DNA of 64,000 nt from Salinimicrobium tongyeongense (lineage in GTDB: Bacteria; Bacteroidota; Bacteroidia; Flavobacteriales; Flavobacteriaceae): positions 1 through 64,000 of the forward strand of contig NZ_CP069620.1 in assembly GCF_026109735.1 (NCBI RefSeq). The letters are read 5' to 3'. Positions 1 through 64,000 of the stretch are shown in pieces (positions within the stretch are counted from its first letter, which is position 1; the number at the start of each line of letters is the position of its first letter). The translations under genes were made by a program, and so were the position numbers. The notes under the pieces were generated by a model that saw nothing but the letters and a program-made list of their open reading frames with translations, did not search any database and was not told where the DNA came from.

Positions 1-1428
1 ATGTCAGAAACTGCGCAATCAGTTTGGAATAACTGCCTTACTTTCATCAAAGATAATATTACCCCACAGGCGTATAAAACTTGGTTTGAACCTATCAAGG
101 CAGTGAAACTTTCAGACAGCGCCTTAAGCATTCAGGTACCGTCAAAATTTTTCTACGAGTGGCTTGAGGAGCACTATGTTAAACTTCTTAAAGTTTCGTT
201 AAATAGGGTGCTTGGGGATCAGGCAAAACTGGTGTATGTCATAAGAATGGAAAATACTTACGGAAACAAACAACCTTTTACAGAAAAGATACCAAGTACC
301 AACCGTTCTAATGTTGCTTCCCAGGAAGTTGACGTGCCTATTAAGAACAAGAACCCCGAGTTAAAAAACCCGTTCATCATTCCGGGCATTAGAAATGTGA
401 AGATCGAATCCCAGCTGAATCCAAGTTATAATTTTGACAACTTTTTAGAAGGGGATTCAAACAGGCTTGCCAGATCTGCCGGCTTAGCAGTGGCCAATAA
501 ACCCGGGGAGACTTCCTTTAACCCGTTGCTCATTTTTGGAGGTGTGGGGTTGGGAAAGACGCACCTCGCACATTCTATAGGGATAGAAATTAAAGATAAA
601 TATCCCGAGAAAACCGTGCTTTATATTTCTGCGGAAAAATTTACGCAACAGTACATTGAATCGGTAAAAAAGAACAATAGGAATGATTTTATACATTTCT
701 ACCAGATCATAGATGTATTAATTGTTGATGACATACAGTTGCTTTCTGGAAAAGCCGGAACCCAGGATGTTTTCTTCCACATCTTCAACCACCTTCACCA
801 AAACCGGAAACAGGTTATCCTTACCAGTGACAAGGCTCCGGTAGATATGCAGGATATTGAACAGCGATTACTTTCCCGATTTAAATGGGGGCTCTCTGCC
901 GAGCTGCAACACCCGGATACCGAAACAAGGGTTCAGATCATCAAGAGCAAACTTTATCGCGACGGCGTAGAAATGCCTGAAGAGATCGTGGAATTCCTTG
1001 CCAACAATATCAAGACCAACATCCGTGAACTGGAAGGCGCAATTATCTCTTTAATAGCCCATTCTTCCTTCAACAAGAAAGATATCACCCTTGAGCTGGC
1101 AAAGAAAATTGTCGACAACTACGTAAAGAATACCAAGCGCGAAGTTTCCATAGATTATATCCAGAAGGTGGTGAGCGAATACTTCCAGATGGATGTGGAA
1201 ACCCTTCAATCCAAAACGCGGAAAAGACACATTGTGCAGGCGAGACAGCTGGCCATGTTTTTTGCAAAAAAGTTCACCAAGGCATCTTTGGCAAGTATAG
1301 GTTCTCAAATTGGAAAGAGAGATCATGCCACCGTACTGCATGCCTGCAAAACAGTTGACAATTTAGCTTCAACCGATAAGCAATTCCAGAAATTTGTTGA
1401 GGATATCAACAAAAAACTAACTCTTTAA
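1..1428 (+). CDS. dnaA: Chromosomal replication initiator protein DnaA
   Basis: DnaA binds the origin, oligomerises with ATP and melts the DNA to start replication. The 475-residue protein has all four domains. The N-terminal DnaB-interaction domain covers about residues 1-85, followed by a variable linker. The AAA+ ATPase has Walker A GGVGLGKT near residue 180 and Walker B VDDIQ near 242. The C-terminal helix-turn-helix carries the signature RDHATVLHACKTV near 440. The ATG is base 1 of the window, so any origin upstream of dnaA lies outside it. The phosphatase gene follows after 1 base, so the two are probably co-transcribed. Confidence 0.98.
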   Translation: MSETAQSVWNNCLTFIKDNITPQAYKTWFEPIKAVKLSDSALSIQVPSKFFYEWLEEHYVKLLKVSLNRVLGDQAKLVYVIRMENTYGNKQPFTEKIPSTNRSNVASQEVDVPIKNKNPELKNPFIIPGIRNVKIESQLNPSYNFDNFLEGDSNRLARSAGLAVANKPGETSFNPLLIFGGVGLGKTHLAHSIGIEIKDKYPEKTVLYISAEKFTQQYIESVKKNNRNDFIHFYQIIDVLIVDDIQLLSGKAGTQDVFFHIFNHLHQNRKQVILTSDKAPVDMQDIEQRLLSRFKWGLSAELQHPDTETRVQIIKSKLYRDGVEMPEEIVEFLANNIKTNIRELEGAIISLIAHSSFNKKDITLELAKKIVDNYVKNTKREVSIDYIQKVVSEYFQMDVETLQSKTRKRHIVQARQLAMFFAKKFTKASLASIGSQIGKRDHATVLHACKTVDNLASTDKQFQKFVEDINKKLTL

Positions 1429-1429
1429 T

Positions 1430-1885
1430 ATGAAAACCCGGATCCTGATGGTGTGCCTTGGCAATATTTGCAGGTCACCCCTGGCCGAAGGCATTCTAAA
1501 ATCTAAAGTTGACGAAGACAAAGTTTTTGTCGATTCGGCCGGAACCAGTAACTATCACGTAGATGATTGCCCAGACCCGAGATCGATAGACATAGCAAGG
1601 GATAATAATCTCGATATTACTTCCCAGCGTGGCCGACAATTTTCAGTAGAAGACTTTGATAATTTTGACAGGATCTATGTGATGGATATGTCAAATTATC
1701 ACGACGTACTGTCCCTGGCAAGAAATGAAGAGGACAGGGAGAAAGTCTCTCTCATTCTCAATGAGGTCTTTCCAGGAGAAAATGTTGAAGTTCCCGATCC
1801 TTACCACGGTGGTGCCAACGGCTTCAAAAAAGTTTACGATATGCTGGACGAAGCCTGCACCATCATAGCTGAAAAACACAAATAG
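1430..1885 (+). CDS. Low-molecular-weight protein-tyrosine phosphatase
   Basis: This is a small cytoplasmic phosphatase of 151 residues, the usual family length. The P-loop CLGNICRS (the CX5R motif with nucleophilic Cys) starts near residue 9. The general-acid Asp lies in the DPYHGG motif near residue 122. Family members dephosphorylate tyrosine, or sometimes arginine, on proteins; the substrate here is unknown. The gene is packed between dnaA (1-base gap) and the RsmI-like methylase (1-base gap), so a dnaA-linked operon is likely. Confidence 0.93.
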   Translation: MKTRILMVCLGNICRSPLAEGILKSKVDEDKVFVDSAGTSNYHVDDCPDPRSIDIARDNNLDITSQRGRQFSVEDFDNFDRIYVMDMSNYHDVLSLARNEEDREKVSLILNEVFPGENVEVPDPYHGGANGFKKVYDMLDEACTIIAEKHK

Positions 1886-1886
1886 A

Positions 1887-2615
1887 TTGAGCTCTCCCTT
1901 CTCCTATTCCGGAAAATTATATTTGCTGCCCACCACTCTGGGTGACAATGAACCGCTTGAAGTTCTACCGGCTACGGTGCAACACCAGGTAGAGCGACTT
2001 GACATTTTTATTGCAGAAAATGAAAAGACCGCCCGCAGGGCGATAAAGAAACTTGTTCCGAAGAAATCTCAGCCTTCACTTCAGTTTTTTATTTTAAACA
2101 AACATACAGATCCTGCCGAGGTTTCAGGGTTTTTGGAAGCCTGTAAAACAGGAAAAGATGTGGGCTTATTAAGTGAAGCAGGTTGCCCGGGAGTTGCAGA
2201 TCCCGGTGCAGAGGTAGTGAAAATTGCTCACAGGGAAGGAATTCAGGTGGTTCCCATGGTTGGCCCCTCCTCTATTCTTTTGGCGATGATGGCCTCAGGA
2301 ATGAACGGACAAAATTTTGCCTTTAACGGATATCTTCCCATTGATAAGGCTGCCCGAAAGGGGGAAATTAAAAATCTGGAAAAGATCTCGCTTGACAGGA
2401 ACCAGGCGCAGTCTTTTATTGAAACTCCTTATCGAAACAATAAAATGCTGGAAGACCTTATTCAGGTGTTGCATCCCGGCACCCGTATCTGTATTGCCTG
2501 CGATCTCACTTTGCCTACAGAATATGTAGTGACCAAAACTGTTGCCGACTGGCGGAAAACAAAAGTGGACCTTCATAAAAGGCCCACTATCTTTATATTA
2601 CAGAAGGATTATTAA
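1887..2615 (+). CDS. SAM-dependent methyltransferase, RsmI/tetrapyrrole methylase family
   Basis: The 242-residue protein has the two-lobed tetrapyrrole-methylase fold. The RsmI-type motif SEAGCPGVADPG lies near residue 97 and the SAM-binding VGPSSIL near 126. RsmI 2'-O-methylates C1402 of 16S rRNA. Flavobacteria usually carry a more canonical RsmI as well, so this paralogue may have another target. The start is a TTG one base after the preceding stop, and no better in-frame ATG was seen. Its 3' end overlaps the convergent gene at 2593-2615 by 23 bases. Confidence 0.85.
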   Translation: MSSPFSYSGKLYLLPTTLGDNEPLEVLPATVQHQVERLDIFIAENEKTARRAIKKLVPKKSQPSLQFFILNKHTDPAEVSGFLEACKTGKDVGLLSEAGCPGVADPGAEVVKIAHREGIQVVPMVGPSSILLAMMASGMNGQNFAFNGYLPIDKAARKGEIKNLEKISLDRNQAQSFIETPYRNNKMLEDLIQVLHPGTRICIACDLTLPTEYVVTKTVADWRKTKVDLHKRPTIFILQKDY

Positions 2616-3267
2616 CCTTCGCCTCCCTGTCTGGGATGACAAAAGACGTATCAAAACCTTCAAATTTCTTAAAGTAATATTTTATTGAAGTTCCAAAGCC
2701 ATCACTAAAGCTGTTGGCTCCATTGCTTCTTAAAAATTTTTTGACATTTCCTGGCCCCGCAAGATGTGCTGCTGCCAGGATACCAGATTCAGTTATTCTG
2801 ATGCCGTTCACGATTTGATTCTGAAACTTCTCAATATCCTTGCGCAGGATCCATTTGTTTCGTGACGAATTTGCATAAAACGCAGCTTCCTGAAGATCGG
2901 GGGAATTAAGGAAAAGGTTGGTGTCTTTAATCCCGATTAATTTTAGGGTACCTCTACCAAACTGGTATTTCCCCATGTAGCCAAATTCATTGACCACACT
3001 GTAATCTCCGCCAGATTCCTTAAAGCCCAAAGCTTCTTTAAACGCTACGTATGATTTTCCCAATTGAGGGTAAGACCTAAGCTGCGGATCAAAAACTGTA
3101 ACATCTGGAGTATAGGGAACATCAAAGTTCAACTCCTCATTTACGGTTCTGAATTCTTCAAGCACAGCGGCATTCAGATCTTTTGTTTTGTTGGTGGAGA
3201 AACTATAGAAAAATATAGATGCCCCTACAACCGGTAATACTGAAAATTTTGCAACTTTCTTCTTCAT
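2593..3267 (-). CDS. Exported lysozyme/transglycosylase-like protein
   Basis: The 224-residue protein has an N-terminal hydrophobic segment (about residues 8-22), so it should be exported or membrane-anchored. The middle resembles the Slt/lysozyme fold, with a possible catalytic Glu in KESGGDY (near 83) followed by GYMGKYQFGRGTL (near 95). Similar flavobacterial proteins are annotated as peptidoglycan-binding or LysM proteins, although no LysM repeat is visible here. A role in peptidoglycan cleavage is inferred. It runs in the same direction as mltG upstream and overlaps the convergent methylase gene at its 3' end. Confidence 0.75.
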   Translation of the reverse strand: MKKKVAKFSVLPVVGASIFFYSFSTNKTKDLNAAVLEEFRTVNEELNFDVPYTPDVTVFDPQLRSYPQLGKSYVAFKEALGFKESGGDYSVVNEFGYMGKYQFGRGTLKLIGIKDTNLFLNSPDLQEAAFYANSSRNKWILRKDIEKFQNQIVNGIRITESGILAAAHLAGPGNVKKFLRSNGANSFSDGFGTSIKYYFKKFEGFDTSFVIPDREAKVNNPSVI

Positions 3268-3459
3268 CCTTTTTGTTTTTGCTCAGGAAAATCCCGAAGA
3301 TTTCCCCGAAACGGCCGACAAATGTACTACATTTTTTAAAAATCTAATTATCAGCCTGTTAAACTTCCTGAGAACCTGTTTTTCTCAGGTGACCGGTTTA
3401 AAGCATAGAACGTGCCAAAAAGGGTTTTATTGTGGAGAGATTTTTCTGAATATTTCTGC

Positions 3460-4503
3460 TTACCTGTTGATTTTCTGCTTATTGATCCATTGAACATACG
3501 CGCGTTTGTTGACATTGTGCTGCGCAAGTGTTTTGGCGAACTTGTGGTATCCAAAATTCTCAACATCGGCCACAAAATAAAAGTAATCATGATCTTCATA
3601 GTTTAACACCGCGTCTATGGAAGAAATGTCGGGCATGGCAATTGGCCCGGGAGGAAGTTCCCTGTATTTATAAGTATTGTAAGGCGAGTCGAGTTCAAGA
3701 TCAACATACAACACCCTTTTAATAATGGTATCAAAATTTTGCAGCCTGTCTTTTAAGGCGTAGATCACGGTGGGGTCAGCCTCCAGTTTCCAGCCTTTGT
3801 TGATCCGGTTCATATACACCCCGGCAACTTTAGGCCGCTCGTCTACTTTGGCAGTCTCTTTTTGCACAATAGAGGCAAGTACCATAACTTCATGGGGGCT
3901 AAGCCCGATTTCTTCGGCTTTTGCCAATCTTTTTTCGGTCCAGAAGCGCTCGTACTCTTCTCTCATTCGCTCCCTAAACTCTTCTGCGGAAGTATTCCAG
4001 AAAAATTCATATTTATTGGGAATGTACATGGAAATCGCGTTCCTCTTCTCAAATCCGTGGTGGTTCAAAAATGCCGAATCTCGCATACTTTCCAGCAGCT
4101 GAAGGCTATCGGCTTCTATTTGGGCTGCGACCCTTCCGGCAAGATCTTCAAGCCGCTCCTGGTTGTTGAAAGTCACCCATACCGGCTCGTTTGTGCTGCG
4201 AAGGGTGTTTACAATCTCGTTGTTGTTCATTCCTTTCTTCAGAATAAACCTTCCGGCCTTCACGTTATTGGTATAACCTTTTTTTTGAGCCACAATATCA
4301 AATTCCCCAATATCCTCAAGCCGGGGCTCGAGCATGCTTCTCACCTGGGCATAATTTGATCCTGTAGGCACGTAAAATTCTGTTGTTTCTTCAGAAAAAG
4401 CGGTATTGGGCGAAAAGATCACGTTATAGACGTACCAGGAAAAACCTGCCAGCGCCAGGATGCCAAAAATGGCAATTATTAATAAGATTTTTTTGATGTA
4501 CAT
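3460..4503 (-). CDS. mltG: Endolytic transglycosylase MltG
   Basis: MltG is an inner-membrane murein transglycosylase that cuts nascent glycan strands and helps set their length. The 347-residue protein has one N-terminal membrane helix (about residues 4-26), then a LysM-like region, then the YceG domain. The catalytic Glu lies in ASIVQKET near residue 216, and the family motif ELPPGPIAMP is near 283. It is the last gene of a dapF-GNAT-mltG run and overlaps the GNAT stop by one base. Confidence 0.94.
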   Translation of the reverse strand: MYIKKILLIIAIFGILALAGFSWYVYNVIFSPNTAFSEETTEFYVPTGSNYAQVRSMLEPRLEDIGEFDIVAQKKGYTNNVKAGRFILKKGMNNNEIVNTLRSTNEPVWVTFNNQERLEDLAGRVAAQIEADSLQLLESMRDSAFLNHHGFEKRNAISMYIPNKYEFFWNTSAEEFRERMREEYERFWTEKRLAKAEEIGLSPHEVMVLASIVQKETAKVDERPKVAGVYMNRINKGWKLEADPTVIYALKDRLQNFDTIIKRVLYVDLELDSPYNTYKYRELPPGPIAMPDISSIDAVLNYEDHDYFYFVADVENFGYHKFAKTLAQHNVNKRAYVQWINKQKINR

Positions 4504-5024
4504 TAATTGATCAGTTGATAGGTAATTTCATCTTTGTATTCACCTTCCACCAAATTCCAGTCCTTTTTTCTTGCAGTGAGTAAAAATCCGGCTTTTTCAA
4601 AGAGCAGCCTGCTCGAAGCATTATCGCTGCCCACGTTTGCATAAACCTGGTGAAGGCCCAAATGAGTGAAACAATATTTGCAAATTAAGTCTAAAGCTTC
4701 GGTGCCATAGCCTTTTTTGCGGTTTTTTCTGTTAATAATAAGGATTCCGAGGGCAGCACGCCGGTTTCGGGGGTCAAAGTCAAAAATATCTATCAACCCC
4801 ACAGCTTCCGCAGAATTATCGCAAATCACCAGTCTTAGCTGTCTAACCTCATAAATATCGCGGTGGGAATTTTCCAGATACTGTTTAAGCACATAGCGCG
4901 AAAAAGGTACACTGGTAGCGCTCACTTCCCAGAACTCCTCGTTGTTCTCCACCTCAAAGAGCAATTCGAGGTCTTCGGGCTCCAAAGCCCTTAGAAAAAC
5001 GAGTTTTCCGTGAAGGGTTAACAT
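4503..5024 (-). CDS. GNAT-family N-acetyltransferase (RimJ/RimL type)
   Basis: The 173-residue cytoplasmic protein has the RimJ/RimL GNAT layout. It starts with LRALEPEDLELL, has the acetyl-CoA-binding RKKGYGTEAL near residue 107, and ends with ASSRLLFEKAGF near 139. The family acetylates ribosomal-protein N-termini, antibiotics or amino acids; the substrate here cannot be read from sequence. It lies between dapF (7-base overlap) and mltG (1-base overlap), so translation of the three is probably coupled. Confidence 0.88.
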   Translation of the reverse strand: MLTLHGKLVFLRALEPEDLELLFEVENNEEFWEVSATSVPFSRYVLKQYLENSHRDIYEVRQLRLVICDNSAEAVGLIDIFDFDPRNRRAALGILIINRKNRKKGYGTEALDLICKYCFTHLGLHQVYANVGSDNASSRLLFEKAGFLLTARKKDWNLVEGEYKDEITYQLIN

Positions 5025-5806
5025 GTTATTTCGCCTTTAAAGACCTGTTGTGCAGGTCCGGTTAGCCACACATTGGTGTATTTGTCACCTTCAGGCGTAA
5101 AGCTCACGCTAAGCTCCCCTCCCGGAGTCTCTAAATTGACTTTGTTAGAAGCTGTTTTTCCGGAGTAATGCGCAGCAACAGCCACCGCAGTAACTCCGGT
5201 TCCGCAGGAAAGGGTTTCGTCTTCCACTCCCCTTTCATAGGTGCGCACCTTAAAAGTTGAAGCCCCTAAAAATGAGGAAAAATTGACATTTGTGCCACCT
5301 TTAGATTCATATTGGGTAGAATATCGAATGGCTGCGCCTTCTCTTTTAACATCGGTTTGCTCTACTCCTTCTGAAAAAATGACATGGTGCGGGGAACCTG
5401 TATTGAGGAAAAATGCATTTCCAACTGCAGAAATTCCTTTCACATCCATCATTTTAAGGCCTACTTTCCCATCTTCTATCACGGCTTCATGAAAACCATC
5501 GATGGCCGTAAAGGCAGCCTTTTCAGAAATAATTCCCAGGAATTTTGCAAATGCCACTAGGCACCTGCCGCCGTTGCCACACATGCTGCTTTCGTTACCA
5601 TCGGCATTGAAATACACCATTTTGAAGTCATCACGGGAATTTTCAGGTTTTTCAAGAAGAATGAGCCCATCTGCTCCAATGCCAAACTTACGGTCACAAA
5701 GGAACTTTATTAATTTGGTATCATTTTTGGATAAAACCGGAGTACGGTTATCTACCATAATAAAATCGTTTCCCGTGCCCTGGTATTTATAGAAATTCAG
5801 CTTCAT
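5018..5806 (-). CDS. dapF: Diaminopimelate epimerase
   Basis: DapF interconverts LL- and meso-diaminopimelate for lysine and peptidoglycan synthesis. From the chosen start the protein has 262 residues and begins MKLNFYKYQGTGNDF, the usual family N-terminus. The two catalytic cysteines sit in MCGNGGRC (near residue 75) and SCGTGVTA (near 203). A start 21 bases upstream is open, but the -7 box TATCTTTG lies at 5825-5832, which would put the transcript start inside that extension. The ATG at 5806 is therefore preferred. Confidence 0.96.
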   Translation of the reverse strand: MKLNFYKYQGTGNDFIMVDNRTPVLSKNDTKLIKFLCDRKFGIGADGLILLEKPENSRDDFKMVYFNADGNESSMCGNGGRCLVAFAKFLGIISEKAAFTAIDGFHEAVIEDGKVGLKMMDVKGISAVGNAFFLNTGSPHHVIFSEGVEQTDVKREGAAIRYSTQYESKGGTNVNFSSFLGASTFKVRTYERGVEDETLSCGTGVTAVAVAAHYSGKTASNKVNLETPGGELSVSFTPEGDKYTNVWLTGPAQQVFKGEITC

Positions 5807-5824
5807 CTGGATGATTTGAGGGGC

Positions 5825-5832
5825 CAAAGATA
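5825..5832 (-). promoter_or_regulatory. Promoter -7 box of the dapF operon
   Basis: TATCTTTG on the minus strand fits the Bacteroidota -7 consensus TAnnTTTG exactly and lies about 19 bases upstream of the preferred dapF ATG. No clear TTTG -33 element was seen at 19 bp spacing. It supports a very short dapF leader. Confidence 0.6.
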
Positions 5833-5931
5833 CAATAATAGAAAAAAAGCGGGAATGGATAATATTAAGGATTATTATGAAAGGTACCGGTAAAAGTGAA
5901 TTTTTCTACATTAATAAAACACATACCAAAC

Positions 5932-7296
5932 ATGAAAAGATTTGCCAGTTTTCTTATGATCTCTGTTTTAAGCGGAGTTCTTACTCTTGCGGGATACCTG
6001 CTTTTCATTGATGAAGATAATGTCTTTGTCCAGGAAAGTGCCGGCATCCCGGCCTATACCCCTGTTAATATAAATTCGCTTCCTGCCGATGCCAATGCAG
6101 ATTTTACCGAAGCCGCCAACAAATCGGTCAACGCCGTGGTGCACGTAAAAAATGTGGCAACGGTGAGGAGGTCCCCTTTTTCTTCGAGCACCACACAGGC
6201 TTTACAGGGAACGGGAAGCGGGGTGATCATATCTCCCGACGGTTATATTGTCACCAACAACCACGTGATACAAAACGCCACCCAACTCCAGGTAACCCTT
6301 AACAACAACCAGAACTACATGGCAGAAGTTATAGGTGCCGACCCAAAATCGGATATAGCTTTGCTGAAAATTGATGCTGAAAACCTTGACTACCTGCCCT
6401 TCGGAAATTCTGACAATGCACAAATTGGAGAATGGGTTTTGGCAGTTGGTAACCCGTTTAACCTTACCTCTACCGTAACTGCCGGAATTATTTCAGCAAA
6501 ATCCAGAGACCTGGGCATGGATGCCAACATTTCTTCCTTTATCCAGACAGACGCCGCAGTAAACCCCGGTAACAGCGGTGGCGCTTTGGTGAACATCTAC
6601 GGAGAACTTATTGGGATCAATACCGCTATCACTTCCCAAACCGGAACTTATGTGGGATATGCCTTTGCAGTACCTTCTAACAACGCCAGGAAAATTGTGG
6701 AAGATATCATTGAATACGGCGATGTACAGCAGGGCGTGCTTGGAATAAGAGGTGTACAGGCAGCAAACCTGCCGGGAGAATACAACATCCAGATTTCTGA
6801 AGGAGTGTATGTAGACCAGGTAGAAGCCGGAAGCGGTGCAGCCAAAGCAGGAATTCGATCGGGAGATGTGATCACCCAGCTCGATAATGTGAAGATCAGT
6901 AAATTTTCAGATTTGATTGGGTATATAGGGTCAAAAAGGCCAAATGATGTGGTTAGCGTACAGGTAATTCGCGATGGCAACCCAAGGGAATTTGATGTGA
7001 CCCTTACAAAATATGAAGTTTACCAAATAAAAGCCATTGGCCTTGAAGTCACTAATGCCAGTGAAGATGAACTGAAACAGAGAAAAGTCTCTCACGGGGT
7101 GAAGATCACCAGGGGGCTTACTCCTCAAATGCAAAATGAGCAGCTGTATGGCACAATAATCACCGCCATAGATAATGTCCAGGTAAATAACATCAAAGAT
7201 GTTGAAAAGATCATGGAGCAAAGAGCGCCGGGGCAACCAATTTCAGTAACTTTTGTAACTCCCGATGGGGAAAAGCAAAAATACGTTTGGAGATAA
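5932..7296 (+). CDS. Deg/HtrA-family periplasmic serine protease with PDZ domains
   Basis: This is an envelope quality-control protease that degrades misfolded periplasmic proteins. From the ATG at 5932 it has 454 residues. An N-terminal membrane or signal segment (about residues 5-22) is followed by the trypsin-like domain with the triad His111 (TNNHVI), Asp141 (SDIALL) and Ser215 (GNSGGAL), then two PDZ domains. A GTG 36 bases upstream is open, but it would put extra residues before a normal signal sequence, so it was not chosen. The gene is divergent from dapF and ends at a strong terminator. Confidence 0.95.
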   Translation: MKRFASFLMISVLSGVLTLAGYLLFIDEDNVFVQESAGIPAYTPVNINSLPADANADFTEAANKSVNAVVHVKNVATVRRSPFSSSTTQALQGTGSGVIISPDGYIVTNNHVIQNATQLQVTLNNNQNYMAEVIGADPKSDIALLKIDAENLDYLPFGNSDNAQIGEWVLAVGNPFNLTSTVTAGIISAKSRDLGMDANISSFIQTDAAVNPGNSGGALVNIYGELIGINTAITSQTGTYVGYAFAVPSNNARKIVEDIIEYGDVQQGVLGIRGVQAANLPGEYNIQISEGVYVDQVEAGSGAAKAGIRSGDVITQLDNVKISKFSDLIGYIGSKRPNDVVSVQVIRDGNPREFDVTLTKYEVYQIKAIGLEVTNASEDELKQRKVSHGVKITRGLTPQMQNEQLYGTIITAIDNVQVNNIKDVEKIMEQRAPGQPISVTFVTPDGEKQKYVWR

Positions 7297-7403
7297 GCTG
7301 CCAAAAATGTCAAAAATTGAAAGGGTTTTAGAATTTACTGAATTGTTTTTTCTGAAGTCAGTTTCAGAAAATTCCTAACCCAATACATAATATTTTCAAA
7401 TTA

Positions 7404-7434
7404 AAATGAGGCTGGTGAACAGCCTCATTTTTTT
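7404..7434 (+). terminator. Intrinsic terminator after the Deg protease
   Basis: An 11-bp perfect stem, AAATGAGGCTG (7404-7414) with CAGCCTCATTT (7420-7430), has a 5-base loop and runs into a T tract to 7434. It lies 108 bases after the protease stop. Confidence 0.9.
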
Positions 7435-7445
7435 GTTTAAAACCC

Positions 7446-7476
7446 TTTACGAAAACGTTTGAAATATATATTTTTG
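7446..7476 (+). promoter_or_regulatory. Promoter of the GAPDH gene
   Basis: A -33 element TTTA (7446-7449, one mismatch to TTTG), a 19-bp spacer and a perfect -7 box TATTTTTG (7469-7476) match the Bacteroidota sigma-ABfr promoter. The GAPDH ATG is at 7507. Confidence 0.65.
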
Positions 7477-7506
7477 CCCCAACCTAAAAAACAACACTAA
7501 CAGGAA

Positions 7507-8955
7507 ATGAACTCTAACGAAGTTTACGAAAAAGAATTAGCCTTTCAGGCAGATCGTCGCAGGGCAGCTGTACAATTCATCAAAACGGTGAGTGACCTCT
7601 GGTATGATAAGTCGATTGAACTGGTATTGTTCCGAAATCAGCTTATTGACCGCAATGTGAGCGACATTTTAGACCTGCACGAATACGCCGGGGAATTTGT
7701 ACAAAAGCCAATTTCCATTTTTGACTCGGTAGAGATTGCCGAAGCCATTAAAAGGCTCGATTTTCCTCCTGCAAAGCTGGACATTGGGAAACTCACCTAT
7801 GAATACCACCTCGAAGACCAAAAATATTCAAATGCCACAGCTTTTGTATCGGCTAAACTTAAGGATGCAAAAAAAGTAGAAGAACTTACCCCAAAAGATG
7901 TTGTGCTTTACGGGTTTGGGCGCATTGGGAGATTACTGGCACGTGAGCTCATGACCCGCACAGGCAAAGGCAGCCAGCTTAGGCTAAGGGCAATAGTCAC
8001 CCGCGGAAAAATCGATGAGACCGTACTTGAAAAAAGGGCCAGCCTTCTTAAAAATGACTCTGTACACGGTGACTTTTCAGGAACTGTATCGTATAATTCA
8101 GAAAAAAAGTGCCTTATCATTAATGGCACCACCGTACATATGATCTCCGCCAGTGAACCCGAAGAGATTGATTACACTACCTATGGCATTAAGGATGCCC
8201 TAGTAATTGACAACACCGGTGCCTTTAGAGACGAGGAGGCATTAAACAGGCACCTGGCTTCAAAAGGAGCTTCAAAAGTTCTGCTTACGGCGCCCGGTAA
8301 GGGGATTCCAAATATTGTGCATGGGGTAAATCACAGGGAGCATAATCCAGATGAGGTTTCCATTTTTTCGGCGGCATCCTGTACTACAAATGCAATAACT
8401 CCGGTACTAAAAGCAGTACAGGAAGATTTGGGCGTGGTAAAAGGCCATCTTGAAACCATTCATGCCTACACCAACGACCAGAACCTTGTAGATAACATGC
8501 ACAGAAAATATAGGCGTGGCAGGGCGGCGGCTTTAAATATGGTGATCACCGAGACCGGTGCCGGGAAAGCCGTTTCAAAGGCCCTACCTGTTTTTGAAGG
8601 CAAGCTCACGTCTAATGCCATTCGGGTTCCGGTGCCCAACGGCTCTCTGGCAATCCTCAACCTTGAAGTGGAAACCGAAACAACCAGGCAAAAAATAAAT
8701 GAGATCATTAAAAAGTATGCTTTGGAAGGAGACCTGGTTGAACAGATAAAATATTCTATAGAGAACGAACTGGTTTCTACAGATATAGTGGGCTCGGCAC
8801 AGCCTTCAATATACGACAGCAACGCCACCATAGTTTCTGGTGACGGAAAAAACATCGTGCTTTATGTTTGGTACGACAATGAGTACGGTTATAGCCACCA
8901 GGTAATACGCTTGGCAAAATACATTGCAAAAGTTAGAAGGTTTACCTATTATTAA
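7507..8955 (+). CDS. Glyceraldehyde-3-phosphate dehydrogenase, long form with N-terminal extension
   Basis: The enzyme oxidises glyceraldehyde 3-phosphate, or runs the reverse reaction in gluconeogenesis. The protein has 482 residues against about 335 for the classical enzyme. An extra N-terminal domain of about 130 residues precedes the NAD-binding motif YGFGRIGRLL. The catalytic Cys292 sits in ASCTTNAITP, and WYDNEYGYSHQ near the C-terminus is the normal family ending. Such long forms are known in Bacteroidota, usually beside a short glycolytic GAPDH. An anabolic role is therefore possible but not shown. It has its own promoter and terminator. Confidence 0.93.
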   Translation: MNSNEVYEKELAFQADRRRAAVQFIKTVSDLWYDKSIELVLFRNQLIDRNVSDILDLHEYAGEFVQKPISIFDSVEIAEAIKRLDFPPAKLDIGKLTYEYHLEDQKYSNATAFVSAKLKDAKKVEELTPKDVVLYGFGRIGRLLARELMTRTGKGSQLRLRAIVTRGKIDETVLEKRASLLKNDSVHGDFSGTVSYNSEKKCLIINGTTVHMISASEPEEIDYTTYGIKDALVIDNTGAFRDEEALNRHLASKGASKVLLTAPGKGIPNIVHGVNHREHNPDEVSIFSAASCTTNAITPVLKAVQEDLGVVKGHLETIHAYTNDQNLVDNMHRKYRRGRAAALNMVITETGAGKAVSKALPVFEGKLTSNAIRVPVPNGSLAILNLEVETETTRQKINEIIKKYALEGDLVEQIKYSIENELVSTDIVGSAQPSIYDSNATIVSGDGKNIVLYVWYDNEYGYSHQVIRLAKYIAKVRRFTYY

Positions 8956-8977
8956 CCTGAGTTTAATTAGTGACGGG

Positions 8978-9005
8978 ACCCGTTGCCTCTGGTAACGGGT
9001 TTTTT
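8978..9005 (+). terminator. Intrinsic terminator after GAPDH
   Basis: ACCCGTTGCC (8978-8987) pairs with GGTAACGGGT (8991-9000), with one G-U pair and a 3-base loop, followed by a T run to 9005. Confidence 0.9.
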
Positions 9006-9295
9006 ATTGCCGGTTATTTCTGAAAGGCTCCAAAATTTACCCTTTTTGAGAGGAATGAATCTAAAAGAAATTTCTTCTGAAGTTGCCTTTTGAAGTTTGA
9101 ACTGCAACTGAAGAAAATTAACTAAAAAATTGTTGAGGTTCAGGGAGTCTGGCTGGGATTATTCTTTAATTTTGCCACCGCAATTTTGGCTCCTGCTTAT
9201 TTACAGGAAGTTAAAGAAGAAAAAAATTAAACTTCAATCAACAATATCATTTTTGGGTGTTCGTTGTGATAATGACCAAGAAATTAATACCTGCT
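9006..9295. other. Intergenic stretch between GAPDH and the coiled-coil protein
   Basis: No gene was seen in these 290 bases. A perfect -7 box TAATTTTG lies at 9167-9174 on the plus strand without a recognisable -33 element; it could start the transcript of the gene at 9296. The stretch also carries several copies of the genome's recurring CTTCnGAA-type words. Confidence 0.45.
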
Positions 9296-9877
9296 ATGAA
9301 AAATATTTTATTTGCTTTCTTTTTTCTATTAACTGCAACCGCCGCAGTAGGCCAAACGCCCGGCGAAGCAACTATTGCTGAAAAATTTCAGGAGTTAATT
9401 ACAAACTCCAATAATTTTAAAGGCTACAAAGTAGTTGACACAGATCAACTTACCACCCTACAGGAGCTAACCTCCAATCGAATAATTGAACTTAAGGAGG
9501 AAATAGCTTCTTCAAAAGAGACTTTAAAAGCGCGGGATGCAAAAATTGCCACTCTCGAGGCTGAACTGGAGAACCTCAAAGAGCAGCTTGCCACTTTAAG
9601 CGCCGAGAAAGACGAAATTGCCGTGCTGGGAATGTCGCTTAGCAAGGCTACTTACAACATTGCCATGTGGAGCCTTGTGGGCATCCTGGTACTGGCACTG
9701 GCCCTATTTGTGGTGAGGTTCAAAAGAAGCCATATCCACACCGCCGAAGCCCGTAAAAATCTGGCCGAACTTGAAAAAGAGTTCGATGCTTACCGTGCTA
9801 AATCCCTTGAAAAAGAACAAAGACTGGGACGTCTTCTTCAGGATGAAAAGAACAAACAGCTCAAAGTCGCAAAGTAA
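9296..9877 (+). CDS. Exported coiled-coil protein with one membrane helix, unknown function
   Basis: The family was not recognised. From the ATG at 9296 the protein has 193 residues. There is a signal peptide (about 1-20, ending near AAVGQ), a long charged coiled coil (about residues 60-115), one membrane helix near 125-145 (WSLVGILVLALALFVV), and a basic, Lys/Glu-rich tail that is also probably coiled. It looks like a small structural or scaffold membrane protein. An upstream GTG at 9257 is open but would precede a good signal peptide, so it was rejected. Confidence 0.8.
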   Translation: MKNILFAFFFLLTATAAVGQTPGEATIAEKFQELITNSNNFKGYKVVDTDQLTTLQELTSNRIIELKEEIASSKETLKARDAKIATLEAELENLKEQLATLSAEKDEIAVLGMSLSKATYNIAMWSLVGILVLALALFVVRFKRSHIHTAEARKNLAELEKEFDAYRAKSLEKEQRLGRLLQDEKNKQLKVAK

Positions 9878-9946
9878 CAGCTCAATATTCCTTAGGTTTT
9901 AGCTAAATTTACAAGCTGAAAATTCTTCCGCCTAAATTCCTGTTCC

Positions 9947-10633
9947 ATGCGATTTGATATCATTACTGTAGTTCCCGAGATCCTGACGAGCCCTTTTGAA
10001 GCTTCCATTTTAAAAAGAGCGATTGAGAAAGGACATGTGGAAATACACCTGCACAACCTGCGCGACTACGTCACCGATAATTATAAACAAATAGATGACT
10101 ATCAATTTGGCGGTGGCGCCGGAATGGTGATGATGATAGAACCCATAGACAAGTGCATAACAGCATTGAAGGCCAAAAGAGATTACGACGAGGTCATATA
10201 CATGACACCCGATGGAGAAACACTGAAACAAGGCATAGCCAACGAACTTTCCCTTAAGGAGAACATCATCATTCTTTGCGGCCATTACAAAGGCGTAGAT
10301 CAAAGAGTGCGGGAACATTTTGTTACCCGCGAGATCTCTATAGGTGACTATGTACTTTCGGGAGGTGAACTTGGGGCTGCGGTGTTATGCGATTCAATAA
10401 TTCGTCTCCTGCCGGGAGTTCTGGGAAATGAAACCTCAGCGCTCACAGATTCTTTCCAGGATAATTTGCTTGCACCCCCTATCTACACCCGGCCAGCCGA
10501 ATACAAAGGCTGGAAGGTACCCGAAATCCTAACATCGGGTAACACGCCAAAGATCGAAGAATGGCGGGAAGAACAGGCCTATGCCCGCACCTTGGCCCTT
10601 CGTCCCGACTTGCTTAGCGAGGAAGAAAAATAA
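9947..10633 (+). CDS. trmD: tRNA (guanine-N1)-methyltransferase TrmD
   Basis: TrmD methylates G37 next to the anticodon and so prevents frameshifting. The 228-residue SPOUT enzyme has the family start [11 protein letters not shown], the SAM-binding knot segments [13 protein letters not shown] (near 109) and [12 protein letters not shown] (near 130), and the full normal length. It lies just upstream of rplS, the conserved trmD-rplS order, although rplS also has a promoter of its own. Confidence 0.97.
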
Positions 10634-10646
10634 TTGATCGCATTAC

Positions 10647-10676
10647 TTTTTAGAATTACAAAATTTATTACTTTTG
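10647..10676 (+). promoter_or_regulatory. Promoter of rplS
   Basis: A perfect -7 box TACTTTTG (10669-10676) lies 18 bp after a weak -33 element TTTT (10647-10650). The resulting leader of about 70 bases before the rplS ATG (10750) could hold an L19 autoregulatory leader of the kind proposed for flavobacteria. I recall that class but could not fold or match it here. Confidence 0.6.
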
Positions 10677-10749
10677 CACTCGTTCTGGACCAACCTCTGG
10701 CGATCACCGTGAATGTTGCTTTAGACTTTATTTTTAAACCATTAGAAAT

Positions 10750-11100
10750 ATGGAATCCTTAATTAAATTTGTACAAGACGAATTTGTAACAAAAAAAGAT
10801 TTCCCTGAATTTTCAGCCGGAGACACTATTACTGTTTATTACGAGATTACTGAGGGTCAAAAAACCCGTACCCAGTTCTTCCGTGGAGTTGTTATTCAGA
10901 AAAGAGGAACAGGAGCTTCTCAAACTTTTACAATCCGTAAAATGAGTGGTACTGTTGGTGTAGAACGTATTTTCCCGCTTAATTTACCGGCTCTTCAAAA
11001 AATTGAGATCAACAAGCGAGGTAAAGTTCGTAGAGCAAGAATCTACTACTTTAGAGAGCTTACTGGTAAAAAAGCACGTATTAAAGAAAGAAGAAGATAA
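10750..11100 (+). CDS. rplS: 50S ribosomal protein L19
   Basis: L19 sits at the 30S-50S interface. The 116-residue protein has normal family length, with the core FSAGDTITVYYEI, QFFRGVVIQKRGTG and the C-terminal ARIYYFRELTGKKARIKE. It has a promoter of its own in the trmD-rplS gap and ends at a strong terminator. Confidence 0.98.
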   Translation: MESLIKFVQDEFVTKKDFPEFSAGDTITVYYEITEGQKTRTQFFRGVVIQKRGTGASQTFTIRKMSGTVGVERIFPLNLPALQKIEINKRGKVRRARIYYFRELTGKKARIKERRR

Positions 11101-11120
11101 TCTTTCAAAATATTCCTTAG

Positions 11121-11147
11121 AAAAGCCTCATTTATTGAGGCTTTTTT
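11121..11147 (+). terminator. Intrinsic terminator after rplS
   Basis: AAAAGCCTCA (11121-11130) pairs with TGAGGCTTTT (11136-11145) around a 5-base loop, followed by further T residues. Confidence 0.92.
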
Positions 11148-11405
11148 GTTAAAACAACCTATGTGGAAACTTTATAACTTCCTGAAGCTTAAATATTTGC
11201 ACATAATTATTTTCTTTTGTAAATTTATTACAGAGTTTAAGTTTAAGAATGTCGCCAGGAATTCTTCTTAACTCCATGTAGAGCAAGATCTTTACATAAG
11301 TTTTTACCATTTTGAATAACAATATGCCAGTCATAGTTTGGTTTAATTCGGTAAAAACGTTTGGATGATTTACACACACTCTTTTGGGAAATGTAAATTG
11401 TCCCG
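11148..11405. other. Gene-free stretch between rplS and a structured element
   Basis: No convincing gene was found. A 97-residue minus-strand reading frame (11149-11442) has no recognisable motif and runs into the inverted repeats that follow, so it is not called. No perfect TAnnTTTG box was found on the plus strand, so the promoter of the downstream structured element is not identified. Confidence 0.4.
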
Positions 11406-11525
11406 ATGAAATAACAACTTGCTTGTGAAATATAGATTTCACTTGAGAATGTAAAAATTCAGCAAAGAATTGTTATTTCATTAGAGCCATTTCATTATGA
11501 AAATAGTGAAATGGCTTTTTTTTTT
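11406..11525 (+). ncRNA. Candidate structured RNA or attenuator upstream of the isocitrate dehydrogenase
   Basis: A perfect 12-bp inverted repeat (11406-11417 with 11470-11481, ATGAAATAACAA type) encloses a 7-bp hairpin GTGAAAT/ATTTCAC (11425-11431/11436-11442). A strong terminator hairpin follows at 11485-11525. Three TGAAAT and three ATTTCA units occur in 120 bases, so alternative, mutually exclusive pairings are possible. It ends 106 bases before the isocitrate dehydrogenase ATG. It may be an independent small RNA, or a leader that decides between termination and read-through; transcription is not shown. Confidence 0.5.
11485..11525 (+). terminator. Intrinsic terminator of the structured element
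   Basis: AGCCATTTCA (11485-11494) pairs with TGAAATGGCT (11507-11516). The stem can extend inward through a G-U pair to a GAAA tetraloop, and a run of ten T follows (11516-11525). No called gene ends just upstream, which points to a non-coding transcript. Confidence 0.88.
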
Positions 11526-11610
11526 GCACTTTTTATGCCTGTTCTGCGCAGTATCTTAACCTTTGCACCTGTGAAATAAGCCCGAAAAATGCTAAATTGC
11601 ACACTCTTGA

Positions 11611-13857
<2,247 letters not shown>

Positions 13858-13879
13858 TCCTTCGGATATTTTATTGCTG

Positions 13880-14010
13880 AAAGGCTGCCTTAAAAGCCGC
13901 TGTACGTCATTTTGAATCCCTGGAAGCTTTTAAATCTGGTTTTTTCAGAAAAAAAAGCTCCTGAAGGATTTCAGGTGTATACAACGTATGGCTTTCAAGG
14001 CAGCCTTTTT
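13880..14010 (+). terminator. Long nested stem terminator after the isocitrate dehydrogenase
   Basis: AAAGGCTGCCTT (13880-13891) plus AAAGCC (13893-13898) pair with GGCTTT (13990-13995) plus AAGGCAGCCTTT (13997-14008), followed by a T run. That gives a roughly 18-bp stem around a loop of about 90 bases with its own smaller repeats. It is far larger than an ordinary terminator and resembles the structure at 55653-55750. Confidence 0.65.
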
Positions 14011-14209
14011 AATTTCAGAAAAAAGGCTGAAAAAGGCTCCAAATATGCCATTTTTGAAGCCTGATATTCCTTTATTGTGAGCGATGTAATAAGGTTTTAG
14101 AACTTCAGAAAAAATACTGAAGCCTTTCCCGTTATAGCCTGGAATAAATTTTCTTGTTAATCCTATAGAAAAAATAAATACTTTTGCAGCTACTTAAATA
14201 TAGACATCT
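14011..14209. other. Intergenic stretch before oxyR
   Basis: No gene was seen. The stretch holds one copy of the overrepresented word TGCCATTTTTG (14046-14056), several TTCAGAAAAA-type words, and a perfect -7 box TACTTTTG at 14179-14186. That box sits 24 bases before the oxyR ATG and is the likely oxyR promoter, although no -33 element fits. Confidence 0.5.
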
Positions 14210-15151
14210 ATGACTATTACCCAGTTACATTACGTTTTAGCGGTTGCCGAGCATCAAAACTTTACGAAAGCTGCACAAAAAGTATTTGTAACACAGCCCA
14301 CCCTCAGTATGCAAATCCAGAAACTTGAGGATGAGCTGGACGTGCTGATCTTTGACCGCAGCAAAAAACCGATTGAACTTACTGCTACCGGCAGAAAAAT
14401 TGTTCAGCAGGCGCGAAATATTGTAAATGAAAGTGACAGGATCAAAGACATTGTAGATCAACAAAAAGGCTTTGTAGGCGGACTTTTTAGGCTGGGAGTG
14501 ATCCCCACGGTCATGCCTACGTTACTGCCTATGTTCCTGAACAATTTTATCAAGAAGTACCCCAAGGTAAAGCTGAAGATAGAGGAGCTGCACACAGAAG
14601 CGATGATTGAGAAGCTGGAAGACGGGCATCTTGATGCGGCGATTGCTGCTACCCCGCTTAGCCTTCCAAATATCAAGGAACAGGTGCTTTTTTACGAACC
14701 TTTTGTAGGTTACATCCCAGCCGGACATAGATTGCACTCAAAGAATAAACTGGAAGTTGAAGATCTCGATCTTGACGATATCCTGCTGCTCGAAGATGGT
14801 CACTGTTTTAAAGACGGAATCCTTAATTTGTGTAAAGCCACACGAGAATCAACCGACGATCACTTCCAGCTGGAGAGTGGCAGCTTTGAAACTATGATCA
14901 AACTTGCCAATGAAGGATTGGGAATGACACTGCTCCCCTACCTGCACACTCTAGATTTAAAGGGCGATGACCAGAAGAATATTAAAATGTTTGCAGAGCC
15001 ATCTCCTGCAAGGGAAGTAAGCCTTATCTACAACAAGAGCGAGTTAAAGATGCAGATCATTGAAGCCCTTCGCAGTACTATAGCCGGGGTGGTTAAAGGT
15101 GCCATAACCTTTCAAAATGTTCAGATTATAAGCCCCGTTCACAAGAAGTAA
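14210..15151 (+). CDS. oxyR: Hydrogen-peroxide-responsive LysR-type regulator OxyR
   Basis: OxyR senses peroxide through a disulfide and activates antioxidant genes. The 313-residue protein has the LysR winged helix (about residues 1-60, HQNFTKAAQKVFVTQPTLS) and the substrate-like domain. The redox pair is present as Cys199 (EDGHCF) and Cys208 (NLCKA), the same spacing and numbering as in E. coli OxyR. No catalase or peroxidase gene is adjacent. It is a single-gene unit with its own -7 box and a strong terminator. Confidence 0.94.
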   Translation: MTITQLHYVLAVAEHQNFTKAAQKVFVTQPTLSMQIQKLEDELDVLIFDRSKKPIELTATGRKIVQQARNIVNESDRIKDIVDQQKGFVGGLFRLGVIPTVMPTLLPMFLNNFIKKYPKVKLKIEELHTEAMIEKLEDGHLDAAIAATPLSLPNIKEQVLFYEPFVGYIPAGHRLHSKNKLEVEDLDLDDILLLEDGHCFKDGILNLCKATRESTDDHFQLESGSFETMIKLANEGLGMTLLPYLHTLDLKGDDQKNIKMFAEPSPAREVSLIYNKSELKMQIIEALRSTIAGVVKGAITFQNVQIISPVHKK

Positions 15152-15170
15152 ATTACAGATAGTATATAAA

Positions 15171-15211
15171 AAAAGAGACAGCCTGAAATTTTATTCAGGC
15201 TGTCTCTTTTT
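15171..15211. terminator. Bidirectional terminator between oxyR and the 65-residue protein gene
   Basis: A 17-bp perfect stem (15171-15187 with 15194-15210), with core GAGACAGCCTGAA and a 6-base loop, is flanked by A and T tracts. It can serve oxyR on the plus strand and the convergent gene at 15215 on the minus strand. Confidence 0.92.
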
Positions 15212-15214
15212 ATT

Positions 15215-15412
15215 TTAAGGATTTAAGTAAATAAGACATTGGTTCAATTCGGGATTTTGCCGAATTAGTGAAAAAATGTACAGTTTCAACTCTTCAATCT
15301 CATAAGGTAATAATCGTTGAAGTGCCTTTTTCACCTCTTTGCAGAACAGAGTGACATCAAAACTTACTTTGCTTAGTACGGTCTTGGTGTACTCGAACAT
15401 CGCTCTTGCCAT
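15215..15412 (-). CDS. Small conserved flavobacterial protein, unknown function
   Basis: The 65-residue cytoplasmic-looking protein has no signal peptide or membrane segment. It begins MARAMFEYTKTVLSKVSFD and contains the helix-rich core KKALQRLLPYEIEELKLYI. From memory, near-identical short proteins occur across Flavobacteriaceae; no function is known to me. It stands alone, convergent with oxyR and sharing its terminator. Confidence 0.8.
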   Translation of the reverse strand: MARAMFEYTKTVLSKVSFDVTLFCKEVKKALQRLLPYEIEELKLYIFSLIRQNPELNQCLIYLNP

Positions 15413-15540
15413 AATGATAAAATTAGTTAACCTTGGTTAGAATAAGTAGTGGTTACCTATAAGCGAAATCGTTTTCGTTAATGGTATAAAAATATAACTT
15501 TTTTCTAAAATAAGGTACATGATGAAGCTAATTTAACACT

Positions 15541-16341
15541 CTAAAAACGATTATCCCCACTTACCATATTCCCAAGGCCTCCCAGTATACTTCCTTCTCC
15601 TTTGTCTTTCCCACCACCCTGTGGTGCTGCAGCCAGTATGCGCCCCGCCAGCCTGCTAAAAGGCAAAGATTGTACAAAAACAGTTCCCGGGCCGGTAAGG
15701 GTGGCATAGAATAATCCTTCCCCTCCAAAAAGGCTGTTTTTGATGCCTCCTATAAATTCAATATCGTAATCTACCTCTTTTGTAAAACCAATGATACAGC
15801 CTGTATCCACCTTCAGCTTTTCTCCAGGTTGCAGCACTTTTTTTGCAGTTGTACCACCCGAATGTACAAAAGCCATCCCATCACCTTCCAGTTTCTGCAT
15901 GATAAAGCCTTCACCTCCAAAGAACCCGCGGCCAAGTCGGCGACTGAACTCCACCCCAATAGCCACTCCTTTGGCAGCACACAAAAAGGCATCCTTCTGA
16001 CAAATGAATTTACCGCCAAATTCGGTAAGGTCTAACGGAATCACCTTCCCCGGATAAGGAGACGCAAAGCTGATCTTTTTCTTACCCGAAACCTCATTAG
16101 AAAAAACTGTCATAAAAAGGCTTTCCCCGGTGAGCAATCTCTTTCCGGCACCCATAACTTTTCCGAGAAAACCTTCATTTTGTTTGGAGCCATCCCCAAA
16201 AATAGTGTCCATCTTAATGCCGTTGTCCATCATCATAAAATTACCTGCTTCGGCAATAACTGCTTCCTGAGGATCGAGCTCCAGCTCTACATACTGCATC
16301 TCCTCTCCAAATATCTCGTAATCTATTTCATGTGCATTCAT
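15541..16341 (-). CDS. AIM24/TIGR00266-family protein
   Basis: The 266-residue cytoplasmic protein belongs to the AIM24 (DUF124, TIGR00266) family. The family forms a trimeric beta-roll and its biochemical role is not settled. Typical features are [18 protein letters not shown] near residue 21, repeated Gly-rich strands such as [17 protein letters not shown] near 137, and a Gly-rich C-terminus. The next gene on the same strand lies 117 bases upstream, with a simple-repeat spacer between. Confidence 0.88.
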
Positions 16342-16347
16342 CTTATA

Positions 16348-16396
16348 AAGGTTTAAGGTTTAAGGTTCAAGTTTCAAAGTTTCAAGGTTTGGGTTT
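16348..16396. repeat. Degenerate GGTTTAA/GTTTCAA tandem repeat
   Basis: Seven-base units of the type GGTTTAA and GTTTCAA are repeated about six times directly upstream of the AIM24 start. It is low-complexity intergenic DNA of a kind common in flavobacteria; no function is implied. Confidence 0.75.
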
Positions 16397-16420
16397 CTAT
16401 ATTCTAATCTTCTATTTACT

Positions 16421-16458
16421 TGCCCACTGTGAACCGATCACTGAGCACTGAATACTGC
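16421..16458. repeat. CACTG-rich interspersed repeat
   Basis: The stretch contains ACTGAGCACTGAATACTGC and abuts the stop codon of the DUF4442 gene. The same units recur at 40591-40747 (CACTGCCTACTGAGCACTG, CACTGAATACTGAATA), so this is a shared intergenic repeat family. Confidence 0.7.
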
Positions 16459-16911
16459 TTACTTCACTTTAATTGTCCATTCAAATTCAAATACTGAAAC
16501 CTCCTGGCCATCTTCATTCACCCCGTGAGACCGCATCCAGAAGGTCTGCCCCTCGCCTGTCTTAATTGCCTCTTCTATGGCAGCCGAAATAAGGTGAGCG
16601 TCATTACATATGAAGCTAATTTTTCCGGTTGCCTTTTTTGTGAACTTTGCTTTATTCTGCGCAACAAGCATGGAAATCGGCTTTTTTGAAGCCCTAATGG
16701 AAGTCATTACCAAAGCTCCGGTACTTAATTCGGCAGCCATTGCCTGTACTGCAAAGTACAATGAGTTAAAAGGGTTCTGATTGATCCACCGGTGCTTTAC
16801 TGTTGTATGACAGTGGTTTTGATCAATCTCCTTCACTCTTACTCCGCAAAGCCAGGCACTGGGTAATTTGAACATTAAAAAGGAATTCAGTTTTTTGGAG
16901 GAAACTTCCAT
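16459..16911 (-). CDS. DUF4442 hotdog-fold thioesterase-like protein
   Basis: The 150-residue cytoplasmic protein matches DUF4442, a hotdog-fold relative of acyl-CoA thioesterases. The segment INQNPFNSLYFAVQAMAAELSTG (about residues 44-66) is the family core, in which the helix packs against the sheet. A role in hydrolysing acyl-CoA or another thioester is inferred from the fold only. The -7-like word TAAATTTG (16940-16947, minus strand) lies just upstream without a good -33 element. Confidence 0.85.
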   Translation of the reverse strand: MEVSSKKLNSFLMFKLPSAWLCGVRVKEIDQNHCHTTVKHRWINQNPFNSLYFAVQAMAAELSTGALVMTSIRASKKPISMLVAQNKAKFTKKATGKISFICNDAHLISAAIEEAIKTGEGQTFWMRSHGVNEDGQEVSVFEFEWTIKVK

Positions 16912-17000
16912 ACTTGTTAAAGATTTCTCTAAAAGTATTCAAATTTAATAACATGCTCAAATGTTAAATTCCTCTTCCGGAAAAAAATTATAGTACTTTG

Positions 17001-17034
17001 TTTTGCATAATACCATCTTTAAGATATATATTTG
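17001..17034 (+). promoter_or_regulatory. Promoter of the DUF4870-PadR-PspC operon
   Basis: A perfect -7 box TATATTTG (17027-17034) lies 21 bp after TTTG (17002-17005). The start site near 17038 rules out the longer reading frame from 17003 and fixes the DUF4870 start at 17054. Confidence 0.65.
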
Positions 17035-17053
17035 TAATAGAAAATCAATCATA

Positions 17054-17569
17054 ATGAACAATCAATCAACAAATCCCGACAAGACAGTGGCTGCTTTAAT
17101 CCACTTATCTACCTTTACCCAATTCTTTTTTCCGCTGGGAAATTTCATCTTCCCTTTGATCTTCTGGACCGCAAAAAAGAATGATCCTTTTGTAAACGAG
17201 CATGGCAAACAGGCACTAAATTTCCAAATAAGCCTGTTCCTCTATGCGATCTTTCTTCTTATGTTAGGAGTTGCAGGAGCAATTCTTATTGGGCTCAATA
17301 TAAACTTTGAAGATTCCTTCTACTTTAATGATCACCATCAATGGATTGGAAACCCTGTTGAAGCTGGCCCTGTTACCATTTATATTATGGTGATGGCATT
17401 CCTGCTTATTTCTCTTTTTGTACTTAATATTTATGGAGTAGTTTCCGCTACCATCAAGGCTGGCGAAGGGAAATACTTCAAATACCCACTGGCCATAAAT
17501 TTTTTAAACGCCGGTAAGCCAAAAGATTTATTTACAGCTTCAGGTGATCCTGAAAATGAAACTGCTTAA
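17054..17569 (+). CDS. DUF4870 small membrane protein
   Basis: The 171-residue inner-membrane protein has about three helices (near 15-40, 55-80 and 110-135). The DUF4870 pattern starts with DKTVAALIHLSTF and continues with NEHGKQALNFQISL, in which His and Asn-Phe-Gln are conserved. The function of the family is unknown. It opens an operon with a PadR repressor and a PspC-domain protein, as is often seen for envelope-stress modules. Confidence 0.88.
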   Translation: MNNQSTNPDKTVAALIHLSTFTQFFFPLGNFIFPLIFWTAKKNDPFVNEHGKQALNFQISLFLYAIFLLMLGVAGAILIGLNINFEDSFYFNDHHQWIGNPVEAGPVTIYIMVMAFLLISLFVLNIYGVVSATIKAGEGKYFKYPLAINFLNAGKPKDLFTASGDPENETA

Positions 17570-17647
17570 AGATAATCTCATCAATTATTTACCAATCATC
17601 AATCAATCAAAAAATGAACAGTTCAACAACATTCAAAACCCAACACT

Positions 17648-17992
17648 ATGAAGATTGAAAACACGAAGGCACAAATGCGAAAAGGTGTTTTGGAATACTG
17701 CATTTTGTCTGTTTTAAAAGACAATGATGCATACGTAGCCGAAATTCTGGACACCTTGAAGGGCGCCAAACTCCTGGTGGTAGAAGGTACAATTTACCCT
17801 TTGCTTACCCGGCTCAAAAATGCCGGTCTGCTTTCCTACCGCTGGGAAGAATCAACCAGCGGGCCACCAAGAAAATATTACGGACTCACAGAGACCGGAA
17901 AAATATTCCTTAAAGAACTCACCCACACATGGGAAGAACTGCAAACCGCAGTAACAATCGTAACCACCCAAAAACCTAAAAATCATGAATAA
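17648..17992 (+). CDS. PadR-family transcriptional regulator
   Basis: The 114-residue protein consists of a winged-helix PadR domain only, with KGVLEYCILSVLKDNDAYVAEIL at the start and the wing GPPRKYYGLTETGKIFL near 79. It lacks the long C-terminal dimerisation helices of PadR proper, like the short PadR-s2 type. It overlaps the PspC gene by 8 bases, so it probably controls this operon, possibly by autorepression. Confidence 0.93.
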   Translation: MKIENTKAQMRKGVLEYCILSVLKDNDAYVAEILDTLKGAKLLVVEGTIYPLLTRLKNAGLLSYRWEESTSGPPRKYYGLTETGKIFLKELTHTWEELQTAVTIVTTQKPKNHE

Positions 17993-19676
17993 GACAGTCA
18001 ATATAAATCTTGCCGGCATTTTCTTTCATATTGATGAAGATGCTTATGCCAGGCTGCAGCACTATTTGGAGGCCATTAAAAGGTCTCTCACCAACACCTC
18101 TGGCCAGGAGGAGATCATTCATGATATTGAAGCCCGAATAGCCGAACTATTTTCTGAAAAGATCAAAAATGAAAGACAGGTTATAGGCATTAGGGAAGTT
18201 GACGAGGTGATTTCTGTAATGGGGCAACCTGAAGATTACGTTATAGATGACGAAATTTTTGAAGATGAACCGGTCTATAAGAAAACCCGTGGCAAAAAAC
18301 TCTTCCGGGATACCGAGAACAGTTATATTGGCGGAGTATCATCTGGGCTTGGTCATTACACCGGCATAAGTGCCTTATGGATAAGAATTCTTTGGATCCT
18401 GCTCACTGTTTTCTCTACAGGTGCTTTCATCCTTATCTATATCGCCCTCTGGATCTTTGTTCCCGAAGCCAGAACCACTGCCGATAAACTCGCCATGCGT
18501 GGCGAACCGGTGACCATAAGCAACATTGAACGCAAAATAAGGGAGGGGTTCGATGATGTGTCGGGAAAGATGAAAGACATCAACTACGAGAAGTACGGTT
18601 ATAAGGCCCGCTCGGGTGCAAACTCGGCCGCGACCGCAGTAGGTGATGTCGTTAAATTCATTCTCAACCTGTTCGTAAAGCTCATAGGGATATTCCTCAT
18701 CCTCATTGCCGGGGCCACGCTTATAGGTTTGTTCATAGGGCTGTTTTCCATAGGAACCTTCGGAATCATTGAAGCACCATGGACAGATTTTGTGGAAATT
18801 GCCGGCCCGGGTGCCGATAGTATCTGGTTCATTTCCTTACTCGCATTCTTTGCCGTGGGAATCCCGTTCTTCTTCCTCTTTATCCTAGGGTTAAAGATCC
18901 TGGTTAAAAACCTGAGGTCAATTGGAAGAACGGCAAAACTGGTACTTTTAGGCCTGTGGATTATCTCTGTACTCGGACTCATTTTCTTCGGAATTCAGCA
19001 GGCTACCGAAAGGGCTTTTGACGGCGAGGTAAGAATTTCTGAAAACCTTCCTGTAACGGCAAATGATACTTTGTACGTGAATATGATAGGAGATCCGCAG
19101 TTCAATTCTACTCCCTATCGTTCTGGTGATTTCAATATTTCCTATGACGACAAAGAAAACAAAGTGATCTGGTCGCAGAATGTACAGTTGATCGTAAAAT
19201 CTACCACAGACTCAACCGGAAGAATGGAGATCATCAAAATTGCCGAAGGCAAATCTTATGACGAAGCCAGGGAAAGAGCTTCCGCAATAAAATATCATAC
19301 TAATTACTCGAACGGAAACCTGGACCTTAGCGGTATCTTAACCACAAACCCCGAACAAAAATACCGGGAGCAAAAGGTACAGGTTAGCCTGTTCCTGCCC
19401 GTAGGCACGGTGTTATACGCTGCCGATAATACTTACTCCTTCCACAGGAATTCAGATTACTTTGGCGATATTTTGCACAACGGGTATGAAGAACAGTACC
19501 TTAAGATCACCCGGGAGGGAGCTGAATGCCTTGACTGCCCCGCCGAAGAAGAAGACCCCTGGGGCGAACCTGAAACCGACTGGGATACTGGAGAAACAAA
19601 TGAGGATACTTTTCAAGAAGATTTCCCTGAAACAGAACAATCAACTCCTGAAACCGATTCAATCTCTGTAGAATGA
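17985..19676 (+). CDS. PspC-domain membrane protein
   Basis: The 563-residue protein starts with a soluble domain (about 1-90, including GQEEIIHDIEARIAELFSEK). A PspC domain follows (about 105-165, SYIGGVSSGLGHYTG) with a membrane helix. There are then three or four more membrane helices (about 220-340) and a C-terminal extracytoplasmic beta domain (about 350-500) with an acidic tail. PspC proteins take part in the phage-shock membrane-stress response. Adjacent PadR and DUF4870 genes suggest a regulated membrane-stress module; the signal is unknown. Confidence 0.9.
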   Translation: MNKTVNINLAGIFFHIDEDAYARLQHYLEAIKRSLTNTSGQEEIIHDIEARIAELFSEKIKNERQVIGIREVDEVISVMGQPEDYVIDDEIFEDEPVYKKTRGKKLFRDTENSYIGGVSSGLGHYTGISALWIRILWILLTVFSTGAFILIYIALWIFVPEARTTADKLAMRGEPVTISNIERKIREGFDDVSGKMKDINYEKYGYKARSGANSAATAVGDVVKFILNLFVKLIGIFLILIAGATLIGLFIGLFSIGTFGIIEAPWTDFVEIAGPGADSIWFISLLAFFAVGIPFFFLFILGLKILVKNLRSIGRTAKLVLLGLWIISVLGLIFFGIQQATERAFDGEVRISENLPVTANDTLYVNMIGDPQFNSTPYRSGDFNISYDDKENKVIWSQNVQLIVKSTTDSTGRMEIIKIAEGKSYDEARERASAIKYHTNYSNGNLDLSGILTTNPEQKYREQKVQVSLFLPVGTVLYAADNTYSFHRNSDYFGDILHNGYEEQYLKITREGAECLDCPAEEEDPWGEPETDWDTGETNEDTFQEDFPETEQSTPETDSISVE

Positions 19677-19810
19677 GTGTACTTATTGAAATTATCATCG
19701 CCGGCTTCCTCGCCATTTTGATTTCTACCAAAGAGGAAGTGAAACACGAGCTACCGGATAAAGCCGCAACTGAAAACATTTCTTCAACTTCGGTTTCCCG
19801 GGATTGCTGA
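19673..19810 (+). CDS. 45-residue putative membrane peptide at the end of the PspC operon
   Basis: This small reading frame overlaps the PspC stop codon in the ATGA arrangement (ATG at 19673). The product has 45 residues: a hydrophobic helix (about 3-18, LIEIIIAGFLAILI) followed by a charged, Ser/Thr-rich tail. Translational coupling and its position directly before a strong terminator argue that it is real. No family was recognised; a small accessory subunit of the PspC protein is possible. Confidence 0.6.
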   Translation: MSVLIEIIIAGFLAILISTKEEVKHELPDKAATENISSTSVSRDC

Positions 19811-19823
19811 ATATAATCTCAAT

Positions 19824-19865
19824 AAAACGAGAAAGGCTGCCAAATTTGGCAGCCTTTCTCGTTTT
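19824..19865. terminator. Bidirectional terminator, 42-base perfect palindrome
   Basis: Arms of 21 bases (19824-19844 and 19845-19865, containing GAGAAAGGCTGCC) are perfectly complementary with no spacer, and both ends carry A or T tracts. It separates the PspC operon from convergent trxB. Confidence 0.92.
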
Positions 19866-19879
19866 AATTAGGTAGAAAA

Positions 19880-20851
19880 TTATTTTGTACTCACTTCTTC
19901 ATTGCTCTCTACGGTGGCAAGATATCTTTCTGCATCCAGTGCAGCCATACATCCGGTACCGGCAGCGGTGATGGCCTGTCGGTATTCTTTATCCTGCACA
20001 TCTCCCGATGCAAAAACTCCCGGGATATTGGTCCTGGTGCTTTTACCAGATGTGATAAGGTAACCTGTATTGTCCATATCAAGTTGCCCTTTAAAGATTT
20101 CAGTATTTGGTTTGTGCCCAATAGCAATAAATAATCCGGTGATCTTGATGTCCTCTTTTTCACCTGTCTGGTTATTCACTATTCTCAAACCTTCTACCAC
20201 CTGCTCTCCAAGCACCTCATCAACTTCAGAATTAAATCTCACTTCCAGGTTCTTAGTATTAAATACCCTGTGCTGCATAGCTTTTGAAGCACGAAGTTCA
20301 TCTTTTCTAACCAGCATGGTCACTTTGGTACAAATATTTGCAAGGTAAGTGGCTTCTTCAGCAGCTGTATCTCCTCCTCCAACAATGGCTACTTCCTGGT
20401 TCTTGTAAAAGAAACCGTCACAAACAGCACAGGCCGAAACACCGCCACCCCGTAAACGTTGCTCACTAGGCAACCCCAGGTATTTGGCCGTAGCTCCCGT
20501 CGAAATGATCACGGTTTCGGCTTCTATCCAGTTTGAGTTGTCTACACATACCTGGTGAACCCCGCCATGTTCTTTACTAAACTGCACCTCGGTCACCATT
20601 CCCATGCGCACCTGTGTCCCAAATCTTTCAGCCTGTTTCTGAAGGTCCATCATAAGGGCAGGGCCATCAACACCTTCGGGATAGCCAGGAAAATTGTCAA
20701 CTTCGGTAGTCGTGGTTAACTGTCCGCCGGGCTCCATTCCGGTATACATTACGGGCTTAAGGTCTGCCCTGGCAGCATATATGGCCGCGGTATAACCCGC
20801 AGGACCCGAACCTATAATAAGGCACTTGATTCTCTCTCTGGTTTCACTCAT
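19880..20851 (-). CDS. trxB: Thioredoxin-disulfide reductase
   Basis: TrxB reduces thioredoxin with NADPH through FAD and a redox-active disulfide. From the ATG at 20851 the protein has 323 residues, the normal length. It has FAD-binding GSGPAGYTAAIYAAR near residue 14, the active-site disulfide CAVC near 138-141, the NADPH-binding GGGDTAAEEATYL near 156, and the C-terminal FASGDVQDKEYRQ. A longer frame adds 13 residues before the conserved start and was not chosen. No trxA is adjacent. Confidence 0.96.
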   Translation of the reverse strand: MSETRERIKCLIIGSGPAGYTAAIYAARADLKPVMYTGMEPGGQLTTTTEVDNFPGYPEGVDGPALMMDLQKQAERFGTQVRMGMVTEVQFSKEHGGVHQVCVDNSNWIEAETVIISTGATAKYLGLPSEQRLRGGGVSACAVCDGFFYKNQEVAIVGGGDTAAEEATYLANICTKVTMLVRKDELRASKAMQHRVFNTKNLEVRFNSEVDEVLGEQVVEGLRIVNNQTGEKEDIKITGLFIAIGHKPNTEIFKGQLDMDNTGYLITSGKSTRTNIPGVFASGDVQDKEYRQAITAAGTGCMAALDAERYLATVESNEEVSTK

Positions 20852-20957
20852 GATATTAAAATTTCTTCCGGTAAAAGTAGTAACTTTCAAAGAAAACTTA
20901 AGACTTTGAACATACAGATTTGTTATACAGGAATAACTTAAGCCATTACCAACCCGT

Positions 20958-20988
20958 TTTAGAAGCTCCTGCTATTACACTACCTTTG
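20958..20988 (+). promoter_or_regulatory. Promoter of the TRIC-like channel, probably giving a leaderless mRNA
   Basis: The -33-like TTTA (20958-20961), a 19-bp spacer and a perfect -7 box TACCTTTG (20981-20988) end only 4 bases before the ATG at 20993. The predicted transcript start is within 1-2 bases of the A of the start codon. Confidence 0.6.
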
Positions 20989-20992
20989 CGGC

Positions 20993-21631
20993 ATGATCGA
21001 ACTTTCCTTATTCAATATCCTTGATCTTTTAGGAACCGTGGCCTTCGCCATTTCGGGGGCACTTTCGGCAATGAACCGCCGGCTCGATCTTTTCGGCATT
21101 TTTATCATCGCATTTGTAACGGCCATTGGAGGCGGTACCATCAGGGATATTTTGATAGGTAGCACGCCGGTGACCTGGATGGAGAATACCATATATATCT
21201 ACCTCATTGGCGTAGTCACTATTTTTGCCATTATCTTCAGAAGAAAGCTTGACCACCTCAAAAAATCGCTGTTCCTGTTCGACTCCATCGGGCTGGGAAT
21301 TTTCACCATCACAGGTGTTGAAATAGGCATTCAAAATGACCTCAACCCTATCATTTCTATTACCCTTGGCGCCATGACAGGTACTTTTGGCGGGGTAATA
21401 AGGGATATTCTCTGTAACGAGATCCCGGTGATCTTCAGAAAAGAGATCTATGCGACCGCCTGTATCGTGGGCGGACTGGCTTTTGTCATTTTTTACGAAA
21501 TTGGAATGCCGCAAGATGTGATCTACGTAATAACCTCGGTCACTGTGATCGCTATACGGCTGCTGGCGGTTAAGTTCCACATTTCACTTCCTTCCTTCTA
21601 CTTGTCACGGGAAAATGATCTTCAAAAATAG
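20993..21631 (+). CDS. Trimeric intracellular cation (TRIC) channel family protein, YadS/UPF0126 type
   Basis: The 212-residue inner-membrane protein has seven predicted helices in two repeated three-helix halves. The repeated Gly-rich motif occurs as AIGGGTIRDILIG (near 42) and TGTFGGVIRDILCNEIP (near 128), the hallmark of TRIC/UPF0126 proteins. Bacterial members conduct K+ or other monovalent cations; older work linked some to glycine uptake. It is divergent from trxB and has its own promoter. Confidence 0.92.
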   Translation: MIELSLFNILDLLGTVAFAISGALSAMNRRLDLFGIFIIAFVTAIGGGTIRDILIGSTPVTWMENTIYIYLIGVVTIFAIIFRRKLDHLKKSLFLFDSIGLGIFTITGVEIGIQNDLNPIISITLGAMTGTFGGVIRDILCNEIPVIFRKEIYATACIVGGLAFVIFYEIGMPQDVIYVITSVTVIAIRLLAVKFHISLPSFYLSRENDLQK

Positions 21632-21777
21632 CATTTTTGACTACCCGTCTTTTTAACAGGAAAAGATTTACATAAATTACCTGACGCCCCTGTAACGTTT
21701 TCATTATCAGGCAGTCTTTTAAGTAAAGATCAAAATCCCCCGAAGAAATTGATTACTAACTTTTAAAAATATGCGCT

Positions 21778-22131
21778 ATGAAACCTTTTAAATTATTACT
21801 GCTGACTTTAGCAATTAGTGCAGGCACTGTTATTTATGCTGAAGGGATTAAAAAGATCTACGACCTTAACGGCCTTTCTGCCGAAATTGAGCATATACTT
21901 CGGGATGCCCACCAAAACCTGGAAGAAGGAAGTACTGTCACTGTTTTCTTTTCTGTTGCTGAAGATAAAAGCATTCAGTATGTTAGTGTAGCTTCAGGAA
22001 AGCCTGAAATTTGCAATTTACTTCGGAAAAAACTGCAATCTCAGAAGCTTGACGGCACAAAATGGCGTGAAGGAGTTATCTACGAGCTTTCTATAGTGGG
22101 GAGATCACCTGTAGCCGGTATCAGCCATTAA
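21778..22131 (+). CDS. Small secreted protein, unknown function
   Basis: The 117-residue protein has a signal peptide (about 1-21, ending near IYAEG) and a small mixed alpha/beta domain. The pattern EEGSTVTVFFSVAEDKSIQYVSVASGKPEIC followed by a C-terminal helix and strand is reminiscent of the TonB C-terminal fold seen in small Bacteroidota periplasmic proteins, but I could not assign it. Its stop overlaps the convergent YeeE half gene by 4 bases. Confidence 0.75.
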   Translation: MKPFKLLLLTLAISAGTVIYAEGIKKIYDLNGLSAEIEHILRDAHQNLEEGSTVTVFFSVAEDKSIQYVSVASGKPEICNLLRKKLQSQKLDGTKWREGVIYELSIVGRSPVAGISH

Positions 22132-22544
22132 TGCGGCAGGTTCTTCCGAAGCAATCCGTAGAGAAAAGCGCCCCCCAGCGCCCCCAGTAGCACCACAATG
22201 ATGGAAATGTAGCCCGCGCCAATAAGCGTATATATTGGCCCCGGACAGGCACCGGCCAGAGCCCAGCCCAATCCAAAAATTATACCTCCAAAAAAGTACT
22301 TTTTGAAGCCTCTTTCTTTAGAGGCTATTTTTATGGAATCTCCAAAAAAGGATTTTAATTGCTTTCTTTTGATGATTTGAATTCCAATAATTCCCAGAAT
22401 TAATGCCGAGCCAATGATGCCGTACATGTGAAATGATTCAAACCTGAACATCTCATAGATCCGAAACCAGGATGCCGCTTCCGATTTGTACATCACAATT
22501 CCGAAAAATATCCCTATTGCCAGGTAACCTGCTGTTCTTCTCAT
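22128..22544 (-). CDS. YeeE/YedE-family transporter, C-terminal-half type (DUF6691)
   Basis: The 138-residue membrane protein has four predicted helices. It carries the Gly/Cys motif FGLGWALAGACPGPIYTLIGAG near residue 83, whose Cys is the thiosulfate-relay cysteine of YeeE in the full-length family. It pairs with the gene at 22546, which supplies the other half. The pair probably imports thiosulfate or another sulfur compound. The function is inferred from the family. Confidence 0.88.
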   Translation of the reverse strand: MRRTAGYLAIGIFFGIVMYKSEAASWFRIYEMFRFESFHMYGIIGSALILGIIGIQIIKRKQLKSFFGDSIKIASKERGFKKYFFGGIIFGLGWALAGACPGPIYTLIGAGYISIIVVLLGALGGAFLYGLLRKNLPH

Positions 22545-22545
22545 C

Positions 22546-23103
22546 TTAAAAAATTATTGGAAATAATAAATGAACCATCACCAGCCCGCCTATAAAAAAA
22601 CCGATCACGGCGATCAATGACGGCAACTGCAGGTTACTTAAACCAGAAATAGCATGCCCCGAGGTACACCCGGCAGCATAACGGGCACCAAACCCAATCA
22701 ACAGCCCGCCCACCAGTAAGATCACCACAGATTCTATGCTGCTTAAAGCCTCAAGGCTGAAAAGCCTCTCGGGGAGATAAGCCTCCCCGGCACTCATAAA
22801 ACCGAGTTCTTGAAGGTTCGAGACAGTTTCTTCTGAAATATTTACCGCTTTGCCGTTTGACAGCAAATGTGCGCCTACAAAACCTCCTATTGCCGCCCCC
22901 AGAATGACCAGCAGGTTCCAGCGGCTGGCTTTCCAGTCTACCTTGAAATAACCCGAAACCTTACCGGCACCACAAACCGTGCACATGGTCTCAAGGTTAG
23001 AAGACATCCCGAATTTTTTGCCCATAAAGATGAGCAGGAACATCACCAAAGCGATTAAGGGGCCGGCCACATACCAGGGCCAGGGTTCAAGGATCATTTC
23101 CAT
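22546..23103 (-). CDS. YeeE/YedE-family transporter, N-terminal-half type
   Basis: The 185-residue inner-membrane protein has about five helices and the motif LIGFGARYAAGCTSGHAISGLSNL near residue 132, with the conserved Cys of the sulfur path. An MCTVCGAG stretch near 40 adds two more cysteines. It is separated from its partner half by one base, and two-gene versions of this transporter are usual in Bacteroidota, so this is not a broken gene. A perfect -7 box TATCTTTG (23118-23125, minus strand) precedes it. Confidence 0.9.
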   Translation of the reverse strand: MEMILEPWPWYVAGPLIALVMFLLIFMGKKFGMSSNLETMCTVCGAGKVSGYFKVDWKASRWNLLVILGAAIGGFVGAHLLSNGKAVNISEETVSNLQELGFMSAGEAYLPERLFSLEALSSIESVVILLVGGLLIGFGARYAAGCTSGHAISGLSNLQLPSLIAVIGFFIGGLVMVHLLFPIIF

Positions 23104-23117
23104 AGAAAAATTTTAGG

Positions 23118-23125
23118 CAAAGATA
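23118..23125 (-). promoter_or_regulatory. Promoter -7 box of the YeeE/YedE pair
   Basis: TATCTTTG on the minus strand, 15 bases before the ATG at 23103. Unlike the tauE and dioxygenase promoters, no RTYAY-type dyad is found 36.5 bp upstream. Confidence 0.55.
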
Positions 23126-23179
23126 AGGCTTCCTATACTCACCTTTTTTGACAAATCATTAGAAAACCTGATACCGGGA

Positions 23180-24073
23180 TTACTGCAGGAAATCTTTTGC
23201 ATTTTGCAGTACTTTTTTTGAAAGCCTTCTCTGGGTTTCGGCAGCCCAGCCGGCACTCTTCCCCGATGCGATCACCCGTGACAGCCCTTCAGTTTCTGCG
23301 GAAAGTTCCTTCTTCCCATCCCCGTCAAAAATGGCAAAATTCCCCTCCTTTTTTATCCAGTGCTTAAAAGCAGGTGCTTCAAAAGGAAGCCCGAGGGAAG
23401 TATTGATCAGGATCTTTCCGGTGCCAAAAATGTCAAATTCGGCCCTGTTTAAAAGTACGGTGTTTCGGGGAAGATGAAGGGAAATCACCTCTGCCGTCTG
23501 CAATAATTCCTGCAGGGGCAGGTATTTTATCCCGTTTTCAAGCTCTTCCTTTCGGGTGCGGCTGTAGTAAAACAGTTGTGGTTCAAAGGGTTTAAGGCAA
23601 TTTGCCAGCAACTGGCCGGTTACCCCAAAGCCAATGATCCCAATTTTCTTACCAGTTAGCTCCACCGGCATTTCTTTCCATTGATGCTCTCCCAGGCCGT
23701 GAAAAAGTCTTATCAATTCCGCAACTATGAATTCGGCCACCCCCGGATCTCCGTAATCCCTAATCCCGGTAACGGTGATCCCTCTGCTGCGTGCAAAATT
23801 AACCGCCACATTAGCCGATTCGTCATCGTACAAACTGCAGGCCATACCAATATATTTAAGGTTTGCACACTGCCTGATCACCGCCTCCGGAATTTCAGTT
23901 TTCCAGGAAACAAAAACAGCATCGGCATCTCCTATTCGTTGCAGGACTTCCTCTTCTGAATTTGGAAAATCATCATACACTTCGATTTTTTCCTCACTCA
24001 TTTCCTGAAGCTCTTCCAGTGCCCAGGGTTCAAGTTTGGTGTAGTCTACACAGACAATCTTTTGAAACTTCAT
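23180..24073 (-). CDS. D-isomer-specific 2-hydroxyacid dehydrogenase family protein
   Basis: The 297-residue cytoplasmic protein resembles NAD(P)-dependent 2-hydroxyacid dehydrogenases. It has the Rossmann motif KKIGIIGFGVTGQLL near residue 142 and, later, SLHLPRNTVLLNRAEFDIFGTGKILINTS. The segment that normally carries the catalytic His is divergent, since the C-terminus reads SGKSAGWAAETQRRLSKKV, so activity as a typical dehydrogenase is uncertain. The substrate is unknown. Confidence 0.8.
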   Translation of the reverse strand: MKFQKIVCVDYTKLEPWALEELQEMSEEKIEVYDDFPNSEEEVLQRIGDADAVFVSWKTEIPEAVIRQCANLKYIGMACSLYDDESANVAVNFARSRGITVTGIRDYGDPGVAEFIVAELIRLFHGLGEHQWKEMPVELTGKKIGIIGFGVTGQLLANCLKPFEPQLFYYSRTRKEELENGIKYLPLQELLQTAEVISLHLPRNTVLLNRAEFDIFGTGKILINTSLGLPFEAPAFKHWIKKEGNFAIFDGDGKKELSAETEGLSRVIASGKSAGWAAETQRRLSKKVLQNAKDFLQ

Positions 24074-24078
24074 TTTTT

Positions 24079-24146
24079 AGATAGGAGATTTGAGATAGGA
24101 GATATGAGATATTAGACTTGAGATTTTAGACTTGAGACATGAGGCA
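24079..24146. repeat. Simple tandem repeat GAGATaTGAGATA / TTAGACTTGAGA
   Basis: Degenerate 9-12-base units of the type TAGGAGATTTGAGA and TTAGACTTGAGA repeat between the dehydrogenase and the carboxylase operon. It is low-complexity intergenic DNA like the other flavobacterial simple repeats in this window. Confidence 0.75.
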
Positions 24147-24196
24147 GTAAAGGGCGGGGGTTGCTCCACAGCCCTTGTACTTTAAACTATAAACCT

Positions 24197-25738
24197 TTAG
24201 AGTGGTATGTTTCCATGTTTCCTGTCAATTCTCAATATTTCCTTGTTCTCCAGCATACTAAAGGCTTTCAGAAGTTTTCTCCGTGTGTCTTTGGGTTTGA
24301 TCACTTCATCAATAAATCCGCGTTGTGCCGCCTTAAACGGATTGGCAAATTTTTCGGCATATTCCTTTTCCTTTTCTGAAAGTTTTAATTCAGGATCTTC
24401 CGCAGCTTTGATCTCTTTTCTAAAAATGATCTCACTGGCCCCTTTTGCGCCCATTACGGCAATTTCGGCAGTAGGCCAGGCGAAGTTGAGATCGGCTCCA
24501 ATGTGTTTGGAGTTCATTACATCATAAGCGCCGCCGTAGGCTTTACGCGTAATTACCGTTACCCTTGGAACAGTTGCTTCGCTAAGAGCATAAAGTAATT
24601 TTGCGCCGTGAAGAATGATCCCGTTCCACTCCTGGTCTGTTCCCGGCAAAAAGCCTGGCACATCAACAAGAACGAGCAACGGAATATTAAAACAGTCGCA
24701 GAAACGTGTAAAACGGGCCGCTTTTCTGGAAGATTCAACATCCAAGACCCCTGCAAGGCTCATAGGCTGGTTGGCAACAATACCAATGCTCCTGCCGCCC
24801 AGGCGTGCAAAACCCACAATAATATTATCGGCGTAATTTTTATGGATCTCAAAAAAGCTATTTTCGTCTATAATTCCTTTGATCACCTCGTGCATATCAT
24901 AAGGCTTGTGCGAACTGTGGGGTACTATAGATTCCAGCTCTTCGCGCAGCTCATCCCCAAATTCATAAGGCAGTTTTTCAGGGCAATGCTTGTTATTCTG
25001 CGGCATGTAGCTCAGCAGCTTTTTGATGTCTTCCAGACAGCTGATATCATTTGCCGCGGTGCGATGGGTTACCCCACTTTTTGTGGAGTGGGTGCTGGCA
25101 CCACCCAGTTCTTCGGAAGTCACTTCTTCATTGGTCACCGTTTTTACCACATTTGGGCCGGTAACGAACATATAACTTGTATCCTGAACCATGAATGTGA
25201 AATCGGTCATGGCCGGGGAATAAACTGCCCCGCCGGCACAGGGCCCCATAATGGCTGATATCTGCGGAATAACTCCTGAAGCCTGGACATTCCTGTGAAA
25301 AATATCGGCATAGCCTCCAAGCGACTTCACCCCTTCCTGGATCCTGGCTCCCCCCGAATCATTGAGCCCAATGACGGGAGCACCTACCTTCATCGCATGG
25401 TCCATCACTTTACATATCTTTTCGGCGTGGGTTTCAGACAGGGAGCCCCCAAAAACGGTAAAATCCTGTGCAAAAATATAAACAAGTCGGCCGTTTATGG
25501 TACCGTAGCCGGTCACCACCCCGTCGCCGTAGTACTGTTGCTCTTCCATCCCAAAATCGGTGGTACGGTGCGTCACAAGGATCCCGATCTCTTCAAAAGA
25601 ACCTTCATCCAGCAGATAATCTACCCGTTCACGAGCAGTAAGTTTTTTTTGTTGATGTTGTTTTGCTATTCTTTTTTCGCCGCCGCCTTTTAGGGCTTCG
25701 GCAATTTTCTCTTCCAGCTTTTTAGTATTGTCGCTCAT
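24197..25738 (-). CDS. Acyl-CoA carboxylase, carboxyltransferase (beta) subunit
   Basis: This subunit moves carboxyl from carboxybiotin to acyl-CoA, most likely propionyl-CoA. The 513-residue protein has the fused N and C crotonase-like halves. [40 protein letters not shown] near 97-136 forms the acyl-CoA oxyanion region, and [10 protein letters not shown] (near 367) plus [11 protein letters not shown] (near 403) form the biotin site. It is the last gene of a carrier, biotin carboxylase, carboxyltransferase operon. Confidence 0.94.
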
Positions 25739-25755
25739 AAATTTTGCTTCCGGTT

Positions 25756-27198
25756 TTACTTGTTGGGTAATCGCAGTTGTTCCCTGTCTTTCAAATATTG
25801 CTTTAGTGCCACAAGGGCAGCAAGCTCGGCTTCTTCACGGGTTTGAGCTTCCAGTTTTTCTGCGGAATAATATTTTTTCACAAAATGTGTATCAAAATTG
25901 CCACTTTTGAAAGCCTCGTGTTCAAATACGAACTTTCCAAAAGATAAAGTGGTATCAACACCTTTTACTTCATATTCACTAATGGCCTTCAGCATGCGCT
26001 GAATGGCTTCTTCACGGGTTTTTCCGTAGGTAATGAGTTTGGCCAGCATGGGATCGTAATAGATGGGAACTTCCATGCCCTGTTCAAAACCGTCGTCAAG
26101 CCTCACCCCTTCTCCTGTAGGCCCCTGGTACTTTTCGAGCAGGCCAACACTGGGCATGAAATCTTCCAAAGGATCTTCGGCATAGACCCGAAGCTCAACG
26201 GCGTGGCCTGTAATGTTTAGGTCTTGTTGTGAAAATGCCAAAGCCTCGCCTCGGGCAATCTTTATTTGCTGCTCTACCAGGTCTATCCCGGTGATCAATT
26301 CGGTGACGGGATGCTCTACCTGCAGGCGGGTATTCATTTCTAAAAAATAGAAGTTTTTATTTTCGTCCATGAGGAATTCTACCGTACCTGCACCCACGTA
26401 ATCACAGGCCCTGGCCACTTTTACAGCGGCTTCCCCCATTTTTTTCCGCAGGTCTTCATCAAGAATTACTGAAGGTGCTTCTTCCACCACTTTTTGATGG
26501 CGCCTTTGAATGCTGCACTCCCGCTCAAAAAGGTGCAGAAAATTGCCGTGGGTATCGGTAAGTACCTGTATCTCGATGTGCCGCGGACTCCCCACATATT
26601 TTTCTATAAAGACAGAACCGTCACCAAAAGCCGATTCGGCTTCACTAATGGCGCGCTTCATCTGGTCTTCAAGATCCTTTTCTTCTTCGACGATGCGCAT
26701 GCCTTTCCCGCCACCTCCGGCCGATGCTTTGATCAAAATGGGAAATCCGATTTCCGAAGCTATTTTTCTGGCTTTATCGGGATCTGTGATCGCCTCGTCA
26801 ATTCCCGGCACCATGGGAATGTCGTACTTCTTCACCGCATCTTTTGCAGCCAGCTTACTCCCCATGATCCTGATAGCCTTTGAACCCGGACCAATCCAGG
26901 TAAGGCCATTTTTTTCTACTTTTTCGGCAAATTCGGCGTTTTCACTTAAAAAACCATAGCCGGGATGAATCCCCTCCACACCCAGCTCTTTTGCGACCTC
27001 AATGATCTTGTCCCCTTGCAGGTAAGACTGGTTTGAAGGCGCTTCTCCTATGCAAACGGCCTCATCTGCAAATTTCACATGAGGCGCGTTACGATCTACC
27101 GTAGAGAACACGCCCACGGTCTTAATCCCCATTTTTTGGGCCGTCTTCATGATTCTCAAGGCTATTTCACACCTGTTTGCTACTAATATCTTTTTCAT
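25756..27198 (-). CDS. Acyl-CoA carboxylase, biotin carboxylase subunit
   Basis: This ATP-grasp enzyme carboxylates biotin on the carrier protein. The 480-residue protein has the pre-ATP-grasp start [16 protein letters not shown], the Gly-rich lid [14 protein letters not shown] near 159, the catalytic block [16 protein letters not shown] near 284, and the C-terminal biotin-carboxylase domain. It lacks a fused BCCP domain, which is encoded separately at 27302-27787. The carboxyltransferase gene follows after 17 bases. Confidence 0.95.
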
Positions 27199-27301
27199 TT
27201 TATTACCTCTGTTTCCTTAGTTGATTCTGCTAAACGACCATAAAAGATTCCTCCCTTTGGGTGGAATGACAAACTATAAATTTTAAACCCTGAACGAAAA
27301 T

Positions 27302-27787
27302 TTATTCCATTTCAATAAGCAACTGGTTTTTGTCTACAGTTTGCCCTTTTTGAACCTCTACGGTCTTTACGACCCCGTCACGTGGCGCGGTCAAAGTATT
27401 TTCCATTTTCATGGCTTCAAGGACCAAAAGGTAGTCACCTTCTTTCACCTCATCTCCAGGTGTTACCTGTACATCGAGGATTAGGCCGGGCATGGGGGCT
27501 TTAATGTCGTTGATCACCTGTGCAGCGGCAAGGCTAAGGCCCATGTCTTCAATGAGCAGATCGAGCTCATTGAAAATTTTCACCTCATAGGCTGCCGAAT
27601 TTACTCTTATTGTATACGAACGTTCTAAAAAATCGGATTTTTGAATGCTGGTTGTAAACGAACGATGTTTTTGGAGTACGTGGCCAGCGCCCGAAGCATT
27701 AGCCTGTAAATCAAGAACTTCTATTTGTTCCCGGCTAAACTCAAACTGCATGCTGTCGTTTACCTTTACTTTATATTTTTCTTCCAT
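27302..27787 (-). CDS. Biotin carboxyl carrier protein of the acyl-CoA carboxylase
   Basis: The 161-residue protein carries the biotin that shuttles carboxyl groups between the two catalytic subunits. The C-terminal biotinyl domain has the biotinylation motif EAMKMENTL (Lys near residue 128) after IKAPMPGLILDVQV. The N-terminal half probably docks to the partner subunits. A longer frame to 27880 adds hydrophobic residues that do not fit a carrier; the ATG at 27787 (MEEKYKVKV) is preferred. Confidence 0.92.
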   Translation of the reverse strand: MEEKYKVKVNDSMQFEFSREQIEVLDLQANASGAGHVLQKHRSFTTSIQKSDFLERSYTIRVNSAAYEVKIFNELDLLIEDMGLSLAAAQVINDIKAPMPGLILDVQVTPGDEVKEGDYLLVLEAMKMENTLTAPRDGVVKTVEVQKGQTVDKNQLLIEME

Positions 27788-27861
27788 TTCTGCGGTTTTT
27801 ATGCGCTTTTTGGTAAATATAAAAAATAATAATCCGGGATTTTTAAGAAATTTTGAATAAC

Positions 27862-27896
27862 AGGCAAAAAAAAAAGTCACCCAAAGGTGACTTTTT
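27862..27896 (-). terminator. Intrinsic terminator of the persulfide dioxygenase-DUF3703 operon
   Basis: AAAAAGTCACC (27871-27881) pairs with GGTGACTTTTT (27886-27896) around a 4-base loop. On the minus strand it runs into ten T residues. It closes the operon that ends with the DUF3703 gene. Confidence 0.92.
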
Positions 27897-27917
27897 CACT
27901 CAATATTTCAAGCCTCA

Positions 27918-28274
27918 TTACCTGAACAATTCCTGAATATCCTGTGGTACGGGCATGGGCCGCAAAGGCGGAACATTGGCGCCTCCTGTATTTCCCAAAG
28001 GGATCTTTCCCACAAAAGATTTAACACCTCCAACCAGCAGGCGGGGCAACTGCCCCAGGATTTCTTTGGCATCTTTTACAGCTATCCCAAACTTCAGCAT
28101 AAGCCAGTGAGCATACGAATGTTCATATGGGTAAGCCTGCCCTATAATATGCGCCCGCTCAAGATGATGCCAGGCATGTATAAAATCCCCCTGCCTAAAA
28201 GCCCATTTGTACTGAACCAGTTCGCGCAAGTAAAAGTATTTTAGCCGCTTCGGAATTTTGGTGTAAAACTTCAT
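27918..28274 (-). CDS. DUF3703 protein
   Basis: The 118-residue cytoplasmic protein matches DUF3703. FRQGDFIHAWHHLERAHIIGQAYPYEHSYAHWLMLKFG (about 27-64), with several conserved His and Trp residues, is the family core. The function is unknown. In other Bacteroidota and in proteobacteria the family is often found beside sulfur or metal-stress genes. Here it follows the MBL-rhodanese gene by 9 bases and shares its promoter, so a role in sulfide or persulfide handling is inferred. Confidence 0.85.
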   Translation of the reverse strand: MKFYTKIPKRLKYFYLRELVQYKWAFRQGDFIHAWHHLERAHIIGQAYPYEHSYAHWLMLKFGIAVKDAKEILGQLPRLLVGGVKSFVGKIPLGNTGGANVPPLRPMPVPQDIQELFR

Positions 28275-28283
28275 CTTTGAAGG

Positions 28284-29621
28284 TTAGCTGAACTTTTTAA
28301 TGTCTTCACTTAAATCATAGACTTTTGTCTTCGGAAAGTGGTTTTCAAGGATGCTGCTTCCGGCTGAAGACCTGTAACCACCTGCACAATGCACCAGGAT
28401 AGGTTTATCTGCAGGGATTTGGTTAGCGCGTTCCCTTAATTCGTTTAGAGGAATGCTAATCGCGGCATCAAAGATCTTCTCCTGGGCTACTTCACTTTCA
28501 TTCCTGATGTCAACAATGGTGTATTTTTCTTTATGGGCTTTGAAGTCTTCAAGATCAAACTGAGCAGAGTTTTCCACGACATTTTGGGATAAGGTCACTA
28601 TACCCCTCACCTGCTTTTCATAACCTATCTTGGCCGTACGCTCCAAAATATCGCCCACCTGCGCTACGCCCTCTACCACCAGGTAAAAAGGTTCTTCAGG
28701 CTTTACAATGGCCCCCAGCCAGGTTTCAAATTTATCATTTTCACTGCGGGCCATAATGTTTATGCTGTTCGATAAATGCCCTTTTTTAAAGATATCGCCA
28801 TCACGTACATCAACCACTGTGATTCCTTCTTCCACTTTATCTGCCAAAAGCTGAAGTTTAACGGCCGCTTTGGTCTGCTGCACATTCTCGGCTCCGGTCT
28901 TGTTCACATCAACATTAAACCCGAAATAATGCGGAATAAATGGCTGGTCTTGTAGAATAGTCTGCACAAATTTTTCTTCTGTCTGCTCCTGAAATGCCCA
29001 GTTGTATTTACGTTCATTCTCAAGGGTGCTGCTGGAAGCTGTGCTCATGTTCTTTCCGCAGAGAGAACCTGCCCCGTGTGCCGGGTAAACCAATGCCTCA
29101 CCCGGTAGATCGTTGTATTTGTTCTGCATGGTATGGTACATGGCCTTTGCCAGTTCTACACGTTTGGCAGTCATGTTCCCTACTTTCTCCCTAAGGTCGG
29201 GACGGCCTACATCTCCAATAAACAGCGTGTCTCCGGTAAAGAGGGCTACTTCCCCCTTATCTTCAGCAACAATAGTGATACTGTCTGGTGAATGTCCGGG
29301 GGTATTAAGAGCTTTAAAACTTACCTGCCCCATTTTAAAAGACTCTCCTTCATCAAAAGCCTTGTGCGCATAATCGGCACCAAGAAGTTTGCTCACATAG
29401 ATAGTGGCACCTGTTTGTTCGTGGATCTGGCAATGCGCACTCACAAAATCGGCATGAGGATGGGTCTCAAAGACAGCGACAATTTTTGCATTTTCCTCTT
29501 CGGCATACCGGTAATACTGCAACGGGTTGCGACCCGGATCTACCAGGGCCATTTTACCATCACTTACTATGGCATAAGAATAATGTGCGAGAGGACTATC
29601 TTTAAATTGTTTGATTTTCAT
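28284..29621 (-). CDS. MBL-fold persulfide dioxygenase with two C-terminal rhodanese domains
   Basis: This ETHE1-like iron enzyme should oxidise persulfides (such as glutathione persulfide) to sulfite, with the rhodanese part moving sulfane sulfur. The 445-residue protein has the metallo-beta-lactamase domain (about 1-235) with HPHADF near 54 and the ALFTGDTLFIGDVGRPDL block near 125. A rhodanese domain without an active Cys (about 260-345) follows, then an active one with CAGGYR near 410. A longer frame adds 11 residues and was not chosen. Its promoter carries a Crp/Fnr-type dyad. Confidence 0.92.
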   Translation of the reverse strand: MKIKQFKDSPLAHYSYAIVSDGKMALVDPGRNPLQYYRYAEEENAKIVAVFETHPHADFVSAHCQIHEQTGATIYVSKLLGADYAHKAFDEGESFKMGQVSFKALNTPGHSPDSITIVAEDKGEVALFTGDTLFIGDVGRPDLREKVGNMTAKRVELAKAMYHTMQNKYNDLPGEALVYPAHGAGSLCGKNMSTASSSTLENERKYNWAFQEQTEEKFVQTILQDQPFIPHYFGFNVDVNKTGAENVQQTKAAVKLQLLADKVEEGITVVDVRDGDIFKKGHLSNSINIMARSENDKFETWLGAIVKPEEPFYLVVEGVAQVGDILERTAKIGYEKQVRGIVTLSQNVVENSAQFDLEDFKAHKEKYTIVDIRNESEVAQEKIFDAAISIPLNELRERANQIPADKPILVHCAGGYRSSAGSSILENHFPKTKVYDLSEDIKKFS

Positions 29622-29673
29622 GTTTTGTAATTTTAATTCTTCGGCTACGGGCATTCCCGATAAAAAACTAAAG

Positions 29674-29717
29674 CAAAAATACCTTTTTTTGGAAGGATGA
29701 TCCGTAACAAGAGTTAC
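29674..29717 (-). promoter_or_regulatory. Persulfide dioxygenase promoter with Crp/Fnr-type operator
   Basis: A perfect -7 box TATTTTTG (29674-29681, minus strand) is preceded by the dyad GTAAC-N4-GTTAC (29704-29717). The dyad centre at 29710.5 is 36.5 bp from the last base of the -7 box, which is about position -41, the class II Crp/Fnr activator site. The same geometry occurs at three other promoters here. Confidence 0.7.
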
Positions 29718-29750
29718 AGAAGACTATCATGATGGTTTTCAATGTTTAAG

Positions 29751-30239
29751 CTATTCAAATTCCGCACAATCCTGTGAAGGAACGTAAACCCCAGCAGCCT
29801 GTTGGTACACAAGGCTAGCCCCAAGATGGCCGGTATAGGTAAGGGTACCGGTACCGGTGGCCAGCAGGAGAATCATGATCAACCTGAAAAACATATTCTT
29901 AAAAATGGGATATTTGAGCTGTCTTAAAAGATCTACCCCCAGGCCTGCAGAAAAGAACCAGGCAGTGGCCCAGGCCATATTCTCATGTTCCTTTAAGATG
30001 GTAGGATCGCAAATTTTTCGGGAGACAATCCCATCGGCAAGATCACCGGTAAAAACGGAGATCCAGAGCGTGACCAGCCCGGCTATCAATAAAACCGTCC
30101 CTCCTCTTTCCCACACTTCTCTTGAATATTTTAGCGCAACCACCTTAAAGAGGAAGGCTACCACCAGCAGGGCGATGGGGAAATGGACAGACAGAGGATG
30201 AAAAACCTCTGTCCGCCAAAAATCGGGTATTTCTTCCAT
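29751..30239 (-). CDS. DUF2231 membrane protein
   Basis: The 162-residue inner-membrane protein has four predicted helices and the DUF2231 signature FHPLSVHFPIALLVVAFLF at residues 13-31, whose His residues may bind heme or metal. Later features are a conserved EHENMAWAT segment near 83 and LTYTGHLGASLVY near 137. The function is unknown; family members are often linked to c-type cytochromes or sulfur metabolism. It follows the lipoprotein gene by 2 bases and should be co-transcribed with it. Confidence 0.88.
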   Translation of the reverse strand: MEEIPDFWRTEVFHPLSVHFPIALLVVAFLFKVVALKYSREVWERGGTVLLIAGLVTLWISVFTGDLADGIVSRKICDPTILKEHENMAWATAWFFSAGLGVDLLRQLKYPIFKNMFFRLIMILLLATGTGTLTYTGHLGASLVYQQAAGVYVPSQDCAEFE

Positions 30240-30241
30240 AT

Positions 30242-30556
30242 TTATTGCAGCACCCGCACAGCAAGCGGATTAAGGCGTTTACCTTTTTTTTCCACATCAA
30301 CTTCTACTTCCATACCTTCTTCAAGTACAGAAAACTCTACCCTGCTCCCATTGCGGCTAAGCTCGGTACTGTCGGTAAAATACAGCTCGAGTATCTGGTT
30401 GTCGTCAGTTTCCACATAGATCTCCGTTTTGGAGGGTTCTACTTCCTGGATGGTTCCCTGGTAAGTTCCCGATTCTACCACACTTGTACTTTCACCACAG
30501 GCGAAGAACAAAAATATAGCAGAAATTAATACGGTGTTGAGCAATCTGGTTTTCAT
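30242..30556 (-). CDS. Small lipoprotein, unknown function
   Basis: The 104-residue protein has a lipoprotein signal ending in LFFAC near residue 20, so the mature protein should be lipid-anchored. The mature part is a small beta domain with alternating acidic strands, ending GMEVEVDVEKKGKRLNPLAVRV, a pattern like OB-fold or DUF5666-type domains. Function is unknown. Positions from METNMQL are open upstream, but MKTRLLN gives the normal signal. It is paired with the DUF2231 gene. Confidence 0.75.
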   Translation of the reverse strand: MKTRLLNTVLISAIFLFFACGESTSVVESGTYQGTIQEVEPSKTEIYVETDDNQILELYFTDSTELSRNGSRVEFSVLEEGMEVEVDVEKKGKRLNPLAVRVLQ

Positions 30557-30736
30557 AAGTTGCATATTGGTTTCCAAATAATTTCAATACCTCTAATTTA
30601 CTTAAAAGCAGGCTCTCCCCAAAACCCTGTCTGCTAATTATAAGCTTGTTCCCGGAAATATCACAAGCTGAAGCAGTTTACTAAACCCATAATATCCCAA
30701 ACCTGATGTTTGCCATAAAAAAGCTGGCACAGCTTA

Positions 30737-31348
30737 TTACTTTTTCTGGGCCACAAACCGAATTACTGCCCCCAGGCCGTCATGCCCGGTCCCTTCTTTT
30801 AAATCTACTTCGGTTTCATACAGTTCAAGGAAGTTAAGGCTTCCAAAATCCTCTTTTATTTCTTCTATTGAAAATAGTAAAGCTTCCTCTTTGGGTCCCC
30901 CAACCTTCGGGTTTTTCTCCTGATATTTCTTATGTTTTTTGCTGAAGCCTTCAAAGAATATCAATCCGTCCCTTCGAAGATAGGAAATCAATAATTCGTG
31001 GTATTTTTTCCTCACTTCCACAGGAAAATGAGCATAGACCAGGGCTATGGCATCAAAATCCCCTTTTTCAAACCCCAGGGAGGGCAGGTCCCCTACCCTG
31101 TAATCTAAGGCTACCTTATGTTTTTCAGCCAGTTTTAAAGCTTTTCTTTTACCTGCCTCACTTTGGTCAAACGCTGTTACCTTCCAGTCACATTTTGCCG
31201 CAAAGACTGCATTTCGGCCTTCACCTTCAGCAGCAAAGAGAATTTCGCCCGGGTCAAATTGCGTAAATCTCGAATGAAAATATTCATTCGGAACCTCGCC
31301 GTAAACATATTCTTCTGTACTGTAGCGTTCATCCCACATTTCTTTCAT
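30737..31348 (-). CDS. Class I SAM-dependent methyltransferase, TehB/thiopurine-methyltransferase-like
   Basis: The 203-residue cytoplasmic enzyme has the TPMT/TehB-type Rossmann core. It starts with MWDERYSTEEYVYGEVPNEY, and the motif I variant ILFAAEGEGRNAVFAA (with EGEGRN) lies near residue 37. Relatives methylate small thiols, selenium or tellurium oxyanions; the substrate here is unknown. It is the last of three co-directional genes with the second methyltransferase and the NAPE-PLD-like hydrolase. Confidence 0.85.
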   Translation of the reverse strand: MKEMWDERYSTEEYVYGEVPNEYFHSRFTQFDPGEILFAAEGEGRNAVFAAKCDWKVTAFDQSEAGKRKALKLAEKHKVALDYRVGDLPSLGFEKGDFDAIALVYAHFPVEVRKKYHELLISYLRRDGLIFFEGFSKKHKKYQEKNPKVGGPKEEALLFSIEEIKEDFGSLNFLELYETEVDLKEGTGHDGLGAVIRFVAQKK

Positions 31349-31358
31349 GGTAGTTGTT

Positions 31359-31976
31359 TTATTGTTTCTTCTGAAAACTGCAAAAAGTAAAGTTCTGTGA
31401 TTTTCCCGAAGGAGTCTGGTGGTCTACATTCTTCCCGTTTAACATACTGAATTCCTTCTCAAACAGCTGGCACAGGTTGTTCACTGAATACCGCTGCACT
31501 TCGAGCCCGCTGCATTTTTCAGGGCCTCGTTCCGAAAAGGTACCCATAATTACATAGCCGCCCGGTTTTACAGCATTTTTCAGCTTTTCCAAATAAGCCT
31601 GCTTTTCCTGCCCTGCAGTAAGAAAATGAAAAGCAGCCCGGTCGTGCCAAAGGTCGTACTGCCTCTCGGGTTCAAAATTTGAAACATCGGCTACAATCCA
31701 TTTCACCTCATCGGCCTTTTCACACATGCGTTCTTTTGCACGGGCGATGGCCTTAGAAGAAATATCAACCACGGTCACATTTGTATAGCCGAGGGAAATA
31801 AGAAATTCGGCCAGGAAACTATCCCCTCCGCCAATATCAATTATGGCTGCGTCTTCCGAAATTCCGCAGCTCCTTATAAGCTCAAGGGAGATTTGAGGCA
31901 TGGGTTCATACCAGCTCACCTCTGTAGGTGCTTTTTCAGAATATACCTTATCCCAGTGTTGCCGACTCCCGTTCAT
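31359..31976 (-). CDS. Class I SAM-dependent methyltransferase
   Basis: From MNGSRQHWDKVY the protein has 205 residues. Motif I is IIDIGGGDSFLAEFL near residue 38, followed by VVDISSKAIARAKERM near 67 and WHDRAAFHFL near 103, as in METTL12-like or small-molecule methyltransferases. The substrate is unknown. The gene overlaps the end of the upstream hydrolase by 29 bases and is followed after 10 bases by another methyltransferase. An upstream start at 32000 is also open. Confidence 0.85.
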   Translation of the reverse strand: MNGSRQHWDKVYSEKAPTEVSWYEPMPQISLELIRSCGISEDAAIIDIGGGDSFLAEFLISLGYTNVTVVDISSKAIARAKERMCEKADEVKWIVADVSNFEPERQYDLWHDRAAFHFLTAGQEKQAYLEKLKNAVKPGGYVIMGTFSERGPEKCSGLEVQRYSVNNLCQLFEKEFSMLNGKNVDHQTPSGKSQNFTFCSFQKKQ

Positions 31977-33024
31977 ATTGTTCAGTTTTGTTTTCTTCAA
32001 AAAGCCACCATGGCTCCTGTTGATATTCCGAAGAAAGATCTACAATTTCCCCGATTTTTGGAGATACATAATTTAATTTCGATGCTCTGGCCGCCGTGAC
32101 AAAACGCTGTATGGGCTCGTTCCAGGGGTGGTATGACAAAACAAATTTTGCCCAGTGCACCGGTACCAGCTTTTTTGCCTGCAGGTCTTGCGCGGCCTGT
32201 ACCGTTTGCTCCGGGAACATGTGAATTTGAGGCCAGTACTTCCCGAATTGCCCGCACTCCAGCAGCGCAAGGTCAAAAGGCCCAAATTTCTCCCCAATTT
32301 TCTTAAAGCTGTTGTCGTAACCCGAATCTCCACCAAGAAATATCCTGAAGTCAAAAAGTTCGAGCACAAAAGAAGACCATAAGGTTTGAGCCCGTTTAAA
32401 GCTGCGGCCCGAAAAATGCCGCGCCGGGGTGGAGGTCATTTTCACCCCCTTGCAAAGCTGCACCGCCTCCCACCAATCGAGCTCGTAAATTTTGCCATTT
32501 TTGACACCCCAGCTTTCCAGGTGCGCCCCAACTCCCAAAGCAGTGACCACTTTTTCAACTTTTGGCAGCAGTTTTTTGATGCTGGGATAATCCAGATGGT
32601 CGTAATGATCGTGTGTAATGACCAGCAGGTCGATCTTCGGCATATCTTCAGCATTAAAAATATCTGCCCCCTCAAAAGCTTTTCCGAAGAAGCGAAAGGG
32701 AGATGCATTTCCGCTAAAAACAGGGTCTACCAGCACCCTAAAGCCATTAATTTGAAGCAGGTATGACGAATGCCCAAACCACACCAACTGCGGTTTGTTT
32801 GGAGGGAGCTTTTTGAGACTGGGTTTTAAGTGCGGCAGTTCGCCCGAAGGCCTCACCGAAGACGGCCTGAAAATCATCTTTTTGAGAATGGTGAACACAG
32901 AGGTATCTCCGGGGTTTACCGAAGTTTCTTCTACATTCTTAAAACTGCCCTCCCGGTAATTAGGTGAGTTCTTTATGCGCTGCAGGCGATTGCCGGCCGG
33001 GGTTTTTCCAAACCTGTTCATCAT
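31948..33024 (-). CDS. MBL-fold hydrolase, NAPE-PLD/UlaG-like
   Basis: The 358-residue protein has the metallo-beta-lactamase fold of the NAPE-PLD group. The strand PQLVWFGHSSYLLQINGFRVLVDPVFS lies near 78, the metal motif THDHYDHLD near 136, and PARHFSGRS near 200. Human NAPE-PLD cleaves N-acyl-phosphatidylethanolamine; bacterial homologues may act on phospholipids or phosphodiesters. The N-terminus is soluble, with no clear signal peptide. It is 6 bases downstream of the ICMT-like gene. Confidence 0.88.
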   Translation of the reverse strand: MMNRFGKTPAGNRLQRIKNSPNYREGSFKNVEETSVNPGDTSVFTILKKMIFRPSSVRPSGELPHLKPSLKKLPPNKPQLVWFGHSSYLLQINGFRVLVDPVFSGNASPFRFFGKAFEGADIFNAEDMPKIDLLVITHDHYDHLDYPSIKKLLPKVEKVVTALGVGAHLESWGVKNGKIYELDWWEAVQLCKGVKMTSTPARHFSGRSFKRAQTLWSSFVLELFDFRIFLGGDSGYDNSFKKIGEKFGPFDLALLECGQFGKYWPQIHMFPEQTVQAAQDLQAKKLVPVHWAKFVLSYHPWNEPIQRFVTAARASKLNYVSPKIGEIVDLSSEYQQEPWWLFEENKTEQYERESATLG

Positions 33025-33030
33025 GGCTTA

Positions 33031-33495
33031 TCAAATTCTTCCTTTAAATTTAGGAAAAAATCTGCCGGTATTCCTTTTATAAAATACGTATTCAGGAAAG
33101 ATCTTTAAAAGCAGTTTTTCTTCATACCTGCTTTTGAAGTAAAACAACAGGTACAGCAGCAAAGAAATAAGCATTTTATAACCCGAACCCAGCCAGATGG
33201 AAAGGCCAAAAGCCATAAAAATAATCCCGGTATAAATGGGATGGCGCGCAAAGGCAAAAACCCCGCTGGTGATAAGTTTTGCCCCTTTTACAGGACTGGG
33301 GAAAGGCGATAGGGCCGAATTAAGCTGCACAAAGGCCATAAGCACCAGCACAAAACCTATCACAGCAAATCCCAGCCCCAGCCCGTGAAGGTTGTTTGAT
33401 AATTCAAAATGCCAGGCTGCTACCGGAATGAACCACACGAGCATAAGCAAAACCTGAAGTGCGACAAAAATCTTATCCTTTTTGGGAACAGCCAT
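33031..33495 (-). CDS. Isoprenylcysteine carboxyl methyltransferase (ICMT/PEMT)-family membrane protein
   Basis: The 154-residue integral membrane protein has about four helices. The ICMT/PEMT SAM-binding C-terminal motif is FARHPIYTGIIFMAFGLSIWLGS near residue 81, with the RHP-Y-G pattern. Family members methylate lipids or small hydrophobic compounds; the substrate is unknown. It heads an operon with the NAPE-PLD-like hydrolase and two more methyltransferases, which suggests lipid modification, though that is inference. Confidence 0.85.
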   Translation of the reverse strand: MAVPKKDKIFVALQVLLMLVWFIPVAAWHFELSNNLHGLGLGFAVIGFVLVLMAFVQLNSALSPFPSPVKGAKLITSGVFAFARHPIYTGIIFMAFGLSIWLGSGYKMLISLLLYLLFYFKSRYEEKLLLKIFPEYVFYKRNTGRFFPKFKGRI

Positions 33496-33530
33496 ATTTC
33501 TGAATTAATATATACACCTGAGTAAATTTC

Positions 33531-33544
33531 ACCTTCCGGAAGGT
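33531..33544. repeat. 14-base perfect palindrome between cydB and the ICMT-like gene
   Basis: ACCTTCCGGAAGGT is self-complementary with no T tract on either side, so it is not a clear terminator. It may be an operator for the ICMT-like operon or part of a cydB 3' structure. Confidence 0.4.
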
Positions 33545-33573
33545 ATAATGAGAATAAAATAAAGATTTAAAAA

Positions 33574-34614
33574 TTATTTTCCCATCTCGTCTTCTCCAGT
33601 CTTCAAAATTTTGATCATGCCGAAAGACTTCATTAAATGAAAAAGCCCCGGGAGGATCACACCTCCTCCAATGATCAACATCATCCCGAGATTACTTATT
33701 ACGCTTTGAGGCGGCAGCCCTTCCAACAGACTCAGCTCTTTTTCTGCCGTAATGATTATGTATGGGAAATGGGCATAAAGGGCAGCAAAAAGTACCAGCA
33801 CCACCTGCAAACCTGCCAGGTACCTGCTGGCGATGCGGTTTTGCCTGTTAATGGCCCGCCATAGCGGAACCAAAAGAAAGGCCGATAGCCCAACTGCAGC
33901 CAGTGAAACGGGATTATGAATAAAATCCCTGATAAACTTCACGTCTTGCACATAGCCGTAAATAATCAGAATAAAACCCAGAACAACCAGGGCGATTGTA
34001 AAATAAGCGGATTTACGGCTGAAGATCTTTCGCACCTCGCCTTCAGTTTCACCAATGAGCAAAGTGGAGGCAAGAAAAGCACAGAGTGCCGCATAGAAAA
34101 GCCCCACCAAAAGCGTAAAGACATTGAACCAGGGTAACATGTAAAGGTCTACAAAGCTGTACCTGGCAAAATCTTCAGCAAGAATGATCTTTCCGCCTAT
34201 GAGGGCACCAAAAGACATACCTAAAAAAACCGGAGTGATAAAGCTTGATATCCTGAACATCCAGTTATACCACACCTGCGACTCGTCTACAATGGCATCG
34301 TAATGCCGAAAAATGAATGCGACGCCTCTCATGGTGATGCCCAGCAGAACAAGCACAAAAGGCACGTGCAAATAGATCACGATCACATTGAAGTAAACCG
34401 GAAAGGCTATCCATAAGATCACGATAAGGATGATGAGCCAGATGTGGTTGGCTTCCCACACCGGCCCCATCACCCTGTAGATGGTGTCCCGGGTGGTTCT
34501 TTTATTTCGTGGGGAAGAAAATAATTCTACTATCCCCGCGCCAAAATCGGCACCGCCCAGTAACACGTAAAGCAACAGGGAAAATAACAGGAAGAAAAGG
34601 ACTACATAAAGCAT
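33574..34614 (-). CDS. cydB: Cytochrome bd ubiquinol oxidase subunit II
   Basis: CydB is the second subunit of the high-affinity bd oxidase, which reduces oxygen to water at low oxygen and resists sulfide. The 346-residue protein has eight or nine membrane helices, and the typical start LYVLLGGADFGAGIVELF (near 14) is followed by GPVWEANHIWLIILIV near 50. It lies 2 bases after cydA and is probably co-transcribed. No small cydX-type subunit gene was found downstream. Confidence 0.95.
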   Translation of the reverse strand: MLYVVLFFLLFSLLLYVLLGGADFGAGIVELFSSPRNKRTTRDTIYRVMGPVWEANHIWLIILIVILWIAFPVYFNVIVIYLHVPFVLVLLGITMRGVAFIFRHYDAIVDESQVWYNWMFRISSFITPVFLGMSFGALIGGKIILAEDFARYSFVDLYMLPWFNVFTLLVGLFYAALCAFLASTLLIGETEGEVRKIFSRKSAYFTIALVVLGFILIIYGYVQDVKFIRDFIHNPVSLAAVGLSAFLLVPLWRAINRQNRIASRYLAGLQVVLVLFAALYAHFPYIIITAEKELSLLEGLPPQSVISNLGMMLIIGGGVILPGLFHLMKSFGMIKILKTGEDEMGK

Positions 34615-34616
34615 AA

Positions 34617-35918
34617 CTAATCTTTTTCGGAATTAAGTACTTTGATCTGTCTTCTCATCAGCCAGGTGACGGTAAGGGCAAGCACGAGGTACACCACCAC
34701 GTACATGTAAAAACTAAATTCCATTCCCGGCATGGGCGTAACGGCCTCGCTGGTTTTCATAAAACCGTAAATGATCCATGGCTGGCGGCCTACTTCGGTC
34801 ACCACCCAGCCTGCTTCTACCGCAATAAAGCCCAAAGGGGCCAGAAAGACAAAGAGCAGCCAGTACCAGTTCCGTTTTAAAAGTGATTTGTACTTAAGGC
34901 TAATAAAATAAAGCAACCCGGCCAGCATGAGCAGGGTCCCGATTCCCACCATGACCTGGAAAGCGTAGTGCACCACTGCCACCGGCGGAAGTTCATCTGC
35001 CGGGAAATCCTTTAATCCCACAACTTCGGCATCAAAATCCCCGAAGGCCAGAAAAGAAAGTGCCCCGGGAATTGCTATTTTATGAGAAACTGTTTGTGTT
35101 TCTTCATCTACTATCCCTCCAATATAAAGCGGCACATTGGTATCAGTTTCGTAATGCGCCTCCATGGCAGCCAGTTTCACCGGTTGCCGCTCTGCAATAT
35201 CTTTTGCTGAAAAATCTCCGCTCAAAGGCTGAAGAAATGCAGCTACCGCACCAAATACAATGGCGATTTTAAACGCTTTTTTATGAAGTTCGGGCCTTTT
35301 ATTGCGGTAAACCTGAAAAGCATGTACTCCTGCCACCGCAAAGCTCGTGGCCACAAATGCCGCTAAGGTCATGTGCAAAGCCTGGGTGAACCAGGCCGGG
35401 TTCAACAAGGCCTGCACCGGATCAATATTGATATATTCCCCATTCACATAATCAAAACCCGTTGGCGCATTCATCCAGCCATTGGCCGACACCACCAGGA
35501 TTCCCGATGCCACACCAGATATCCCGATAATAATCCCTGTAAACCAATGGAATTTTTTGGGCAGCTTGTGCCAGCCGTAGAGGTAAAACCCCAGGGCGAT
35601 AGCTTCAACAAAAAATGCTGCCCCTTCAAGCGAGAAAGGCATCCCAATAATAGGGCCGGCATGTTTCATGAACTCGGGCCACAGCATACCCAGTTCAAAA
35701 GAAAGGGCAGTTCCCGAAACTGCTCCTGTCACAAAGAAAATAGCCACGCCTTTTTGCCAGGCCTTGGTCAATTCCAGATACAGGGGGTTGCGGGTATTGA
35801 GCCACTTCTTGTGCGAGACCACCATAAAGAAAGGCATCACCATCCCAATACAGGCGAAGATGATATGAAACCCGAGGGTAAAGGCCATCTGTAAACGTGC
35901 AAAATCAAGATTTTCCAT
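34617..35918 (-). CDS. cydA: Cytochrome bd ubiquinol oxidase subunit I
   Basis: CydA binds hemes b558, b595 and d and oxidises quinol. From MENLDFARLQMAFTLGFH the protein has 433 residues, normal for the short Q-loop type. The heme-ligand His is in LGFHIIFACIG near residue 16, and the conserved block GRQPWIIYGFMKTSEAVTP lies near 378. An upstream ATG at 35942 adds eight residues and is less likely. It lies just after tauE; no separate promoter was recognised, so it may depend on the tauE promoter. Confidence 0.95.
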   Translation of the reverse strand: MENLDFARLQMAFTLGFHIIFACIGMVMPFFMVVSHKKWLNTRNPLYLELTKAWQKGVAIFFVTGAVSGTALSFELGMLWPEFMKHAGPIIGMPFSLEGAAFFVEAIALGFYLYGWHKLPKKFHWFTGIIIGISGVASGILVVSANGWMNAPTGFDYVNGEYINIDPVQALLNPAWFTQALHMTLAAFVATSFAVAGVHAFQVYRNKRPELHKKAFKIAIVFGAVAAFLQPLSGDFSAKDIAERQPVKLAAMEAHYETDTNVPLYIGGIVDEETQTVSHKIAIPGALSFLAFGDFDAEVVGLKDFPADELPPVAVVHYAFQVMVGIGTLLMLAGLLYFISLKYKSLLKRNWYWLLFVFLAPLGFIAVEAGWVVTEVGRQPWIIYGFMKTSEAVTPMPGMEFSFYMYVVVYLVLALTVTWLMRRQIKVLNSEKD

Positions 35919-35947
35919 TAACATTGAATTTATGTTGAGCAAAAGGT

Positions 35948-35968
35948 CCTGAAAATGCCATTTTCAGG
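35948..35968 (-). terminator. Stem-loop between tauE and cydA
   Basis: CCTGAAAATG (35948-35957) and CATTTTCAGG (35959-35968) form a 10-bp inverted repeat around one base; in practice the tip would be unpaired. The minus-strand T tract after it is short, so it may be a weak terminator or a processing site that lowers cydAB expression relative to tauE. Its tip is the recurring AAAATGnCATTTT word. Confidence 0.5.
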
Positions 35969-35974
35969 GATCCT

Positions 35975-36775
35975 TTAAAAAATTTCCTTCCAGAAAATAT
36001 ACAGCCCCATCACCAGCACAAACCAGCCAAATCCTTTCTTCAGCTTTTTTCCGTCGATAAACTTATTGAGCCAGATTCCCAGGTAGATCCCGCCAATCGA
36101 GATGGCGGTAAATACCAGGAGAAAGCCCCAGTTGATCTCCAGGTTTTGCACATCTCCAATAAAACCTATCAAAGATTTTACGGCAATAATCACCAGTGAC
36201 GTGGCTACCGCCTTCTTCATGGGTAGTTTTGCCATGAGCACCAGTGCCGGAATGATCAAAAAACCGCCGCCGGCACCTACAATTCCGGTGAGTACCCCCA
36301 CAACTGCTCCTTCCAGGGTGATGAACAAATAGTTATACCTCACCCGCTTTGGTTTGGCATCTTTTTCTGAAGGTTCCAGAATCATGGAGACCGAAGCCAT
36401 CACCATGATAAGCGCAAAGAACAACATGATCCCAATATTCTTTGTGATCGTGAGGTCTCCAATGCTAATGATGGTTTCGGGTATGGCCGGAACTAAATAT
36501 TTTCGGGTAAGGTAAACAGCGATAAAAGCAGGGATGGAAAATACAAGGGCGGTTTTAAGGTCTACCCTTTTTTTCTGAAAGTTTTTTACCGATCCAAACA
36601 AAGAGGTCGCCCCTACTACAAATAAGGAATATGCTGTTGCCGTTACAGGGTTTACAGAAAGCAGGTACACCAGCACCGGAACAGTTAAAATGGAACCGCC
36701 CCCGCCAATAAGCCCCAGCACCACACCAATTATTAAAGCTCCTACATACCCAAGAATTTCTGTTATTCCCATCAT
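35975..36775 (-). CDS. Sulfite exporter TauE/SafE-family membrane protein
   Basis: The 266-residue inner-membrane protein has about eight helices, with the TauE signature GLIGGGGSILTVPVLVYLLSV at 22-42 and the repeat VGVLTGIVGAGGGFLIIPALV near 158. Relatives export sulfite, sulfoacetate or other sulfur anions, which fits removal of the sulfite produced by the persulfide dioxygenase at 28284. It lies between the Crp/Fnr regulator and cydAB, and its promoter carries the same Crp/Fnr-type dyad as the dioxygenase promoter. Confidence 0.9.
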   Translation of the reverse strand: MMGITEILGYVGALIIGVVLGLIGGGGSILTVPVLVYLLSVNPVTATAYSLFVVGATSLFGSVKNFQKKRVDLKTALVFSIPAFIAVYLTRKYLVPAIPETIISIGDLTITKNIGIMLFFALIMVMASVSMILEPSEKDAKPKRVRYNYLFITLEGAVVGVLTGIVGAGGGFLIIPALVLMAKLPMKKAVATSLVIIAVKSLIGFIGDVQNLEINWGFLLVFTAISIGGIYLGIWLNKFIDGKKLKKGFGWFVLVMGLYIFWKEIF

Positions 36776-36789
36776 AAATATTTTGAGCC

Positions 36790-36833
36790 CAAAATTAGCT
36801 TTTCATAGCTGCAGGGTCTGTAACAAAGGTCAC
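36790..36833 (-). promoter_or_regulatory. tauE(-cydAB) promoter with Crp/Fnr-type operator
   Basis: A perfect -7 box TAATTTTG (36790-36797, minus strand) is preceded by the dyad GTAAC-N4-GTCAC (36820-36833). The dyad centre at 36826.5 is 36.5 bp from the end of the -7 box, identical to the dioxygenase promoter. The site lies just beyond the stop codon of the Crp/Fnr gene. Confidence 0.72.
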
Positions 36834-36835
36834 AT

Positions 36836-37471
36836 TTAAAGGTCATAGACCATGATGCTGTTGCGCTGAAGCTCAATTTTCCCATCGAGTTCAAGTTTTT
36901 TAAGAAGTCGAGACACCACGACCCTAGAGGTGTGAAGGTCATACGCAATCTCCTGGTGCGTCACCTGTATCTGTTCGTTTTTATTGATCTTGGCCTTGTC
37001 TTGCAGGTACTTCATAAGGCGCTCATCCATATGCAAAAACGCGATGGTATCAATGGTATCAAGCATTTCTGTTAGCCGGCTGTGATAACTTTCAAACACA
37101 AAATTCCGCCAGCTCTTAAAGGCTGCGGTCCATTCTTCCATCTTTTCTACGGGAATCATCACCAGGCTGGTATCTTTTTCGGCCACGGCACGTATCTCGC
37201 TCCTGGTTTGGCCCAGGCAGCACGACAGCGTCATGGCGCAGGTATCGCCACGCTCCAAAAAGTACAGCAAAAGTTCATCGCCGTCTTTGTCTTCGCGCAT
37301 CACCTTAATGGCGCCCTCGAGCAACAACGGCATCTGCTTTACGTAATCTCCAATATCAATAATTACCTCGCCCGACCGCACTTTTTTAAGGCTGCCAAAC
37401 TTCAGCATCTCCTGCAGCAGTGCTTCCTCAAAAATAAAATGGTAGGCGTCTCTTAGTTCTTCTTCGAGCAT
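36836..37471 (-). CDS. Crp/Fnr-family transcriptional regulator with cysteine-rich sensor domain
   Basis: The 211-residue protein has a cyclic-nucleotide-type sensor barrel (about 25-120), a long dimer helix and a C-terminal winged helix. The recognition helix is TSRVVVSRLLKKLE (Arg183, Val184, Ser187, Arg188), with Val where CRP and FNR have Glu. The barrel carries Cys78, Cys84 and Cys85 (GDTCAMTLSCC), but there is no FNR-type N-terminal cluster motif. Thiol or persulfide sensing is a fair inference from the cysteines and from neighbouring tauE. It probably activates tauE and the three other promoters with matching dyads. Confidence 0.88.
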   Translation of the reverse strand: MLEEELRDAYHFIFEEALLQEMLKFGSLKKVRSGEVIIDIGDYVKQMPLLLEGAIKVMREDKDGDELLLYFLERGDTCAMTLSCCLGQTRSEIRAVAEKDTSLVMIPVEKMEEWTAAFKSWRNFVFESYHSRLTEMLDTIDTIAFLHMDERLMKYLQDKAKINKNEQIQVTHQEIAYDLHTSRVVVSRLLKKLELDGKIELQRNSIMVYDL

Positions 37472-37813
37472 AGCTGTGCATTTGCTTTGGTAAATTTAGG
37501 GTATTTCACACGTTTTTGCCCTACAAATTCCTGGCTTTCCCCGGGCATTTATCGTTAAAAACAGAATATTGAAGAGGTGGGTTTTAATTTCAGTAATTAC
37601 TTCGGAAGCCTGCCCCGTAAAATGTACAGAGGTTTTCAGGTTTTTGAGAGCTCCGGGTAACTTTATTGCAGGCAACTCTTATTCCTCCCTGAACTGTAGT
37701 GCACTGCTATTTCCGGCTTTTTCCGAAGTAACATAAAGGGAGAAACTGCAAACCTGAAGCCTTCCCGCTATTGGAAGATTCCTTATCTTTAGGCCCCACT
37801 AAAACGGTATATT
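37472..37813. other. Divergent intergenic region between the Crp/Fnr gene and the thioredoxin-like lipoprotein gene
   Basis: No gene was seen in these 342 bases. TATCTTTA (37784-37791), one mismatch from the -7 consensus, may serve the plus-strand gene at 37814. TAAATTTA (37491-37498) may serve the regulator. No RTYAY dyad at the 36.5-bp distance was found for either, so autoregulation by the same site is not supported. The stretch carries two CTTCGGAA words. Confidence 0.4.
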
Positions 37814-38602
37814 TTGAACGCTATTTCTACTGTATCACGGCTCCTGTTGGTCACCACTTTTTTCCTCCTGTATTCCTGTAAGGAAGAAGAAAAAATAACC
37901 GAGATGGACCTCCTGTTCTCCTCCCTGCACGACGATCAGGCAAAGTGGTGGCGATACCACAAAACCAACATAGATTTGTCATCCGATTTCTTGCCGCTTG
38001 GTGAAGATGGCGACAGCATCTCAAAAAAGGCATTTTTTGAAGCCCTTTTGACAGGGGAATTTATCGCCATAGAAAAGAAATCAAATGCAGCGCGTGATCA
38101 GTATCAGCTGTTTAAGCTCACAAAAGAATCTGATGGAGATATTAGCTACACCATCTCGGCCGACAGTTACCGCGAGTACAAACATTTTACTATGGAAGGC
38201 CAGCAGTTCCCCGATTTTAACCTGAAAGATCTCGATGGGAAAACGTATACAAAAGAGGCCCTTTTAGGCAAAACCTTGGTGGTAAAAACCTGGTTTCTTA
38301 ACTGCAAACCCTGTATTGAAGAGATGCCGCAGCTCAATCAACTGGTTGAAGAGTACAGCGAGAATAAAGATGTGGTTTTTCTAAGCCTTTCTCTCGACAC
38401 CAAAACCGAATTGCAAAAATTCCTTTCTGAAAGAAAATTCAAATATGCGGTTGTGCCCCAACAAAAAGCTTTTATTGAAGATACTTTGGGTTTTTCCATC
38501 TATCCAACACATATTATTGTTGAACCTTCAGGAAAGATTAGAAAAGTAGTGAACACCGCCCCCGAAATGATCGCTTCACTCAAATCAATGAATAAGGGTT
38601 AA
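37814..38602 (+). CDS. TlpA-like thioredoxin-fold lipoprotein
   Basis: The 262-residue protein starts with TTG. It has a lipoprotein signal ending LLYSC near residue 22, an N-terminal Bacteroidota-type domain (about 25-130), and a C-terminal TlpA/peroxiredoxin-like thioredoxin domain. The redox motif is Cys164-Lys-Pro-Cys167 (NCKPC), followed by the cis-Pro strand SIYPTHIIVEP near 232. It should be a periplasm-facing thiol-disulfide oxidoreductase. It is divergent from the Crp/Fnr regulator and ends at a shared bidirectional terminator. Confidence 0.9.
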   Translation: MNAISTVSRLLLVTTFFLLYSCKEEEKITEMDLLFSSLHDDQAKWWRYHKTNIDLSSDFLPLGEDGDSISKKAFFEALLTGEFIAIEKKSNAARDQYQLFKLTKESDGDISYTISADSYREYKHFTMEGQQFPDFNLKDLDGKTYTKEALLGKTLVVKTWFLNCKPCIEEMPQLNQLVEEYSENKDVVFLSLSLDTKTELQKFLSERKFKYAVVPQQKAFIEDTLGFSIYPTHIIVEPSGKIRKVVNTAPEMIASLKSMNKG

Positions 38603-38649
38603 ACTCTCGTCCAGGCGCTATTCGCCATAAACTAAATACGAACGACTTA

Positions 38650-38696
38650 AAAAAAGATTCCCTCCAAAAATGCCATTTTTGGAGGGAATCTTTTTT
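38650..38696. terminator. Bidirectional terminator with 23-bp perfect arms
   Basis: Arms 38650-38672 and 38674-38696 (containing GATTCCCTCCAAAAATG) are perfectly complementary around one base, with A and T tracts at the ends. It separates two convergent genes. The tip contains TGCCATTTTTG (38671-38681), one of the overrepresented words. Confidence 0.93.
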
Positions 38697-40494
38697 ATCT
38701 GCTTTCCAGACCGGCTTTGATCTCGAGCACAGCTGCTTCCCATCTGTTTAAGCCATTTTCAAAAGCTTCTTTCTTTTTAATAAGCTCCTGTTCAGCAAGT
38801 TTCCTGTAATGAGAAACACCATCTAACAAATTATTGCAGAAGCCCGTCCAGCCCTTAATATCTCTGGGCACCGGATTAAAGGTGTTCTTAATTTCCTCTT
38901 TTAAGTACTCCACATAAAGCTGCAGTTCCTTAACGAACATATGAGGGCGTTGAGGATCTACCGGCAACTCCTGCCTTCCGTAAATATGACTGGTCATTTC
39001 CTGCAGGCTGGCTTCCTTGCTGTAGTTCACAATATTTGGGCCGGGGCAAATGGTTACGGCATCAAGTTTTTCTACAATTGGCACCTTATAGTTAATCCCG
39101 GCCGAGTTGCTAAGGCCAATACAAAGACATTCTTTGCTTAGCAGGTCATCTACCTGCAGTTGATATTCTTCTTCAGGCAAACCGGCCTTTGCCAGCTGCT
39201 CCAGCTTAAGCTTTTGATATTTTCTCGAGGCTGTGCAAATAGGTTCTTTGGTGAACTCGGTATTGGAGACCAGGTACTTTTCTGTACAGGGGCTTCCGGG
39301 TTTTCCGCGGTCAATTCTTTGCTGCCTTTCTTCGTGGGCTGTGGTATTTTTCAGGTAATTAAAACGCACTCCCAGCGGGGAGGCTTTACTAAGCACCACA
39401 TCATTCTCTTTACTTTTCCGAAGCAATTCAAGCGTGCCCGCATCTACAGTTGTAGCTTCGGGGCACAGCAAAAATGGCGTGCCCCAGCCGGTGCCGTTAA
39501 CGCCGTAGTAACCGTAAAGCAACTGTTGCTCGGCTGCAGTGCCTATGCCTCCCTGCACCGTAATGTTAACGGGGTGGGGCTTATCAAAACCTTCTTCCCC
39601 CCTGGCCTGTATCGCCGGATTATAAAGGCTGAAAAGCGCCTGCTCCAGTTCATCTTTTTTACTTCGGAATTCTTCCAGAATGGGGCCCAGCAAATATCCC
39701 TGGGTGGCAAAAGCATGTCCGCCACAATTCAAGCCCGATTCAATCCTGAATTCGCTCACCCAAATGCCTTTTTTGGCAAGGTATTTCCCCTGAATTAAGG
39801 CCGAACGATAATCGCTCACCTTGATGATCACCTTCTTTTTGAACCGGCCCCAGCCCAGAGCATCAAATTCCCTGAAGTTCTCAAGATAATTGAACAACCG
39901 CGGATTCATACCCGCAGAAAAGATCACAGCCGAATTTTCAAGATCACTTTTGGCATAAGCTTTAAGGGCGCCAAGAGCATCAGAACCATCTGGTAAGATC
40001 TCCCCGCTTTTGCCGGTATTGTTCTTGTCTACTTTGGTCATGATATTGACCTCGATGCCACCGGGGCTCATGTGCTTCCTCAGAAAACTTTCCAGCTCGG
40101 CTTTTGCCTCGCCATGGGCCTGCAAAAACTGGTGGTATTTCTCTTTGAGGCCGCTTTCTTCGGGCAGCATCTCGAAATACTTCACGATCTCAGAGCCCTT
40201 TTCAAAAGCCGAAGACTTGAGCTTTTCAAATTTTGACTGCACATTTCGGTTTACCAGGTTGAGGTAATCGGTAATGCGGCGCACGCGGTAATTTTCTTCA
40301 TGCTTTTCAATGGGAACGTAGGTCTCATTGTTCTCCTGGTAGTAATGCTTCCTCATCATTTCGATGAGATTGTCTTCAATGATAGACAGCGCCGAGGTTA
40401 TGCCGTAGTGGGCCACCTTTATTGGCGTATCTATGGTAAACGCTATCCCCATAACCGGGATATGAAACCGGTGGGGCGTTAAATTATATGTCAT
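38695..40494 (-). CDS. 599-residue flavobacterial protein of unknown function with an NPD/enoyl-reductase-like barrel
   Basis: I do not recognise a characterised family. The N-terminal IPVMGIAFTIDTPIKVAHYG looks like the first strand of a TIM barrel. GLNCGGHAF near 257 and VQGGIGTAAEQQLLYG near 311, followed by GTGWGTPFLLCPEA near 333, resemble the FMN-phosphate motifs of nitropropane dioxygenases and enoyl reductases. A cysteine-bearing C-terminal part (Cys near 401, 419, 455 and 457) might bind a metal or cluster. No signal or membrane segment was seen. Its promoter has a Crp/Fnr-type dyad like those of the sulfur genes. Confidence 0.8.
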   Translation of the reverse strand: MTYNLTPHRFHIPVMGIAFTIDTPIKVAHYGITSALSIIEDNLIEMMRKHYYQENNETYVPIEKHEENYRVRRITDYLNLVNRNVQSKFEKLKSSAFEKGSEIVKYFEMLPEESGLKEKYHQFLQAHGEAKAELESFLRKHMSPGGIEVNIMTKVDKNNTGKSGEILPDGSDALGALKAYAKSDLENSAVIFSAGMNPRLFNYLENFREFDALGWGRFKKKVIIKVSDYRSALIQGKYLAKKGIWVSEFRIESGLNCGGHAFATQGYLLGPILEEFRSKKDELEQALFSLYNPAIQARGEEGFDKPHPVNITVQGGIGTAAEQQLLYGYYGVNGTGWGTPFLLCPEATTVDAGTLELLRKSKENDVVLSKASPLGVRFNYLKNTTAHEERQQRIDRGKPGSPCTEKYLVSNTEFTKEPICTASRKYQKLKLEQLAKAGLPEEEYQLQVDDLLSKECLCIGLSNSAGINYKVPIVEKLDAVTICPGPNIVNYSKEASLQEMTSHIYGRQELPVDPQRPHMFVKELQLYVEYLKEEIKNTFNPVPRDIKGWTGFCNNLLDGVSHYRKLAEQELIKKKEAFENGLNRWEAAVLEIKAGLESR

Positions 40495-40521
40495 GTATTA
40501 AGGTTTTTAAAGGCAAAACCC

Positions 40522-40570
40522 CAAAGATGCAGATTACATGACAGCAAAAACATGATCCTGGTCATGTTTT
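40522..40570 (-). promoter_or_regulatory. Promoter of the 599-residue protein with Crp/Fnr-type operator
   Basis: A -7-like box CATCTTTG (40522-40529, minus strand, one mismatch) is preceded by a strong dyad. AAAACATGA (40547-40555) and TCATGTTTT (40562-40570) flank a 6-bp centre; in Crp/Fnr register this is ATGAT-N4-GTCAT. The centre at 40558.5 is again 36.5 bp from the end of the -7 box. Confidence 0.62.
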
Positions 40571-40590
40571 AAATTGCAAACGGGAAGGTG

Positions 40591-40747
40591 TTGAATATTG
40601 TTTATTGGAAATTGAATATTGAATATTCTTTCACTGCCTACTGCCTACTTAGCACTGCCCACTGAATATTGAATATTGAATATTGAATATTGAATATTTT
40701 TAACTGAACCACTGCCTACTGAGCACTGCTCACTGAATACTGAATAT
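40591..40747. repeat. GAATATT and CACTGCCTACTG simple repeats
   Basis: About ten TTGAATATTGAATATT-type units alternate with CACTGCCTACTGAGCACTG-type units. They fill the gap between the SerB-SerA gene and the promoter of the 599-residue gene. Units are short and lack unique spacers, so this is not a CRISPR array. Related units occur at 16421-16458. Confidence 0.85.
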
Positions 40748-40754
40748 CAATCCT

Positions 40755-42647
40755 TTAATAGAGGACCCTAAACCTGATAGTGCCTTCAATTCCTTTCATT
40801 TCTTCCACAACCTCTTCGTTATAGGCTTTATTGATATCGGTGATCACATAGCCTATAGATTCGTTGGTTTTTAAATACTGCCCCACAATATTGCAATCGT
40901 GCTGGGACAGCAGGTTGTTGATATGCGCGATAATACCGGGCCTGTTGTGGTGAATATGGATAAGGCGATGGGCATTTTCGAGTATGGGCAACTGTAAATT
41001 CGGGAAATTGACGCTGTTGGTGGTACTTCCGGTATTGATGTATTCAATAATTTTATTCGGAACAAAATTCCCGATGTTCACCTGGGCTTCTTCGGTACTT
41101 CCTCCAATATGGGGGGTTAAAATGACATTTTTGGCACCCCGTAGCTCCGATTCAAACTGCTCTTCGTTGGTTTTTGGTTCCCTGGGGAATACATCTACCC
41201 CGGCCCCACGAATCTTTCCGCTGTCAAGATGCTTTTTCAAAGCCTGCAGGTCTACCACGTGCCCCCGACTAAGGTTCAGGAAATACGAACCTTCTTTCAT
41301 GAGCTCAAACTCTTTTTCTCCAATGAGGTTATGGTTTTCCTTGCGGCCATCAACGTGAAGGGTCACTATATCTGATACCTCAAGCAGCTCTTCAAGGCTG
41401 GTGCATTTGGTAGCATTTCCAAGAGCGAGTTTTTCTACTAAATCGTAGTAATAAACGTCAAAACCTATAGCTTCTGCAACCACAGATAGTTGTGCGCCAA
41501 TATTTCCGTAGCCAACAATTCCCAGTTTTTTTCCGCGGACTTCCCTGCTCCCGTTAGCCGATTTGTTCCAGTTACCGGCATGCATCTCGGCCAGCCTGTC
41601 GGGCAGGCCTCTCATCAAAAAGATGATTTCGCCTATGGCAAGTTCAACAACAGAGCGCGTATTGCTAAAAGGGGCATTAAAAACCGCGATGCCTTTTTTG
41701 AGGCAGGCCTCCAGGTCAATCTGGTTTGTGCCAATACAAAAAGCCCCCACAGAGATAAGCCTGTTGGCATTTTTAAGCACCTTTTGGGTCACCTGCGTTT
41801 TGGAGCGAATTCCCAACACCGAAACGTCTTTGATCTTTTCGGCAAGTTCGTCTTCATCCAGCGCACCTGCAATAGTGGTCACGTTGTAACCTTCATTTTT
41901 CATGATCTTTACGGCGTCTTCGTGAACATTTTCGAGGAGCAGCACTTTAATACGATTTTTGGGATAAGAAATAGCTTTGTTCATTTTATGCAGGTATAGA
42001 AATTCGTCAAGACTTGGTGTGATATGATCGGCTTTTTCCAAAACATTGCCGCGTTCAACATTTTCAGTAAAAGCATAGAATTTATTGGCAAGGCCCGCGG
42101 CTTTGATCTCGTAATCTGTATAGCCGTCTCCAATCACGTAAACATCGCCCTGCAGGTCAAGCCGCTTGAGCATCTCCACTTTTCCGTTGTTTGAAGAGAG
42201 CACATTATCGGTATCAAAATTGGTAAGTTTGCCTTCATGATCAGGTTTAAAAGTATTCGCAAAGACATTCTCCTCCCTCACCCCAAATTCTTTTACTATG
42301 GGCACTATAAATTCTTTAAACCCATTTGAAATGATATAAATATTCTCGTGGTTTTCTTCAAAGAATTCCCTGTTTCTAATAAAACTGGTAGAGACCTTGC
42401 TCCTCAGGCGGTTTACCAGCTGTGGCAGGTGTTCTTCTTCGGCATTGAGCAGGGCCAGGCGCTGTTCAAGAGATTCCCTAAAAGAGAGGTCGCCGGCCAT
42501 CCCGCTGTTGGTAAGCTCGACAAGGCGTTGAAGCCGCTCCTCTTTTTCATTGTGGTTCTCCAGGGAAATTTCCCCTAAAATATCGAGCGCTTCCACCTGG
42601 GTAAATGTGCTGTCAAAATCTATTACAAAATGCCTGTTATTCTTCAT
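40755..42647 (-). CDS. Fused phosphoserine phosphatase - D-3-phosphoglycerate dehydrogenase
   Basis: One 630-residue protein carries two of the three serine-biosynthesis enzymes. Residues 1-215 form a HAD phosphatase with Asp10-Phe-Asp12-Ser-Thr14 (DFDSTFT), SNGFKE near 108 and GDGYTDYE near 173. From about 230 comes the dehydrogenase, with NAD-binding GIVGYGNIGAQL near 376, catalytic HIGGSTEEA near 513 and a C-terminal ACT domain (about 555-630), probably for serine feedback. The transaminase (serC) is not in this window. The fusion makes steps 1 and 3 of the pathway stoichiometric. Confidence 0.92.
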   Translation of the reverse strand: MKNNRHFVIDFDSTFTQVEALDILGEISLENHNEKEERLQRLVELTNSGMAGDLSFRESLEQRLALLNAEEEHLPQLVNRLRSKVSTSFIRNREFFEENHENIYIISNGFKEFIVPIVKEFGVREENVFANTFKPDHEGKLTNFDTDNVLSSNNGKVEMLKRLDLQGDVYVIGDGYTDYEIKAAGLANKFYAFTENVERGNVLEKADHITPSLDEFLYLHKMNKAISYPKNRIKVLLLENVHEDAVKIMKNEGYNVTTIAGALDEDELAEKIKDVSVLGIRSKTQVTQKVLKNANRLISVGAFCIGTNQIDLEACLKKGIAVFNAPFSNTRSVVELAIGEIIFLMRGLPDRLAEMHAGNWNKSANGSREVRGKKLGIVGYGNIGAQLSVVAEAIGFDVYYYDLVEKLALGNATKCTSLEELLEVSDIVTLHVDGRKENHNLIGEKEFELMKEGSYFLNLSRGHVVDLQALKKHLDSGKIRGAGVDVFPREPKTNEEQFESELRGAKNVILTPHIGGSTEEAQVNIGNFVPNKIIEYINTGSTTNSVNFPNLQLPILENAHRLIHIHHNRPGIIAHINNLLSQHDCNIVGQYLKTNESIGYVITDINKAYNEEVVEEMKGIEGTIRFRVLY

Positions 42648-42670
42648 GCTGAAATTAAATCATATCACCC

Positions 42671-42678
42671 CAAAACTA
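42671..42678 (-). promoter_or_regulatory. Promoter -7 box of the SerB-SerA fusion gene
   Basis: TAGTTTTG on the minus strand fits TAnnTTTG and lies 23 bases before the ATG. A TTTG is present upstream at 42695-42698, but at 16 bp spacing instead of 19. Confidence 0.55.
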
Positions 42679-42871
42679 AGCTTTTTCAGGCACACAAAGA
42701 AGGTCTCCCGACAAAGAGCCAAAGATTTCGCACATCCTGAATTAATACCGTGGAAATTTAAATTTTTATGAATAATTCTTCATATTACTTAAAATTCTTC
42801 ATCCAATTTCCGCAGAAAAAAATTGTAACGAAATTCCTGTCACGGCTACTTACCATAAAACTTTGAGATAA

Positions 42872-43078
42872 ATGAAGAACTGGACCCCTATTGGGATAGG
42901 TTTTATACTGCCCGGTTTAGCCCTGTACATTTTCGGTAGCCAAAACCTCAATTCCATAGCTGGAAGTATTTTTGGTGCAGGCTGTGGGTTCTTAGCCTAT
43001 TCCTTTTTTCTAAATCGAAAAAAGAGTAGAGAGACTGCAGCAAGGTCAAACTCAGCCACACCTAAACTCAAAATATGA
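42872..43078 (+). CDS. Small two-helix membrane protein
   Basis: The 68-residue protein has two hydrophobic segments (about 7-25 and 29-46) and a basic Ser/Asn-rich tail, so it should be a small inner-membrane protein with a cytoplasmic tail. No family was recognised. Its stop overlaps the start of the lipoprotein gene at 43075 in the ATGA arrangement, so the two are translationally coupled. Confidence 0.7.
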   Translation: MKNWTPIGIGFILPGLALYIFGSQNLNSIAGSIFGAGCGFLAYSFFLNRKKSRETAARSNSATPKLKI

Positions 43079-43491
43079 AAATCAAGAGCTTCTTCATCCT
43101 GTTTTCGCTGCTCACAAGCCTAAGTGGCTGCGTGGAAACCACTACCTCAATTGTTCTTCACGACAGTATTCCCCCGGAATTTGCAGTAGACAAAAAGTCC
43201 CTAAAAAGGGAAATTTCAGCAATAATTCCTTCGGAAGTAATTTCCTTCAGTTCTTCAAAATCAGAAAAATCGGGAGCGCCAATTCACAATACGCTTTTCA
43301 TCCAAATCACGCGAGACAGCCTGCCTTCAGGATGGGATTTTTCTGAAGTAACCAATGAAATTGAGGCTGTTGCCAAAAAAGGCATCAGCAATTTTGACGC
43401 TTATCAAAAACTTATCATAGAAGTGAGTACTCATGAAGATAAAGACGGTATAAAACACCAGAAATCTTATAAAAAGGAGATCAATTTGTAA
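43075..43491 (+). CDS. Lipoprotein, unknown function
   Basis: The 138-residue protein has a lipoprotein signal ending LTSLSGC near residue 19. The mature part is small and mixed, with a segment QITRDSLPSGWDFSEVTNEIEAVAKKGISNF (about 83-113) and a Lys-rich C-terminus. No family was recognised. It is translationally coupled to the small membrane protein upstream. Confidence 0.75.
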   Translation: MKIKSFFILFSLLTSLSGCVETTTSIVLHDSIPPEFAVDKKSLKREISAIIPSEVISFSSSKSEKSGAPIHNTLFIQITRDSLPSGWDFSEVTNEIEAVAKKGISNFDAYQKLIIEVSTHEDKDGIKHQKSYKKEINL

Positions 43492-43631
43492 CAAAGAGTT
43501 GCGCCCGGCAAGTTTTAGGAATTTCTTAAGCCACCGCCTGCTCCAAAAAAATGGGAAATTAGCTATCTTCGGAAAAACCAAAAAATAAGAGCTTCTTCGG
43601 AAGTTCTTTTTTTGCTCATAAAATCCGAAAA

Positions 43632-44921
43632 ATGACAAACTTCAGGGAAGTAACTACTCAGGAACTTATAGACAGACAAAATAATGGAGCATTAGTTATT
43701 GACGTGCGGCCGGTTGATGCCTATAACGGCTGGAAACTGAAAAATGAAGCTCGCGGCGGACATATACAAGGCGCAAAATCGCTACCGGCAAAATGGACGG
43801 GTTATATGGACTGGATCGAGATTGTGCGGCACAAAAAAATTGAGGCTTCCCGTGAAATTATCATCTACGGGTACAATCGTGATGAAGCGCAGAATGTAGC
43901 CGAAAGTTTTAAAAAAGCAGGCTATTCAAAAATAGCAGTTTTTAACCACTTTCTTGATGAGTGGGTTTCTGATGAAACCTTGCCCATGAGCTATCTTCCT
44001 AAGTATAAACAGCTGGTATCGGCGCATTGGGTGAACGAATTGATCTCGGGAGGAAAACCGGCTGAATATGACAACGATAAATATGTGGTGGTACATGCGC
44101 ATTACCGCAATAGGGACGCATATTTAACAGGCCACATACCCGGAGCGATAGACATGGATACCAACGCCCTGGAATCACCTGAAACCTGGAACCGTCGCAG
44201 CCCCGAAGAACTGAAAAAAGCCCTGGAAGAACACGGCATTACCGCCGATACCACCGTTATTCTCTACGGAAAATTCATGTTCCCCGATAATGATGACGAA
44301 TTTCCCGGAAGTGCAGCCGGGGATATTGGAGCCATAAGAAATGCTTTTATCATGATGTACGCCGGGGTAAAAGACGTAAGGGTGCTCAACGGCGGTTTTC
44401 AGTCATGGGAAGATGCGGGCTTTGAGGTGAGCAGGGAAGATGTTCCGAAGCAGGCCGTAAAAGAGTTTGGGGTGAAGATTCCGGCGCATCCAGAGCTGGC
44501 CGTAGACGTGCCCGAAGCCAAGGAAATCATAGCTTCACCCGATGCCGAGCTGGTGTGTGTGCGCAGCTACCCCGAATATATTGGCGAGGTAAGCGGCTAC
44601 AATTATATTGAAGCCAAAGGCCGTATTCCCGGAGCCATTTTTGCCGATTGTGGAAGCGATGCCTACCACATGGAAAACTATAGGAATGTAGACCACACCA
44701 CCCGGGAATTCCACGAAATCATCGAAAACTGGGAACAAAACGGAATCACTCCCAATAAACATCTCGCCTTCTACTGCGGAACGGGCTGGCGCGGCAGTGA
44801 AGCCTGGTTCAACGCCTGGCTTTTGGGCTGGCCGCATGTTTCGGTTTATGACGGCGGCTGGTTTGAGTGGAGCAATGATCCCACCAATCCTTACGAAACA
44901 GGCGTACCCGAAACTGTTTAA
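43632..44921 (+). CDS. Triple-rhodanese sulfurtransferase
   Basis: The 429-residue cytoplasmic protein holds three rhodanese domains (about 1-125, 130-280 and 285-425). Only the third has an active-site cysteine, Cys382 in YCGTGWRGSE. The first has YGYNRDE and the second YGKFMF at the corresponding loop, so they are probably structural. The enzyme should transfer sulfane sulfur from thiosulfate or persulfides to a thiol acceptor. There is no signal peptide. The -7-like TATCTTCG (43564-43571) lies upstream. Confidence 0.9.
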   Translation: MTNFREVTTQELIDRQNNGALVIDVRPVDAYNGWKLKNEARGGHIQGAKSLPAKWTGYMDWIEIVRHKKIEASREIIIYGYNRDEAQNVAESFKKAGYSKIAVFNHFLDEWVSDETLPMSYLPKYKQLVSAHWVNELISGGKPAEYDNDKYVVVHAHYRNRDAYLTGHIPGAIDMDTNALESPETWNRRSPEELKKALEEHGITADTTVILYGKFMFPDNDDEFPGSAAGDIGAIRNAFIMMYAGVKDVRVLNGGFQSWEDAGFEVSREDVPKQAVKEFGVKIPAHPELAVDVPEAKEIIASPDAELVCVRSYPEYIGEVSGYNYIEAKGRIPGAIFADCGSDAYHMENYRNVDHTTREFHEIIENWEQNGITPNKHLAFYCGTGWRGSEAWFNAWLLGWPHVSVYDGGWFEWSNDPTNPYETGVPETV

Positions 44922-44966
44922 TAACAGATAATCAGGTCTCAGATAAATTAAAATTCCCAACCGCTC

Positions 44967-45563
44967 ATGAAAACTGAGAAGGAAAAAATGTTGGCAGGAG
45001 AGCCTTACCAGGCCTTTGACCCTGTACTGGTTGCAGAAAGGCAGGCAGTTAAAGAACACATCTTTAAGTTCAACAACCTGCCTCCTTCCGAAGTAGAAAA
45101 ACGGAATGAGATATTAAAGCAGCTTTTGGGGAGCATGGGAGACAACTACTATTTTGAGCCGCCTTTTCGCTGTGACTACGGCTATAATATTGAGATAGGG
45201 GATAATTTTTATACCAACTACAATCTCGTGGTGTTAGACTGCGCCAAAGTGAGCATCGGGGATTCTGTACTTATTGGCCCTAACGTGGGGATTTTTACTG
45301 CAGGACATCCGTTACACCACGAAATCAGAATTCAGGAATGGGAACATGCATATCCTATTTCCATTGGGAATAAGGTTTGGATTGGAGGGCAGGTAGTGAT
45401 CAACCCGGGGGTAAGTATTGGGGAGAATTCGGTTATTGGTTCGGGCAGTGTGGTGACCAAAGATATTCCTTCCAATGTCTTTGCAGCCGGCAATCCGTGT
45501 AGAGTGATAAGAGCGATTACTGAAGAAGACAAAAATTCCTACCTGCCGCCTCAAAAAGCTTAG
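44967..45563 (+). CDS. Maltose/galactoside O-acetyltransferase-like hexapeptide transferase
   Basis: The 198-residue enzyme starts with the Maa-type domain KEKMLAGEPYQAFDPVL and continues with the left-handed beta-helix of hexapeptide repeats. The catalytic His is in FTAGHPLHHE near residue 112, and the acetyl-CoA site lies in IGSGSVVTKDIPSNVFAAGNPCRVI near 152. It acetylates the 6-hydroxyl of a sugar. It follows the rhodanese gene by 45 bases and overlaps the convergent transporter gene by 4 bases. Confidence 0.92.
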   Translation: MKTEKEKMLAGEPYQAFDPVLVAERQAVKEHIFKFNNLPPSEVEKRNEILKQLLGSMGDNYYFEPPFRCDYGYNIEIGDNFYTNYNLVVLDCAKVSIGDSVLIGPNVGIFTAGHPLHHEIRIQEWEHAYPISIGNKVWIGGQVVINPGVSIGENSVIGSGSVVTKDIPSNVFAAGNPCRVIRAITEEDKNSYLPPQKA

Positions 45564-47029
45564 AAAAAGACTTTAGGAATTTCATCTGCCGTTACTCCCC
45601 AAATTACGGGTAATAAAAAGTAGATGATAAGAGTGATGATCAGAATAGACAACAGGTTCATCCAAATACCTGCCTTTGCCATGTCTTTTATGTTTAGGTG
45701 TCCCGACCCAAAGACCACTGCATTGGGAGGTGTAGCCACGGGCAACATAAAAGCGCATGATGCAGCTAAAGTGGCCGCTACAAGTAAAAAGTAAGGGTGA
45801 ATATGCATTGCAAGCGCCATGGGAGCTAAAATGGGCAGTAGCATGGCGGTGGTTGCAAGGTTAGAAGTGACTTCGGTAAGAAAATTCACGGCCGTTACAA
45901 GTACCAGTACCAAAAGGATGAGAGGCAGGTTCTCAAGGCTGCTAAGCTGCCCTCCAATCCACACGGCTAGGCCGGTTTCCTCGAAAGCTTTTGCCAAAGC
46001 CATTCCTCCTCCAAAGAGAATGATGATCCCCCACGGAATTTTCACCGCATCTTCCCATACTAAAAGTCGGCCCTTATCTTTACCCGACGGCAGCATGAAG
46101 AGCACTATCCCGGCAAAAATGGCAATAATGGTGTCATCTATAAACGGGATTACAGGCTGTAATAAAAACGATCGGGTGATCCAGCCTAAAGCCGTGAGTA
46201 TAAAAACAGCGAGCACCATTTTTTCCTGTCGGCTCATGGCTCCCAGTTCCTTCAGCAGTTTTGAAATCTCGGCTCTTCCTCCGGGGAGTTTCATGCCTTT
46301 TAGGTCAAAGGCAAATGTGGTGAGGTATTTCCAGGTGAGCGCCAGCAGCATTATGGAAATAGGCAACCCGAGTTTTATCCATTGGTAAAAGCTGATCTCA
46401 ATTCCGTAGAATTTTTGAACCACCCCGGCCAGCACCAGGTTAGGCGGGGTTCCAATTAAAGTGGCAATTCCCCCAATAGAAGCGCTGTAAGCAATAGACA
46501 GCATGAGCGCCTTTCCAAAAATGGCTTTTTCATTGCGCTCTGTTTGTGGGTCATCCCATAACTGGGCAATGATCGCAGCCCCAATGGGCAGCATCATTAC
46601 GGAAGTAGCCGTGTTGGAGATCCACATAGACAAAAAAGCCGTGGCTATCATAAATCCGAGGATGATCAGCTTTAAATTGGTACCAATAAGGCTTATAATG
46701 CTAAGGGCAATTCTTCGGTGCAGCTCCCACTTTTCAATCGCAATGGCAAGGAGAAAGCCTCCCAGGTAAAGAAAGACAAATTTATCTCCATAAGCCGCTG
46801 TGGTTGCACCAATAGATAAAGCTCCCGTAAGTGGGAACAGCACAATGGGCAGTAAGGCAGTAACTGCGATAGGCACCACTTCGCTCACCCACCAGAGTGC
46901 CATCCAGATGGTGACACACAACACCTCCCAGGCCAAGGGCGGCATAGATTGCGGGGGTGCTATTGCCTGTAGGGACAAATAAATTGCCGGCCCCAGGAAA
47001 AGCATGATCTTTTTAAAAGAGATCTTCAT
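45560..47029 (-). CDS. SLC13/DASS-family sodium:anion symporter
   Basis: The 489-residue inner-membrane protein has about eleven helices and the two DASS signatures: SNTATSVMMLPIGAAI near 132 and its repeat LTEVTSNLATTAMLLPIL near 374. SIGGIATLIGTPPNLVLAG near 180 and VATPPNAVVFGSG near 437 complete the substrate site. Family members import dicarboxylates or sulfate with Na+. A C4-dicarboxylate substrate is most likely but cannot be decided from sequence. Confidence 0.92.
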   Translation of the reverse strand: MKISFKKIMLFLGPAIYLSLQAIAPPQSMPPLAWEVLCVTIWMALWWVSEVVPIAVTALLPIVLFPLTGALSIGATTAAYGDKFVFLYLGGFLLAIAIEKWELHRRIALSIISLIGTNLKLIILGFMIATAFLSMWISNTATSVMMLPIGAAIIAQLWDDPQTERNEKAIFGKALMLSIAYSASIGGIATLIGTPPNLVLAGVVQKFYGIEISFYQWIKLGLPISIMLLALTWKYLTTFAFDLKGMKLPGGRAEISKLLKELGAMSRQEKMVLAVFILTALGWITRSFLLQPVIPFIDDTIIAIFAGIVLFMLPSGKDKGRLLVWEDAVKIPWGIIILFGGGMALAKAFEETGLAVWIGGQLSSLENLPLILLVLVLVTAVNFLTEVTSNLATTAMLLPILAPMALAMHIHPYFLLVAATLAASCAFMLPVATPPNAVVFGSGHLNIKDMAKAGIWMNLLSILIITLIIYFLLPVIWGVTADEIPKVFF

Positions 47030-47285
47030 TTTAGATAAGCATTAATCTCAGGCAGAAAATACAGGCACAACCCCAACCTTCAGCACAATTCCTGCCAGCC
47101 TTCCGCTACTTTAAATTTATGAATTAAGGAGCAAAAATACTTCAGTAAAAGGCTATTTTTCAGCAATTAAGCTACGGAAAAATTTGAATTGCGATATTAA
47201 AATTCATTTTTCAACTGAAGCTCAGCATCCCGCAAATATTTGCTTCTGAAATCCATGAAACCAGAAGGGTAAAAAGTGCCGGTTA

Positions 47286-47329
47286 CTGACAGTGGTCATA
47301 AAAAAGAGACTATAGTGTCCTTATTTTTG
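47286..47329 (+). promoter_or_regulatory. rrf2-nadAB promoter with Crp/Fnr-type operator
   Basis: A perfect -7 box TATTTTTG (47322-47329) is preceded by the dyad CTGAC-N4-GTCAT (47286-47299). The centre at 47292.5 is 36.5 bp from the end of the -7 box, the same as at the dioxygenase, tauE and 599-residue-protein promoters. Confidence 0.68.
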
Positions 47330-47332
47330 TTA

Positions 47333-47349
47333 CCTAAACTGAAATTAGG
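47333..47349 (+). promoter_or_regulatory. Candidate Rrf2 operator over the rrf2 transcript start
   Basis: CCTAA (47333-47337) and TTAGG (47345-47349) form a dyad just after the -7 box and directly before the rrf2 ATG at 47354. An autorepressor bound here would block the transcript start. This is inferred from position; the half-sites are short. Confidence 0.5.
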
Positions 47350-47353
47350 AACC

Positions 47354-47788
47354 ATGTTTTCAAAAGCCTGCGAGTATGCCATAAGGGCAACTATCTTTAT
47401 TGCTTCAGAATCTGAGAAAGGGAGAAGGTCAAGCCTCAAAGACATTGCACGGGAGATTGATTCCCCCGAAGCTTTTACGGCAAAAACCCTTCAGAAGTTA
47501 TCGCGCAGCGGCATCATCATTTCCACAAAAGGAGCCCATGGCGGTTTCCAGGTGGAAAAAGAAAAACTTGCAAGCATCAAAGTTTCCCAAATCGTGCTGG
47601 CTATAGATGGAGACAAAGTCTATACCCGCTGCAGCCTTGGGCTGCACAACTGCAGCGAAGACCACCCCTGCCCTTTTCACTCCCGTTTTAAGCCTGTGCG
47701 CAACAGCCTGAAGGAAGTCGTGGAAAAAACAAGCCTGCAGGATCTCACTACCGGACTGGTTTCGGGAGATACTTTTTTGAAAATTTGA
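47354..47788 (+). CDS. Rrf2-family iron-sulfur transcriptional regulator
   Basis: From MFSKACEYAIRA the protein has 144 residues. It has a winged helix (about 1-70, SGIIISTKGAHGGFQV in the wing) and the cluster-binding region with Cys93, Cys100 and Cys106 (RCSLGLHNC...HPCPFH), the pattern of NsrR/IscR-like members that hold a [2Fe-2S] or [4Fe-4S] cluster. It probably senses NO, iron-sulfur status or redox. It sits 18 bases before nadA. A longer frame from 47276 would overlap the promoter and was rejected. Confidence 0.9.
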   Translation: MFSKACEYAIRATIFIASESEKGRRSSLKDIAREIDSPEAFTAKTLQKLSRSGIIISTKGAHGGFQVEKEKLASIKVSQIVLAIDGDKVYTRCSLGLHNCSEDHPCPFHSRFKPVRNSLKEVVEKTSLQDLTTGLVSGDTFLKI

Positions 47789-47806
47789 ATCCCCAGATGA
47801 TAATTT

Positions 47807-48754
47807 ATGACAGTAAGCACACCGCCTGAATTTACGTTACAAGAGGAACTGGCTCAACTAAAAAAAGAAAAGAATGCGGTAATCCTGGCACACTACTACC
47901 AGGAACCCGAAATACAGGAAGTTGCTGATTTTATTGGCGACTCACTCGAACTGGCAAAGAAAGCGGCTGAAACACCGGCCGATATCATCGTGTTTGCCGG
48001 GGTACATTTTATGGCTGAGACCGCAAAGATCCTGAACCCCTCAAAAAAGGTACTTTTACCCGACCTTAATGCCGGCTGCTCCCTTGCCGATAGTTGCCCG
48101 CCAAAAGCCTTCAGGGAATTGAAAAAGCAATATCCAGATCATGTAGTGGTGACCTACATTAACTGCTCGGCCGAAATAAAAACCCTTAGCGATATTGTTT
48201 GCACCTCTTCAAATGCCGAAAAGGTGATCAACTCCATTCCGCCCGAAAAGCCCATCATATTTGCGCCCGACAAGAACCTGGGAAAATACCTTATGCAGAA
48301 GACCGGCCGAAAAATGCTGCTGTGGGATGGTGCCTGCATAGTTCACGAAGCCTTTTCGCTTGATAAATTGCTGGAATTGTACGGGCAGCATCCTTCGGCA
48401 AAGATCATAGCGCACCCCGAATCTGAAGATCACATCTTAAAAGTGGCAAATTACATAGGCTCTACCTCGGGCATGCTCAACTTTGTTAAGAATACCGAAC
48501 ACGACACTTTTATCGTAGCCACCGAAGCCGGGATACTTCACCAAATGCAAAAAGATGTTCCCTGGAAAACGCTTATCCCGGCTCCTGCCAAAGAAGACAA
48601 CACCTGCGCCTGCAGCGAATGTGCATTTATGAAAATGAACACCCTAGAAAAGCTTTACAACTGCCTCGCAGAAGAAACCCCCGAAATAACACTTTCTCAA
48701 GACCTTATGAAAAAGGCCCTGCGGCCCATTGAACGCATGTTAGAACTTTCTTAG
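47807..48754 (+). CDS. nadA: Quinolinate synthase
   Basis: NadA condenses iminoaspartate and dihydroxyacetone phosphate to quinolinate for NAD synthesis, using an oxygen-sensitive [4Fe-4S] cluster. The 315-residue protein has [20 protein letters not shown] near residue 28, [10 protein letters not shown] near 66, and cluster cysteines in [11 protein letters not shown] and in the C-terminal [13 protein letters not shown]. The stop abuts the nadB ATG with no gap, so the two are coupled. The Rrf2 regulator directly upstream suggests that cluster status controls the operon. Confidence 0.96.
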
Positions 48755-50284
48755 ATGACAACAGATGTACTGGTAATAGGATCGGGAGTGGCAGGCTTGA
48801 GCTTTGCCATAAAAATTGCAGAAGCCCGGCCAAGCGTTCGGGTTGCTGTTATTTCCAAAGAAAATATGCAGGTCTCCAACACCGCCCAGGCCCAGGGCGG
48901 CATTGCCGTGGTCTTAGACCGCGTGCAGGACAGTTTTGAGCTGCACGTGCAGGACACCATTGAAGCCGGGCGCAGACTCAATGATGCTGAAGTGGTTAAA
49001 ATGGTGGTATCTCAGGCCCCCGAAAGACTTCTGGAACTCATGGCCTGGGGCACTTCTTTTGACTCCGGAAAGAACGGAATTCTCGAGCTGGGGCTGGAGG
49101 GCGGCCATTCCCGCCGCCGGATTGTGCACCATCGCGACCTTACCGGGTTTGAAATTCAGCGCAAGCTGATCTCTCATGCAAAATCGCTCCCCAATATCCA
49201 CTTTTACGACCACTATTTTGTGGTAGACCTCCTGCTGAATGCCGAAAAAGACAGGTGTATGGGGATCTATGCATTGAATAAAATAACTTCAGAAAAAACC
49301 AGGATCACCTCAAAAATCACATTTTTGGCAAGCGGGGGTTGCGGGATGGTCTTTGGCAATACTACTAACCCAACTGTCGCCACGGGTGATGGCGTGGCAA
49401 TGGCCTGGCGTGCCGGGGCGGCAGTAAAGAACATGAATTACATACAGTTTCACCCCACGGCCCTGTACGAAGCAGGTAAACACCCGCTTTTCCTTATTTC
49501 TGAAGCGGTTCGGGGTTTTGGAGCTTACGTGGTGAACCACAAAGGCAATAGGTTTCTCTATAAAACCGATTCGCGCGGAGAGCTCGCCACCCGCGATATA
49601 GTCTCTGAGGCCATAGTGAAAGAACTAAAAAATTCGGGAGAGAAACACGCATTCCTTGATTGCCGCCACCTCGACCAGGAAAAGTTTGCAGCCAAATTTC
49701 CCACTATAGTTTCCTACTGTAGCTCGATTGGGATCAACCTGGCCACAGAGCTTATCCCCATTGTACCCGCAGCCCATTACCAGTGCGGGGGCATTGAGGT
49801 AGACCGGCAGGCAAAGACTTCGGTGAAGCAGCTCTACGCCTCGGGAGAGTGCGTTCATACCGGTCTCCACGGTGCTAACCGGCTGGCATCAAATTCGCTG
49901 CTCGAGGCCCTCGTGTATTCACATGAAGCCTATAAAACCGTGACGCACGAACTGGACCTTCTCCCTGCTCCCCGGCATTTTGAGGAGATTTCGGAAGAGA
50001 CCTCTTCGGAAGAAGCAGATGATGAGATCATTGCCAGCCTTAGGCAGCGGCTAAACGAGATTATGGATTATGACCTCCTGCATTCGGCGCCAAAAATGGC
50101 AAAATTAGAAGCCCTTGAAAAACTTCGGAATATGCAGGACATGCTGGAAAACTACCGGCCTTTCAATTTAGGCACAGTGGCCTTTTACGAACTTAGAAAT
50201 ATGGTGCAGATCGCCGTATTAATCCTGAATGATGCCATAGATCATTACCTCTCAAAAAAGGGAATTTCTGAAGGCATTTTTTAG
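48755..50284 (+). CDS. nadB: L-aspartate oxidase
   Basis: NadB oxidises L-aspartate to iminoaspartate with FAD and hands it to NadA. The 509-residue flavoprotein has the dinucleotide motif VLVIGSGVAGLSFAIKIAE at its start, NTAQAQGGIAVVLD near 43, and the succinate-dehydrogenase-type active site HPTALYEAG near 231 and GLHGANRLASNSLLEAL near 370. It is the last gene of rrf2-nadA-nadB. Confidence 0.96.
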   Translation: MTTDVLVIGSGVAGLSFAIKIAEARPSVRVAVISKENMQVSNTAQAQGGIAVVLDRVQDSFELHVQDTIEAGRRLNDAEVVKMVVSQAPERLLELMAWGTSFDSGKNGILELGLEGGHSRRRIVHHRDLTGFEIQRKLISHAKSLPNIHFYDHYFVVDLLLNAEKDRCMGIYALNKITSEKTRITSKITFLASGGCGMVFGNTTNPTVATGDGVAMAWRAGAAVKNMNYIQFHPTALYEAGKHPLFLISEAVRGFGAYVVNHKGNRFLYKTDSRGELATRDIVSEAIVKELKNSGEKHAFLDCRHLDQEKFAAKFPTIVSYCSSIGINLATELIPIVPAAHYQCGGIEVDRQAKTSVKQLYASGECVHTGLHGANRLASNSLLEALVYSHEAYKTVTHELDLLPAPRHFEEISEETSSEEADDEIIASLRQRLNEIMDYDLLHSAPKMAKLEALEKLRNMQDMLENYRPFNLGTVAFYELRNMVQIAVLILNDAIDHYLSKKGISEGIF

Positions 50285-50342
50285 AAGACCCCTTCAGCTG
50301 AAACAGATTTTAGTATACTTGTAAAAAATCAGCACCTGTAAA

Positions 50343-51068
50343 ATGCCATTTGTAAGACGAAAAACAGCTTCTTCCATTAGAAAAGCTCACAGGTACCTTG
50401 GGATCTTTCTGGGAATCCAGTTTTTAATGTGGACCATTAGCGGAATGTACTTCAGCTGGACAGACATTGATGAGATTCACGGCGACCACTTCAGAAAAAC
50501 CCGTTTACAAAATCCTGCATTTTCGGGGCTCACAGGAATTTCTGAACTGGCTCCCAGCCTGAACATCAACTCCCTTCAGCTAAAAGATATAGCAGGAGAA
50601 CCTTATTACTGGGTCAACAATGAAAAACTAATCCACGCCCGAAGTGGAGCGCAAAAGCAGGAAGTTTCTGAAGAAGAAGCAGTAGAAATTGCTAGAAAAC
50701 ACATGCTCGACAGGATGAAGATCACTGGAATTGAAAAAATCACAAAAACCGGAGCTCATCATGAATACCGAGCTGGCCCCTTACCGGCTTACGTTATTTC
50801 ATACGCCGGGCAGGATGAGGTAAAAGCCTACATTTCGGCCGCTGATGGCAGTTTTAAATCGGTACGCCATAAAGACTGGCGTTGGTTTGATTTTTTGTGG
50901 ATGACCCACACGATGGATTACGACACCCGCGATAACTTTAACACGAATGTTTTACGCGCATTTTCCCTCCTGGGTTTAATCACCGTTTTAAGCGGTTTTC
51001 TTTTATGGTTCATTTCATCGACCAGCATGATGAAACTCTTTGGAAAGAAAACAAAAGTTCGCAAATAA
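50343..51068 (+). CDS. PepSY-domain membrane protein
   Basis: The 241-residue protein has an N-terminal membrane helix (about 18-37, GIFLGIQFLMWTISGMYFSW), an extracytoplasmic PepSY domain (about 100-165, with EEEAVEIARKHML), and a C-terminal helix (about 207-228). It is the short form of the PepSY-associated TM family that often accompanies siderophore receptors and iron reductases. The function here is unknown. A weak -7 box TATACTTG (50314-50321) lies upstream. Confidence 0.85.
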   Translation: MPFVRRKTASSIRKAHRYLGIFLGIQFLMWTISGMYFSWTDIDEIHGDHFRKTRLQNPAFSGLTGISELAPSLNINSLQLKDIAGEPYYWVNNEKLIHARSGAQKQEVSEEEAVEIARKHMLDRMKITGIEKITKTGAHHEYRAGPLPAYVISYAGQDEVKAYISAADGSFKSVRHKDWRWFDFLWMTHTMDYDTRDNFNTNVLRAFSLLGLITVLSGFLLWFISSTSMMKLFGKKTKVRK

Positions 51069-51164
51069 TAAAACGGCTTCTAAATTGAGAAACAGCTCCT
51101 TTTTGCTGCCAAGAAAAACTTCGGAAGAATTGGAATATACCCTAGCTTTTAAAAATTCCAAATA

Positions 51165-51458
51165 TCACTCCTTTTTTTTCTGAAAATATTTCCTGATATG
51201 CCTTTTCACATACAGGAACCTCCCAATACCAATCAACAGAATTACAGGTGCAATCACAAGAAGGAAAATTCCGAGGTCGAACATCTCCTGCAGGGCTTCT
51301 ACCCTTATAATTGCCACTCCCGAGCTCAACACCACGATAAAAGTCCTGAGGTACGCCAGGAAGGTGCGCTCATTGGCCATGCGGGTACGGTCTATTGCCA
51401 GCCAGTCACGGGTGATAAGATCTTCTTTAACCTGTACATTTTTCCGTGATGTCTTCAT
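51165..51458 (-). CDS. DUF202 small membrane protein
   Basis: The 97-residue inner-membrane protein has the DUF202 signature DRTRMANERTFLAYLRTFIVVLSSGVAII near residue 23 and a second helix near 63-80, with basic ends. Family members resemble the SPX-associated membrane domain of vacuolar polyphosphate and transport proteins; the bacterial role is unknown. Confidence 0.88.
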   Translation of the reverse strand: MKTSRKNVQVKEDLITRDWLAIDRTRMANERTFLAYLRTFIVVLSSGVAIIRVEALQEMFDLGIFLLVIAPVILLIGIGRFLYVKRHIRKYFQKKKE

Positions 51459-51590
51459 ATTGCCGAACTTTGGGATCGCTTCAGTAAAAACAGTTTTTAA
51501 GGGACTTCAAGAGTGGATTTCTGAAACCTGAAACCCATTGACCATAAAGGTAAACATTAAGCCTCTCAAAAAGGGTAATTTCAGCTTAAT

Positions 51591-52241
51591 TTAAGGAAGC
51601 ACATGAAGATAGATGGACATAAAATGGCAAAAACTTCCCAGCAAAACGCACACGTGAAAAATTGCGTGGTTGTAGTTTATCCTGCTAATGCTGTAGAGTA
51701 TTGCACCAACCGTGTATGCGAGTCCGCCGCCTAAAAGCCACCACAGGCCGGGCCCCGAAAGGTTTTCCATAAGGGGTTCAATGGCAAAAACGATCACCCA
51801 GCCCATACCAACGTAGAGCAAGGTAGAAAATATCTTAAAGCGGCCGGTGAAGAACAGCTTTAAGATTGTACCCAACAGGGCGATGGTCCACACCACGCCC
51901 AGGATGATCCAGCCTGTACGCCCCTGCAGCGTTACCAGGGCAAAAGGCGTGTAAGTGCCCGCGATAAGGATGAAAATTGCAATGTGGTCAAAGACTTTAA
52001 AAGTAAACCTTTTTCGAAGGTTTGTGGTGCTGTGATAAAGCGTGGAGGCCGAATAAAGCAGGATGAGCGAAGCCCCAAAAATGACAAAACTGAGGCACAA
52101 TTTCGCATCATCAAATTTGAGGGCTTTAAAGATTAACAGAAAAAGCCCCACCACACTTAAAACCAGTCCGGCGGCATGGGTAATTACGTTTAAAAACTCC
52201 TCCCGGGGAGCGTAAAATCTAATCTTTACAGGCTTTTTCAT
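51591..52241 (-). CDS. Hemolysin III / PAQR-family membrane protein
   Basis: The 216-residue protein has seven membrane helices and the family motifs REEFLNVITHAAGLVLS near 9, LYHSTTNLRKRFTFKVFDHIAIFILIAGTYTPFALV near 68, and the C-terminal NYNHAIFHVCVLLGSFCHF. The conserved His residues form the PAQR Zn site. Bacterial members are thought to take part in membrane-lipid homeostasis; the hemolysin name is historical. Confidence 0.92.
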   Translation of the reverse strand: MKKPVKIRFYAPREEFLNVITHAAGLVLSVVGLFLLIFKALKFDDAKLCLSFVIFGASLILLYSASTLYHSTTNLRKRFTFKVFDHIAIFILIAGTYTPFALVTLQGRTGWIILGVVWTIALLGTILKLFFTGRFKIFSTLLYVGMGWVIVFAIEPLMENLSGPGLWWLLGGGLAYTVGAILYSISRINYNHAIFHVCVLLGSFCHFMSIYLHVLP

Positions 52242-52463
52242 GGGGGTTCATTCTTCCGTAAAAATACGCCTATCTGCGAGCTTTTTCAAGCGCTTCCCGA
52301 TAACAATCGACAGAAATTTCTTTCGAGTATCAACACCCTTAGCAGTAAATTCTCGATGAAAAACAATTTTAAGCAGGTAACCGACTTAAAATGAAGAAAA
52401 AAACTTGCAGAATAATTTTTTTAGCTTAATTTAGCTTCCTCATTTTCAGACTACTTAGCGTCT

Positions 52464-52808
52464 ATGGATCTAATCACAACTCTAGTTGCTTTAGAAGTAA
52501 TTGCCTCTAAATTCCTACTTTCTTACATCGCATCCTTTTCATCGGCTACTTCTTATGAAGAGAACAACCCGCTACTTAGGTTCGTGTTTAGAAAGCTGAA
52601 AGTTGATGACGACCAGTGGATTTCCTTCTTTTGCACGGTACTTCTTGTCGGGGTTTCTTTGTACCTGCTCAGTTCGGTTTATACTGCGCCTGCTTATGCT
52701 GCAATGTTCATTCTGGCAGGCTTTTACACTACCGTACTCAACCTTGGCGCAGCCCACGGCAGTTATTTTCAAAAGACCAACTTTATTACCCGCAGATTAT
52801 TGAGGTAA
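52464..52808 (+). CDS. Small membrane protein resembling DUF5658
   Basis: The 114-residue protein has three predicted helices (about 4-24, 52-72 and 75-95). The pattern D-T at the start and the acidic EENPLLR after the first helix resemble DUF5658 proteins, but the match is from memory and weak. Its function is unknown. It is flanked by unrelated small genes and probably stands alone. Confidence 0.7.
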   Translation: MDLITTLVALEVIASKFLLSYIASFSSATSYEENNPLLRFVFRKLKVDDDQWISFFCTVLLVGVSLYLLSSVYTAPAYAAMFILAGFYTTVLNLGAAHGSYFQKTNFITRRLLR

Positions 52809-52982
52809 CTTTTGAAGGATTTTTCTTCGGAAAAATTTCCAATTATTTCAGCTGAAGATGTAAGCTTCAGAAATAAGGGCTGCCAAAAATGGCATTTTCA
52901 GCCGGAAGTTTTTCCGAAGAGAACCGCATCTAAAAGCTGAAATTCATCTTCCGAAGAAAAAGCACGCACAGCCTGAACCCTG

Positions 52983-53354
52983 TTATTTTGAAGCAGTTTT
53001 GTGGGCGGGATTAGCTTCAAAAGGTGGTTTTCTCGCGGTAAAAAGCCCTGCTCCTATCTCAAAAATTCCCAGCACCAAGAAAGGCCAGATGAGTTGATCT
53101 GAAAATCCAAAAAGCCAGGGAGAGACGGCCAGCAGCAAGCCGCCCAAAATATCAAGCACCAGGTGGGTTTTCATGGCCAGGATTTTGAGCAAGCCCAGTT
53201 CATAATCTGTGATAAGGCTGTAGAGAATCACTCCCGCGCCCAAAATGACGAGTAAAGTGGAAGCTGCCTCGGGAATTACCGGGTGTAACGGCAGCAATAT
53301 TAACAGGAGGCCCATAAGATAATCGAGGTAAGCGTGAACTTTTGTACTTAGCAT
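52983..53354 (-). CDS. SPW-repeat membrane protein
   Basis: The 123-residue inner-membrane protein has four helices in two repeats. The second repeat reads KTHLVLDILGGLLLAVSPWLFGF near residue 62, with the Ser-Pro-Trp that names the SPW family. The first repeat starts KVHAYLDYLMGLLL. The function of the family is not established. The gene stands alone. Confidence 0.8.
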   Translation of the reverse strand: MLSTKVHAYLDYLMGLLLILLPLHPVIPEAASTLLVILGAGVILYSLITDYELGLLKILAMKTHLVLDILGGLLLAVSPWLFGFSDQLIWPFLVLGIFEIGAGLFTARKPPFEANPAHKTASK

Positions 53355-53480
53355 AAGGTTCTGTTTTTTTTTGATTTACAACCTCAATTTCAGAAGTTTA
53401 TCTATAAAAAACTAATAACTTAACAGAACTTTGTAATGCTGAAAAAAGAATATTTTGAAGTAAAATTTTACATCCGAAGT

Positions 53481-53933
53481 TTATGAAAGCCAGAATTTAT
53501 CTTTCCAGGCTTCTTCAGAAAAAGAGATATTAGCGTGGTATTTTTTCAGGATTTCAAGATCATCTGCGTGAAGGTTTTGAGCAAGTTCTTTGTACAAAAC
53601 CCGCTCTTCAAACCTGATGTAGGTAGCCAGTTCTTCTTCCAGTAAATTGAGCACCCTTTCGTTATCACAATCGCAACTAAGCAGTTTATGGATGCGCCTG
53701 TGATTGGCCAGGGCTTTTTTAACGCGCACATTGTTGCCCAAAAGAGGGAAAATGTGCTGCTCTTCCAGTTCAAAATGAGGGTCTAGAAAATTAGTTTTAA
53801 ACCAGTTGGTATAAGTTCTTATCCGCTTTTTTGGAATATTGTTTCGCAGGCCAATCCTGATGTTTTCACAGAGCTGAAGTACCTGCCGGTGTTCTGCGGA
53901 CAAAGGCTCTAAAGCCGGGTATTTTGCTGCCAT
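53481..53933 (-). CDS. Hemerythrin-domain (HHE) protein, second of a tandem pair
   Basis: From MAAKYPALEPLSAEHRQ the protein has 150 residues and forms one four-helix bundle. The HHE metal ligands are seen as AEHRQ (near 12), HFELEEQHIFP (near 52), NHRRIHKLL (near 78) and RFEERVLYKE (near 110). It should bind a di-iron centre and react with oxygen or NO. Four bases separate it from its paralogue upstream. A longer frame would run into that gene. Confidence 0.88.
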   Translation of the reverse strand: MAAKYPALEPLSAEHRQVLQLCENIRIGLRNNIPKKRIRTYTNWFKTNFLDPHFELEEQHIFPLLGNNVRVKKALANHRRIHKLLSCDCDNERVLNLLEEELATYIRFEERVLYKELAQNLHADDLEILKKYHANISFSEEAWKDKFWLS

Positions 53934-53937
53934 CTTA

Positions 53938-54414
53938 TTATTTTTTGCGATTCCAGAAATGATCCTGCCAGTCATCGTCGGAAAAAGGCTGGGCGTGATG
54001 CTCTCTTTCAATTTCCTCAAATTGCCCTGGGCTTGCTATTTTTTGAACCTCATTGAACACCACGCGCTCTTCAAACCTTATATGTTTATCAAGCTCTTCT
54101 TCAATGAGGCTCAGCGATTTTAGAATATGGATTTTTTGATCAAAGAGCCTCCTCAACCTGCGGTGCTCGGCCAAAGCTCGTTTTACCAACAGGTCTTCAC
54201 TGCCTAACACCGGAAAAACGAACTTTTCTTCAGCTTCAAAATGCGGATACAGGTATTCGTTCTTAAACCAGTCGGTATAACTTTTCATGCGCCGGGGTTC
54301 AATATTTAGCTTTATTCCCTGCCGTATCTTCCAGGTGAGCAGCAGGCCGTGGTGGTGGTCGCGACTAAGGGGTTTGAGTGATTCGTGGCGTTTTATGGGT
54401 TTCTTTTTTTCCAT
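53938..54414 (-). CDS. Hemerythrin-domain (HHE) protein, first of a tandem pair
   Basis: The 158-residue protein has a basic N-terminus and the HHE ligands in SRDHHHGLLL (near 17), HFEAEEKFVFP (near 57), EHRRLRRLF (near 83) and RFEERVVFNE (near 112). It differs from its downstream paralogue in having three consecutive His residues in the first helix. Such proteins repair iron-sulfur centres or bind NO or O2. A dyad at 54523-54549 lies upstream. Confidence 0.88.
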   Translation of the reverse strand: MEKKKPIKRHESLKPLSRDHHHGLLLTWKIRQGIKLNIEPRRMKSYTDWFKNEYLYPHFEAEEKFVFPVLGSEDLLVKRALAEHRRLRRLFDQKIHILKSLSLIEEELDKHIRFEERVVFNEVQKIASPGQFEEIEREHHAQPFSDDDWQDHFWNRKK

Positions 54415-54522
54415 AGCTTGTGGTTGGGATAAAATTTATACTTAACTGAATCCTTCAGCATTATTTTGGCTGCTTCGGAAACTTTCAAATGTTTTTGAGC
54501 TTCAGAAATGAAGATCAAAATC

Positions 54523-54549
54523 TTAATTAGGACAAATATGTCCAATTAA
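54523..54549. promoter_or_regulatory. Operator-like dyad upstream of the hemerythrin pair
   Basis: GGACA (54530-54534) and TGTCC (54539-54543) flank AATA; AATT-rich arms (TTAATT and AATTAA) extend the symmetry on both sides, with one extra A on the left. It lies 109 bases before the first hemerythrin ATG. It looks like a site for an Rrf2- or NO-type repressor, but no regulator is assigned. Confidence 0.5.
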
Positions 54550-54630
54550 AAACAACTCACTTATGAGGCGGGTCATATTCAGCCTAATGCGTCTTAGCCT
54601 GAAGTATTTACAACAAGTAAAGTGAAAGTT

Positions 54631-55386
54631 TTAAATTCCCAGCTTTTCCAGGAATGGTTTTTTCTGGGCCTTGCTGGTATGAAGGAGTCGGCCGTCGGCC
54701 ATTTTTGCATCAATTTCACCATATTCAGAATGCACCAGCTCTTTCACGTGATCAAGGTTGACAATTGCAGAACGATGAATTCTGAAGAACAGGTTGGGAT
54801 CGAGGATTTCGTCAAGGGCACAGAGGGATTCCCTGAGCAAATATTTGTGGTTCGGAGTGTAAATTTCGGCATAACAGCCCGAGGATATGATGTACAGAAT
54901 ATCCCGTGGATCTAACAGAATGGTGGTATTTCCCTGCTTCACCGGGATTTTAAAGATTGTGCCGGTAGAGCGGTTGTTGTAAAAACCCAGCAGATTCTGG
55001 ATCTTTTCGTCTATGTCTAATTCTTTGGGCAGCCCCGTATTTAATATTTTTGAAACGGTTTTATAGAACCGCTCTTCTTTAAAAGGTTTTAAGAGCAGAT
55101 CGCAGGCATTGGCGTCAAAAGCTTTACAGGCATCGGGAGTATTAGCAGAGAGAAGGATGATGACCGGCCGGGGAACAATCCTAATTTTATCGAGCACACT
55201 AAAGCCGTCCATATCTTTAAGCTCCAAATCCAGAAAAATCACCTGGGGTTTTAGGGAGTTGATTTGCTCAACGGCAGATATTCCACTAGAACATTCTCCC
55301 AAAACTTCTATTTCCGGAACCTTGTTGAGAAGGTTGATCACCCGCTTTCTCGCGAGGGCTTCATCGTCTATTATTAAAGCTTTCAA
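54631..55386 (-). CDS. LytTR-family response regulator
   Basis: The 251-residue protein has a receiver domain (1-120, with the phospho-Asp in VIFLDLELKD near 54 and the acidic pair IIDDE at 5-9) and a C-terminal LytTR DNA-binding domain (about 145-245, FFRIHRSAIVNLDHVKEL near 203). No histidine kinase is adjacent, so it is an orphan here. A perfect -7 box TAAATTTG (55416-55423, minus strand) precedes it. Confidence 0.93.
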   Translation of the reverse strand: MKALIIDDEALARKRVINLLNKVPEIEVLGECSSGISAVEQINSLKPQVIFLDLELKDMDGFSVLDKIRIVPRPVIILLSANTPDACKAFDANACDLLLKPFKEERFYKTVSKILNTGLPKELDIDEKIQNLLGFYNNRSTGTIFKIPVKQGNTTILLDPRDILYIISSGCYAEIYTPNHKYLLRESLCALDEILDPNLFFRIHRSAIVNLDHVKELVHSEYGEIDAKMADGRLLHTSKAQKKPFLEKLGI

Positions 55387-55570
55387 AGGGCGAAGCTTTT
55401 TTGAAATTACTTCTTCAAATTTACGTTTTTTGCCCCTAAAATGGAAGAAACAGGACAGAAAAAACCTTTTAATTTTGCCCTTTTTGGCTGTTAAAAATCA
55501 AAGAATATGTAGTGCTAAACCTGGAACTTACAGCGTAATCGTTGCACGGGAAAAGGGGCTAGATAACTTC

Positions 55571-55592
55571 GCCTGCCTAACGGCAGGCAGGC
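55571..55592. repeat. GCCTGCC palindromic repeat
   Basis: GCCTGCC (55571-55577), a 4-base loop and GGCAGGC (55582-55588), followed by another AGGC. Such CCTGCC palindromes are interspersed in many Bacteroidota genomes; only this copy was noticed in the window. Confidence 0.6.
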
Positions 55593-55652
55593 TGCAAGAA
55601 CCCCTTGCCTCCTGTAAAGTTTATTTAACTCGACAATACTGATAAAAAATTT

Positions 55653-55750
55653 GAGACTGTCAAAAAAGCCATTCACACCCCTTCATCCCTGCTATTGCAG
55701 AGACCCTGCACCTTTACAGGTGCAAAATGAATTTCTTCTTTGGCAGTCTC
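55653..55750 (-). terminator. Long nested stem terminator of the secreted protein gene
   Basis: GAGACTGTCAAA (55653-55664) pairs with TTTGGCAGTCTC (55739-55750), 12 bp with one G-U, around an inner 7-bp hairpin TGCACCT/AGGTGCA (55707-55713/55718-55724). On the minus strand it is followed by AAATTTTTT. It is built like the long terminator at 13880-14010. Confidence 0.6.
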
Positions 55751-55774
55751 TATTCGAGCCTCAACTATCAACTT

Positions 55775-56326
55775 TTAAATGCTCGCAACTTCTACAGCTT
55801 CTGAGTCGTTTACAGCTATTTTCAGGTTTTGTACCTCATCACCTTTTTCAAGACGGATTTTGTAGTATTCTTCCTGCACAATTCCTTTTCTACCTTTTGC
55901 AACATGCACATTACGGGTCATGTTCCAGCCTTTATACTGACGGTAAACTTCCTTTTGCAGATCTATAGGCAAAAGCACATCTTTTAACCTGTAGGAAAGC
56001 ATGAGGAGATTTCCTTCCTTGCAGTATTTGGCCTTCATTTTACCTTTGGTACTTTTTATCTCTAACTGGTAATGTCTGTTCTTATCATCCCGAACGAGAT
56101 CAAGAAAAGCTTCTATATTACAATGTTTTTCGAGAAAAGCGACGGGGTCTTCTTCAAATTCTCCTGCGTATTTTTCTTCAACTTTAAATATGTAATCGGC
56201 CCCGTCTACGGTAACTTCCGGTAACAAAGGCTCGAATCCCACACGGGCTTCACCCAGTTCGGTAAATTGCGCGTTAAGGATTCCTGCCCACATTAAAACG
56301 ACAAGGGAAATAAAAAATCTTTTCAT
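55775..56326 (-). CDS. Secreted protein of unknown function
   Basis: The 183-residue protein has a signal peptide (about 1-19, ending ILNAQ) and a mature domain rich in Lys and Glu, with FLEKHCNIEAFLDLVRDD (about 64-81) and the C-terminal EEYYKIRLEKGDEVQNLKIAV, a pattern like small Bacteroidota PepSY-like or BLIP-like domains. No family was assigned. It stands alone and ends at a long terminator structure. Confidence 0.78.
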   Translation of the reverse strand: MKRFFISLVVLMWAGILNAQFTELGEARVGFEPLLPEVTVDGADYIFKVEEKYAGEFEEDPVAFLEKHCNIEAFLDLVRDDKNRHYQLEIKSTKGKMKAKYCKEGNLLMLSYRLKDVLLPIDLQKEVYRQYKGWNMTRNVHVAKGRKGIVQEEYYKIRLEKGDEVQNLKIAVNDSEAVEVASI

Positions 56327-56679
56327 GACAACAGCTTTAAATGGTTACTATTACAACGTTTTCGCTTTAGCTTTTTAACGTTAGAATTTTGGGCAAATTT
56401 ACGGCAGAAAACGCCCTTTTTGAGGGCTAATGATATCAACAGCCCGAAAGCTGTAACCGGTAACCACAAAGAGTATATGAAAATTGAATTAACGAAAACG
56501 AATTCGTGGATAAAAAAAACAAGTTCTACAGGGCCGGCAAATACTCCTTTTTTTAAAAAAAAATTTTCAAGGAAGCTCTTTTCAGGATTAAAAACTGAGA
56601 TATGATTCTGCTAATTTACGGAGGCTTTAGATTTAACCTTCAGCCACTTTTTCTTTGCTGGCTTAGACCTTTAAACAAG
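56327..56679. other. Gene-free region upstream of the secreted protein gene
   Basis: No gene was seen on either strand. Reading frames that cover the adjacent tRNA are chance. The region is A/T-rich, with homopolymer runs near 56550-56570. Confidence 0.5.
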
Positions 56680-56705
56680 AAAAGCGATGCCTTCGCACCG
56701 CTTTT
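56680..56705 (-). terminator. Terminator of the tRNA-Pro gene
   Basis: AAAAGCGATGC (56680-56690) and GCACCGCTTTT (56695-56705) form an 11-bp stem with one G-U pair and a 4-base loop. On the minus strand it ends in TTTTCTT. It lies 9 bases after the tRNA. Confidence 0.85.
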
Positions 56706-56713
56706 TAAACTTG

Positions 56714-56787
56714 TCGGGATGACAGGATTTGAACCTGCGACCCTACGCCCCCCAGACGTATACGCTACCGGACTGCGCCACATCCCG
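56714..56787 (-). tRNA. tRNA-Pro (anticodon GGG)
   Basis: A 74-base cloverleaf on the minus strand. The acceptor stem is CGGGATG with CATCCCG and discriminator A, the T arm GCAGG-TTCAAAT-CCTGT, and the anticodon loop CTGGGGG with anticodon GGG at 56751-56753. The 3' CCA is not encoded. It reads CCC/CCU proline codons. Confidence 0.95.
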
Positions 56788-56993
56788 AATTGGAAGTGCA
56801 AATTAAGCAGCTTATTTCCAATTTTCAAAGGGAAAATGAGCTTTTTCCAAGTCTTTCTTTTCACTGTACTAATTATAGATCGCAAATGAACAGAAAATGA
56901 GGCCAGTACTCACGGCAGGCTTTTGTGTCATTTTTAATTCGTATTCAAAATTTTGCCTTAGTTTAGCTTCTTTGTCTAAAGAAGCCTCCCAAT

Positions 56994-58700
56994 ATGAAGA
57001 AGTACTTCGTTTTTTTCCTGTTGATTTTCCTTCAGCATTCCTGCAAAAGTCCGAAAGAACCTCAAACTTTATCCATTTCAGCAGAAAGCGGCTTAATTGC
57101 CGAACATGCAATGGTTGTTTCGGCACGCAAAGAAGCTTCAGAAATAGGCCTGGAGATCATTAAACAGGGTGGTAATGCCTTTGATGCCATGGTGGCTACA
57201 GAGATGGCTTTGGCGGTGGCATATCCATACGCGGGTAATCTTGGAGGTGGCGGCTTCATGGTGTACCGGCTCAACAATGGCGAATCTGGCGCCCTCGATT
57301 TTCGGGAAAAAGCCCCACTGCGCTCTCACCGGAATATGTACCTGGACAGCATTGGGAAGGTAGCTCCTCAAAAAAGCCGTTTTGGGAGCATGGCTGTGGG
57401 AGTGCCGGGAACTGTGGCCGGAATTTTTGCCGTACATGAAAAATTTGGCAGCCTGCCCATGAAACACATCCTGGCACCGGTGATCAAACTGGCGCAAACT
57501 GGCTTTGTGGTCACTCCTAAACAGGCAGCTTCTCTCGCGCAGCACAAAAATGCCATCGTTAAAGCCAATCATCAAAATATACTTTTCGCCAAAGCTCATG
57601 ATGCAGGAGACAGCATAAAAAATCCTGCTTTGGCTGCAACCCTTAAAAGACTTGCTGCAAATGGCAGGGAAGAATTCTATTCGGGTGAAACTGCGAAAAA
57701 ATTAGTGCAATTTCTTCAAAAGAAAGGCGGAATCATCAGCATGGAAGATCTTGCCGCTTACCATGTAAAATGGCGTGATCCTGTAATCTTCCAATATGAT
57801 GACCTTAGGGTGCTCTCCATGTCTCCTCCCTCAAGTGGCGGCATTGTGATGGGACAAATCATGAAGATGATTGAACCTTATCCGCTGCACGAGTATGGGC
57901 ATAATTCAGTAAAAGCCATTCAGGTACTCACGGAAGCAGAACGAAGAGCCTATGCCGATAGAAGTTTTTTCCTGGGGGATCCCGATTTTGTTGAAATCCC
58001 CACAGAAAACCTTCTGAGTGATGAGTACCTGAATGAACGCATGAGCAGCTTCAGCTTTAAAAAAGCAACTCCTTCCGAAGAAATTGGCCACGGAAATATT
58101 CAGCTTACAGAAAGTATGGAAACCACCCACTACTCTATTGTTGATGCCGAAGGGAACGCGGTTTCGGTCACTACTACCTTAAACGGGGCCTACGGGTCGA
58201 AACTTTATGTAGATGAACTGGGCTTTTTTCTCAATAATGAAATGGACGATTTTAGCGCAAAACCGGGAGTGCCTAATATGTTTGGGCTCATTGGGGCCGA
58301 AGCCAATGCCATAGCCCCCGAAAAGAGAATGCTTAGCTCCATGACGCCTACTATAGTTGAAAAAGAAGGCCGGCTGTGGATGGTTCTTGGTTCTCCGGGA
58401 GGTTCTACTATTATCACCTCGGTAATGCAAACCATTCTGAATGTTTCTGAGTTTGGCATGGGTATGCAGCAGGCGGTGAATGCGCCGCGTTTCCACCACC
58501 AGTGGCTACCCGATGAAGTGCGTTTTGAACCCCATGCTTTCTCCGAAACCACCCTCGGTTCCCTGCGCAAAAAGGGCTATCATATTGAAGTGGGAGAATC
58601 GACCATTATAGGCAAAGTAGACGCCATACTGGTCTTGCCAAGCGGCAAACTCGAAGCCGGAGCCGATCGCCGCGGGGATGATGCAGCAGCAGGTTTTTAA
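56994..58700 (+). CDS. ggt: Gamma-glutamyltransferase
   Basis: The enzyme cleaves gamma-glutamyl bonds of glutathione and related peptides in the periplasm or at the surface. The 568-residue precursor has a lipoprotein signal ending LQHSC near residue 17. It should self-cleave before Thr377 (ETTHYSIVD), whose hydroxyl is the nucleophile of the small subunit. Other motifs are GNLGGGGFMVYR near 82 and MLSSMTPTIV near 446. It is a single gene. Confidence 0.95.
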   Translation: MKKYFVFFLLIFLQHSCKSPKEPQTLSISAESGLIAEHAMVVSARKEASEIGLEIIKQGGNAFDAMVATEMALAVAYPYAGNLGGGGFMVYRLNNGESGALDFREKAPLRSHRNMYLDSIGKVAPQKSRFGSMAVGVPGTVAGIFAVHEKFGSLPMKHILAPVIKLAQTGFVVTPKQAASLAQHKNAIVKANHQNILFAKAHDAGDSIKNPALAATLKRLAANGREEFYSGETAKKLVQFLQKKGGIISMEDLAAYHVKWRDPVIFQYDDLRVLSMSPPSSGGIVMGQIMKMIEPYPLHEYGHNSVKAIQVLTEAERRAYADRSFFLGDPDFVEIPTENLLSDEYLNERMSSFSFKKATPSEEIGHGNIQLTESMETTHYSIVDAEGNAVSVTTTLNGAYGSKLYVDELGFFLNNEMDDFSAKPGVPNMFGLIGAEANAIAPEKRMLSSMTPTIVEKEGRLWMVLGSPGGSTIITSVMQTILNVSEFGMGMQQAVNAPRFHHQWLPDEVRFEPHAFSETTLGSLRKKGYHIEVGESTIIGKVDAILVLPSGKLEAGADRRGDDAAAGF

Positions 58701-58939
58701 AGCCTTATCGTTGAGTTTATCAAATATTAATGGGCTACGGAAATTAGAGTGGAGTCAAGGAACTAATGCAACTACACCCGAAGCTATAAAAGTTTTTTTA
58801 AAACTGTGCAAAACCCAAAGGTTTTAAATATTTTCACAGAGTAGTTTATAAATACATACATTGAATAAGAAGAAAATTTACTTCAGTAAAAAACACTAAC
58901 TGTATTTTTCACAACAACAACAACAGCTTACACAGTAAA

Positions 58940-59800
58940 ATGAATAAAATTCAGGTCGGTTTTTTAATGTCTTATGATTACCGGTTACTCAAAACCTCCC
59001 TTCCATTGGTGTACAGCGACGCCGATGCTATCTTCATTGCACTCGATAAGGATTTAAGAACCTGGACGGGCAGCAAATTTGAGGTTGAAAATGCCTTTTT
59101 TGACTGGCTTGATACTTTCGACACAGAAAATAAGATCAGTATTTACAGGGATGATTTTTTCCTGCCTAACCTCTCACCTATGGAAAATGAGGTAAGAGAA
59201 CGAAAACTGCTCGCGTCAAAAATGGGAATTGGAAACTGGCTTATCCAAATAGATGCTGATGAGTATTTCGTTGATTTTAAAAATTTTGCTGAAGCCCTGA
59301 GATTGCGCAACTCTTATCTCAAAAACCCCAAAAAGAACCAGATCCAGATTGCAGGTTACTACATCAACCTTTATAAATACACCGAAAAAGGCATTTTATA
59401 TGTATCAAAAGCCCGAAATCAAAAATTCGCCACCAATTATCCCAGTTACCGGACCGGAAGAAACACCAGGCAAAGGGTGATCTACGTTCCGAACATTGTG
59501 ATACACGAATGCCTGTCGCGAACCGAAGAGGAAATCAAAACAAAATTTACCAACTGGGGCCATTCCCACCAGGTAAATACAGAAGCTTTTCTCGCAAAGT
59601 GGAAAAAGATCAACGCATCTAATTACAGGGAATTTGAAGATCTTTTTTATCTCGAACCCGAAAAGTGGAAAAGGCTCGATTATACAGAAGGTGAGAATAT
59701 GACTGAAATTATTTCAAACCTCAACTCCTTAGAATTATTACCCTCCAAAACCCACATTTTAAGCAAGAATTTTGGACAGTGGTTTAAATTCTTATTTTAA
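58940..59800 (+). CDS. Glycosyltransferase, family 2-like
   Basis: The 286-residue cytoplasmic protein lacks a signal peptide. The likely nucleotide-sugar/metal motif is QIDADEYF (DAD near 108), after LLASKMGIGNWL, as in GT2-like enzymes that carry an ADE-type DxD. The rest is basic and aromatic-rich. The acceptor is unknown; it could be a surface glycan. It is followed after 26 bases by the acetolactate decarboxylase gene, an unusual pairing. Confidence 0.75.
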   Translation: MNKIQVGFLMSYDYRLLKTSLPLVYSDADAIFIALDKDLRTWTGSKFEVENAFFDWLDTFDTENKISIYRDDFFLPNLSPMENEVRERKLLASKMGIGNWLIQIDADEYFVDFKNFAEALRLRNSYLKNPKKNQIQIAGYYINLYKYTEKGILYVSKARNQKFATNYPSYRTGRNTRQRVIYVPNIVIHECLSRTEEEIKTKFTNWGHSHQVNTEAFLAKWKKINASNYREFEDLFYLEPEKWKRLDYTEGENMTEIISNLNSLELLPSKTHILSKNFGQWFKFLF

Positions 59801-59826
59801 ACAAAACTCTTCTCATACCTGAAAAC

Positions 59827-60552
59827 ATGACATTAAAAAAACAATTTATTACATTGCTCGCGTTCAGCGCACTAAGTTGCCTTTCTCCAAAAAAGGAAAC
59901 CTTTAAAGATCATGCTCCGGGGATCAGGGTTGTTGGTGCGATGAGAAATGTAATGCACAAAGGCGATATGACCGATAAGGTTGCGCTGGATACGATTTCC
60001 AGCCGAAAAGGCCTTTACGGGCTTGGCCCTCTTAGCCATCTTAAGGGGGAACTGCTTATCAACAACGGGAAAAGCTATATTTCAAAAGTTTCTGAAAATT
60101 GGGGTATGGAAGTGACGCAAAGCTACAAGGCGGCGTCGCCCTTCTTTGTGTATGCAAAGGTCGAGGAATGGGAAGAAATAATATTGCCCCACACTATTAC
60201 AACAATTAAGGATGTGGAAAAATTCATTGAGGAAAAAACATCCAAAACTACTGCAGCTTTTGCCTTTAAACTGGAAGGAGAAGTAGCCTATGCAAGAATC
60301 CATGTGCTAAACCTGCCCGAAGGAACAAAGGTTTCGTCCCCGTCCGAAGCCCACCAGGGGCAAATTGATTATGAAATAAAGGATGAGGAAGCCGAAATTG
60401 TGGGCTTTTATTCTACTTCCCACCAGGGGGTTTTTACGCATCACGATTCTAATGTACACATGCACCTAATTACTGCCAATGAGCGAAAAATGGGCCATTT
60501 GGATGACCTCAGGATCAAGAAGATGAAGTTGTATCTTCCTGCTGAAAGTTAG
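59827..60552 (+). CDS. Alpha-acetolactate decarboxylase with a lipoprotein-like signal
   Basis: The enzyme converts acetolactate to acetoin. The 241-residue protein matches the BudA/AlsD fold, with GLYGLGPLSHLKGELLINNGKSY near 66 and the metal ligand block FTHHDSNVHMHL near 201, followed by GHLDDL. The N-terminus has a hydrophobic segment ending LSALSC near residue 17, suggesting export as a lipoprotein. Classical BudA is cytoplasmic, although an exported form is known in Brevibacillus. No acetolactate synthase lies nearby. Confidence 0.85.
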   Translation: MTLKKQFITLLAFSALSCLSPKKETFKDHAPGIRVVGAMRNVMHKGDMTDKVALDTISSRKGLYGLGPLSHLKGELLINNGKSYISKVSENWGMEVTQSYKAASPFFVYAKVEEWEEIILPHTITTIKDVEKFIEEKTSKTTAAFAFKLEGEVAYARIHVLNLPEGTKVSSPSEAHQGQIDYEIKDEEAEIVGFYSTSHQGVFTHHDSNVHMHLITANERKMGHLDDLRIKKMKLYLPAES

Positions 60553-60624
60553 CCTGAACACCTGTAAATTTTCTGAAAAAGTTTCAGGAATACCTGTCAA
60601 AAGGGCCATTTCTGGCTCCTGTTT

Positions 60625-60840
60625 TTAGTTTCCGTTAGTAGTAAAACAACCCTCGGTGGCCCAGGAAGAAGCGGGCTTTGAATTGGGGTACCATTCTGTG
60701 GCGGCCGGCTCTTCATGAGGATTTAAAAAGCCAGATTGCCCTCCTCCTTTTGCACTGGCGGCAGCCTCATTCTGATTCGTGTCAACACAAAAAAGGGAAC
60801 AAAAAAGGGCAGTAATTACAGCAACAATAAACTTTTCCAT
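60625..60840 (-). CDS. Small putative secreted protein
   Basis: From MEKFIVAVITALFCSLFC the protein has 71 residues, with a signal-like N-terminus followed by a Gly/Ser/Ala-rich, Trp-containing tail (EWYPNSKPASSWATEGCF) and a final Cys. No family was recognised. A longer frame to 60942 is open but adds unlikely residues. It is called because of the good signal peptide; it may still be chance. Confidence 0.45.
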   Translation of the reverse strand: MEKFIVAVITALFCSLFCVDTNQNEAAASAKGGGQSGFLNPHEEPAATEWYPNSKPASSWATEGCFTTNGN

Positions 60841-61243
60841 CAGTCTGGAATTTGGAATTAACATTTGTTTGCCGTAGGGAAGCGAGCCAAATGTAACAAT
60901 TAACTTTTTATTAGGAAAACGGATTTCCGTATAAGGTGTCAAAAATGAGCTTTTTAGGAATTATTTTTTAAAGAACAACTGTAGTATCTCATCAGAACAC
61001 AACTTTCCCGCGTCTTCAGGATATACTTCAGCTATCTGTTAGAAGTTAATCTCCTTCAGTATTGCTGAATTTTTTACTGAATAAAAATCGGTTCTGATAC
61101 TTCGGAAATTCATCCGGTTACAGGCATTTTCTGGCAGCGGAACTTTTTCCGAAGAAAAATTTTTCAAGAGGGCTTTTTCAATCTGAAGTATTTATCGTAA
61201 TATTACAATGAATATAAAAAGCGTTTTTCCAAACTATATAAAT
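60841..61243. other. Gene-free stretch before arsM
   Basis: No gene was seen in these 403 bases. It contains two CTTCGGAA-type words and A/T-rich hairpins, but no perfect -7 box for arsM could be placed. Confidence 0.45.
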
Positions 61244-62134
61244 ATGAACAGAGATCAGGAATTAAAGAATTCGGTGAGAGAGCGGTACGCAAAAATTGCC
61301 GAACAGGGAAAAGCAGAGAACGCTGCTTCCTGCTGCGGTGCCACAACACCATCGAACAAGGTCTACAATATTATGATGGACGATTACACCGGAACCGGCG
61401 GGTATGTTGAAGAGGCCGACCTGGGCCTTGGCTGCGGACTCCCCACCCAATATGCGGGTATTAAAAAAGGCGATACCGTGATAGACCTTGGGTCGGGTGC
61501 CGGAAACGACTGCTTTGTAGCCCGTCACGAGACCGGGCCAGAAGGTAAAGTGATTGGGATTGATTTTACTCCTGCAATGATCGCTAAAGCCCGCACCAAT
61601 GCCGATAAACTTGGTTTTAACAATGTGGAGTTCAGAGAAGGAGATATTGACAACATGCCTGTGAACGAAAACAGCGCCGATGTGATTGTAAGCAACTGCG
61701 TTCTCAACCTGGTGCCCGATAAACCTAAGGTAATTAAAGAGATCTACAGAGTTTTAAAGCCCGGAGGTCACTTCAGCATTTCGGATATTGTACTGGTAGG
61801 TGAACTTCCCGGTGCACTTCGCGAAGATGCCGAAATGTATGCCGGCTGTGTGGCCGGGGCCATTCAAAAAGAAGATTACCTGCAGCACATAAAGGATGCA
61901 GGTTTCAAAAATGTCATTCTTCAGAAAGAAAAAACCATCACTATCCCAGATGACATTCTTGGGAAATACCTTTCAGCACAAGAAATAGGAGAATTTAATA
62001 AAGGAGCAACGGGCATCTTTAGTATTACGGTTTATGCAGAAAAACCGGGTGCTGTAAAAGATAAACCGAAATTAAAAATGGCAGACCTGCAATCGCAGGG
62101 AGCATGTTGTACTCCCGATTCTGGTTGTTGCTGA
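61244..62134 (+). CDS. arsM: Arsenite methyltransferase
   Basis: ArsM methylates arsenite to mono-, di- and trimethyl forms with SAM. From MNRDQELKNSVRERYAKI the protein has 296 residues, with the class I SAM motif VIDLGSGAGNDC near 83. The As(III)-binding cysteines lie in LGLGCGLP (near 66) and MYAGCVAGA (near 205), with CC near 30 and at the C-terminus (GACC, GCC). An earlier ATG at 61208 adds 12 residues. There is no arsR beside it, so control is unknown. Confidence 0.93.
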   Translation: MNRDQELKNSVRERYAKIAEQGKAENAASCCGATTPSNKVYNIMMDDYTGTGGYVEEADLGLGCGLPTQYAGIKKGDTVIDLGSGAGNDCFVARHETGPEGKVIGIDFTPAMIAKARTNADKLGFNNVEFREGDIDNMPVNENSADVIVSNCVLNLVPDKPKVIKEIYRVLKPGGHFSISDIVLVGELPGALREDAEMYAGCVAGAIQKEDYLQHIKDAGFKNVILQKEKTITIPDDILGKYLSAQEIGEFNKGATGIFSITVYAEKPGAVKDKPKLKMADLQSQGACCTPDSGCC

Positions 62135-62139
62135 TAATG

Positions 62140-62177
62140 AAAATCTGCGCAGAATGCTCATATTTTGCGCAGATTTT
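62140..62177. terminator. Bidirectional terminator between arsM and the cupin gene
   Basis: AAAATCTGCGCA (62140-62151) and TGCGCAGATTTT (62166-62177) form a 12-bp stem with a 14-base loop, and T tracts follow on the plus strand. It lies between two convergent genes. Confidence 0.88.
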
Positions 62178-62185
62178 GATCTTTT

Positions 62186-62530
62186 TTAAGATTGATCGGC
62201 CACACTTTTCACCCTTTCGGCAGTATCAGATTTTGACAGCGTGAGCCGCACAATACTGTCTTCCTCGGCCTTGAGATCGTGAGGTATATCGCCTTCCAGG
62301 GAAAGAAGGTCTCCTTTACGTATGCGGTGCAATTCGCCGTTCACTCCAAAATTTATGGCACCCTCAAAAAGTTCCACCACAATGGGATAAGGAGTTTTAT
62401 GTTCTTTCATGACCTGGCCTTTTTTCATAGCTATTCTTATTTCCCTGCTGCTATCGGTATCCAGCAGTACCTTTACCGCAGGTTTTTGATCATTGTATTC
62501 GAGATCTTTAAGTAAAGAAGCAGTTTTCAT
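62186..62530 (-). CDS. Small cupin-domain protein
   Basis: The 114-residue cytoplasmic protein is a single cupin barrel with the two motifs GQVMKEHKTPYPIVVELFEG (near 38) and GDLLSLEGDIPHDLKAEED (near 73). The first motif has only one of the usual two His, so metal binding is uncertain. The function of such short cupins is unknown. It is convergent with arsM. Confidence 0.85.
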   Translation of the reverse strand: MKTASLLKDLEYNDQKPAVKVLLDTDSSREIRIAMKKGQVMKEHKTPYPIVVELFEGAINFGVNGELHRIRKGDLLSLEGDIPHDLKAEEDSIVRLTLSKSDTAERVKSVADQS

Positions 62531-62712
62531 AGTTTATTTTTTCAGTTTAATTCTGAAAGTACAAAAACTTCAGGAGAAGCCGGAATTTAAACAGCATGCT
62601 AACATTTATTTCTGATTTCAATACTTCAGCAGAAGGTATTTTCCTGTGAATTTATTCAGCTTCAGTATCTCTGAAATTCAAAAGAACAAATCAATTTTTT
62701 TCAGAAACAGCA

Positions 62713-62749
62713 ATAAAAAAACCGCTTAAAAATGACATTTTAAGCGGTT
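62713..62749 (-). terminator. Terminator of the GH97 gene
   Basis: AACCGCTTAAAA (62720-62731) and TTTTAAGCGGTT (62738-62749) form a 12-bp stem around a 6-base loop. On the minus strand it is followed by seven T. Its tip has the recurring AAAATGnCATTTT word. Confidence 0.9.
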
Positions 62750-62770
62750 CTTCCGAAGAAATTTTTTCTA

Positions 62771-64000
<1,230 letters not shown>

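Follow-up and report, generated by a model that had tools for sequence, protein, structure and literature searches.

Two classes of Crp/Fnr-type dyad on one promoter design in Salinimicrobium tongyeongense point to separate sulfide-detoxification and low-oxygen regulons

Analysis of a 64,000-nucleotide stretch of Salinimicrobium tongyeongense DNA (NZ_CP069620.1, positions 1 to 64,000; the window) indicated that four Crp/Fnr-type dyads, located upstream of the persulfide dioxygenase-like (PDO) gene, tauE-cydAB, a gene encoding a 599-residue protein and rrf2-nadAB, are two motifs built on one architecture. Class S (GTAAC-N4-GTTAC) is found at PDO and tauE-cydAB and recurs across the Flavobacteriaceae; class F (ATGAY-N4-RTCAT) appears as ATGAY/CTGAY-N4-RTCAT at the 599-residue gene and rrf2-nadAB. 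We consider it highly probable that these are two Crp/Fnr-type regulons using the same promoter design, class S for sulfide detoxification and class F for low oxygen. In the proposed mechanism, the 14-bp dyad (5-4-5), centred at -41.5 and 22 bp before the -7 box, would hold a dimer beside sigma, making the protein a class II activator. The Crp/Fnr protein whose gene lies at 36836-37471 would bind class S sites, tolerating GTGAC as a half-site, and would switch on PDO and tauE-cydAB. Another Crp/Fnr paralogue would bind class F and control a low-oxygen regulon to which the 599-residue protein and, with less certainty, rrf2-nadAB would belong. The sites, their spacing and conservation, the genes behind them and the co-occurrence with the regulator are read from sequence, and from these we infer binding, activation, signal, the chemistry of the cysteines and a class F regulator.

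Re-reading of the sequence confirmed the dyad coordinates given by an earlier sequence-only reading and their identical distance: in each case 36.5 bp separate the dyad centre from the final base of the -7 box. On the reverse strand, the PDO dyad (GTAAC-N4-GTTAC, 29704-29717) precedes the box TATTTTTG (29674-29681); the tauE dyad, which lies between crp and tauE (36820-36833, GTGAC-N4-GTTAC towards tauE), precedes TAATTTTG (36790-36797); and the dyad of the 599-residue gene (ATGAC-N4-ATCAT, 40552-40565) precedes CATCTTTG (40522-40529). On the forward strand, the rrf2 dyad (CTGAC-N4-GTCAT, 47286-47299) precedes TATTTTTG (47322-47329). The box consensus proposed earlier, TAnnTTTG, held except at the 599-residue gene, whose box has a non-consensus first base, and the proposed half-site rule RTYAY held except for the first rrf2 half-site, CTGAC. 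In F. psychrophilum the -7 box is placed at -12 to -5 (PMC9723704); using this position, the dyads are centred at -41.5, which agrees with the class II activator position claimed for them insofar as the F. psychrophilum box position applies here.

Both strands of the window were scanned for a dyad loosened to xTRAY-N4-RTYAx and a box loosened to [TC]AnnTTTG. This gave five matches at spacing N22 and two at the other 55 spacings (N5-60 without N22) taken together, the expectation from box and dyad counts being 0.046 per spacing. Besides the four named sites, the N22 matches include a fifth at 4493, overlapping the point where two opposite-strand ORFs meet; in the stretch listed, no ORF of at least 80 aa follows it on its own strand. 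E. coli CRP- and FNR-dependent class II promoters carry a TGA-N6-TCA dyad at -41.5 beside the promoter box. The promoters described here are similar in having a dyad of this type at -41.5 but differ in their sigma box, which is the Bacteroidota TAnnTTTG, and the class S half-site GTAAC has an A where CRP/FNR sites have a G.

The genome scan proposed as a check in the sequence-only reading revealed a dyad-box spacing preference, leaving that observation standing. In the 3.51-Mb own genome (G000), a perfect class S match with N22 and TAnnTTTG occurs twice, the PDO site being one of them. Allowing up to two mismatches, class S and its reversed control pattern gave 8 matches each, while class F gave 45 compared with 8 for its control. 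TGAY-N4-RTCA at gaps N28-36 was chance-like (2 matches vs 2 in the control). Class S near-matches at 7246 and 1640465 fall within ORFs and were taken as chance, and dyads at 2644506, 2852802 and 749849 lack a box. The idea that palindromes arising by chance were singled out by eye would fit the own-genome class S count at two mismatches, which equals the control, and the perfect S dyads without a box at N22, such as those within ORFs at 2644506 and 749849; it is contradicted by the spacing peaks, the conservation of the sites and the window count, and we regard it as extremely improbable.

Class S sites were searched for in 120 genomes, allowing N10-40. Among 150 matches listed of the 208 found, 114 had spacing N22, 12 had N21 and 6 had N23, and any other spacing accounted for at most two. 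Among 68 regions upstream of tauE, 57 contained an S-type dyad and 56 showed it together with a -7-like box at N21-23; among 39 upstream of PDO, 17 contained the dyad, 16 with a box. At the tauE loci, no S dyad was found upstream of cydA (0/36), lip111 (0/17), DUF2231 (0/16), the biotin carboxylase gene (0/9), serA (0/6), TlpA (0/5), rhod3 (0/5) or dass (0/2). Autoregulation of crp was not supported, the S dyad being present in 2 of 80 regions upstream of crp itself.

In the window, the genes behind the class S sites are all on the reverse strand. The PDO-like protein (28284-29654, 456 aa) combines a metallo-beta-lactamase domain (Pfam Lactamase_B, 4e-16) with two rhodanese stretches (Pfam Rhodanese, 4.4e-16); scoring 54 bits, it fell short of the 625 that NCBIfam requires of a bifunctional sulfur transferase/dioxygenase, and persulfide would be its substrate. 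A 118-aa ORF from the ORF list (27918-28274), 9 bp behind the PDO gene, is probably in the same operon, and its counterpart adjoins PDO in L004 and L005. The tauE gene encodes a TauE/SafE-family exporter (35975-36775, Pfam TauE 8.9e-47) and is followed by cydA and cydB, encoding cytochrome bd subunits I (34617-35942, Pfam 9.4e-143) and II (33574-34614, Pfam 1.3e-57).

To describe class S targets, we used 115 N22 sites from 117 loci read (L111-L140, L171-L257), taking as target the longest ORF near the box rather than the annotated gene; an ORF of at least 40 aa was present in 113 of 115 cases, and clusters were named by a Pfam test on one member each. The genes fell into PDO-like (28), TauE (27), OEP (18), Thioredoxin_9 (6), a small family that Pfam does not name (6), Tll0287-like/cytochrome c (4), sulfate permease (3), Sulf_transp (3), fatty-acid hydroxylase-like (3), cytochrome bd (2), YgaP-like (2), DUF983 (2) and singles (9). 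Elsewhere in the own genome, S-type dyads precede sulfur genes encoding rhodanese, OsmC, two DUF302 proteins, DoxX and DsrE. The regulon there would comprise an efflux operon headed by OEP, one encoding rhodanese and OsmC, one that carries DoxX, DsrE and thioredoxin-like genes, and probably the two DUF302 genes. Together with PDO and tauE-cydAB, these would form a sulfide/persulfide detoxification set. A missing -33 TTG was considered as a sign of activator dependence and dropped because control boxes were alike; TTG at a gap of 17-21 was seen in 3 of 115 S promoters and 3 of 67 control boxes.

The sequence-only reading had named the crp/fnr gene adjacent to tauE (36836-37471, reverse strand, Pfam cNMP_binding and HTH_Crp_2) as the likely regulator, and both orthologue co-occurrence and the crp-tauE neighbourhood favour this assignment for class S. 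A class S match was present in 82 of 95 genomes with an orthologue of this protein and in 3 of 25 without (Fisher 3.6e-12; since the genomes are related, p-values in these comparisons are too small); the line defining orthologues was set post hoc, in the identity gap between 43% and 37%. Matches numbered 205 vs 44 for the control in the 95 orthologue genomes and 3 vs 3 in the other 25, and a strict match was absent in 13 of the 95. Within genus g120, N22 sites occurred in 4 of 4 orthologue genomes vs 1 of 13, and in 58 of 77 loci tauE came next after crp, no more than 400 bp away. We weighed the possibility that a different Crp/Fnr paralogue binds the class S dyad and that the crp gene beside tauE is a bystander. 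Neighbourhood and co-occurrence are both indirect, and the latter was computed for orthologues of the adjacent crp alone; on the other side, the co-occurrence holds both family-wide and inside one genus, and the crp-tauE order is found in most loci. A bystander role is improbable.

Pfam domains PF00027, PF13545 and PF00325, all above their cut-offs, placed the 211-residue protein in the Crp/Fnr superfamily, and the 50 Foldseek matches shown were all Crp/Fnr-type chains, with TM-scores of only about 0.5 for a model of pLDDT 74.6. Glu72 and Arg82 of CRP are cAMP-binding cassette residues. In our protein the Glu aligns with Met80 and the Arg with an Arg, and the score was 67.6 bits vs a CRP cut-off of 266, which does not describe a cAMP-activated CRP. 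The oxygen sensor FNR carries an N-terminal cysteine cluster; this was not found in the protein, which thereby differs from a [4Fe-4S] FNR. Its sole cysteines, C78, C84 and C85, fall where the alignment places the cAMP-binding cassette of CRP. Among 129 homologues (including our own and some near-identical entries; 122 distinct), C78 was conserved in 129, C84 in 123 and C85 in 125, and C84 or C85 was missing in eight. The best PDB sequence match was 3dv8 (E = 1e-17), a Crp/Fnr protein of Eubacterium rectale described as a putative regulator with no function given; C78 and C84 line up with cysteines in it and C85 with an Ile.

The likely signal would be reactive sulfur species, read by the three cysteines at the position of the CRP cassette. 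CstR, SqrR/BigR/PigS and FisR are described as reactive-sulfur-species regulators of sulfide detoxification that use cysteine-based sensing and belong to the CsoR-like, ArsR and FisR families (PMC9774590). Unlike these, the Crp/Fnr protein contains Crp-type Pfam domains only and would work by class II activation. A limited search of openly licensed PMC literature found no such Crp/Fnr sulfide regulator, and the class S regulator looks undescribed. If our proposal is true, a Crp/Fnr activator would represent a new type of sulfide/persulfide sensor in a large marine bacterial group, and its operator motif would predict sulfide-response genes, some of unknown function, in many genomes. A more specific proposal, which we advance tentatively and hold to be slightly short of an even bet, is that a Crp/Fnr subfamily, also present in Bacteroidota outside the Flavobacteriaceae, has had its cassette turned into a thiol switch (C78, C84, C85) and would act as a direct persulfide-sensing activator via GTAAC-N4-GTTAC at -41.5, with residue 184 possibly choosing the half-site.

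The class S regulator could instead sense another signal, such as nitric oxide, general redox state, sulfite or thiosulfate, the sulfur genes being only part of the response. This reading would fit the cytochrome bd, efflux and thioredoxin-like targets, all of them general stress genes. HcpR also belongs to the Crp/Fnr family. In Bacteroides and Porphyromonas it is tied to hcp and nitrosative stress (PMC13370916, a preprint), and it resembles our protein as a Bacteroidota stress regulator but is set apart by description, since its link is to hcp and nitrosative stress and not to sulfur-gene targets. PDO-like and TauE proteins are the commonest class S targets, and Sulf_transp, sulfate permease, rhodanese, YgaP-like, DsrE and DUF302 genes are also among them, which makes another signal a possible but rather unlikely alternative to reactive sulfur species.

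There is a weak suggestion that residue 184, a valine in the recognition helix of the window's protein, sets the half-site. N22 sites were found in 5 of 8 V184 genomes vs 1 of 9 E184 genomes (p = 0.05), a comparison confined to genomes in which both residue and sites were read; for G222, G314 and G342 the residue alone was read, and for G173, G219 and G280, orthologue genomes without N22 sites, the sites alone. Three genomes have V184 yet no N22 sites (G145, G157 and G285), and at the V184 loci L431 and L432, which have tauE in the same stretch, no dyad was found in the 250 bp upstream of tauE. Mixed GTAAC-N4-GTCAC sites precede tauE in two E184 loci; we rejected these as proof of a specificity switch because the window's own tauE site, with V184, is also mixed.

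Class F was scanned in 41 genomes and gave 223 matches, 101 of the 150 listed having spacing N22. In the own genome, the targets read at 16 of the 45 loci included ccoN, hemN (both exceeding NCBIfam cut-offs), a pyruvate formate-lyase-like gene (exceeding the Pfam cut-off), a heavy-metal P-type ATPase, universal stress proteins, hemerythrin and citrate synthase. TGAY-N4-RTCA thus stands before cbb3 oxidase, hemN and anaerobic enzymes, as in an FNR/FixK-type low-oxygen regulon, and judged by motif and gene content class F, which takes in cbb3 oxidase, hemN and pyruvate formate-lyase, is FNR-like. The sulfide regulon could in this way be told apart from a low-oxygen regulon to which it is alike by eye.

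The sequence-only reading had assigned all four promoters to one sulfur/redox regulon, which would require the same Crp/Fnr protein to act on all four dyads through relaxed half-sites. A sulfur regulon in which PDO and tauE-cydAB share an operator was supported; the inclusion of the 599-residue gene and rrf2-nadAB was not. Architecture and spacing are common to both classes, and relatives of a single Thioredoxin_9 family follow S sites in certain genomes and F sites in different ones. The identical distance nevertheless reflects a shared promoter architecture and not necessarily a shared regulator. When the 260 bp before the 599-residue gene were read at 30 loci (own included), an F-type dyad was present at 22 and an S dyad at none, and the own-genome F targets are mostly low-oxygen genes. 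In six genomes without the class S regulator orthologue, the F pattern gave 15 matches vs 5 for the control, most of the excess coming from G033 (9 vs 1). The own genome encodes six cNMP-binding proteins, so other regulators are to hand; three of the six are near F sites and two are receiver-cNMP-HTH fusions. On conservation, target content and the F sites found without the S regulator, we rejected a single regulon, which is improbable next to the two-regulon reading.

The 599-residue protein (38695-40494, reverse strand), a class F target of unknown family, is present in 40 of 120 Flavobacteriaceae genomes, own included. It had no Pfam or NCBIfam match and none among PDB sequences at E 0.1, and its structure model (pLDDT 51.3, built on 5 sequences) was too poor for structure search; it may resemble nitronate-monooxygenase-like proteins. 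Its dyad is kept across aligned Salinimicrobium upstream regions. On the forward strand, the rrf2 operon encodes an Rrf2-family regulator (47354-47788, Pfam Rrf2 4.2e-25), the quinolinate synthase NadA (47807-48754, Pfam NadA 3.7e-124) and an FAD-binding protein named nadB in the sequence-only reading (48755-50284, Pfam FAD_binding_2 5.6e-91). Among 30 Rrf2 loci, own included, an adjoining nadA and a correctly placed dyad coincided only in our own and in L268, and L296 has nadA without the dyad. The rrf2 dyad is kept in L002, L005 and L268.

We asked whether four promoters of the window carry one shared Crp/Fnr-type dyad at a fixed distance from the -7 box (TAnnTTTG), as the sequence-only reading had proposed. 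Each dyad was found at its claimed position: 29704-29717 for the persulfide dioxygenase-like (PDO) operon, 36820-36833 for tauE(-cydAB), 40552-40565 for the gene of a 599-residue protein and 47286-47299 for rrf2-nadAB. A scripted measurement confirmed that the dyad centre lies 36.5 bp from the last base of the box in all four cases, the boxes reading TATTTTTG (PDO and rrf2), TAATTTTG (tauE) and CATCTTTG (599-residue gene). Counts of a relaxed dyad with a -7-like box behind it, taken over the whole 64 kb for each spacing between 5 and 60, gave 5 matches at the dyad-to-box spacing of these promoters (N22), 1 each at N21 and N33 and none at the remaining spacings, against 0.046 expected per spacing. 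The fifth N22 match, at 4493, overlaps the point where two ORFs of the opposite strand meet, and the listed stretch behind it shows no ORF of 80 aa on its own strand. Class II activator sites of E. coli CRP and FNR are centred at -41.5. With the box at -12 to -5, as given in PMC9723704, the dyad centres also fall at -41.5, and from this position the dyads would be activator sites beside sigma in class II geometry. A missing -33 element was considered as extra support for activation and rejected, since it was absent from control promoters with similar frequency.

While the common spacing held, the single motif did not. Alignment of upstream regions from Salinimicrobium species, the window's own included, separated class S (GTAAC-N4-GTTAC type; PDO and tauE) from class F (ATGAY-N4-RTCAT type; 599-residue gene and rrf2-nadAB). 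GTRAY-N4-GTTAC was kept at the tauE site in 6/7 aligned sequences (the exception being locus L004). The region upstream of the 599-residue gene kept the core TGAY-N4-RTCAT, flanked by AAA and TTT, and that of rrf2 kept CTGAY-N4-GTCAT in the 3/3 available sequences. Short near-tandem repeats of TTGAATA type occupy 40600-40700 upstream of the 599-residue gene, a place at which relatives carry short repeats of other kinds.

The own genome (a single contig of 3.51 Mb) was searched for each motif, combined with N22 and TAnnTTTG, allowing up to 2 mismatches and using the reversed pattern as control. Class F gave 45 matches against 8 in the control, and class S gave 8 against 8. Taken by itself, the class S total thus does not exceed its control, and the case for this class was weighted on intergenic matches and on comparison across relatives. 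Six of the eight class S matches precede genes, the remaining two lying within ORFs. The six targets are PDO; tauE; an operon led by an outer-membrane efflux protein (OEP); a rhodanese gene (one mismatch), after which come another rhodanese gene, a small ORF with no Pfam name and an OsmC gene; a 119-aa protein heading an operon that also contains DoxX, DsrE and thioredoxin-like genes; and a DUF302 gene. At G000:C1:516961-518873 (L259), two S-type dyads are neighbours: one precedes a second DUF302 gene and has a poor box (TTTTTTAG), the other precedes the rhodanese gene. Behind 683261 there is also a DUF302 gene, its S dyad being perfect. The protein encoded at 43632-44921 of the window has three rhodanese stretches, and its upstream region was without an S-type dyad in 5/5 relatives.

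We then compared 80 loci selected because they carry relatives of the Crp/Fnr protein adjoining tauE, the closest being from Salinimicrobium profundisediminis (93% identity; the list may omit the own genome). A perfect S dyad was present in 51 of the 68 readable tauE upstream regions (57/68 with small variation), and a -7-like box at N21-23 in 56/68. The dyad was also found upstream of PDO in 17/39 cases, 16 of these 17 with a box at N21-23, and upstream of crp itself in 2/80. At the same loci no S dyad was found upstream of cydA (0/36), lip111 (0/17), DUF2231 (0/16), the biotin carboxylase gene (0/9), serA (0/6), TlpA (0/5), rhod3 (0/5) or dass (0/2). With free spacing (N10-40), the pattern matched in 85 of 120 Flavobacteriaceae genomes, and exact N22 accounted for 114/150 among the matches listed. 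The first genes behind 115 N22 sites were clustered and one member per cluster Pfam-tested, yielding 28 PDO-like, 27 TauE, 18 OEP, 6 Thioredoxin_9, 6 of a small family without name, 4 Tll0287-like/cytochrome c, 3 each of sulfate permease, Sulf_transp and fatty-acid hydroxylase-like, 2 each of cytochrome bd, YgaP-like and DUF983, and 9 singles. The median distance from box to start codon was 20 bp. In a second set of 44 genomes (17 from one genus, g120), 17 distinct N22 sites had both a fetched locus and a gene that could be read; behind 15 of them stands a relative of a first-set gene, and behind one of the remaining two a TauE. Relatives of one Thioredoxin_9 gene (L134, L385, L386, L398, L401, L409) follow a class S site in some genomes but a class F site in others, which suggests exchange between the two regulons.

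The presence of class S followed that of the Crp/Fnr protein. Among the same 120 genomes, class S matches occurred in 82/95 with an orthologue (at least 43% identity; 205 matches vs 44 control) and in 3/25 without (3 vs 3), a co-occurrence whose Fisher p of 3.6e-12 is inflated by kinship of the genomes. Harder to explain away by kinship than this family-wide value is the contrast within g120, where N22 sites were found in 4/4 genomes with an orthologue vs 1/13 without. In 58/77 loci tauE lay no more than 400 bp behind crp. A phylum-wide sample of 296 genomes gave a match to the protein at E 1e-50 in 37, of which 20 are not Flavobacteriaceae. Locus L380 (G271) comes from a genome without such a match, yet has one N22 S site before a rhodanese-like gene.

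The product of 36836-37471 (-) is a Crp/Fnr protein. Identity with CRP was rejected, as Met80 aligned with the cAMP-contacting glutamate of CRP; identity with FNR was rejected too, the N-terminal cysteine cluster being absent. Across 129 homologues (own included, 122 distinct), three cysteines of the cassette region were conserved (C78 129/129, C84 123/129, C85 125/129), and Val184 of the recognition helix, where CRP has a glutamate, in 127/129. N22 class S sites were found in 1/9 genomes with Glu184 (distant homologues) vs 5/8 with Val184 (p = 0.05), a marginal contrast that hints at a specificity change. The Glu184 loci L416 and L419 carry GTAAC-N4-GTCAC at N23, then a TAnnTTTG box and tauE; the tauE site of the window itself is mixed in the same way. 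The same spacing theme appears in other families of the class. The predicted monomer has a Crp fold with moderate confidence (pLDDT 74.6; residues 79-83 below 50).

Judged from its targets (PDO-like proteins, TauE exporters, cytochrome bd, rhodanese, DsrE, sulfur transport and efflux), class S may respond to sulfide or persulfide. A review names CstR, SqrR/BigR/PigS and FisR as persulfide regulators (PMC9774590), BigR senses sulfide and represses a sulfur transferase/dioxygenase operon (PMC5823870), and A. baumannii Crp is reported to be persulfidated, with unknown effect (PMC7315123). The protein superfamily, promoter geometry and target pathway are known; their combination, a Crp/Fnr persulfide regulon in Bacteroidota, was not found among the papers listed from the mostly open-access literature searched, which falls short of proof of novelty because the slash spelling 'Crp/Fnr' may be missed and most subscription papers lay outside the search.

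The class F pattern gave 223 matches vs 29 control in 41 genomes, with exact N22 in 101/150 among the matches listed. In six of the 41 that lack a class S regulator orthologue, the counts were 15 vs 5 (G033 alone 9 vs 1). From the own genome, 16/45 matches were fetched, one-mismatch matches included, and 10 genes behind them were Pfam-scanned. Eight had a family: hemerythrin, two universal stress proteins, COX1, P-type ATPase, radical SAM, citrate synthase and PFL-like; ccoN and hemN scored above NCBIfam cut-offs. Some start codons lay 65-211 bp from the box. This content fits the oxygen-limitation response of F. psychrophilum, in which cbb3 oxidase and heme-synthesis genes are up (PMC9723704). 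The 599-residue gene belongs to class F, since an F-type dyad was found within 260 bp upstream in 22/30 loci and an S dyad in 0/30 (own included); 15 of these 22 have [TC]AnnTTT[GA] at N22, boxes being judged by eye. Membership of rrf2-nadAB is less sure: Rrf2 loci had an F-type dyad in 5/30 and an S dyad in 0/30 (own included). NadA lies near Rrf2 in 3/30 loci, the own and L268 with the dyad and L296 without; L002 and L005 keep the rrf2 dyad, and in L399, from another genus, a NadA gene (Pfam NadA 3.4e-119) directly follows an N22 F site. The own genome has six cNMP-binding proteins; for three of them an F site lies on the downstream side of the gene, some 340 bp past the cNMP domain. Two of these three, at L106 and L107 (G000:C1:1258087 and 2747904), are fusions of a response-regulator receiver, a cNMP-binding domain and a Crp-type HTH, and are candidates for the class F regulator.
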